IMG/VR virus record: IMGVR_UViG_3300035659_003156
Span: 1 to 29,394 of that record
DNA length: 29,394 bases
Strand: one strand, 5' to 3'
Source of the DNA: a virus
The position numbers were made by a program, and so were the translations under genes. The notes beneath the pieces were generated by a model, which did no database searches, was not told the DNA's origin, and was given only the letters and a program-made list of their open reading frames with translations. Numbering within the stretch: position 1 is the stretch's first letter; every line of letters starts with the position of its first letter. Shown here piece by piece: positions 1 through 29,394 of this stretch.

Positions 1-765
1 GTGTCGGCACTTCGGGCCGGGATGGCCGAAGGGCCCCAGGCACCCCTCCTTTTCTCGGCCAGAGCGGCTGCCGGAGGCTCGCAGGCCTCGTTGTCCTGCC
101 CCGCCGGAGCGGCCGAAGGGCCCGTGGCGGACGCGGTCGCCGAGCGGCGGCTGGTGGAGCGGGTGTTCGCGCGTTGTCACGGCGTGATTGCGGAGTCCTG
201 CCGCTACTCCTCGGTCCCGCCCGAATTCCTGGGTGGGCTAGTGGCCAACGAATCGGGAGGCAACCCGCAGGCGGTACGTTTCGAGCCCGCGGTTTATCGT
301 CACCTGAAGGCGGTGGCGGAAGGCAAGCGTCCGACCTATGCCGGCCTTTCGCGCCGCGACCTCGATGAGGAGGTCGCGGAAATGCTCCATCCCAAGGCGG
401 GGGCCTTCCACGCGGTTTTTCTGACCGGCTCCTTCCGGACGGCGCACGCGCGCGAGCTGGCGGCGAGCCGCGACGAAGCCCGGCGCGAGCTAGCCTCTTC
501 CTGGGGGCTCACGCAGATCATGGGCTACCACCTGGTGGGGCGCAGCGGCACGGTGCGGGACCTCGTCGAGCCGGGCTTCCACTTCCGCCTGGCGCTGGAG
601 CTGCTGGCGCAGTTCGCGGAGCGTTACCAGCTCGACCTCCGGCGCGAGTTTGAGGAGATGTTCCGCTGCTGGAACACGGGCCAGCCCTACGGGGAGACCT
701 TCGACCCCCACTATGTCGAGAAAGGGCTGCGGCGGGTGCGCATCTATCGGGGGTTGATTCACTGA
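1..765 (+). CDS. Endolysin, muramidase / lytic transglycosylase-like (5' end uncertain)
   Basis: Probable peptidoglycan-cleaving lysis enzyme. The lysozyme-like signature is visible: a Glu in the ANESGGNP segment (residue ~84, likely catalytic acid), SSWGLTQIMGYH (~166-177), which resembles the SWG-QIMG motif of phage N-acetylmuramidases, and CWNTG (~223-227), as in the YNTG motif of SLT-type enzymes. The C-terminus ends PHYVEKGLRRVRIY, again typical of this fold. The reading frame is open from the first base of the window with GTG, so the gene may start upstream. GTG at 124 is another possible start. The first ~45 residues are Ala/Gly-rich and are encoded by two copies of a GGCCGAAGGGCC-containing sequence (about 27-40 and 110-123), so they look repeat-derived rather than domain sequence. 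A holin gene follows directly, which supports a lysis role. Confidence 0.75.
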   Translation: MSALRAGMAEGPQAPLLFSARAAAGGSQASLSCPAGAAEGPVADAVAERRLVERVFARCHGVIAESCRYSSVPPEFLGGLVANESGGNPQAVRFEPAVYRHLKAVAEGKRPTYAGLSRRDLDEEVAEMLHPKAGAFHAVFLTGSFRTAHARELAASRDEARRELASSWGLTQIMGYHLVGRSGTVRDLVEPGFHFRLALELLAQFAERYQLDLRREFEEMFRCWNTGQPYGETFDPHYVEKGLRRVRIYRGLIH

Positions 766-809
766 AGGACTGATTCATTGAAGCATTGATTCATTGAGTC
801 ATTGAAGGG
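755..809 (+). repeat. Octamer word array (TGATTCAT type), single arm
   Basis: Seven consecutive 8-nt units, each starting TGA, with variants TGATTCAC, TGAAGGAC, TGATTCAT, TGAAGCAT, TGATTCAT, TGAGTCAT, TGAAGGG. The first unit overlaps the endolysin stop region and the array fills the gap to the holin gene. No reverse-complement arm follows, unlike most of the other word repeats in this window. Confidence 0.8.
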
Positions 810-833
810 CTGGCATTACGTGAAGGCAAAGCG

Positions 834-1058
834 ATGAGAAGTTTCTTACACGATCTCTTCTCCGAATCCGGCACGGCGAGTTTCAGCCGCGTGGGGACGT
901 TTATCGCGCTCGTCTCGGCCTGCGTCTGGGTGTCGCGCATTGTGTGGAAGACGGGCGCGTTGCCGGGGCTGGAGAGCCTGACGTTTTTCATCGCCAGCCT
1001 GTACGGGCTGGGCAAGGTGGGGGAGACCGTAGCCAAGGTGTTGGGACCAAAGGGATGA
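834..1058 (+). CDS. Holin (small two-helix membrane protein)
   Basis: A 74-residue protein with two hydrophobic segments, about residues 20-38 (VGTFIALVSACVWVSRIVW) and 46-66 (LESLTFFIASLYGLGK and following), joined by a short loop and ending in a Lys-containing tail. Size, topology and position between an endolysin and a spanin-like gene fit a phage holin that would permeabilise the inner membrane at lysis. There is no family-defining sequence motif, so the assignment rests on topology and context. The stop codon overlaps the next start as ATGA (1055-1058), which indicates translational coupling to the spanin-like gene. Confidence 0.72.
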   Translation: MRSFLHDLFSESGTASFSRVGTFIALVSACVWVSRIVWKTGALPGLESLTFFIASLYGLGKVGETVAKVLGPKG

Positions 1059-2008
1059 AGAAACCGAAACTGGAAATTGGAAACTGGAAACTAGTGCGCT
1101 GGGCGACGGCCCTTGGCACGCGAATTTCCAGTTTCGAATTTCGATTTTCCGATCTCGTGGCTCGTCTTCTCTGGCGCCTGGTGCTAGGCGCGGGCTGTCT
1201 GTTGTTTCTCGCCGTCTGGCTGCACGAGCACGACGCGCGCCTGCGCCGCGATGTGGAGCTTCAGCAACTGAAGCAGCAGACCTCGGCCCAAGTGGCCGAC
1301 CTGCGCGCGCGGGCCGAGGCCGCGCTACGCGAAGCCAACCAGAAAAACGCCCGCGTGATTGCGGACCTCGAAGCCCGTCGCCGCCAACTGGCGCGCGAGG
1401 GCGAAGCGCTCCGCCAGCGGCTGCTCCTCCTCCACGACGAAGAGAGCCAGCGGGTCAGCGACGTGGCGACGCTTCCCGCCTCCGAGCTGGCAGAGCGCTT
1501 GAAGTCTCGGGTTCCGGGATTCGAAGGACAGGTGTTAGGTGTCAGGGGTCAGGTGTCAGGGCAGAAACTTCCCAATGACCAAACGCGAAGCCCAGGCGAG
1601 AAGAGCGAAACCCCTGACACCTCACACCTGGCACCTGACACCTTGCAGTCCCCCAACCCCCAGTCCCCAGCCCCCAGCCCCGAGTTTGTCCTGACCGAGC
1701 AAGGGGCGCGCCGCATCGCGACGGCCTTTGTAGAACTCGATTCCTGCCGCGAGCAATCGGCGCTGAAAGACCAGGGGCTCGAGAACTGTCAGGAGCAGGC
1801 GGCGGTGAGCCAAGCGGCGGTAGGCGAGATGCACAAATCGCTCAACGACCTCAATCAAGCCATCCGCTGGAAGGATGAAATCCTGACCCGGGCCGAGGCT
1901 CAGCATCGCGCGGAGCTGAAGGCGGCGCGCGGCTCGCGGTGGGGCCGGTTCGTGCGCGCCGTCGAGTACGTAGCGCTCGGCGTGGCGATGGGAGTGGTGG
2001 CGCGGTGA
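1055..2008 (+). CDS. Spanin-like coiled-coil membrane protein (Rz-like, uncertain)
   Basis: 317 residues from the ATG that overlaps the holin stop. Residues ~36-56 form a transmembrane helix (VARLLWRLVLGAGCLLFLAVWL), followed by a long Glu/Arg/Gln-rich coiled coil (~60-150), a Pro-rich linker, a second helical region (~210-295) and a final hydrophobic stretch near the C-terminus. Membrane anchor plus periplasmic coiled coil next to holin and endolysin suggests an i-spanin or lysis accessory role, but it is longer than Rz of lambda (about 150 residues). Two word-repeat elements lie in frame: one encodes residues ~5-32 before the membrane helix, the other encodes the Pro-rich linker at ~160-209. 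Without them the protein would have a more usual size. No o-spanin (Rz1) frame was recognised. Confidence 0.55.
   Translation: MKKPKLEIGNWKLVRWATALGTRISSFEFRFSDLVARLLWRLVLGAGCLLFLAVWLHEHDARLRRDVELQQLKQQTSAQVADLRARAEAALREANQKNARVIADLEARRRQLAREGEALRQRLLLLHDEESQRVSDVATLPASELAERLKSRVPGFEGQVLGVRGQVSGQKLPNDQTRSPGEKSETPDTSHLAPDTLQSPNPQSPAPSPEFVLTEQGARRIATAFVELDSCREQSALKDQGLENCQEQAAVSQAAVGEMHKSLNDLNQAIRWKDEILTRAEAQHRAELKAARGSRWGRFVRAVEYVALGVAMGVVAR
1067..1150 (+). repeat. Word-repeat palindrome, AAACTGG / CCAGTTT family, in coding sequence
   Basis: The left arm (1067-1091) is AAACTGG, AAATTGG, AAACTGG, AAAC with a 7-nt period. The right arm (1122-1150) is built of GAATTTC, CAGTTTC, GAATTTC, GATTTTC. 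The arms are degenerate reverse complements with a 30-nt spacer. The element is read in frame at the N-terminus of the spanin-like gene. Confidence 0.85.
1531..1681 (+). repeat. Word-repeat palindrome, GGTGTCA / TGACACC family, plus CCCCAGC array, in coding sequence
   Basis: The left arm at 1531-1561 (GGTGTTA, GGTGTCA, GGGGTCA, GGTGTCA) and right arm at 1611-1642 (TGACACC, TCACACC, TGGCACC, TGACACC) are well-matched reverse complements around a 49-nt spacer. A second, single-arm heptamer array follows at 1650-1681 (CCCCAAC, CCCCAGT, CCCCAGC, CCCCAGC). All of it is translated in frame and gives a Ser/Pro/Thr-rich linker. Confidence 0.85.
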
Positions 2009-2012
2009 AAGA

Positions 2013-2142
2013 ATTGTCGATTGACGATTGCCGATTGTCGATTGAGGAACACTCATGACTGAAGCACGAAAGGGCGAAGCCGAATTCGCGAGTCTTCAAT
2101 CTTCATCGGCAATCGGCAATCAACAATCGGCAATCAGCAATT
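2013..2142 (+). repeat. Word-repeat palindrome, CGATTGT / CAATCGG family, intergenic
   Basis: The left arm (2013-2046) repeats ATTGTCG, ATTGACG, ATTGCCG, ATTGTCG. The right arm (2104-2142) repeats CAATCGG, CAATCAA, CAATCGG, CAATCAG. It fills nearly all of the gap between the spanin-like gene and the membrane protein at 2158. The 57-nt spacer holds a short ATG frame with no recognisable product. Confidence 0.85.
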
Positions 2143-2157
2143 CCCGGCGGTGTCCTG

Positions 2158-2649
2158 ATGCCCGGTGATTTGGAACGTATCGCGCTCTGGTGGGGTCCGG
2201 GAGTTTTGATCCTGATAGTTTTCGGCTACGGCGGTCTGCGCCTGGCGCACTACTGGATTGAGAAGAGCATGGAAGTCAAGCGGCAGCAAATGGACAGCGC
2301 TTTCGGCATCGCCCGGCAGTACGTCGAGCAATTCCTGGGGACGCAGCGCTCGCAGGCTGATGCGCTATCGCGGCTGGCCGCCTGCGTGGAGCAGCGCGAC
2401 TCGCACGAGAGTTTCGAGCACCAGGAAATGCTCATCGCGCTGAAGGCCCTGCACCGCGACATCGCCGACTTGCCTTGTCGCGCGGTGACGCTGGCGGAGC
2501 CGCCGCGAGGAGCGGGAGAAGGCAGTAAGCAGAAGGCCGCAGCGTGGCACGCCGGCCCAGAGGGCCGACAAAATCCAGCCCGCGGCGTGAGCCGTGGGGA
2601 AAGCCAACGTAGCGGCGACCTTCAGGTCGCCAAACGAGAGGCGGGCTGA
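2158..2649 (+). CDS. Small membrane-anchored coiled-coil protein of the lysis module, function unknown
   Basis: 163 residues. An N-terminal transmembrane helix at about residues 9-28 (LWWGPGVLILIVFGYGGLRL) is followed by a helical, Gln/Glu/Arg-rich stretch to ~115 that probably forms a coiled coil. From about residue 128 to the end the protein is encoded by dispersed repeat sequence (2541-2662), and its stop codon comes from that repeat, so the natural C-terminus may have been replaced or extended. I do not recognise a family. Mu-like phages often carry one or two such membrane proteins between lysis and terminase genes. No strong ribosome binding site is visible before the ATG, which sits directly after the right arm of a word repeat. 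Confidence 0.5.
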   Translation: MPGDLERIALWWGPGVLILIVFGYGGLRLAHYWIEKSMEVKRQQMDSAFGIARQYVEQFLGTQRSQADALSRLAACVEQRDSHESFEHQEMLIALKALHRDIADLPCRAVTLAEPPRGAGEGSKQKAAAWHAGPEGRQNPARGVSRGESQRSGDLQVAKREAG

Positions 2650-2662
2650 AGCCCGCCGCTAC
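2541..2662 (+). repeat. Dispersed GC-rich repeat cluster (host-type)
   Basis: A run of nested short inverted repeats: GGCCCAGAGGGCC, CCCGCGGCGTGAGCCGTGGG, GCGACCTTCAGGTCGC and GCGGGCTGAAGCCCGC, the last ending in CCGCTAC. Sequences of this style are scattered through many acidobacterial genomes (recalled knowledge, not searched). A short GAAGGCA-type heptamer run precedes it at about 2518-2540. It supplies the last ~35 codons and the stop of the upstream gene. Confidence 0.6.
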
Positions 2663-2763
2663 TTTCTTGCCCGTCAGCCCCTCGACTTCCGCTCGGGGTG
2701 GTGAGCGAAAGCCGAACCACCGACGGGCTCAAGCGGGTTTCGTCAGCAGAGGAGAGATTCCCA

Positions 2764-3072
2764 ATGGCCACACGTCAAAAAGAACTTATTCGCGGCAAGA
2801 TCCTGTACTACCTGGCGCTCATCTATCCGCAGGCGGCGACCTTGCCGCTCCTGCAAGGCGAGCTCGACCTGTTCGGCTACCCGGTACCGATGAATGAACT
2901 GAATTTCCATCTCGCCTACCTGGCCGAAAAGGAGCTGGTCTCGCTGGAGAATCAAGGCGGCTTGCAGCCGCGCCGCAAGGTCACGCTGGTGAAGATCACC
3001 GCCAAGGGGATCGACTACCAGGACGGGCGCTTGCCCGCCGATGAAGGCGTCTATGTGGAGCCGAAGCTATGA
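2764..3072 (+). CDS. Winged-helix DNA-binding protein, Mu gp26-like
   Basis: 102 residues starting at the ATG preceded by AGAGGAGAG at a good distance. An earlier in-frame start at 2698 would add poorly conserved repeat-adjacent sequence and is not favoured. The pattern (helix, FGYPVPMNELNFHLAYLAEKELV, then a basic beta-wing QPRRKVTLVKITAKGIDYQDG) is that of small winged helix-turn-helix proteins. In Mu-type phages a gene of this type precedes the small terminase. It probably helps terminase DNA recognition or late regulation, but that role is inferred. The stop overlaps the next start (ATGA, 3069-3072). Confidence 0.6.
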   Translation: MATRQKELIRGKILYYLALIYPQAATLPLLQGELDLFGYPVPMNELNFHLAYLAEKELVSLENQGGLQPRRKVTLVKITAKGIDYQDGRLPADEGVYVEPKL

Positions 3073-3716
3073 GCAGAAGCGAACCTGAGACCACGATCGA
3101 AGTCGAACGGCTTCCGGGCGAGCTCGCGGCGCGCATTCGAAAAATGCTCGTCGAGGGCGCCACCTTCGAGGACATCGTCGAGACCGTCAACTCGGATAAA
3201 GGACCGACGGTCACGCAGATGATGGTGGAGAGCTACTTCCGGCGCAACCTGGAGGTCCAGAAGGAGCGCGTGCGCGGCCTGGTCCAGAGCGCCGAGGAGA
3301 TTAAGAAGTCGATCGGCAATCCCGACACCGCGGAAGGGCAACTGGCCTCGGCGGCCTTCCTGACCGGCTTCATGCGCCTCACACGCAAGTCGGCGGAGAT
3401 CGACCTCCAGGATGCCGAGACCGCCCGCATGCGCCGCGAGAACCTCGCGCTCGAACGCCAGGTCTTCGACATGAAGAAGTCGAAGAGCGAGAAAGACATC
3501 GAGTACATGAAGGCGCACATCCGCCACGAGTGGGGGAAGCTGAAATACTTGCGGTACAAGCTCCATCAGATGGAAGCCACCTTCGATAAGTTGCGCCGCG
3601 GCGACAAACTTGACACCGCGACGCTGGCCAAGATCCGAGAGATTTATGGAATCATCAGCGAACCGTTTACCCCGCCGGAACTCCGGGGGGAAAGCGCGGA
3701 AACTCCGACTTCCTAA
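3069..3716 (+). CDS. Terminase small subunit, Mu gp27-like (DUF3486 type)
   Basis: 215 residues. The N-terminal ~60 residues have a helix-turn-helix look (LPGELAARIRKMLVEGATFEDIVETVN). The middle and C-terminal part (residues ~105-185) is strongly charged and helical, consistent with a coiled coil that mediates oligomerisation. This two-part layout, the length, and the position immediately before a gp28-like large terminase match the Mu gp27 small terminase, which binds phage DNA and presents it to the large subunit. It is translationally coupled to the upstream winged-helix gene. The reading frame of the large terminase is already open inside the end of this gene. Confidence 0.75.
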   Translation: MSRSEPETTIEVERLPGELAARIRKMLVEGATFEDIVETVNSDKGPTVTQMMVESYFRRNLEVQKERVRGLVQSAEEIKKSIGNPDTAEGQLASAAFLTGFMRLTRKSAEIDLQDAETARMRRENLALERQVFDMKKSKSEKDIEYMKAHIRHEWGKLKYLRYKLHQMEATFDKLRRGDKLDTATLAKIREIYGIISEPFTPPELRGESAETPTS

Positions 3717-3756
3717 TGCCGGCTCGCCCGGTGGCGGTAACACCGCGTCAGGCGCG

Positions 3757-5784
3757 ATGGCACCATCGCCGGTGACCGCTGCCACGGACAACTGTCCCAT
3801 GTGGGCGCCACCCCTGGAGCCGGCGGTTTCTTCTTCGGAAGAAGGCAGAAAGCAGAAGGCAGAAGGCGGAAGGCAGAAGGCAGAAGGCGGAAGGCAGAAG
3901 GCAGAAAGCAGTCGGCAGGAAGGGCGGCCGAAAACCGAAAAGCGAGCTTCCAATTCCGATCTTCGATTTGACGAAGAAGGGCCGAAAACCGAAAAGCGAA
4001 AGACGAAAAGCGACAAGCGAGTTTCCAATTTCGATTTTCCAGTTTCCGATTCGGTCAATCCAAAATCCAATCCGTCAGCTGACGGACAAAATCAAAAATC
4101 ATCAGAGGGGGCGGCGGCCTGCGTTCCCGCCGGCGGGACGTCGGGGATATCGCCGCTACCGCCGGCGCTGCGACTGCTTCCTTACCAGCGGCGCTGGGTG
4201 GAGGACAACGCGCCGCTCAAGCTGGCCGTCAAGGCGCGACAGATCGGCTATTCCTTCGCCGCCACGCTCCGCGCCGTGCTGCGCTGCCTGGAACACAAGA
4301 CCACCTGGATCTTTCTCTCCAAGGGTGAACGCCAGTCGCGCCTGCTGATGGAAAAGGTGCAGGACCACATCCGCTCCTGCGGCATCGTGGCGCGCACGCA
4401 GGAATCGACGTTCTTCGAAGGCACACTCATCAAGCAGCTGGAGACGCGCTTCCCCAACGGCTCGGTCATCTACGGCCTGCCCGCCAATCCCGACACGGCG
4501 CGCGGCTATTCCGGCCACGTCACGCTCGACGAGTTTGCTTTCCACGCGGACGCCGACAAGATCTATGCCGCCCTCTACCCCACCATCACCCGCGGCTACG
4601 GACTGGAAGTCATCTCCACGCCCAACGGGACGCAGGGGAAGTTTTATGGGCTGGCGAAAGCGGCGGGACTCACTGAGCAGGGGTTAGGGATTAGGGATCG
4701 GGGGTTAGGGAAGAACGGTGCGGCTGCTAATCCCCAATCCCCAATCCCTAATCCCTGGTCGGTGCACAACTGCGACATTTACGACGCCATCCGCCAGGGG
4801 TTGAAGATTGACCTCGAACTGCTGCGCAGCGGCTGCGAGGATGAGTCGGCCTGGCAACAGGAGTTTTGCTGCCAGTTCGTTTCCACGGCCGAGAACTTCT
4901 TCCCACCGGAACTTCTGGCCGCCAGCCTCAGCGCCGAGGCCAGTACCGACACCCCCCTCCCTCTGCTGGTCCGCGAAAGCGGAGCGCCATTTCGAGCGGC
5001 GTCCTCGGCGCCTGGCGCCTCTTCGGGACTGGGCACTGGAGACTGGGGACTGGGGACCGGCCCTAGCCCCCAGCCCCCAGCACCTAGCACCCAGTTTTTC
5101 CTGGGCCTCGACATCGGGCGGCACCACGACCGGACAGTGTTCTGGCTGGATGAAGTCCAGCCGGCGAAACTGGAAAATCGAAACTGGAAAATCGCTCTGC
5201 CCTCGTCGCATTTGGAGTCTCCAGTTTCCAGTCCCAGTTCGGAAATCCACAATTTCTCCGTTGCCCGCCTGGTACGAACATTCACCAACACCCCGTTTGC
5301 CGAGCAATTGAGCTTCGCGCGCGAGCTGCTTTCTCTCCTGCGGGAAGACGGCCGGCCGCTGGTCCGCCGCGCGGCGATCGACGCGACGGGCATGGGCGCG
5401 CCCCTGGCCGAAGCGCTCGCGCGCGAGTTTGGTCCCCGCGTGGAGCCAGTGGTCTTTACCTCCGCCGCCAAGGAAGACCTGGCGTTTCGCACCAAGCGGC
5501 GGATGGAAGCCCGGCTGACGCTGCTGCCCGACACGCGGGAAATCCGCCGGGCCTTCAGCGCCGTCAAGAAAATTGTGACGCCCAGCGGCAACCTGCGCTT
5601 TGACGCCGAGCGCACCGACGCCGGACACGCCGACGAGTTCTGGGCCAAGGCCTTGGCAGATCTGGCCGCTGATTCCCGTCCCGCGGCGAGCCACGAGGAA
5701 GCGTTCCTCGTCGATGGCGCGCCGCTGGTGAGCCCGACAGCGTTTGCGGAAGTCGACAGCGGATTCTCGATTTTGGAGTTTTGA
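3757..5784 (+). CDS. terL: Terminase large subunit, Mu gp28-like (ATPase + nuclease)
   Basis: DNA-packaging motor and headful nuclease. From the ATG at 3757 it is 675 residues; ATG 3799 is equally possible, and the frame is open back to 3610. The ATPase domain has LLPYQRRWVEDN (~142-153), a Walker-A-like region AVKARQIGYSFA (~156-167) and Walker B VTLDEFAFHAD (DE at ~258-259). The RNase H-like nuclease domain has FLGLDIGR (Asp ~452), AAIDATGMG (Asp ~542) and HADEFWAKAL (Asp ~626), which are the expected three acidic sites. The protein carries several word-repeat inserts in frame: a long low-complexity N-terminal extension of ~140 residues, one insert after the ATPase core (~309-334), one exactly between ATPase and nuclease (~424-446), and one within the nuclease domain (~471-496). 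All motifs are intact, so it is probably functional. Confidence 0.88.
   Translation: MAPSPVTAATDNCPMWAPPLEPAVSSSEEGRKQKAEGGRQKAEGGRQKAESSRQEGRPKTEKRASNSDLRFDEEGPKTEKRKTKSDKRVSNFDFPVSDSVNPKSNPSADGQNQKSSEGAAACVPAGGTSGISPLPPALRLLPYQRRWVEDNAPLKLAVKARQIGYSFAATLRAVLRCLEHKTTWIFLSKGERQSRLLMEKVQDHIRSCGIVARTQESTFFEGTLIKQLETRFPNGSVIYGLPANPDTARGYSGHVTLDEFAFHADADKIYAALYPTITRGYGLEVISTPNGTQGKFYGLAKAAGLTEQGLGIRDRGLGKNGAAANPQSPIPNPWSVHNCDIYDAIRQGLKIDLELLRSGCEDESAWQQEFCCQFVSTAENFFPPELLAASLSAEASTDTPLPLLVRESGAPFRAASSAPGASSGLGTGDWGLGTGPSPQPPAPSTQFFLGLDIGRHHDRTVFWLDEVQPAKLENRNWKIALPSSHLESPVSSPSSEIHNFSVARLVRTFTNTPFAEQLSFARELLSLLREDGRPLVRRAAIDATGMGAPLAEALAREFGPRVEPVVFTSAAKEDLAFRTKRRMEARLTLLPDTREIRRAFSAVKKIVTPSGNLRFDAERTDAGHADEFWAKALADLAADSRPAASHEEAFLVDGAPLVSPTAFAEVDSGFSILEF
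3841..3922 (+). repeat. Tandem heptamer array GAAGGCA, 11 units, in terL N-terminus
   Basis: Eleven contiguous 7-nt units: mostly GAAGGCA, with GAAAGCA twice, GAAGGCG twice and a final GTCGGCA. It is the longest and least degenerate array in the window. It encodes a Lys/Glu/Gly/Arg-rich stretch near the terminase N-terminus. As 7 is not a multiple of 3, a change of one unit would shift the frame of any start lying upstream. Confidence 0.9.
3926..4085 (+). repeat. Two CGAAAAC / GTTTTCG-type word palindromes and a perfect 14-nt palindrome, in terL
   Basis: First element: left arm 3927-3944 (CCGAAAA units), right arm 3944-3969. Second element: left arm 3979-4019 (CGAAAAC, CGAAAAG, CGAAAGA and similar), right arm 4020-4053 (GTTTCCAATTTCGATTTTCC and following). 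At 4072-4085 lies the perfect palindrome CCGTCAGCTGACGG, nearly identical to the one inside the element at 7652. Everything is translated in frame. Confidence 0.75.
4680..4758 (+). repeat. Word-repeat palindrome, GGGATTA / TAATCCC family, in terL
   Basis: The left arm (4680-4710) is GGGGTTA, GGGATTA, GGGATCG, GGGGTTA. The right arm (4728-4758) is TAATCCC, CAATCCC, CAATCCC, TAATCCC. The spacer is only 17 nt, so a strong hairpin is expected in RNA. It is read in frame and adds about 26 residues after the ATPase core. Confidence 0.9.
5025..5094 (+). repeat. Word-repeat palindrome, GGGACTG / CAGCCCC family, in terL
   Basis: The left arm (5025-5058) is GGGACTG, GGCACTG, GAGACTG, GGGACTG. The right arm (5063-5094) is TAGCCCC, CAGCCCC, CAGCACC, TAGCACC. 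The spacer is about 4 nt. It lies exactly at the linker between the ATPase and nuclease domains of the terminase. Confidence 0.9.
5167..5242 (+). repeat. Word-repeat palindrome, AAACTGG / CCAGTTT family, in terL
   Basis: The left arm (5167-5193) contains AAACTGG and AAAATCG words. The right arm (5214-5242) contains CCAGTTT and CCAGTCC words. It is translated in frame between the first and second acidic motifs of the nuclease domain. Confidence 0.8.
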
Positions 5785-5830
5785 TTGTGGATTTCTCTAT
5801 GGAACTTTTGGCGAAGGGCCAAGAAAACCA

Positions 5831-5922
5831 GGTTGTCAGTTGTTCTTCATTCGTTACCGGATGGCGTCTCGGAACCGGTCTTCCCCGGGACCACGGACAA
5901 CTGACCACTGACAACGGACAAC
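5831..5922 (+). repeat. Word-repeat palindrome, GTTGTCA / TGACAAC family, intergenic
   Basis: The left part (5831-5854) is a poorly preserved GGTTGTCAGTTGTTC. The right arm (5894-5922) is GGACAAC, TGACCAC, TGACAAC, GGACAAC. It fills the gap between terminase and portal and ends four bases before the portal ATG, so the ribosome binding region of the portal gene is repeat sequence. Confidence 0.75.
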
Positions 5923-5926
5923 GCTT

Positions 5927-7243
5927 ATGAAACTCGGACCAGTTGAAATCTCGTGGACCACTCGTAGCGCCGCCGTCCCGGCGGCCTCCGATGCCGGCAA
6001 GATGCCAGCGCACCATCCTATCGGCTTGCCCGGCACACCCATCTTCGGCGGCTTTCTGAAAGATTTCGGCGAGTACAACTCGCAACTCGAAGGCCTCCCT
6101 GCCATCCGCACCTACGAGAAGATGCGCCGCTCCGACGCGCAGGTGGCGGCGACGTTGCTCGCCTGTGAACTGCCCATCCGCGCCGCCCACTGGGACGTGC
6201 TGCCGGCGAGCGACGCTCCCGAAGACCGCGAGATCGCCCGCCTGGTGCGCGAGAACCTCTTTGGCGGGCTCGAATACGTTTCGCCTTCCGGCGTGAAGGT
6301 CTCGCAGTGCTGGGACGATGTGCTGCGCAACGCGCTGCTGATGCTTGCCTTCGGCGCCGCGGCGCATGAGGAAATCTACGCGGTGGACGGCGCCCGCGTG
6401 CGCCTGGCCCGCCTGGCGCCGCGTCTGCCCATCACTTTCTATCGCTGGATCACCGATGCGGACGGCGAAACGCTGCTCGCGCTCAACCAGTACGGATACC
6501 GCAACGCCAGCTTCGAAAGCGTCGAAATCCCCGCCGACCGCTTGGCGGTGTTTACCTTCAACCAGGAAGGCGCGAACTTTTTCGGCCGCTCGATGCTGCG
6601 CCCCGCCTACATGCATTGGTACATCAAACATCAGCTCTATCGCATCGACGCCATCGCCGGCGAGCGCAACGGCTTGGGCGTGCCCACCATCGAGCAGGGG
6701 CCGAACGGCTCGAAAGAGGACCGCGAAGCCGCGGCGAAGTGGGTGACGCAACTCGCCGCGCATGAAAAGACCGGCGTGTCGCTGCCCCACGGCTGGACGT
6801 TCTCGCTCAAGGGCGTGGAGGGCAACGTCCGCGATCTCTACAATTCCATCCAGCACCACAACATCGAAATCTCGCGTACCGCGCTCGCCTTCTTCATGAA
6901 TCTGGGATTGGGACCGCGCGCGGGCGGCAACCGCGCTCTGGGCGATTCGCAAACCGATTTCTTTTTCCTCGCCGTGCAGGCTACCGCCGACCACCTGGCG
7001 CGCACGCTGAACGCCACGTGCATCAAGCGGCTGGTGGACTTTAACTGGGAAGGCGTGCGGCGCTATCCCACGCTCGCCGTCTCAAACCTGCGGGCGCGGA
7101 GCTTCGATCAGGTACTCGATACCCTGGCGCGCCTGTCACAAACCGGCGTGATGGCGCCCTATCCCGAACTGGCGCAGTACATCACGCGGGAGTTGGGCTT
7201 GCCGCAGCCAGCGGAAAGCCAGGGACTAGCGGCAAGGGACTAA
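5927..7243 (+). CDS. Portal protein, Mu gp29-like (DUF935)
   Basis: 438 residues; the DUF935 portal family is usually around 400-520. The portal ring forms the DNA channel at the capsid vertex. Recognisable family features are the IRTYEKMRRSDAQVAATL segment near residue 60-80, LVRENLFGG, the DVLRNALLMLAFGAAAHEEIY region (~125-148), WITDADG, the RNGLGVPTIEQGPNG stretch (~245-262) and the C-terminal AQYITRELGLP. Residues ~13-30 (TTRSAAVPAASDAGKMPAH) are encoded by a dispersed repeat that is present again at 11547, so the N-terminus has been modified by an insertion. Mu gpF (SPP1 gp7-type minor head protein), which usually follows the portal, is absent here. Confidence 0.85.
   Translation: MKLGPVEISWTTRSAAVPAASDAGKMPAHHPIGLPGTPIFGGFLKDFGEYNSQLEGLPAIRTYEKMRRSDAQVAATLLACELPIRAAHWDVLPASDAPEDREIARLVRENLFGGLEYVSPSGVKVSQCWDDVLRNALLMLAFGAAAHEEIYAVDGARVRLARLAPRLPITFYRWITDADGETLLALNQYGYRNASFESVEIPADRLAVFTFNQEGANFFGRSMLRPAYMHWYIKHQLYRIDAIAGERNGLGVPTIEQGPNGSKEDREAAAKWVTQLAAHEKTGVSLPHGWTFSLKGVEGNVRDLYNSIQHHNIEISRTALAFFMNLGLGPRAGGNRALGDSQTDFFFLAVQATADHLARTLNATCIKRLVDFNWEGVRRYPTLAVSNLRARSFDQVLDTLARLSQTGVMAPYPELAQYITRELGLPQPAESQGLAARD
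5964..6013 (+). repeat. Dispersed repeat, GTAGCGCCGCCGTC family, copy 1 (in portal gene)
   Basis: About 50 nt starting GTAGCGCCGCCGTCCCGGCG and ending GATGCCAGCGCACC, containing the inverted pair GCCGCCG / CGGCGGC. A second copy with few differences is at 11547-11598. In this copy the TAG is out of frame and the repeat is translated as part of the portal N-terminus. Confidence 0.85.
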
Positions 7244-7291
7244 GGGCCTGGGAAGTTTGAATTGTTGATTTGCTTTTCGTAGGAGGACGCA

Positions 7292-8620
7292 ATGCTCGCG
7301 TCGATCTCAGATTTCAAAGCGCAGATCCCAAATGTTCGCCCCAGCCCCCGGCCCCCAGCACTCAGTACGTCACCGCCGCCTCGCTTCGTGATGACGCTGA
7401 ATGCCGAGGGCGTGAGCGACGCCCTGATCCGCGTGCCGTTGGCGGTCACCGGCAAGTGGGTGCGCGGCAAAACCCTCTTCGCCATCACCCGTCAGGACCT
7501 CGAAGACATCGTGCGAAATTTCCGCGAGCGACAGAACGGCGAGATCAACGTCGATTACGACCACGCCAGCGAAATGCCGGAGGTCGCCGCGGGCGGGCCC
7601 GTGCCGTCGGCGGGGCGCATCATGAGACTGGATCGGCCCGAGCCGCTGAACGGAAGTAGGAAGTTGGAAGTAGGAAATATCCGTCAGCCGACGGACAACT
7701 CCCTACTTCCTACTTCCGGCTCCCGCCTTATTCTCTACGGCTGGTACGAGCCGACCGAGCGCGCCCGCGAGCTTCTGCAAAGCCGCGAGTACCGCTACAT
7801 CTCGCCCGCCATCGACTGGACGGCGCAGAACAAACTCACCGGCAAACCACAAGGCACGACGCTCACTTCCGTGGCGCTGACCAACCGGCCGTTTCTGGAG
7901 GAATTGCCGCAGGTCCACTTGTCCGACCCGGCGTTCCAGCCGGCAGACGAAGGCGAAACTCGAAATGCGAAAACCGAACATCGCCCCGCCGCTCGCAACT
8001 CCGCAGTTTCGAGTTTCCAGTTTCCAGTTTCCAACTCAGGAGGTTCTATGAAGCAGGTCAACCTTTCCGTCGTCGAGGGACAAATCCGTCTCGGGCACGA
8101 CGATTTCAAGGACGAGTATTACCTGGAACCTGAAGACGCGAAACGGTGCCTACACGAACTGGGCATGATGTCGGAAGTGACGCCCGCGAGCGCAACGCTC
8201 GGGGAGTCCTCGGCCGCCGTCACCCTGGTGCAGGCCGGCAGCCTGCTGTCGGAAGCCGAGGCGCGCGGCAAGTCGGTTCCCGCCCTCGAGGTCTTCCGCG
8301 CCCAGGTGGAACACGAGCTGGAGCAAGCGCTGCAGGCCGGCAAGATCCTGCCGCGCCAGCGCGACGACTGGCGAAAGATCGCGCTCGCCGACTTCCCCGC
8401 CTTCCGCAAGATCCTGGGCGGGCAGAAGCCGCTGGTGCCCGTGCGCCCCGTCGGGTTCACCGGCGCCGGTCCCGGCGACGTCCAGGCCCAGGTGAAAGTT
8501 CTGGCCGAACAGCGCATGCGCGAACAGCACATCAGCTTCGGGCAGGCGTTGAGCGACATCGGCCGCGAACAGCCCGACTTGGTCCAGCAGTACCGCCGGG
8601 CGGTGAGCGGCAACGACTAA
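7292..8620 (+). CDS. Prohead maturation protease, Mu I-like, fused in frame with scaffold
   Basis: 442 residues from an ATG with a clear GTAGGAGG ribosome binding site. Residues ~35-210 are the protease: IRVPLAVTGKWVRGKTLFAI, then NVDYDHAS with the probable catalytic His ~91, and GTTLTSVALTNRPF with the probable catalytic Ser ~193, both in the positions expected for the Mu I protein family. The protease cleaves the scaffold during capsid maturation. From ~253 the sequence is the scaffold, which also has its own start at 8048. Two word repeats are in frame: one at ~121-142 inside the protease between His and Ser, one at ~221-247 forming the linker to the scaffold. A single-arm CAGCCCC-type array encodes the Pro-rich residues ~14-26. 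Confidence 0.82.
   Translation: MLASISDFKAQIPNVRPSPRPPALSTSPPPRFVMTLNAEGVSDALIRVPLAVTGKWVRGKTLFAITRQDLEDIVRNFRERQNGEINVDYDHASEMPEVAAGGPVPSAGRIMRLDRPEPLNGSRKLEVGNIRQPTDNSLLPTSGSRLILYGWYEPTERARELLQSREYRYISPAIDWTAQNKLTGKPQGTTLTSVALTNRPFLEELPQVHLSDPAFQPADEGETRNAKTEHRPAARNSAVSSFQFPVSNSGGSMKQVNLSVVEGQIRLGHDDFKDEYYLEPEDAKRCLHELGMMSEVTPASATLGESSAAVTLVQAGSLLSEAEARGKSVPALEVFRAQVEHELEQALQAGKILPRQRDDWRKIALADFPAFRKILGGQKPLVPVRPVGFTGAGPGDVQAQVKVLAEQRMREQHISFGQALSDIGREQPDLVQQYRRAVSGND
7652..7718 (+). repeat. Word-repeat palindrome, GGAAGTA / TACTTCC family, in protease gene
   Basis: The left arm (7652-7679) is GGAAGTA, GGAAGTT, GGAAGTA, GGAAATA. The right arm (7702-7718) is TACTTCC, TACTTCC. The spacer contains CCGTCAGCCGACGG (7681-7694), one base different from the palindrome at 4072. 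It is translated in frame between the His and Ser sites of the protease. Confidence 0.88.
7953..8033 (+). repeat. Word-repeat palindrome, CGAAACT / CAGTTTC family, protease-scaffold linker
   Basis: The left arm (7953-7979) is CGAAACT, CGAAATG, CGAAAAC, CGAAC. The right arm (8000-8033) repeats CAGTTTC, GAGTTTC, CAGTTTC, CAGTTTC. It is translated in frame and lies directly in front of the internal Shine-Dalgarno of the scaffold start, so a hairpin here could influence that start. Confidence 0.88.
8038..8043 (+). promoter_or_regulatory. Internal ribosome binding site for nested scaffold
   Basis: A full AGGAGG at 8038-8043 precedes ATG 8048 with a 4-nt spacer, inside the protease reading frame. 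It decides the nested start. Confidence 0.8.
8048..8620 (+). CDS. Nested capsid scaffold protein (Mu Z-like), in frame within protease gene
   Basis: 190 residues, same frame and stop as the protease gene, starting at ATG 8048 after a perfect AGGAGG. The sequence is helical and charged, rich in Gln, Glu and Ala (EVFRAQVEHELEQALQAGKIL, QAQVKVLAEQRMREQHISFGQALSDIGRE), as expected for a scaffold core that fills the prohead and is later degraded. In Mu the scaffold gene Z is likewise an in-frame 3' part of the protease gene I, and lambda C/Nu3 is the same principle. The C-terminal ~40 residues probably bind the capsid protein. The nested start is strongly supported by the sequence; the exact role is inferred from the family. 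Confidence 0.75.
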   Translation: MKQVNLSVVEGQIRLGHDDFKDEYYLEPEDAKRCLHELGMMSEVTPASATLGESSAAVTLVQAGSLLSEAEARGKSVPALEVFRAQVEHELEQALQAGKILPRQRDDWRKIALADFPAFRKILGGQKPLVPVRPVGFTGAGPGDVQAQVKVLAEQRMREQHISFGQALSDIGREQPDLVQQYRRAVSGND

Positions 8621-8624
8621 GCAT

Positions 8625-8700
8625 AGGGACTAGGGATTGGGGATTAGGGGTTAGCGGAGGCTCTTCCCTAATCCCTAACCCCTGACCCCTAACCCCTATC
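8625..8700 (+). repeat. Word-repeat palindrome, GGGATTA / TAACCCC family, intergenic
   Basis: The left arm (8625-8654) is GGGACTA, GGGATTG, GGGATTA, GGGGTTA. The right arm (8665-8700) is TAATCCC, TAACCCC, TGACCCC, TAACCCC, TATC. The spacer is 10 nt. It fills the gap between scaffold and decoration genes and stops just before the GGAGG of the latter. Confidence 0.9.
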
Positions 8701-8714
8701 GTTCTGGAGGATCA

Positions 8715-9125
8715 ATGGCAGGAGCAACCTACGTTCTGGATAAGACCTACAAGGTGACCGAGGCCGCCGGCATCACGAAGTGGCGCGCCGTCGTCCCCGG
8801 CACCAACGACGGCGAGTGCAAGTTGCCCACCGCCGCCAATCAATTCTCACTCGGCATCACCCAGGAAGCCCAGGCGAAACAGAATCAAAACGTGGCGGCG
8901 CGCAAGTACGGCATCTCACGCGCCTACGCTTCGGGCGCCATCACCAAGGGCGACTACGTGGAAGTCGGCGCTGCGGACGGGTCGCTGCGCAAGGCCGACC
9001 TCTCGACCGTGCCGGGCGCGGCCACCCTGCACCACGTGCTGGGCATCGCCGAGACTTCCGCCGCCAACGGCGAGATCTTTTTCGTGTTCCTCTCGCCCAA
9101 CCCGGTGGTGATGCCGGTGAGCTAA
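8715..9125 (+). CDS. Capsid decoration protein, DUF2190-like (probable)
   Basis: 136 residues with a good GGAGG site. The pattern is typical of small capsid-stabilising proteins: an N-terminal beta region, QFSLGITQEAQAKQNQNVAARKYGISRAYASGAITKGDYVEVGAADGSLRKADL, then a hydrophobic C-terminal strand FFVFLSPNPVV. The central 'starting value, then GDYVEV' region recalls the DUF2190 family found between scaffold and major capsid genes in many Mu-like and lambda-like phages. It would bind the outside of the expanded capsid. The long repeat-filled gap after it separates it from the capsid gene, so the two may be expressed at different levels from one transcript. Confidence 0.6.
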   Translation: MAGATYVLDKTYKVTEAAGITKWRAVVPGTNDGECKLPTAANQFSLGITQEAQAKQNQNVAARKYGISRAYASGAITKGDYVEVGAADGSLRKADLSTVPGAATLHHVLGIAETSAANGEIFFVFLSPNPVVMPVS

Positions 9126-9215
9126 TCGAGCCATCGGGCCATCGAGCCATTGAGTCATTGCTGGGATGCCTGGCGACGATTCGATGATCCGATGGACCGA
9201 TGACTCAATTCCTTC
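9126..9215 (+). repeat. Octamer word-repeat palindrome, GAGCCATC / GATGGCTC family
   Basis: It has an 8-nt period in both arms, unlike the 7-nt majority. The left arm directly follows the decoration gene stop, and the right arm ends at about 9211. The family recurs at 10366 and 23626. Confidence 0.85.
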
Positions 9216-9427
9216 GCGGGGTCCGGTCCCCAGGGTCAGTCCTGGGGATACGCTGCCCCGCCGGCGAGCGAGCGACCTGCTGACAGGTCTCCGCGTTCCG
9301 CCCTCACGCCACCCCTCTCTCTGAGGGAGAGGGCTAGGGGGTGAGGGGTTCGTCCCGCGCGCGGAGCGCTCCATGCCCGGCGGTACGACCGAGCAGGCTC
9401 AGCCCTGCTCAACAAGGAGAAGAAGCC
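9126..9427 (+). other. 302-nt non-coding gap before the capsid gene, packed with four inverted repeats
   Basis: No gene is seen here. From left to right: an octamer word palindrome (9126-9215; left units GAGCCATC, GGGCCATC, GAGCCATT, GAGTCATT; right units GATTCGAT, GATCCGAT, GGACCGAT, GACTCAAT); a hairpin TCCCCAGG / CCTGGGGA (9227-9248, 6-nt loop); a nested hairpin with CCCTCAC / GTGAGGG outer arms (9301-9347) and CCCTCTC / GAGAGGG inside; and GAGCAGG / CCTGCTC (9391-9410). None has a T-tract. The capsid ribosome binding site AAGGAGA follows at 9414-9420. The structures may stabilise or separate the capsid message. Confidence 0.8.
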
Positions 9428-10363
9428 ATGCCTGACATTTCGATGGTACACGTGGATCAAGCCCTGACCGAAGTGTCCATCGCTTACCGCAACCTGCAAT
9501 ATGTGGCGGACGCGGTTTTCCCCGTGGTTCCGGTGAGCAAGCAGTCCAACAAGTACTTTATCTACTCCAAGGACAACTTCCGGACCCTCGACGACGCTCG
9601 CCGCCCCGGCGCGCGCGCCAACGAAATCGAGTGGACGCTCTCCACCGACACCTACTACTGCGAAGGCCACGCGCTCGCCCAAGCGATTCCCGACGAGCTG
9701 CGCGCCAACGCCGACCAGGCCATCGACGTGGACGTGGACACCACCGAGATGCTCACTGATCTCATCTACCTGCAGCGCGAGATCCTGGTCGCTTCCAAGG
9801 CCACCGACAGCTCGGTCATCACGCAATCCACCACGCTCTCGGGCAACAGCCAGTGGTCTGACTACACCAACTCCGACCCCATCACCGCCATCGAGGACCA
9901 GAAGGCGACCATCCTGAAGCAGATCGGCCAACTGCCCAACTCGATCTTGGTGAGCTATCCGGTCTTCAAGACCCTGCGCAATCACCCCAAGATCATCGAC
10001 CGCTTCAAGTACTCGCAGGTCGCGGTGGTGCAACCGGACCACCTGAAGTCGGTGTTCAATGTTGAGAACTTCTACGTCGGCGCGGCGATCAAGAACACCG
10101 CCAAGGAAGGCGCCGCCGACTCGCTCGACTACATCTGGGGCAAGAATGCGCTGCTGTTCTACAAGCCGCCGGTGGCGGGCCGACGGACCGTCTCGCTCGG
10201 CTACCAGTTCACGCTGGCGTTCGGCTCGAATAGCGCCGGCTTCTTCGTCAAGCGTTACCGCGACGAGGCGCGCTCCGCGGACATCGTCGAAGTGCAGCTC
10301 TACTTCGACGCCAAGGTCGTGGCCGCGAGCGGCGCGTACCTGTGGCTGAGCGCCGTGGCGTAA
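9428..10363 (+). CDS. Major capsid protein
   Basis: 311 residues from the ATG at 9428, preceded by AAGGAGA; the open frame extends upstream to 9341, but that part is repeat sequence. The protein is of the size and composition of HK97-fold capsid proteins. It has an N-terminal region with VSIAYRNLQYVADAVFPVVPV (~17-37), the FIYSKDNFRTLDDARRPGA stretch, an ILKQIGQLPNSILVSYPVFKTLRNHPKIIDRFKY segment (~160-193, typical of the A-domain spine of this group), and the C-terminal GYQFTLAFGSNSAGFFVKRYRDEARSADIVEVQLYFDAKVVAA with the strand pattern of the P-domain end. It is not an obvious Mu gpT homologue. Position after protease-scaffold and decoration genes makes it the shell subunit with high likelihood. 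Confidence 0.8.
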   Translation: MPDISMVHVDQALTEVSIAYRNLQYVADAVFPVVPVSKQSNKYFIYSKDNFRTLDDARRPGARANEIEWTLSTDTYYCEGHALAQAIPDELRANADQAIDVDVDTTEMLTDLIYLQREILVASKATDSSVITQSTTLSGNSQWSDYTNSDPITAIEDQKATILKQIGQLPNSILVSYPVFKTLRNHPKIIDRFKYSQVAVVQPDHLKSVFNVENFYVGAAIKNTAKEGAADSLDYIWGKNALLFYKPPVAGRRTVSLGYQFTLAFGSNSAGFFVKRYRDEARSADIVEVQLYFDAKVVAASGAYLWLSAVA

Positions 10364-10365
10364 AC

Positions 10366-10436
10366 GAATCGGGTCATCGGTTGATCGGGTCATCGGGCGA
10401 TCGTTCAGATCACCCGATGGCTCGATGGCCCGATCG
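10366..10436 (+). repeat. Octamer word-repeat palindrome, TCATCGGG / GATGGCTC family, intergenic
   Basis: The left arm (10366-10403) is GAATCGGG, TCATCGGT, TGATCGGG, TCATCGGG. The right arm (10409-10436) is GATCACCC, GATGGCTC, GATGGCCC, GATCGG. The spacer is about 5 nt. It occupies the whole gap between capsid and connector genes except the ribosome binding site. Confidence 0.9.
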
Positions 10437-10457
10437 GCAAATTCGTGGGAGTCTTCT

Positions 10458-10943
10458 ATGAGCTTCACATCGATCGACGCGGTTGCAGCTCACTATCCGG
10501 GATTCCAACGGGGCGTGCCGGATCAGAATCCTTCGGACGCGCAGATCCAGGCCTGGATCGAAAGCCAGAGCGCGCGCCTCGCGGCGCTGGCGGTCGGTCG
10601 CGGCTATGGGCTCGACGGGCTCGCCACTTCCAACCCGCAGGCCTACGCGCTGCTCTCCCTCGCGAACGAAGTAGGCGCGGCCGCGGACCTGGGCGAGGCG
10701 CTCTTTTCCCTGCTCGGTCCGGAAGCCTCACCCCAGGGCTGGGCCAATCCCAACGCCTTGCGGCGCTCGTACGAAAACATGCTGGCGGAACTCGGCCGGG
10801 GAACTTACGACAAGCTCTTCATCCCCGGCGCACGCACCGGCGACGTTTATCCGGCGTTGGGCGGCGTGGCAGGACAGGAGAGCGATGTCGATGACTCGGC
10901 CGACGAAAGTAGTGCGGCGTTTAAGAAGGGGGACGTGTTCTGA
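10458..10943 (+). CDS. Head-tail connector / neck protein (probable)
   Basis: 161 residues from ATG 10458 (GGGAG upstream); earlier in-frame starts lie in the octamer repeat. The N-terminal part (DAVAAHYPGFQRGVPDQNPSDAQIQAWIESQSARLAALAVGRGY) resembles the helical adaptor proteins of the gp6/gp36 type that follow the capsid gene and bind the portal: a beginning aligned on an IxxxY pattern, then helices containing NEVGAAADLGEALFSLLG. The C-terminal ~45 residues are acidic and probably flexible. The function is assigned from gene order and helical character. The precise family is not certain. Confidence 0.55.
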   Translation: MSFTSIDAVAAHYPGFQRGVPDQNPSDAQIQAWIESQSARLAALAVGRGYGLDGLATSNPQAYALLSLANEVGAAADLGEALFSLLGPEASPQGWANPNALRRSYENMLAELGRGTYDKLFIPGARTGDVYPALGGVAGQESDVDDSADESSAAFKKGDVF

Positions 10944-10945
10944 AG

Positions 10946-11068
10946 GTTGAATTGTGAATGCTGAATCCTGAATTTAGGGGCCGTTGCTCGGGGCTCCGTA
11001 CTCATCGCACCATGGACGAGTTGCGCTTTTCGATTTTCGCTTTTCGCCTTTCGGTTTTCGAGTTTCGA
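10946..11068 (+). repeat. Two unpaired word arrays (GTGAATG-type and GATTTTC-type)
   Basis: The first array at 10946-10976 has units GTTGAAT, TGTGAAT, GCTGAAT, CCTGAAT. The second at 11024-11068 has units GCTTTTC, GATTTTC, GCTTTTC, GCCTTTC, GGTTTTC, GAGTTTC. They belong to different word families and neither has its complementary arm, which suggests two partially deleted elements or two half elements. The second ends two bases before ATG 11071. Confidence 0.8.
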
Positions 11069-11070
11069 AG

Positions 11071-11550
11071 ATGATCCAGTTCACCTACACCCTCAATTCG
11101 GAGCCCGTGGAGAACGTCCTCGCGGCGTTCCAGGAATCGCTCGCGGACGAGGCGCCGGCTCTGGCACGCGTCGCCGATGATTTCCGAGAGATGATCGGGC
11201 AGCAATTCGCCTCCGAAGGCCGCGCCGAAGGGACACCATGGCCGGAGCTTGCGCCCGCCACGCTCCGGCGTCGGCATGCCAGTACACCCATTCTCTATAA
11301 GACCGGCGCGCTGCTCCGCTCGCTCGGCGAACCCGGCGCGGCCGGCCACGTCGAGGAACTGGAAGGCTACTCCCTCACGCTCGGCAGCCGGTTGCCGTAC
11401 GCCGTGTATCACCAGACGGGGACTCGCCGCCTGCCCGCGCGGCCCATCATCGTGTTGTCGGGCGCGCGCTGCGAGCGGTGGATCGAAATGGTCCGACGCG
11501 AGATCGAGCAGAAGGCGTTGTTACTGGGAGCGAAGGAACTCGGATCGTAG
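11071..11550 (+). CDS. Virion morphogenesis protein, Mu gpG-like
   Basis: 159 residues from ATG 11071; a longer version from TTG 10984 would include the word array and is not favoured. Family signs: FREMIGQQFASEGRAEGTPWPELAPATLRRR (~47-77), YKTGALLRSLG, and YAVYHQTGTRRLPARPIIVLS (~111-131), which are the conserved blocks of the phage virion morphogenesis / tail completion family that includes Mu gpG and P2 gpS. It likely acts in head completion or at the head-tail joint. In Mu it sits upstream of the protease; here it is placed in the neck cluster. The stop codon (TAG) lies inside the dispersed repeat starting at 11547. The ribosome binding region is repeat sequence and weak. Confidence 0.8.
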   Translation: MIQFTYTLNSEPVENVLAAFQESLADEAPALARVADDFREMIGQQFASEGRAEGTPWPELAPATLRRRHASTPILYKTGALLRSLGEPGAAGHVEELEGYSLTLGSRLPYAVYHQTGTRRLPARPIIVLSGARCERWIEMVRREIEQKALLLGAKELGS

Positions 11551-11598
11551 CGCCGCCGTCTCGGCGGCAAACAATGCCGGCAGGATGCCGGCGCACCA
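11547..11598 (+). repeat. Dispersed repeat, GTAGCGCCGCCGTC family, copy 2
   Basis: This is the second copy of the 50-nt repeat seen at 5964-6013, with GTAGCGCCGCCGTCTCGGCG at the start and GATGCCGGCGCACC at the end. Its GTAG supplies the stop codon of the gpG-like gene, and its end is 10 nt before the next ATG. Confidence 0.85.
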
Positions 11599-11608
11599 AG
11601 GACGTCAT

Positions 11609-12163
11609 ATGGACACACGCTATCAGGCGCAATTCTCAAAGCCGCTGGTCAATCAGTTAATCGCGATTCTCCAGCGCGACCAGCAGGCGGCGCTCGACAG
11701 CGTCAACGCTGGCCGCCCGCCGGGCCGCGAGCTCAAGCCCTTCGCAGCATTTCACAAGGAAGTGGTAACAGTGCAGAACTGGCCGGCGCTGGTTCTGGTG
11801 GCACAAGAGACGGCCTTCGAGGCGACCTCCGATGCGGACCTCCGTACCCAGACGGTGCGCTTCATCTGCGCCCTGGCGATCGCTGGGACTGATCCTGAAT
11901 GGTTGTCGGAAGACGCCATGGATTACTTGCGCGCCGTGGACATCGTATTGACCTCGGCGCCGCTCGGAGACTTCTACACGCCGCTCTCCATCAACCACCG
12001 CACGGTCCCCGAAGGCGAAACCACGGGACTCGATCCCGCGGTCTCGAAAATCCAGGATCTGCGCGTCCTGCGGCACGACCTCGGGGTACTGGTGGGACGG
12101 CGCGGCGGCGGGATGGCGCGCGGCCCGCAGATCGAGTTCGTCGTCGAGTTGGAGGAAAGATGA
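11609..12163 (+). CDS. Tail-completion / tail terminator candidate
   Basis: 184 residues from ATG 11609 (AAGGAC upstream). The protein has a mixed alpha/beta pattern: an N-terminal helix (LVNQLIAILQRDQQAALDSVN), TVQNWPALVLVAQET, TQTVRFICALAIAG, then a long helix DAMDYLRAVDIVLTSAPL and a C-terminal strand QIEFVVELEER. This alternation (predicted-dose strand, helix, ending strand) and its position between gpG-like and tail-tube genes fit the small proteins that close the tail top (lambda gpU-like). No decisive motif is visible, so the call is contextual. Its stop overlaps the next ATG (ATGA, 12160-12163). Confidence 0.5.
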   Translation: MDTRYQAQFSKPLVNQLIAILQRDQQAALDSVNAGRPPGRELKPFAAFHKEVVTVQNWPALVLVAQETAFEATSDADLRTQTVRFICALAIAGTDPEWLSEDAMDYLRAVDIVLTSAPLGDFYTPLSINHRTVPEGETTGLDPAVSKIQDLRVLRHDLGVLVGRRGGGMARGPQIEFVVELEER

Positions 12164-15100
12164 AAGAAGGAGTCAGAAGTCAGAAGTCAGGAGTCAGAAT
12201 GCCGCGGAAGTGGACAGTGAACAGTGGACAGTGGATAGCAAAGCGGCTGCTGCAAGCCGGCCTTCTGCTGTTCACTGTTCACTGTGCACTATCCACTGCT
12301 CTGAGCGCTACGCAGGTGACGGCCACTTACGACCTGGGCGCGAATCCCCGCGTGATGGCGACGGTGAACGGCACGCCGCAATACGGCCTGGTGTTCGCGC
12401 AGCGGAACAAGCGGGTCACTTATGGTGACGTCGAATACGGGCCGAGTGTGGTAAAGGGTTACCTCAACGCGAGCGGCCAACTGAATGACGGCGCGAGCCA
12501 CCTCTGGCTCGACTTGATTCCGAACCTCGGCGCTACGCCCGGCGACAGCTACTACGTGGTGACGTTCAACATCCAGGGCCGTGTCCACGCGGAGATCTGG
12601 GTGGTGCCCGACGTGGCCACCGTCGCCGCCGAGGTCTGCCGCCAGGCCCAGCCGCCTTCCTCCACCGCTCCGGCACTTTTCTATCAGTTCCTCCAGCAAG
12701 ATGGCGACGACCTCCCCCAGCGTCAAAAGCTGAACCTTACTGGGTCGGGCGTCTCCTGCGTGGACAACGCCGGCCAGTTGCGCACTGACTGCACGGTCAC
12801 GGGCGGCGGGGGAGGCTCGGCGCCGAAGGCCTCCGCCACTGTTTCAGGTACCGTGAAAACCGACGCGACCGAGAGCGACCCAGTCGTGTATCTCAAGTCC
12901 AGCGCGGATTCCCTGCTCGCCGTCAAGGCGCCACTCACGCATAGCCACGCGGAATCGGAGGTCACGAACCTAGTCGCCGACCTCGCCGGCAAAGTGCCGA
13001 CGACGAGGGCCATCAATACGACCTCACCCCTGAGCGGCGGGGGCGCGCTTTCTGCCGACCTGACCCTCTCCCTGCCCGCGGCCACCGGCTCGCAAAATGG
13101 TTATCTCACCTCGGCTAACTGGACGACTTTCAATAACAAAGAGAATGCCCTGACGTTCAACTCACCGCTCTCGCGCTCGGTGAACGCCATCTCCTGCCCG
13201 ACGTGTGAGATCACTGGGAACAAGAACGCTGCGTCGGGCTATGCGGGACTGACGAGCGGGACCAAACTGAACGCGTCGCAGGGCCAGGAGGTTTGGTCCT
13301 CCGCAGATTTGACAGATTTCGCCGCCAAGAGCGGGACGGGAACCACCATCATGGGGGCCACGTTCACCTCGCTGGCGACGAACGACATCCCGAAGTGGAA
13401 CGGGACCAACTGGGTGAACTCCACGAGCGCCGCGAAGGCCGACGCACTCACCAATGACCCCACCGATTGTTCTGCTAATCAGTATGCCACCGCGATTGCG
13501 GCGAATGGCAACCTGACGTGCTCGCAGCCTGCTACCTCGAACCTGAGTGACGGGTCGAACGTCGTCAAGAACAACCAAGCCAACACCTATTCGGGCGGCG
13601 GGTTGCAAGACCTCTCGGCGAACAAGCTCGCGCTGCCCGCCGCAACCAGCCTGCCGGGGACCTGCACGGCGAACAAAGAGATCTACGTGGACACCGACGC
13701 CACGCCCGCCGGCCAACAGGTCTATCTGTGCAACTCCTCGGGCAACGGCTGGAACCTGATTGGCGATGGTGGTGGCGGCGGTGGAGGAACGACCATCACG
13801 GTCAACGGGGCAAGCGTCAACTCGACAGCAGATCTGGACGACTCGACGCCCGCGGCCCCGGCGAACGGCGTGAACGTCAAGTGGCAGAAGGACGCCTCGA
13901 GCCCGACGAACATCTCGGCCTACTGGCTGAGCACCGCCGTGGGCACGACGACCTTCGGCAGTGGTTCGTCGTTCACCTGGTCGTTCAACGACGACGACGC
14001 GTCGAACTCGACCATCCAGTTCGACGCCGGAGGCATCAACATCACGCCCGCCACCGGCATGGTTTATGTGGCTTCGCCGCTCCAGGCCGAGTACGGGGAC
14101 ACGGCGACGGGGAACTTGCTGACCCTGTACGGCGACACCTACTCGGCGCACACCAGCGGGACAAGGACGACGGCCATCGGCGTGCGCGGCTACGCTAACC
14201 ACAACGGCGCGGGTGGGACGGTCACGAACGCGGTGGGCGTGAGCGGGCTCGTCGGTGTCGGCGCGGGCACCATTAACGCGGCGATCGCGCTCCAGGCCCA
14301 GTCGCCGACGAAGGGCGCCGGGACGATCGACAACGCGTTCGGCCTCTACGTCCAGGCGCAGACGGTGGGGACGAACAACTACGCCATTTGGACGAACGGC
14401 ACGGAGCAGTCGCGCTTCGGCGGCCTCGTCAACGCCATCGGCGGGTTCAAAGTCAACGGCGCGGCGACTAACCACGCAGTGCTGCTCGGCAACGGGACAA
14501 TTTTCCAGGCGAGCGGCGCCATCCCCGACTGCATCGACAGCGGCGGGAACCACCTCAACTACACGCAAGGCACCCAGACGTTCGCTTGCGGCACGTCCGG
14601 CGGGGGCGCCCCGGCATTCTCGGCCATCACCACGGGCACGAATACCGCGGCCACGATGACCATCGGGAACGGGGCCACGCTCAACGGCGCGGCGGGCGGG
14701 ATTGTGGACCTTACCTCACTCACCGCCGCCACTGGCTTCAAGGTCCCCGCTGCGGCAGGCGCCACGCCGAGCGCGACCGGCGTTCTGGCCTACGACTCCA
14801 CCTCGACCACCTATAAGGGATACAACGGAGCGGCGAAAAGTTTCGCCTACACCGACACGCCGGGGACCACGGGCACCGCGCCTAACTGGTCTAGCGCAGC
14901 CGTTCTCAATATCCCGATGGCCAGCACGGCCAGCGTCACGGCGGGCCTACTTTCCAAAACGGACTACGATGCGTTCACGGCGAAGCCATCCCTAGTAACA
15001 GTCGGAACGAACGGCATCGAAGCCTACAACGCGGGCGACAACACCACGGCGGCGCGCTCCGACCACACCCACCGCTCGATCCACAACCTGACGTGGTACT

Positions 15101-15471
15101 TCCCTGGGACGCCGGCGACCGGCGTGCAGAACATGGTGCTGACGATCCCCGAAGGCGTCACGAACATCGCGCTGAGCGACCTGCGCGTGACCGTGGCCAC
15201 GGTCAGCTCGGGCAGTTCGACGTTCAACATCCAGCGGTGCGTCGTGTCGTCCGTGGCGTGCAGCGCGACGCAGAGCACCTGGGTTGATATCTACTCGAGC
15301 GTGCTGACGCTCGCGGCGAGCAACTACACGGTGACGAAGGGCAGCGCGCCGAACCAGAACGTCGGCTCGCTGGTGGCGGGCGACCGGTTCAAAGCTAGCT
15401 TGGTCACCATCGGTGCCTCGCTGGTAGACGTGACGGTGACCATGACGGTGAAATATGAAACGACAAACTGA
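12160..15471 (+). CDS. Large fibre/adhesin-like protein with N-terminal signal peptide
   Basis: 1103 residues from the ATG overlapping the upstream stop, with GGAGGA upstream (ATG 12199 is an alternative). Residues ~23-50 look like a Sec signal peptide: basic n-region with KR, hydrophobic LLQAGLLLFTVHCALSTALSA, and a likely cleavage after ALSA at ~50. The mature part is Ser/Thr/Gly/Asn-rich and of tail-fibre type: LTHSHAESEVTNLV, SPLSGGGALSADLTLSL, LYVDTDATPAG, a poly-Gly stretch, and FGLYVQAQTVGTNNYAIWTNGTEQSRFGG. A CPTC pair is at ~347-350. The C-terminal ~120 residues form a beta-rich domain. The protein lies between neck and tail-tube genes, which is unusual for a fibre, and an export signal is not normally expected on a virion protein. 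The signal sequence is largely encoded by word-repeat arms. Confidence 0.7.
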   Translation: MKEGVRSQKSGVRMPRKWTVNSGQWIAKRLLQAGLLLFTVHCALSTALSATQVTATYDLGANPRVMATVNGTPQYGLVFAQRNKRVTYGDVEYGPSVVKGYLNASGQLNDGASHLWLDLIPNLGATPGDSYYVVTFNIQGRVHAEIWVVPDVATVAAEVCRQAQPPSSTAPALFYQFLQQDGDDLPQRQKLNLTGSGVSCVDNAGQLRTDCTVTGGGGGSAPKASATVSGTVKTDATESDPVVYLKSSADSLLAVKAPLTHSHAESEVTNLVADLAGKVPTTRAINTTSPLSGGGALSADLTLSLPAATGSQNGYLTSANWTTFNNKENALTFNSPLSRSVNAISCPTCEITGNKNAASGYAGLTSGTKLNASQGQEVWSSADLTDFAAKSGTGTTIMGATFTSLATNDIPKWNGTNWVNSTSAAKADALTNDPTDCSANQYATAIAANGNLTCSQPATSNLSDGSNVVKNNQANTYSGGGLQDLSANKLALPAATSLPGTCTANKEIYVDTDATPAGQQVYLCNSSGNGWNLIGDGGGGGGGTTITVNGASVNSTADLDDSTPAAPANGVNVKWQKDASSPTNISAYWLSTAVGTTTFGSGSSFTWSFNDDDASNSTIQFDAGGINITPATGMVYVASPLQAEYGDTATGNLLTLYGDTYSAHTSGTRTTAIGVRGYANHNGAGGTVTNAVGVSGLVGVGAGTINAAIALQAQSPTKGAGTIDNAFGLYVQAQTVGTNNYAIWTNGTEQSRFGGLVNAIGGFKVNGAATNHAVLLGNGTIFQASGAIPDCIDSGGNHLNYTQGTQTFACGTSGGGAPAFSAITTGTNTAATMTIGNGATLNGAAGGIVDLTSLTAATGFKVPAAAGATPSATGVLAYDSTSTTYKGYNGAAKSFAYTDTPGTTGTAPNWSSAAVLNIPMASTASVTAGLLSKTDYDAFTAKPSLVTVGTNGIEAYNAGDNTTAARSDHTHRSIHNLTWYFPGTPATGVQNMVLTIPEGVTNIALSDLRVTVATVSSGSSTFNIQRCVVSSVACSATQSTWVDIYSSVLTLAASNYTVTKGSAPNQNVGSLVAGDRFKASLVTIGASLVDVTVTMTVKYETTN
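12170..12298 (+). repeat. GAGTCAG array and GTGGACA / TGTTCAC palindrome encoding the signal peptide
   Basis: An unpaired heptamer array lies at 12170-12199 (GAGTCAG, AAGTCAG, AAGTCAG, GAGTCAG). Then comes a palindrome with left arm 12210-12238 (GTGGACA, GTGAACA, GTGGACA, GTGGATA) and right arm 12268-12298 (TGTTCAC, TGTTCAC, TGTGCAC, TATCCAC). The right arm encodes the hydrophobic core LFTVHCALST. Confidence 0.9.
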
Positions 15472-16288
15472 AAAACCAGGATTCAGGATTCAGGATTTAG
15501 GATTCAGGCCGGTCGGGATTCGCCTGCTCGTTGCGGCTTTCGTGCTAATCCCTAATCCCTGGTTCCTAACCCCTAGTTTCGGCGCGACCAAGGTGTTCTT
15601 GAAGAGCAATAACCAGACTACGTCGTCGATTAAACCACCGACGGGTCGGACGTTCTGGAATGCTAATTCAACCCAGGGCACTTCCATGAGCACTGCGGTT
15701 ACTTCCTCGATCGCAGGTCCGGTGACAGGACAATACTGGCCGATTGCGACCACTGGTTACACCGTAACTGACGGAGCTGGAAATAAGGTCGCCTGGTTCT
15801 CTCAGCCTCTTTCGAGCGGTGTTACCATCTCCGGCACGATCACGCCGAACATCTGGGGACTGGAGTCGAACGGCAACTGCAACTGCGGGCTGCGCTACGA
15901 GGCGCTGCGCTGGTCGGTGGCTGTGGGCGGGATCGTTTCCTCGCTCGGCATCTCGACGGACGACGGCGTGACCGAATGGGGAACCTCGGCGGCGGTGCGA
16001 ACCGCACCGACGCTGACCCCGACCTCCACGAGCTTCGTGGTGGGCGACCGGATCGTTGTGGTTCTCTACAGCGATGACGCGAACGGATACACGGAGGGCA
16101 GCGGTAGAACTTTCACTATCGACGTTGCTGGCGCGACGGGCGTGGATGGGGACACATATTTGAGCTTCACGGAAACCATCAGCTTTAGCTCCGATTCGAA
16201 CAACGCGCCCGCCAGACCGGCTACTTCGTGGCTGCTACGGCCGCTGCTCTGGTGGTGGAAGCAGTATTTCGACGAGGTGTTTAGTTGA
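15455..16288 (+). CDS. Secreted beta-rich protein of the fibre cluster, unknown
   Basis: 277 residues; the ATG at 15455 overlaps the upstream gene by 17 nt and its ribosome binding site is weak. Residues ~19-43 look like a signal peptide (GIRLLVAAFVLIPNPWFLTPSFGA, likely cut before ATK), again encoded by word-repeat arms. The mature protein is a Ser/Thr/Gly-rich beta protein with CNCGLRYEALRW (~142-152) and SLGISTDDGVTEWGTSAAV, a pattern of extracellular sandwich domains. The end is unusual: ARPATSWLLRPLLWWWKQYFDEVFS is aromatic and amphipathic and could attach to a membrane or a partner. I recognise no family. With the preceding gene it forms a two-gene unit of exported fibre-like proteins. 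Confidence 0.6.
   Translation: MKRQTEKPGFRIQDLGFRPVGIRLLVAAFVLIPNPWFLTPSFGATKVFLKSNNQTTSSIKPPTGRTFWNANSTQGTSMSTAVTSSIAGPVTGQYWPIATTGYTVTDGAGNKVAWFSQPLSSGVTISGTITPNIWGLESNGNCNCGLRYEALRWSVAVGGIVSSLGISTDDGVTEWGTSAAVRTAPTLTPTSTSFVVGDRIVVVLYSDDANGYTEGSGRTFTIDVAGATGVDGDTYLSFTETISFSSDSNNAPARPATSWLLRPLLWWWKQYFDEVFS
15479..15576 (+). repeat. Word-repeat arms, GATTCAG and TAATCCC families, encoding a signal peptide
   Basis: The left arm at 15479-15508 has units GATTCAG, GATTCAG, GATTTAG, GATTCAG. The right arm at 15544-15576 has units TAATCCC, TAATCCC, TGGTTCC, TAACCCC. Complementarity is imperfect because the two words differ. Together they encode much of the first 40 residues. Confidence 0.85.
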
Positions 16289-16461
16289 GACACTTCGCGC
16301 CCACAGTCTCGTTTGCGTCGGATACAGACAATGCGGGCCCACTCGTGCACTGAGATGTAGTGCGGCTCGGCTGATGAGCAAAGCTGAATTAGTCCTGTTT
16401 AGAAGTGGCACGACAGGCAGTAACCAGGCACTAGCAGGTAAGAAACGATTGGGAGGACATC
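16289..16461 (+). other. 173-nt gap between the exported fibre genes and the tail genes
   Basis: No gene and no word repeat is seen here, in contrast to most gaps in the phage. A short inverted repeat GCACT / AGTGC (about 16348-16364) and CCTGT / ACAGG (about 16395-16414) are visible; both are weak. The end carries GGGAGG, the ribosome binding site of the tail-tube gene. It could hold a promoter for the tail block, but no convincing -35/-10 pair was found. Confidence 0.5.
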
Positions 16462-17061
16462 ATGCCAAACGTTGACGCAACCAAAATCCACCAGGGTCCG
16501 GGCAAGCTGTGGCTAAACGTGAATCTCCCGGCGAGCGGCAGCCGGCTTCTCATCAATGCCGCGGGCGAGCCGACGACCGGCACGCCGGTCTTCGCCGGGG
16601 CCACGGAGGGCGCCGCCACGGTGGTCCTGGCGCCGAAACTCGAGTCCGTCACCGCAGACCAGGTTAGCGGACCCATCGACGTCGTCATGACCGGCGAAGC
16701 GGCGTCGATCGAGGTCACGCTGAAGGAGTCTGACTTGGCCAAGCTGAAATACTTCATCGTCCATGGCTCCTTCTCTTCGGGGACTGACACGGGCCTGCCG
16801 CAGGGCTCGCAGACCTACGAGGAGATCTCCTTCGGTGGGATCATGGCCATTCCCAAGACTTCGGTGGCGGTGATTTCCGCGCGCCGCGATGCAGCCGGCA
16901 AGTACGTGGTGAGCCAGCTCTATCAGGCTTACCAGGCCGAGGCCATCCAGCTTCCCTTCCAGCGGGGAAAGGAAACCACCTACAAGGTGAAGTTCGAAGG
17001 CCTAGCGGATGCGTCGCGCGCCGCAGGCGATCAGGTAGGGAAAGTCTATCGCCAGACGTAG
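16462..17061 (+). CDS. Major tail tube protein
   Basis: 199 residues with a strong GGGAGG site. The sequence is beta-rich with the look of siphophage tube proteins: an N-terminal KIHQGPGKLWLNV segment, SVTADQVSGPIDVVMTGEAASIEVTLKESDLAKLKYFI (~62-99, the typical 'contrast to a reference state' strand block of this family), TYEEISFGGIMAIPKTSVAVISARRD, and a C-terminal YKVKFEGLADASRAAGDQVGKVYRQ. It should polymerise as stacked hexamers to form the non-contractile tail tube. The chaperone and tape-measure genes follow in the usual order, which supports the call. Confidence 0.75.
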   Translation: MPNVDATKIHQGPGKLWLNVNLPASGSRLLINAAGEPTTGTPVFAGATEGAATVVLAPKLESVTADQVSGPIDVVMTGEAASIEVTLKESDLAKLKYFIVHGSFSSGTDTGLPQGSQTYEEISFGGIMAIPKTSVAVISARRDAAGKYVVSQLYQAYQAEAIQLPFQRGKETTYKVKFEGLADASRAAGDQVGKVYRQT

Positions 17062-17129
17062 GAAGGGCAGTGGTCGAGTGTCAGTGGTTAATGGAAAGCG
17101 AACATTGACCACACACGAAGGACGGCAAC

Positions 17130-17627
17130 ATGGCGAAAAAGAATCACACGGCTACGGCGGGCGATTGGAAAGCGGCGGCGCGGACGGCGCGCGAGGCGCG
17201 CGCTGAGCCGCTACTGCTACCGAGCGGGGCCACCATTCTCGCCGTGAAACCGGAACCGCTGGAATGGATCATGTCCGGGCGCATCCCGCAACGCTTGCTG
17301 GCCGCGGCGCTCCAGGGTGACGGCGTTCTCTCGCCCGAGGCACGAGCGGAAATCAGCCGCGAGGAGATTCTCGACCTGGCCCGCTTCGCGGCGCAACTCG
17401 TGAAGGCCAGCGTCGTCCGTCCGCCCATCGGCGAGGGGTCCGACGAAATCAGCCTGGACGATATTCCCGTCGAAGATCGGGCGTTCATCTTCGCCTGGGC
17501 GTGCCGTGCCCTGGGCCAGCCCGCGGCGGAACCGGAGCGCGCTGGCACGGGCGTGCCAGGGCCCGTCCCAAGTTCAACGCAGGAGGACCTCTCCAGCGAC
17601 AAGCTGGAGCGGTTTCGTGCGAAGTGA
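17130..17627 (+). CDS. Tail assembly chaperone, first frame (G-type)
   Basis: 165 residues. The protein has a compact helical core: AARTAREARAEPLLLPSGATILAVKPEPLEWIMSGRIPQRLLAAALQGDG, then EEILDLARFAAQLVKASVV and DDIPVEDRAFIFAWACRAL. It lies exactly between tube and tape-measure genes, where siphophages carry the G/GT chaperones that hold the tape measure for tail assembly. The last ~35 residues are a Pro/Glu-rich linker whose DNA contains a perfect 8-bp hairpin CTGGCACG / CGTGCCAG (17542-17559). The final codons overlap the second-frame gene, as expected for a G/T pair. The +1 position of the second frame is that reached by a -2 or +1 shift. Confidence 0.65.
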   Translation: MAKKNHTATAGDWKAAARTAREARAEPLLLPSGATILAVKPEPLEWIMSGRIPQRLLAAALQGDGVLSPEARAEISREEILDLARFAAQLVKASVVRPPIGEGSDEISLDDIPVEDRAFIFAWACRALGQPAAEPERAGTGVPGPVPSSTQEDLSSDKLERFRAK

Positions 17628-17838
17628 GAATTTCTTGCTTGTATCCCTGGCGGCAGAGAAGTTCGGTGTGCGTCCGAGCACACTCGTTGGCCTCCGCGAT
17701 CCAGTCCTCGCGCTCGACTTCGACCTCGCGGCGGCGGCTCGTCTCCTCGAAGCCGCGCGTTCGGCGTGCGCCGAAGCGGAGTCAGGTCTGGACGGCGCAT
17801 CGCCGCCAGGAGGTCGAATGCGCCAGGTGAACTGGTAA
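17617..17838 (+). CDS. Tail assembly chaperone, second frame (T-type, overlapping)
   Basis: 73 residues if translated from GTG 17617, which overlaps the upstream stop (17625-17627) and has GGAG at 17606-17609. The sequence from NFLLVSLAAEKFGVRPSTLVGLRDPVLALDFDLAAAARLLEAARSA is clearly protein-like and has the short helical pattern of lambda T-type extensions, while the same frame upstream is Arg/Ser-rich noise. It could therefore be made by reinitiation at GTG or by a programmed frameshift close to the upstream stop; Mu itself uses a -2 shift here, and the frame relation fits -2 or +1. No classical slippery heptamer was found in the overlap. Confidence 0.6.
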   Translation: MRSENFLLVSLAAEKFGVRPSTLVGLRDPVLALDFDLAAAARLLEAARSACAEAESGLDGASPPGGRMRQVNW

Positions 17839-17909
17839 CTGTACCGGCGGTCTATGAGCGCCGCACGGACTCAGCGCTCCCAGAGCGCCGCCCCAGGAAC
17901 GGGTGAACG

Positions 17910-18860
17910 ATGCCAACCAACACGGCTGCTGAACTTCTGATTCGGATCGGAGCTGATCCCACGGGCGCGGAGGCCAGCATCGAGCGCTTCCGTTCCCAGT
18001 TCTCGCGGGATCTTGCGGGAATCGGCTCGGACCTCCAGCGCTGGTCGGCACAAGGCCTGGGAGATTTCAACCGGGTGCGAGGCGCCGTCGTCAACCTGAG
18101 TGGGACCTTGACCCAGACCGCGCAGGCGATGCCGCCGCTGAACCGGCAACTGGGACTGGTGGACCAGACCGCCGATCGCCTCGCCGACCATTTCCATGTC
18201 AACCTGACTGCGGTGAACAACCTCCTGAACCGCAACCGCCAGGCGGCCCAACTCTGGAAAACCGAACTGGTGACGAGCCTTGTGGATGTGCTGAACACCT
18301 CTCAGGCACTGAGCTTGAGCCTGGGACGAAGCTTCCTCATGTTCGATTCGGCGCTCGGCGCGAATATCGCCAACGCCATCATCTGGCAGAAATCAATTGG
18401 CGAAGCCTTCCGCAAGGCAGCGCTCCAGGCGGTCGGGTCGATTGCCCAGGAAGCGCTGGTGCGCGCGATCTATGCCACAGCCCTGGGGTTCTACCTTTTG
18501 GCCATCCGGGACTATGGCGGCGCGGCACTTGCTTTCAAGTCCGCGGCGTTCTACGGCGTGGTGGGCGGAGTGGCCGCGGTGGCGGGACGCGCGCTGGCCG
18601 GGTCTGAGGTGAGCAAGGGCGAAGGCGGAACTGCATCGTCGGGCGGGACCACATCCGAAGCATCGGCGAGGGAGTCGTCAGCGGCGACCACCGAAACGAC
18701 GACGTCTCAGAAAACGGTGCAGATCATTTTTCAGGGGCCGGTCTATGGCGGCCAGGCGGGCATCGACGAGCTGGTGCGCCACATCTCGCAGGCCGTCACA
18801 GAACGCGACGTGAACCTGGTGGCCTACACCGTGGTGCGCCAGCCGGCCACGCGAGCGTGA
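17910..18860 (+). CDS. Tape measure protein (short)
   Basis: 316 residues. The N-terminus has the tape-measure look: AAELLIRIGADPTGAEASIERFRSQFSRDL (~6-35), followed by helical segments. A hydrophobic central part (~150-215: SFLMFDSALGANIANAIIW, ALVRAIYATALGFYLLAI, AAFYGVVGGVAAVAGRAL) would insert into or cross the host membrane on DNA ejection. A Ser/Thr/Gly/Glu-rich linker is at ~235-262. The C-terminal end (KTVQIIFQGPVYGGQAGIDELVRHISQAV) matches the end pattern of tape-measure proteins. With about 0.15 nm per residue, the family rule predicts a tail of roughly 45-50 nm, much shorter than usual siphophage tails. Confidence 0.75.
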   Translation: MPTNTAAELLIRIGADPTGAEASIERFRSQFSRDLAGIGSDLQRWSAQGLGDFNRVRGAVVNLSGTLTQTAQAMPPLNRQLGLVDQTADRLADHFHVNLTAVNNLLNRNRQAAQLWKTELVTSLVDVLNTSQALSLSLGRSFLMFDSALGANIANAIIWQKSIGEAFRKAALQAVGSIAQEALVRAIYATALGFYLLAIRDYGGAALAFKSAAFYGVVGGVAAVAGRALAGSEVSKGEGGTASSGGTTSEASARESSAATTETTTSQKTVQIIFQGPVYGGQAGIDELVRHISQAVTERDVNLVAYTVVRQPATRA

Positions 18861-18865
18861 AAAAA

Positions 18866-18955
18866 GGAGTCAGGAGTCAGAAGCCAGGAGTCAGAATGCA
18901 TGACCTTCGGCCAGACCGCCTCTTTCCTTCTGAATTCTGTCTTCTGGCTTCTTCC
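18866..18955 (+). repeat. Word-repeat palindrome, GAGTCAG / TTCTGGC family, intergenic
   Basis: The left arm (18866-18896) is GAGTCAG, GAGTCAG, AAGCCAG, GAGTCAG. The right arm (18926-18955) is TTCTGAA, TTCTGTC, TTCTGGC, TTCTTCC. The GGAG used by the next gene (18959-18962) lies immediately behind the right arm. Confidence 0.88.
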
Positions 18956-18966
18956 TTCGGAGCACT

Positions 18967-19353
18967 ATGAGCAACCCGAAAATTGTCTACACCCCCGCCG
19001 GCGGCACGGAACAGACGCTGAGCTTTGTCTTTCCGCCGCGGCAACAGCCCGGCTACGCCAAAACGGCGGTCCGACACGACAACGTCGCGGCCTGCGGCGT
19101 ACGCGAGTCAGTGCTGGAGCGCCTCGATGAATTCCTGGAGTTTTCGCTCGAATGGATTCAGGCCGGCGCGGATCTCGACAACTGGCACGCGTTCCTTGAC
19201 CACGCCTTGACCGGCGCGGCGTTCGCCTATTACCCCGATGCCGCACAAACCGGCTTCGCCAACTATGTGCTGGAGGACAGCGAAGTGCAGCTGGAATGGA
19301 AGGCGCCGGGAGTGTACTCGACCAAACTCAAGTTTCGGAAGTTGGTTGACTGA
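18967..19353 (+). CDS. Distal tail / tail-tip protein (probable)
   Basis: 128 residues starting after GGAG at 18959. Its pattern is a small beta domain with a helix: KIVYTPAGGTEQTLSFVFPP near the N-terminus, then ESVLERLDEFLEFSLEWIQAGADLDNWHAFLDHALTGAAFAYYPD, and DSEVQLEWKAPGVYSTKLKFRKL at the end. The middle part resembles proteins that come after the tape measure and join the tail tip. The exact family is not recognised. It is followed closely by a 60-residue gene and then the hub, so all three are likely components of one distal structure. Confidence 0.5.
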   Translation: MSNPKIVYTPAGGTEQTLSFVFPPRQQPGYAKTAVRHDNVAACGVRESVLERLDEFLEFSLEWIQAGADLDNWHAFLDHALTGAAFAYYPDAAQTGFANYVLEDSEVQLEWKAPGVYSTKLKFRKLVD

Positions 19354-19371
19354 CAACGGACGATTGTTTCG

Positions 19372-19554
19372 ATGCCGATTCCAACAAACGCCAACTTCGA
19401 CGCCAAAAACCAGGAGCTGAATAAGCGCCCCCTGTACCTGGTGATCATCGATGGGGTGCTGGAACCGCTCACCACGTTCCGGCTGGAGGAAGCGCAGGTC
19501 ACCTGGGGCGGTTACGGCATCGGGGGGTATGGCACCAGCGGCTATGGGTACTAA
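19372..19554 (+). CDS. Small Gly/Tyr-tailed protein of the tail-tip cluster, unknown
   Basis: 60 residues. The first ~45 residues look like a beta domain (NKRPLYLVIIDGVLEPLTTF, LEEAQVTWG), and the last ~15 are a Gly/Tyr repeat GGYGIGGYGTSGYGY. No strong ribosome binding site; the gene begins 18 nt after the previous stop. The hydrophobic PLYLVIIDG block resembles the start of hub proteins, so it may be a split-off N-terminal module of the hub or a small tail-tip component. Its real translation is not proven, but the codon position pattern and the position in the operon support it. Confidence 0.45.
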   Translation: MPIPTNANFDAKNQELNKRPLYLVIIDGVLEPLTTFRLEEAQVTWGGYGIGGYGTSGYGY

Positions 19555-19561
19555 AGGATTT

Positions 19562-19649
19562 TCGATTGAAGATTGTCGATTGACGATTGGCGAACTCCTG
19601 GGGGCGCTCAACCCACGATCGGCAATCCACGATCAATAATCGACAATGG
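19562..19649 (+). repeat. Word-repeat palindrome, CGATTGA / CAATCGT family, intergenic
   Basis: The left arm (19562-19591) has words of the type CGATTGA, AGATTGT, CGATTGA, CGATTGG. The right arm (19615-19649) has CGATCGG, CAATCCA, CGATCAA, TAATCGA, CAATGG. It fills the gap before the hub gene and ends 7 nt before its ATG. Confidence 0.88.
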
Positions 19650-19656
19650 ATCCCCG

Positions 19657-22600
19657 ATGGCTGAAGTGAAAGATTACTATCCCGGCGATCTGGCGAGCGC
19701 CCTGGACAGCACGCTGGCGTGGCTACTCTCACGCCTGAATGCCAATGTGTCGCCGTTTGCCGGCAACGCCGTCGCCACTCCCACCGATCCGGCGTTCGTC
19801 GAAGGCGCGATGAACACGACCGAAGGAACTTACTCCGTGCTAGCGCAGGAGAAGTGCCCAAACATCGTGCTGGATCCCACCGCGGGCGTCGAACTGGACG
19901 CGCAAGCCGGTCCGGACGGTTTCCCGATCAACTATTGCGCGACGCCACTGCTCTCCGGGAATCTCCTGGTCAACGTGCTGCCGCTCAGCGCTGCCACAGC
20001 GGTGAGCGGCCGGGCCTTCAATCTGCTCGCGCCCGCGAGCGAGTACCGCGTGGACGTCTACGCGCGCACGGATGCCTTCTACTACAAAGGTTCGTCCGCG
20101 ATTGCGGATGACAGCACCTGGAGAGTCTCGTGTACCGGTGCGGGGACGGCCATCGCTTTCCTGATGCCAGCAGCCTCGCCGCAACCCGCACCCGGTTCCT
20201 GGACGTCCGATGTCGTCGGATGGGTGGCGCACTCAAACCTCGGCGTGGGCAACCGGCTGCGTGATTATTTCGTGCGCGTCTTCAGCAAGACGGACATTGA
20301 ATATCTGAAGGAAGACAACATTCCCATTATCGTGCAGGATCCGACCCACGCGCGCTTCGGCAGCAGTCGCGTACTCGGTTCTGGTACACCCACGGCACAC
20401 GTCATTTACAACGACCCGGTGCTCGGCGAAGTAGATCTTTATTCGACGTTGCAGAACCTGGCCGTTTATTCCGATCTGCCACGCTCGATCGAAGTGCCAC
20501 CCGGCGACCCCGACTTCGCCAGCCCGGGATCGCTGGTCGGTTCGAACTTGGCTTACATCCAGAACCGCTGCTGGATTTACGGCGCCGCGCTCGCCATTAT
20601 CACCTTCTCTGTGACAGGCCTGTGGGAGGCTGCGCGACGAATCGTCACACGGCTGAATGCCCTGCGCGAGGATCCCGGCTATCTGCCTTCACTGATCCTC
20701 GAGGACGCTGAGGACGGTTCGACCGCCCGCTGGACACTGGAGAGCGGCGCGGGCAGCGCGGCGAACCTTTTCGACTCCAGCGAGCCGCCGTCGGGCTCGA
20801 ACGTCATTTCCCTCACCGCCACGAGCGCGCCCACCACCTGGAGCTACGCCGGAGCAGGGCTGCCGGACACTGCCGATTCCGTTGTCCATTTTCGCTACAA
20901 GGCTGGTGTGGATCACAAATTTCTGCTCGGCGTCACGAGCTTGACCGGTCAAGTCACCAGCATCGAATTCGTCTCCTCGGGCACGGCGGGCTACAACCCT
21001 GTGTCCAAGGCTATTACGGCCGTCCTCGGCCTCGCGGTTGATACCTGGCGCACGCTGAGCCAGAACCTGAACGCCTTGATCGAGCAGTACGTCCCAGGCG
21101 AAACCATTTCCAGCATCAACTCTTTCAGGGTGAGTCTTGAATCCGCGGGCAATCTCACATTGGATAACCTCTCTCTGGGCGCGCCGCAGCCGGAAGGGTC
21201 GCTCAGCTTTTCCTACGATGTGTACAACGGCCAGGTGGACCAAGCATACATCCGCAACGGCGCCGTGGCCTGGGTTTGCTATGCCTACGCCATCTACCTG
21301 GAGCGTACCGGCGACTTCGCCCGGGCTGCGCTCGGTCTCGAGAGCATGCTGAACTATCTGTTCTCGCAACAGTGCACCACCGAGGACACCCGGCACAATC
21401 TGATCATGGTGGGTTGGGGCCGCTATCAGAACCCCGGCTACCAGTATGTCCCCGGCCAGCTTACCTCCGTCTCCACCGAGCACAACATTGATTGCTATTT
21501 CGCCTTCGACAAAGCAGCGCGCGTCCTGCCCACGGCGGCGCAGAACCTGTTGGACCGCGGCCTGATCACCCCAGTGCAATACACGTCGCTGAAGTCCACC
21601 GCCACCACCGCCGGCACCAAAGCTGGTGAGATCCGTAGCGCGCTTCTGAATCAACTCTGGATTCCTGCTTCCGGCGGCGCGAAAGGCCACTTTGCTCAGG
21701 GCGCCTCCAGTTCCGGCGCGGACACCTCGCTCGCCCTGGACGCCGCTGGCTCCTGGGCGGCGATGTTTTGCCATGAGGCCGGCGAAGACGCGAGGGCCGT
21801 CGAATGCCTGGAGTTCATCTATGAGACCTTCTTCCTTACCGACCGCCAGATTCTGAAGAGCTCTGACCCTGATTCCTTCAACCAGGCCTACGAGCAGTTG
21901 ACTGCTTTCGACGGCTTCCAACCCTACGCGGACTCGACAGGAGGCTATTCGGATTCGCCCGCTTCGGTCTGGATGGAAGGCACCTGGGGCGCGCTTGCCG
22001 CCTATCTGCGCCTGAGCGACAACGCCAGCCTGCAAGCTTATTTCGCCGCCAACTACGCCGGCGGGCTGGACGCTTTTCTCGCTCGCCTGATTGAGAGCAT
22101 GAAGATCGTCGCCACGACGACGGGCCATCAGGGCCTGCTGTCCTTTTCACTGGCGGCGCGGGGCCTGCCCTGGGAATTCTCCGTGCGCATGACGATCGGT
22201 TCGACCGCCTGGTTCTGGCTCACCGCCACGCGCAACGACGTCCTGTTCACGAACACCTCGCCCCCGCTCCTCGGCCGTCCTTATCTGAAGGTGCCACAGG
22301 GAGTGCAGCAAAGCATCCAGCAACTGGAAGGACAAGGCTCGATCGGCGCCCTGGAACTTGAGGCGATAGATGGCTCAGGCTTCATGACGGCCCTGGTTAG
22401 CGCGGGAAAACTCGAAGGACGCAAGGCCACGCTCAAAGTCGGTTACCCCGGCATGTCGTCCGCAGACTTCGTCACCTTGGCCACCCAGGAAATTGAGTCC
22501 ATCGCAACTCTCCCCGACCTGACGGGCTACGTCCTCGAGTGCCGTGACCTGAAGCGCAGCGCCAAGACGAAAATCTTCACGCGCGCCGACGACGGCAGTG

Positions 22601-23625
22601 CAACGTCCAACGATCATCCTCGCACGCTCGTGGCGAATCCCATGGACGTAGCCCTGATCGTTTTTCAGAACGAACTCGGCCTAGGGCAGGTGCCGTCCCT
22701 TCCAGAATCTTCCTGGAAGCTCTACGATCCTGCGCAGTGGGATCCGGCGAACACCACGAACCCCACCTTGATCCAGCCCAATCCTGCGCTCGACGTGGAG
22801 CAGTTCCTTTTCTACCGGAATGGCATTTTCTCCGGCTACCTTTTCGAATTCACGTTTCCGCAGCCCATCGAGGCAAAGCAGTTCCTCGAGTTTGAACTCT
22901 TCCGCGCGCTGGGAGGGTACCTGCTGGTGCTACCGGACGGGCGGCTCTCGCCACGCTTCTTTTTGCCGCCTTACAGCCTGGCCAACGTCTTCTCGTTCAA
23001 CGAGCGTAACATCAGCGTGCTGCCCGGCGTCGAGCGCCATCCCATCATCAACCAAGTGACCTACCGGATGGATTACGACGGCAGCAAGTTCCAAACCGAC
23101 TTGCTCTTCCTCGACGCCCCTTCGCTCCAGCAATACGGACTGGCCGGGCAACACACAATTGAATCGAAGGGCCTGAAGCTGGCCCGAGGCGGGGCGTCCT
23201 TGGCCGGGCTCACAGCCACGCGCATCTTTCGCCGTTACGGCGGCATGGACCCCGTAGGGGGAGCGCCTAATGGCGGCGCGGTCACCCTGGCCGTGACCAG
23301 CCACTTCATGACCCTGACCGTCGAGGTGGGAGACTACGTCTTTCTCTCGCACCCGCTGCTGCCGAATTTCGCGACCGGCCGGCGGGGCGTCGCGAACCGG
23401 ATCTGCGAGGTGATCGAGAAGCAGCCAGACTATGCGGAAGGCACCATGACCTATCGTCTCCTCGACGTCGGCTGGGTCGTCTGCAAGAGACTGCCGCGTA
23501 TCGCGCCGGTCGGCACGCCCGCGTGGCCGAGCGCCACGTCGGCCCAGCGCGACCGCTATATGTTCGCCTGTGCCGATGCCACAAAGCAGTACAGCGACGG
23601 CACGGCGGGAAAAACGATCTTTTGA
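19657..23625 (+). CDS. Tail hub protein with inserted (alpha/alpha) glycosidase-like domain
   Basis: 1322 residues. The C-terminal half (~845-1322) is a baseplate hub of the DUF2163/gpL-like kind: VPQGVQQSIQQLEGQGSIGALELEAIDGSGF, GRKATLKVGYPGMSSADF, and VTLAVTSHFMTLTVEVGDYVFLSHP. The central part (~517-840) is helical and has the marks of an (alpha/alpha)6 toroid enzyme of carbohydrate-active type: QAYIRNGAVAWVCYAYAIYLERTGDFARA and STEHNIDCYFAFDKAARV (~606-623). A further toroid-like segment RCWIYGAALAIITF lies at ~305-318. Between these (~345-515) is a beta-sandwich (LEDAEDGSTARWTLESG onward) like a carbohydrate-binding module. The protein would attach the tail to the cell and could degrade a surface polysaccharide. 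The enzyme reaction cannot be named from the sequence. Confidence 0.72.
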   Translation: MAEVKDYYPGDLASALDSTLAWLLSRLNANVSPFAGNAVATPTDPAFVEGAMNTTEGTYSVLAQEKCPNIVLDPTAGVELDAQAGPDGFPINYCATPLLSGNLLVNVLPLSAATAVSGRAFNLLAPASEYRVDVYARTDAFYYKGSSAIADDSTWRVSCTGAGTAIAFLMPAASPQPAPGSWTSDVVGWVAHSNLGVGNRLRDYFVRVFSKTDIEYLKEDNIPIIVQDPTHARFGSSRVLGSGTPTAHVIYNDPVLGEVDLYSTLQNLAVYSDLPRSIEVPPGDPDFASPGSLVGSNLAYIQNRCWIYGAALAIITFSVTGLWEAARRIVTRLNALREDPGYLPSLILEDAEDGSTARWTLESGAGSAANLFDSSEPPSGSNVISLTATSAPTTWSYAGAGLPDTADSVVHFRYKAGVDHKFLLGVTSLTGQVTSIEFVSSGTAGYNPVSKAITAVLGLAVDTWRTLSQNLNALIEQYVPGETISSINSFRVSLESAGNLTLDNLSLGAPQPEGSLSFSYDVYNGQVDQAYIRNGAVAWVCYAYAIYLERTGDFARAALGLESMLNYLFSQQCTTEDTRHNLIMVGWGRYQNPGYQYVPGQLTSVSTEHNIDCYFAFDKAARVLPTAAQNLLDRGLITPVQYTSLKSTATTAGTKAGEIRSALLNQLWIPASGGAKGHFAQGASSSGADTSLALDAAGSWAAMFCHEAGEDARAVECLEFIYETFFLTDRQILKSSDPDSFNQAYEQLTAFDGFQPYADSTGGYSDSPASVWMEGTWGALAAYLRLSDNASLQAYFAANYAGGLDAFLARLIESMKIVATTTGHQGLLSFSLAARGLPWEFSVRMTIGSTAWFWLTATRNDVLFTNTSPPLLGRPYLKVPQGVQQSIQQLEGQGSIGALELEAIDGSGFMTALVSAGKLEGRKATLKVGYPGMSSADFVTLATQEIESIATLPDLTGYVLECRDLKRSAKTKIFTRADDGSATSNDHPRTLVANPMDVALIVFQNELGLGQVPSLPESSWKLYDPAQWDPANTTNPTLIQPNPALDVEQFLFYRNGIFSGYLFEFTFPQPIEAKQFLEFELFRALGGYLLVLPDGRLSPRFFLPPYSLANVFSFNERNISVLPGVERHPIINQVTYRMDYDGSKFQTDLLFLDAPSLQQYGLAGQHTIESKGLKLARGGASLAGLTATRIFRRYGGMDPVGGAPNGGAVTLAVTSHFMTLTVEVGDYVFLSHPLLPNFATGRRGVANRICEVIEKQPDYAEGTMTYRLLDVGWVVCKRLPRIAPVGTPAWPSATSAQRDRYMFACADATKQYSDGTAGKTIF

Positions 23626-23720
23626 TCTACCCATCGGCTCATTGACCCGTCGGTCCCACGAGTTGATGGGTAGATGGCTCGATGCACCGATGGTCCAATG
23701 ATTCGATGGCTCGATGAGGC
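23626..23720 (+). repeat. Octamer word-repeat palindrome, GATGGCTC family, intergenic
   Basis: Left words: GATCTACC, CATCGGCT, CATTGACC, CGTCGGTC. Right words: TTGATGGG, TAGATGGC, TCGATGCA, CCGATGGT, CCAATGAT, TCGATGGC, TCGATGAG. It has an 8-nt period throughout. The unit TCGATGAGGC provides the GAGG at 23716-23719 that is the only ribosome binding candidate for the next gene. Confidence 0.85.
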
Positions 23721-23729
23721 GATGAGCAA

Positions 23730-24215
23730 ATGGCACAACTGACATGGGCATTGATCCCGGGAGCAGTCGACCTCCCTGATTCCAACCTCGCCGCCGACCA
23801 GCCGCTAACGGACTACTCCCTCACCAAGATTTCGAATAACGCGAAGTTTGCCGCGGTGAGGCCGGAGACCTTCTACGGCTGGTACAAGAACGGCGAAACC
23901 GTGCAACTCCCCGTCAGTCCAGTAGACGGCTACCACTACGCCCGCTCGGAACTCGAATACGAGATCGCGGCTTGGTGCTCGCGCTCGCCCGCAGGCGGAG
24001 CGGCCACCAATGGCGCGACCACTAAGCCGGCCCGCGCCAACGTCAACGATGGCCCGGGAAGCCTCTTCCTGATGGATTTCTGGGTCCAAGAGAAGAACGA
24101 GGCCAACCCGGGCCTCATTCACTGCCAAGTTCACTACTGGAACAGTGGGACCGAGGTCCCGACCAACGGCGGATTTGTGAAAGTGCGGACCATCGCGACG
24201 CGGCTGTCGGGATAA
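23730..24215 (+). CDS. Tail-tip associated protein, unknown
   Basis: 161 residues directly after the hub gene. It is a mixed beta protein without a signal peptide: QLTWALIPGAVDLPDSNLAADQPLTDYSLTKISNNAKFAAV at the start, FYGWYKNGETVQLPVSPVDGYHYARSELEYE (~48-78), and FLMDFWVQEKNEANPGLIHCQVHYWN in the C-terminal half. The N-terminal hydrophobic region and the aromatic residues recall structural tail proteins found after the hub in related phages, but I recognise no family. The start is preceded by octamer repeat sequence, which provides GAGG. Confidence 0.5.
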   Translation: MAQLTWALIPGAVDLPDSNLAADQPLTDYSLTKISNNAKFAAVRPETFYGWYKNGETVQLPVSPVDGYHYARSELEYEIAAWCSRSPAGGAATNGATTKPARANVNDGPGSLFLMDFWVQEKNEANPGLIHCQVHYWNSGTEVPTNGGFVKVRTIATRLSG

Positions 24216-24225
24216 AACCAGCGGC

Positions 24226-24287
24226 CAGCCATCAGCCTTCAGCAAGCAGTGAAGGGGAATGGCTGAGAGCTGAAAGCTGAGGGCTTG
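24226..24287 (+). repeat. Word-repeat palindrome, AGCCATC / AGCTGAG family, intergenic
   Basis: The left arm (24226-24250) is AGCCATC, AGCCTTC, AGCAAGC. The right arm (24260-24287) is GGCTGAG, AGCTGAA, AGCTGAG, GGCTTG. The right arm provides GAGGG (24279-24283), the ribosome binding site for ATG 24292. Confidence 0.85.
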
Positions 24288-24291
24288 TGAC

Positions 24292-24954
24292 ATGGCTATC
24301 GTTCGAACCGTTCTTCCCCGCAAAGGGATCATCCAGCCGAAGCATGGCGACAACTACGAGGCGGACCTGGACACCAATTGGGAGTTGATCGACTCGCTCC
24401 TGCAAGACAGCGCGGACGTCCACACCGCCGTGCTCGCCGCCGGGACTGTCGAAGCTTGGTTGCAGGACCGCGGCCTGTGTGGGGTCATCTCCGGCTTCGG
24501 CCTCTCGACCTCGGCGGATCTGACTCCCGGCCTCTCGGCTGGAGTGCTCTACGCCCAGGGCAAACGCTATGCGCCCGCCTCCGCGCCCAACCCGGGCCCC
24601 GCGCCTGCCAACTCCACGAGCTACCTCTGGTACAACGCTTCGAGCGGTTTCTACTACAACCTCACCGGTTCCCCGGCGGCCACGGGTGACGCCTACTTGG
24701 GCCGCGTCATCGCCGATGCCACGCGCGTGACGGAGGTCACCACAGCCACCAGGATCTACGGGCAGATTGCGGTGACCGCACCGGCGGCCGGCAGTTTCAA
24801 CGTCGCGCACCACCTGGGCCGCGCTCCTCTCGGGGCTCTGGTCTCGATGACTTCCAGTGGAGCCGTCTGGTTCCAACCCACGATGTGGGACAGCACAGAT
24901 CTCTTGTTAGTGGCTTCCGAAGCGGGAGTCACGGCGAAGGTGGAAATATGGTGA
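24292..24954 (+). CDS. Tail fibre / spike-anchoring protein (probable)
   Basis: 220 residues. The N-terminus IVRTVLPRKGIIQPKHGDNYEADLDTNWELIDSLLQD is the typical beginning of phage fibre-attachment proteins (a short strand, then 'NYEADLDTNWELID'). The middle part is a beta region with YLWYNASSGFYYNLTGSP and GDAYLGRVIADATRVTEV (~112-145). The C-terminal ~50 residues (FNVAHHLGRAPLGALVSMTSSGAVWFQP) resemble the tip domain found in several tail-fibre proteins. The gene is placed immediately before the spike and overlaps its start by 7 nt, so the two probably assemble together, this one as the connector or as an alternative fibre. Confidence 0.6.
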   Translation: MAIVRTVLPRKGIIQPKHGDNYEADLDTNWELIDSLLQDSADVHTAVLAAGTVEAWLQDRGLCGVISGFGLSTSADLTPGLSAGVLYAQGKRYAPASAPNPGPAPANSTSYLWYNASSGFYYNLTGSPAATGDAYLGRVIADATRVTEVTTATRIYGQIAVTAPAAGSFNVAHHLGRAPLGALVSMTSSGAVWFQPTMWDSTDLLLVASEAGVTAKVEIW

Positions 24955-27764
24955 GAAAAGCAGGAGTCAGAAGTCAGAATTCAGAAGTCAGAGAAAGCCT
25001 CGTGGCTCTGCTCGTCGCTTGTCACTTGTCACTCGTCACTGCTTTCTGCCAGCAGCCGCAGACCTCGACAGCGCCGGTTTTCGCTGCCAACGCGAAGTAC
25101 GTGCAGGGTGTCGGTCCCGGGTACTGGCCGACGGCGGGCGCGGGCCTGACGTTGAACCTTGCGGCCGGCGCGGCCTTCTGCAACACCTCGCCGGTGGACT
25201 ACACCAGCGGGACGTTGGCGATGGCCGCGAGCCAGACTAATTATGTCTATCTCGACCCCGCGGCGAGCTGCGCGCCGGCGTCGAACACCACAGGGTTCTC
25301 GATTGGCCAGATTCCAATCGCCAAGGTTGTGACGGACGCTTCGGCCATCTCCAGCATCACCGACCTGCGCATCTGGTTCGTGCCGCTTCCCTGCACTATG
25401 AACTCCGCCGGAGCGGTTACCTGCGCGGCGCTCGGCACGGACCAGAACCTCACGCTCACGCCCAGCGGTACCGGCTTTACGCAGATCGGCGACAAGCTCC
25501 TCACGCCTAATCACGGCATCTACGACTGGGGGGTGGAGGATCTGGATCTCACCACTAACTATGACCCGGCTGCAGACCTGCTGCGCGACCCCAGCAAGAG
25601 TACCTGGGATGTGTGTATCTCTTGCGGCGGCGACGAGGTCTCGCTCTGGCGCGGCGCCCCGACCAGCGGGAGTCCGACTGTGACCAAGAAGTGGAGTGTG
25701 GGTTTTGCCGGCGACATGCGTGTGGAGAACGACATCTTCACTCCACGCCTGAACAACCTCCGCTTCGCCGACCAGTTCCCGGGAGCGGACGCCTGCGCCA
25801 AAATCAACAACGCCGCCAAGGACCTGTTCGTGCAGGGCGGCGTGGTGGACGCCCGGAATTTCTTCGGGCCGCAGACCTGCGCCACGGATCCCTTTGCCGA
25901 CGTGACCGCCCCCAGCGGAGTCTTGCTGCTCGGCGAAGCCACCTTCAACGTGTCGGCCACCTGGAATATCCCCGCGAATTGGACCGTGCGCGGCATCTAC
26001 GGCGGACGCAAGATGTCGGCGCCCACGAATGATTTCGACAACGGCACGGTGCTCAAGTGGACGGGCGCGGCGAACGGCATCGTGGTGAAGATTTTCAACG
26101 TCCACCACGTCATCTTTCAGGACTTCACCATCAATGGGAACGCGACGAACGGCGTCACCGGAATCCTGCTTAACAGTGACGGCATCGTCCCCACGCACAA
26201 CGTCGCTCTCGAGAACTTCAACATCTACCAATGCGCCGTCGGCATTCAATGGGGAATCGATACTCCTCCCTACAGTGCTTCCTTCCAGGTCAGCGATATC
26301 CACATGCGGAACTTCCATATTGCCTCGAACGTGCAAAACGGGCCCTCCACCGGCATTTCCACGATCAGCCGCGCTAGCAATGTTGTGACGGTCGTGCTGG
26401 CGGCGAATGCTATCCTCTCCGTCGGCGATACCGTGACCATTGCCGGCGTCACCGACCCGTCCTTCAACGGCACGTTCGTCATAACCTCCGTCTCCGCCAG
26501 CAACGGAACGACATACACCTACGACCAGTCCGGCTCGAATGCCAGCAGCACGGGTGGAACCTGCACGCGCAAGTTCTCCGAGGGCATCATTATTTCGAGC
26601 GGCGGCGCAGCCACCGACAGCGTGGTGGAAGGCGGAGCCATCCAGGTGGTGAACATCGGCGTGGACGTGCGCATCGTGGGCTACGTCACCTTCAAGCGTC
26701 TCGCCTGTGGATCGCTGGCGGGAACGACACCGGCCTGCTTCCGCGTCGTCACCGCCAACCACCTCATCATCGAGGAGTGCGAGAGCGAGTCCGGTGCGAC
26801 AGGGGTGGACTTCGTGAGGGCGCCCGCCAGCATTTGGAGTTCGCTGAATGGTGTGCTCAGTCTGCTCTATAACGTCATAAACGAGCCGGTCAATATCACT
26901 CAGGGCACCACGGTGGTCAGCATCGGCAACAAGGGCCCGGCCACCGCCACGCTCAACAACGCGATTTCCACCCTCATTAGCATTGGCGACCGCGTGAATC
27001 CGGACGTGGGCTGGAGCCTGACGGCAGGCAGGCTGCATTCCCTCGCCGGCGCAGGCCTGACCCTGGATAGGACCGCAAGCTTGGCCTGGGCCGACGCCAG
27101 CGGCAGCAAGGACACGTTGCTGCAACGGGAAGCAGCGAACGTCCTGGCGCTGCGGAACGGAACGAACGCGCAGACGTTCAATACTTACAACACCTACACC
27201 AACGGCTCCAACTACGAGCGCGGCTTTGTCTCCTGGGGCAGCAATAAGCTCTCGCTGGGAACCGAAGCCGCAGGCTCCGGGACGGTGCGCGGGCTGGACC
27301 TGATAGGCAGCGGCATCACTTTCTACCCGCTGGGCAATCACAGCAACTCCCCCTGGGCCATGACCTCCGCGGGGAACTTCCGGGCCCAGACGGATAACAC
27401 CTACGACATCGGCGCGGTGGGCGCCAACCGCCCCAGGAGCGTTTACGCAGCAAGCCGCGTGGTCAGCGGCCTGAATGTGGTGACCTTCTCCGCCACGCCC
27501 ACCTTCGACGCGAGCCTCGGCAACACGCAAAAGATTACGCTCACCGACAACGTCACCAGTTCCGCCCTCTCGAACGCGGCGACGGGACAGACGCTCACCT
27601 TCGTCGTCTGCCAGGATTCTACCGGCGGCCGCACCTTTGTTTGGCCCTCAACTGTCCTGGGCGGTGTGACCATCGGCTCCACCGCCTCGAAATGCAGCGC
27701 GGAGGACTTCATTTTCGACGGGACGAACGCTTATGCGGTCAGCCCCGGCGCGACAAACATGTAA
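24948..27764 (+). CDS. Tailspike with right-handed beta-helix; signal-like N-terminus
   Basis: 938 residues from ATG 24948, overlapping the upstream gene by 7 nt. Residues ~16-35 (ESLVALLVACHLSLVTAFC) form a hydrophobic stretch after a basic n-region, so a Sec signal or a lipoprotein signal (LVAC is close to a lipobox) is possible. Residues ~42-150 are a beta module. From ~274 a pectate-lyase-type beta-helix is recognisable: FADQFPGADACAKINNAA, WNIPANWTVRGIYGG, HHVIFQDFTINGNATNGVTGILL, NFNIYQCAVGIQWG. Such spikes bind and often cut capsular or other polysaccharides. The C-terminal part has NTYDIGAVGANRPRSVYAAS (~817-836), typical of fibre knob regions. The last phage gene; the prophage end follows. 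Confidence 0.75.
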   Translation: MVRKAGVRSQNSEVRESLVALLVACHLSLVTAFCQQPQTSTAPVFAANAKYVQGVGPGYWPTAGAGLTLNLAAGAAFCNTSPVDYTSGTLAMAASQTNYVYLDPAASCAPASNTTGFSIGQIPIAKVVTDASAISSITDLRIWFVPLPCTMNSAGAVTCAALGTDQNLTLTPSGTGFTQIGDKLLTPNHGIYDWGVEDLDLTTNYDPAADLLRDPSKSTWDVCISCGGDEVSLWRGAPTSGSPTVTKKWSVGFAGDMRVENDIFTPRLNNLRFADQFPGADACAKINNAAKDLFVQGGVVDARNFFGPQTCATDPFADVTAPSGVLLLGEATFNVSATWNIPANWTVRGIYGGRKMSAPTNDFDNGTVLKWTGAANGIVVKIFNVHHVIFQDFTINGNATNGVTGILLNSDGIVPTHNVALENFNIYQCAVGIQWGIDTPPYSASFQVSDIHMRNFHIASNVQNGPSTGISTISRASNVVTVVLAANAILSVGDTVTIAGVTDPSFNGTFVITSVSASNGTTYTYDQSGSNASSTGGTCTRKFSEGIIISSGGAATDSVVEGGAIQVVNIGVDVRIVGYVTFKRLACGSLAGTTPACFRVVTANHLIIEECESESGATGVDFVRAPASIWSSLNGVLSLLYNVINEPVNITQGTTVVSIGNKGPATATLNNAISTLISIGDRVNPDVGWSLTAGRLHSLAGAGLTLDRTASLAWADASGSKDTLLQREAANVLALRNGTNAQTFNTYNTYTNGSNYERGFVSWGSNKLSLGTEAAGSGTVRGLDLIGSGITFYPLGNHSNSPWAMTSAGNFRAQTDNTYDIGAVGANRPRSVYAASRVVSGLNVVTFSATPTFDASLGNTQKITLTDNVTSSALSNAATGQTLTFVVCQDSTGGRTFVWPSTVLGGVTIGSTASKCSAEDFIFDGTNAYAVSPGATNM
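24962..25051 (+). repeat. Word-repeat arms, AGTCAGA and TGTCACT families, encoding a signal-like N-terminus
   Basis: The left array (24962-24993) has units of type AGTCAGA, AGTCAGA, ATTCAGA, AGTCAGA. The right array (25018-25046) has TGTCACT, TGTCACT, CGTCACT, GCTTTCT. The two words are not complementary, so no strong hairpin is expected. Together they encode most of the first 34 residues of the spike. Confidence 0.85.
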
Positions 27765-27881
27765 CGCGTTCATGAGGTCAGAGTTGTTCTGTAACTCTGA
27801 TGGCATAAGGTCATCGGCTCCTGGCCGCAGCGTGGCCTGTCAGAATCCGCCTCCTGTCCACCTCGCCGCCCACGATTTCCG
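27765..27881. other. Probable phage-host junction
   Basis: A 147-nt gap (27765-27911) separates the last phage gene from corA-like host DNA. It has an inverted repeat CAGAGTT / AACTCTG (27779-27799, 7-nt loop) without a T-tract, which may end the phage transcript. AGGTCA occurs twice (ATGAGGTCAG and ATAAGGTCAT). The attachment site or transposition end should lie here; the exact position cannot be fixed without the other end. Confidence 0.5.
27779..27799 (+). terminator. Possible transcription-end hairpin after the last phage gene
   Basis: 7-bp perfect stem CAGAGTT / AACTCTG with a 7-nt loop, 14 nt after the spike stop. No T-run follows, so it is a weak candidate. Confidence 0.3.
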
Positions 27882-27890
27882 TGCTATATT
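27882..27890 (+). promoter_or_regulatory. Extended -10 promoter for the CorA-like gene
   Basis: TGCTATATT, an extended -10 element (TGn + TATATT), ends 21 nt before ATG 27912. No convincing -35 is seen, as is common with extended -10 promoters. The predicted transcript would start near 27897, giving a very short leader. Confidence 0.5.
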
Positions 27891-27911
27891 GGGCGGCTTG
27901 AGACCGCGCCG

Positions 27912-28934
27912 ATGGCTGAGAGTCCACAACCTGCGCCTCCCGCCGTGCCTGATTCGCTGGCCGTGATTCCGGGCGTGCGGTGGTTCCATCTTTCGGACCC
28001 ATCCTCCTCCGCCCTGGATTACCTGGCCGGGCAATTCGGCATTCACCCCCTGCAAGTGGAAGACTGTCGCCACCGGCGTCAGACGGCGCGGCTGGAGGAG
28101 CACGAGCGCTACACCTTCGTGGTGATCAAGGTACTCGTCGCTCCGCACGGCGAGCGTCCTGCCAGCCACGGCGACGCTCCCGCGGCAAACTCGAACGCTC
28201 CGCACGCCGCTCCACCCGCCCCGAGCACAGCGCGGCTGCGTTTCGACGACTTCGACATCTTCCTCGGCCCCGACTACATCCTGACAGTGGACGAAGGGAA
28301 TTCGTCCCTGGTGCCCGCCGTTCTGCCGCGGATTGCCGCCGAAGCTTCGCTCCAAAGTCCCGACCGCATCGCGCACGCCTTGATCGACGCGGCGGTGGAT
28401 CAATACTTGCCGGCGCTCGACCGCTTGGGCGATTTCATCAACCAGTTGGAAGACCGCGTCATCCGCCACGCCTCGCCGGCCACCCTGCGCGAGATTTTCC
28501 GTCTCAAGCGCACGCTGCTCGATTTCCGTCGCGTGGCCACGGCCATGCGCGAGGCGGTCAACGGACTGGTCCGGCGCTACGACGCTCCCTCCGCAGTTGC
28601 CCGGCAGGCAGACCGCGAACTCCGCATTTATTATCGCGATGTGTATGACCACGTCGTGCGGGTGATCGACTTCATCGAAACCTACCGAGACCTGCTGACT
28701 GGTTCGCTGGATATTTATCTTTCCGCCGTCGCCAACCGCACCAACGAAGTAATGAAGATCCTCACCATCTGGGGCACCATCGCCTTGCCCCTGCTCATCC
28801 TGACCAGCTTCTATGGCATGAACGTCGACCTCCCCTTCCAGAAGCACTCGTACGTCCTGGGGATCATAGGGCTGGCGATGGGAGTCTCGGTGCTGGCCAT
28901 TTACTATTATTTCCGGCGAAAACACTGGTTCTGA
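27912..28934 (+). CDS. corA: CorA-family divalent metal ion transporter (host gene)
   Basis: 340 residues, normal for CorA. The cytoplasmic domain (~20-270) contains the usual mix of strands and a long helical bundle (e.g. ALIDAAVDQYLPALDRLGDFINQLEDRVIRHASPATLREIFRLKRTLLDFRR, ~158-210). The C-terminus has two membrane helices, ~283-300 and ~315-333, with the family signature YGMN at ~301-304 right after the first helix (LPLLILTSFYGMN). It forms a pentameric channel for Mg2+ or Co2+/Ni2+ in the inner membrane. A Pro/Ala-rich segment (~80-105) is inserted in the cytoplasmic domain. It has its own promoter-like sequence and base composition like the neighbouring host gene, so it marks the outside of the phage. 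Confidence 0.88.
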   Translation: MAESPQPAPPAVPDSLAVIPGVRWFHLSDPSSSALDYLAGQFGIHPLQVEDCRHRRQTARLEEHERYTFVVIKVLVAPHGERPASHGDAPAANSNAPHAAPPAPSTARLRFDDFDIFLGPDYILTVDEGNSSLVPAVLPRIAAEASLQSPDRIAHALIDAAVDQYLPALDRLGDFINQLEDRVIRHASPATLREIFRLKRTLLDFRRVATAMREAVNGLVRRYDAPSAVARQADRELRIYYRDVYDHVVRVIDFIETYRDLLTGSLDIYLSAVANRTNEVMKILTIWGTIALPLLILTSFYGMNVDLPFQKHSYVLGIIGLAMGVSVLAIYYYFRRKHWF

Positions 28935-28956
28935 ACGCGTCCCCGCTTGCCAGTTG

Positions 28957-28965
28957 TGTTATCCT
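28957..28965 (+). promoter_or_regulatory. Possible extended -10 promoter for the PilZ-like gene
   Basis: TGTTATCCT (TGn + TATCCT) lies about 100 nt before ATG 29068. The predicted transcript would begin within the hairpin at 28968. A -35 is not evident. Confidence 0.35.
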
Positions 28966-28967
28966 CT

Positions 28968-28992
28968 GGCCGGCTCGGAGAGGGAGCCGGCC
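28968..28992 (+). other. Perfect 9-bp hairpin in the gap after corA
   Basis: GGCCGGCTC / GAGCCGGCC with a 7-nt loop GGAGAGG. It is GC-rich and without a T-tract. It may end the corA transcript or lie at the start of the next mRNA as a leader structure. Confidence 0.5.
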
Positions 28993-29067
28993 GAAGGATT
29001 CGTGTTGAGAATGCGACACCTTCCAGCGGACTGGCCCGACCAACGACGTCCCCAAGCGAGGTACGGC

Positions 29068-29394
29068 ATGGTGAAGAAGGCAAGTCCGCCGCCCCTGCGG
29101 CGTAGCTCCCGGGTGAACGTGCGCATTCCGGTGAGGCTGTCAGGAACCCTTCCCAGTGGCAAGGCGTTTGTCGAGGACACGTTCATCGCCACCATCAGCA
29201 AGTTTGGGGCGAAGCTGAAGACCCAGCAACCGCTGGAGGTCGGAATGCAGGTGAAGGTCCAGCCGCATCGACGCCGGGAGGCGGGCGTCTTCCAAGTGGT
29301 CTGGACAGGGCGCCCGGGCACCCCGCGCGAGGGTGAGGTAGGAATTGAGTATCTCCAGGTCTCCAATCTCTTGGGCGTCGCTTTCCCCGAGTAG
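29068..29394 (+). CDS. PilZ-domain-like protein (host gene)
   Basis: 108 residues from ATG 29068; the frame is open upstream to 28954, but the upstream part overlaps the probable promoter and hairpin. LRRSSRVNVRIPVRLSG (~9-25) has the RxxxR pattern of PilZ domains, which bind cyclic di-GMP. The second motif, normally [D/N]xSxxG, appears as TISKFG (~45-50), so the first position is Thr and binding may be altered or lost. The end (GEVGIEYLQVSNLLG) matches the usual C-terminal strand and helix. Such stand-alone PilZ-type proteins are frequent in acidobacteria and related soil bacteria (recalled). The stop codon coincides with the end of the window. Confidence 0.65.
   Translation: MVKKASPPPLRRSSRVNVRIPVRLSGTLPSGKAFVEDTFIATISKFGAKLKTQQPLEVGMQVKVQPHRRREAGVFQVVWTGRPGTPREGEVGIEYLQVSNLLGVAFPE

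Follow-up and report, generated by a model that had tools for sequence, protein, structure and literature searches.

The virus, one of a group of acidobacterial phages, is studded with short hairpins, each arm of which is built from roughly four degenerate copies of a heptanucleotide word. The words come from a common set that related viruses retain at fixed gene borders. These elements are a variant of the known bacterial heptamer repeats and make up an unusually dense and in part new form of a class that has received little study. We consider it reasonably probable that they are heptamer arrays shaped by slippage at the DNA level, that their inverted arms co-evolve, and that they are long-term residents of insertion-tolerant slots.

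A period scan, with a threshold of at least 17 of 21 lag matches, detected 25 period-7 arrays and 4 period-8 arrays in the whole window (the entire 29,394-nucleotide stretch analyzed) and no arrays at periods of 4 to 6 or 9 to 13. Order-1 and order-4 Markov resamples gave a chance expectation of 0.00 to 0.03 arrays, indicating that the periodicity was far above that of randomized sequence, a check proposed in a preliminary description of this DNA. The arrays were head-to-tail runs of a few degenerate 7-nt units, as in STRR repeats, with a median length of 4.4 units. All ten example locations of the preliminary description contained arrays or arms as it had reported; its 7-nt period held for the 25 arrays, but several elements had a period of 8 (775-806, 9125-9209, 10368-10434, and ∼23625-23717). 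The elements of the window are listed below.

775-806 (+): octamer array of the CATTGAAT type, without a clear partner arm
1066-1149 (+): GAAACTG hairpin (arms 1066-1099 and 1116-1149) that codes for the N terminus of the ORF starting at 1055
1530-1643 (+): AGGTGTC hairpin lying in frame within ORF 1055-2008, with arms at 1530-1561 and 1612-1643
2013-2141 (+): hairpin, word CGATTGN, arms 2013-2042 and 2105-2134
3840-3911 (+): long, unpaired heptamer array of ∼10 AGAAGGC units, located in frame ahead of the terminase domain
4679-4756 (+): GGGATTA hairpin (arms 4679-4708 and 4727-4756) inserted in frame into the large terminase
5025-5095 (+): GGGACTG hairpin, also inserted in frame into the large terminase
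5166-5228 (+): third terminase insert, word GAAACTG, arms 5166-5183 and 5211-5228
7652-7717 (+): GGAAGTA hairpin lying in frame within the head maturation protease (related phage L011 has the identical word in this slot)
8005-8033 (+): AGTTTCC heptamer array, likewise in frame within the protease
8624-8698 (+): hairpin, word GGGATTA, between the protease stop codon and the scaffold ribosome-binding site
9125-9209 (+): octamer hairpin that follows the scaffold gene, word CATCGAGC
10368-10434 (+): octamer hairpin after the capsid gene
11017-11068 (+): unpaired TTTTCGA heptamer array separating the genes at 10458 and 11071
12171-12297 (+): an AGTCAGA array and a GTGGACA hairpin (12209-12297) that encode a signal-peptide-like N terminus
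15477-15578 (+): arrays CAGGATT and CTAATCC; encode part of the signal-peptide-like N terminus of ORF 15455
18865-18961 (+): AGGAGTC hairpin separating the genes at 17910 and 18967
19564-19647 (+): hairpin, word CGATTGA, in the gap preceding the gene near 19657
23625-23717 (+): octamer-type repeats around CGATGNNC
24961-25040 (+): arrays CAGAAGT and GTCACTT; encode the signal-peptide-like N terminus of ORF 24948

An inverted-complementary arm was present at a distance of at most 130 nt for 74% of 204 arrays in related phages compared to 8% in a cross-contig control, bearing out the earlier claim that a reverse-complement arm is usual. The best complementary pairs in the window had arms of 23 to 38 nt that were mostly 77 to 91% complementary and were spaced 16 to 62 nt apart. 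While most arrays conformed to this paired architecture, the partner was weak or absent at 1650-1681, 3840-3911, 5888-5923, and 12171-12197. Words of adjacent arms were at a distance of 0 or 1 in 42 of 74 cases, as against 3.5% of random pairs, and the 5′ arm was the G-rich one in 78 elements versus 16.

The words were many and yet restricted. About 20 were found in the window alone, rather than one or a few words per genome, and the whole phage set contained 93 consensus words out of 1,172 possible classes (102 when sampled host loci were included). The preliminary description had assigned a different word to each element; one architecture with many sequences was indeed observed, but words recurred within the window, with AGTCAG types at 12171, 18866, and 24961, AAACTGG types at 1066, 5165, and 8005, and GGGATTA types at 4680 and 8625. 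Nor was the choice of word free, as that description had implied, since the words were confined to these 93 classes, overlapped with the words of acidobacterial chromosomes, and were conserved by slot: 21% of within-slot pairs were at a distance of 0 to 1 compared to 8% of permuted pairs (P = 0.003, permutation). A hidden common word, R-S-R-A-N-T-S, was significant (information of 4.36 versus ∼3.6 bits; z = 4.6 for host-only words). We do not propose this word as a recognition motif because it largely reflects TA depletion and GA/TC enrichment; TTGGTCA and CAACAGT, which are cyanobacterial STRR words, fitted it poorly. Quasi-palindromic word cores were also rejected as a cause of strand switching, with 5-nt palindromes being only ∼1.5 standard deviations above shuffled words.

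Comparison of slots across related phages revealed both retention and turnover. The word GGGATTA of the protease-scaffold slot was common to L034 and L032, with other words being present in L009, L010, L011, L013, and L031. CGAAAAT/CGAAACT-type words recurred in the protease slot at 8005, and octamers were also found in the post-scaffold slot of L009, L010, L034, L036, L014, L016, and L037. Between L009 and L010 a whole element had been replaced, with the flanks still being 89 to 93% identical, while L010 and L036 differed by one 7-nt unit, restricted to the 3′ arm. REP-like GTAGGGG...CCCTAC hairpins filled the same slots in some relatives.

Under the favored reading, each element is an array of about four units, in most cases with a second array of the reverse-complement word facing it at a distance of up to ∼100 nt, and the purine/G-rich arm usually comes first. 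Insertion would be tolerated in N-terminal signal regions, in loops of the protease and the large terminase, and at gene borders, where the elements sit between a stop codon and a ribosome-binding site. Arrays probably lengthen and shorten by 7-nt slippage, which would also scramble the order of units, and words may drift in concert in both arms if DNA-hairpin pairing lets the arms correct each other. This concerted drift is what we infer; recombinational replacement would look similar between some phages.

Seventeen of the window arrays were located within reading frames, and thus the elements are not solely intergenic. The large-terminase inserts were in frame relative to the element-free L039. 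In three in-gene arrays, pure consensus units would generate a stop codon, and the actual sequences had none. A signal-peptide-like N terminus was repeatedly encoded by arrays whose words differed in 8 of 10 homologues, and the arms in several genes encode what looks like the export signal of the protein. If the frame is suitable, a hairpin with its purine arm first and its pyrimidine arm second would be translated into a charged stretch and then a hydrophobic stretch, and elements at gene starts could therefore serve as signal peptides. When averaged over all frames, the hydropathy of the two arms differed only modestly (−0.77 versus −0.32), indicating that any signal-peptide effect is frame dependent and that the claim covers the N-terminal cases rather than a general property. 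A wider reading is offered tentatively, as one that could well be wrong: the elements may be palindromes defined by architecture, with a per-slot word drifting in both arms and with a purine-first polarity that makes them a ready source of signal peptides and linkers, the signal region of one exported phage protein having been spelled in different heptamer words in most of its relatives.

The alternative that survives best regards the hairpins as interchangeable punctuation of the RNA between late genes, with a processing, stabilizing, or attenuating role for which shape is kept and sequence is free. The intergenic elements were located between a stop codon and a ribosome-binding site, as this explanation would have it, and the slot after the capsid gene contained an inverted repeat in 17/17 phages regardless of sequence family (heptamer, octamer, GTAGGGG...CCCTAC type, and others), which hints at a function beyond tolerance. 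Recognition of shape, which the preliminary description had suggested, would be compatible with this uniform occupancy. A hairpin was also present in the protease-scaffold slot of 12/15 phages, but other slots often had none (present in 1/9 and 3/9 phages, for example), and the many elements inside reading frames are difficult to reconcile with punctuation. Stem mismatches exhibited no preference for G.U over A.C either overall (132 versus 139) or in the intergenic subset (75 versus 75), indicating that RNA pairing is not what is conserved. The only Rfam match was Acido-Lenti-1, outside the elements. We regard this explanation as rather unlikely.

The same class was detected in chromosomes at 0 to 2.9 per 10 kb, the density in the phages being approximately tenfold that of the sampled host DNA. 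Slippage alone does not account for this tenfold density or for the purine-first polarity. Chromosomal pairing varied by genome from mostly paired (40/57) to unpaired (2/32); absence of SbcD was rejected as an explanation, as paired genome G073 has SbcD, paired genome G207 had no match, and there was no pattern. Host enzymes enter a further explanation, in which the elements are small mobile elements moved by a hairpin-recognizing enzyme such as a Y1 (HUH/RAYT-like) transposase. Y1_Tnp was commoner in heptamer-rich Acidobacteriota genomes (37/43 versus 88/156; odds ratio, 4.8; P = 0.0003, phylogeny ignored), but the control transposase family PF01609 was also associated (odds ratio, 2.6; P = 0.009, phylogeny ignored) and 6 heptamer-positive genomes had no Y1 match. 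Mobility would fit the replacement of whole elements within a slot, the nearly empty second slot that L027 has before its capsid gene, and the terminase of L016, whose frame is broken at the element; however, neither a target-site duplication nor a foot sequence was identified, and words remained with their slot. Mobility is considered improbable.

Fold-back synthesis, in which a short array is copied into its own inverted arm by a template switch and later decays, is a quite improbable origin. The preliminary description had suggested template switching, and as a visible state this was not upheld: unit order was not mirrored, arm identity in the best register was 0.848 compared to 0.847 after permutation of unit order, and P was <0.05 in 1 of 41 pairs. 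The arms thus have their word in common but arrange its unit variants in different orders, and therefore neither arm is a recent fold-back copy of the other. The common word itself and the near-perfect arms of some chromosomal elements of G073 speak for copying, and arm copying followed by slippage that scrambled unit order is possible. Chance periodicity or an assembly artifact is exceedingly improbable, as zero arrays are expected in Markov resamples and the same class is carried by many independent IMG/VR contigs, MAGs, and viral records.

Among known systems, the Rickettsia palindromic elements are in-frame palindromes in protein genes and form longer families with shared sequence. The phage elements resemble these in their in-frame insertion in protein genes (terminase inserts and N termini) but are heptamer arrays without common sequence across insertions. 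They resemble REP/RAYT and MITE-type palindromes in being imperfect intergenic hairpins; unlike these, they have no shared stem sequence, the sequences differing between slots, and no target duplication was seen at the heptamer elements. Cyanobacterial STRR repeats, named in the preliminary description as the nearest parallel, are a fair comparison, but the convergent GGGAATC pairs of Xanthomonas are closer (PMC4692102). The latter arrays are mainly intergenic, consist of degenerate 7-nt units, mostly about four, and include 70 and 75 cases of facing pairs with potential to form stem-loops (PMC4692102). The phage elements likewise consist of degenerate 7-nt units in about four copies, with two same-word arrays facing each other nearby. 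A single word was described in Xanthomonas (PMC4692102), whereas the 93 words of this one phage group are slot specific; the phage elements also differ in their late-region location and their in-frame and signal-region use. By inspection of the window words, G-tracts were present in GGGATTA and GGGACTG but absent in the CGATTGN, GAATTCT, and GTGGACA elements, and hence G-quadruplex potential is not general, unlike in the Xanthomonas type. Cyanobacterial heptanucleotide repeats, with three words in Calothrix and GGGGA(C/T)T in Nostoc (cited in PMC4692102), are similarly degenerate 7-nt tandem arrays of several words, but few paired repeats were reported in Nostoc (PMC4692102), in contrast to the high proportion of phage arrays with an inverted arm. 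The TAACTGA repeats of Beggiatoaceae and others have 7-nt units in 2 to 6 copies per set and are mostly intergenic just before start codons, with some encoded at protein ends; they differ in having a single favored word, rare near-variants, and essentially no inverted pairing (PMC4679880).

The overrepresentation of heptamers among unit lengths in many bacterial genomes awaits an explanation, one cited idea being slippage set by the polymerase footprint (PMC4692102). As these phages provide a dense, many-word set in aligned slots, with relatives that differ in word or are free of elements, the birth, turnover, and pairing of such repeats can be studied. Hairpin arms that encode signal-peptide-like N termini would provide a concrete route from a noncoding repeat to a protein targeting sequence.

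Lag-match scanning of the window detected 25 period-7 and 4 period-8 arrays, each of about four degenerate tandem units, and none at periods 4 to 6 or 9 to 13, while order-1 and order-4 Markov resamples of the window yielded essentially none. Tandem Repeats Finder and an inverted-repeat search agreed with the element coordinates of the preliminary description, and the periodicity that it had noticed was far in excess of that in randomized sequence. The window, an IMG/VR virus record, also contained siphophage-like head, connector and tail genes; at its end lay two apparent host genes, one for a CorA transporter and one with a weak match to PilZ.

Among 204 arrays of the phage set, an inverted partner (scoring ≥12 and located ≤130 nt from the array) was present for 74%, compared with 10% for direct partners and 8% with flanks taken from other contigs, bearing out the complementary arms described earlier. 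The best 104 hairpins had a median arm of 29.5 nt and a median loop of 19 nt, with a G-rich 5′ arm in 78 versus 16. Of 74 cases of neighbouring arrays, 42 had reverse-complement words (consensus units) at a distance of 0 or 1.

Relatives were collected by capsid and portal searches. Near viral contigs (capsid protein identity of 72 to 94%) carried the same element class, reaching densities of 20 arrays per 10 kb; it was also borne by distant contigs L015 and L017 (distant group, 30 to 47%), and the remaining distant phages (L018 to L026) had essentially no arrays. Density was 8.5 per 10 kb in the window versus 0.6 to 2.4 in sampled chromosomal stretches of genomes G001 to G004, and no arrays were present in those sampled from G006 and G008. 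Matching MAG contigs were labelled Terriglobia or Acidobacteria; host-phage pairings are tentative because the binning of short phage contigs into MAGs is uncertain. Three test words matched 26, 33 and 41 of the 199 Acidobacteriota genomes searched, and period 7 was dominant in stretches from 4 heptamer-positive genomes. Acidobacteriota genome G073 gave 1517 matches to a control pattern (the test word reversed, GACTGAR units), indicating massive expansion there of another heptamer word (AGGACTG arrays); arrays were paired in 40/57 cases in G073 versus 2/32 in genome G191.

When gene borders were matched between phages by synteny, equivalent borders carried elements, but of differing sequence. 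Among the pairs with full swaps, L009 and L010 had completely different elements between flanks of 89 to 93% identity; one 7-nt unit, in one arm, separated L010 from L036, and the second slot 5′ of the capsid gene was near-empty in L027. A minority reading of the elements is that they are mobile. Words within a slot were alike at a distance of 0 to 1 in 21% of comparisons versus 8% expected (P = 0.003, closest relatives removed). In most phages the protease linker slot held CGAAAAT/CGAAACT-type words, and octamers predominated in the slot 3′ of the scaffold gene. Shared elements were conserved about equally with, or slightly more than, their flanks (0.88 versus 0.79 to 0.80, window versus L034). 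The anatomy of the elements and their behaviour at slots are demonstrated; we infer that arrays change through slippage and that the two arms co-evolve. At gene borders of L014, L016, L009, L033 and L037, slots filled by heptamer hairpins in other phages held REP-like hairpins of two types (GTAGGGG...CCCTAC and TAGCGGCGG...CCGCTACA).

A second minority reading, that the elements act as RNA, predicts more G.U than A.C mismatches in the stems, but the two were equally frequent (132:139 in all stems and 75:75 in intergenic stems). A significant inverted repeat was present 3′ of the capsid gene in 17/17 phages, from several unrelated families, compared with 12/15 down to 1/9 at other borders; hairpin shape could thus be under selection at the post-capsid border alone, a possibility to which the G.U comparison lends no support. 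Template-switch copying between arms, proposed in the preliminary description, predicts a mirrored order of variant units and was not supported (0.848 versus 0.847 with units permuted, power being limited where units are few).

One candidate RNA motif and one Rfam match were also detected in the window:
9214-9295 and about 9370-9427, leader 5′ of the capsid gene
2553-2598, minus strand, Acido-Lenti-1 RNA (RF01687), 43.4 bits
The leader had a mean column identity of 79% (10 phages) and a multi-stem fold with 6 pairs altered on both sides, and variable elements were lodged between its CTCCGCG and CGCGGAG arms. It had no match in Rfam and is possibly a new phage RNA motif. The Acido-Lenti-1 match was antisense inside a called ORF (2158-2649).

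Arrays also occurred inside genes. Relative to the element-free L039, the large terminase had in-frame inserts at 3 loops, and three in-gene window arrays lacked a stop codon that pure consensus units would create. The L016 terminase was frame-broken at a heptamer insert (L016:5239-5430), which suggests either that the insertion is recent or that L016 is a prophage in decay. Window ORFs 12160, 15455 and 24948 encoded an N-terminal basic stretch and hydrophobic stretch lying partly or largely on array arms. The 12160 homologues of L012, L013, L031, L033, L035, L036 and L037 had the same layout in different words before the mature domain (for example, ATHVTATYDLGANPHVMATVNG), with arrays at the N terminus only and none in the body; those of L016 and L014 had a hydrophobic N-terminal stretch without arrays. 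In 8 of 10 array-bearing N termini, the 12-residue segment of highest hydrophobicity had 6 to 12 residues encoded by arrays, compared with just 2 of 12 in window ORF 15455 and L036. By sequence and hydropathy, these N termini are putative signal regions.

In Xanthomonas, heptamer arrays have been described, some of them as convergent pairs; Nostoc has few pairs, and slippage has been put forward to explain the preference for seven (PMC4692102); TAACTGA sets are known from Beggiatoaceae and others (PMC4679880). Among the papers found in the non-subscription literature, none described acidobacterial or phage heptamer arrays, paired arrays in multiple words, or signal regions encoded by arms. The window elements are real and dense, a partly new form of a repeat class already known but still lacking a good explanation.
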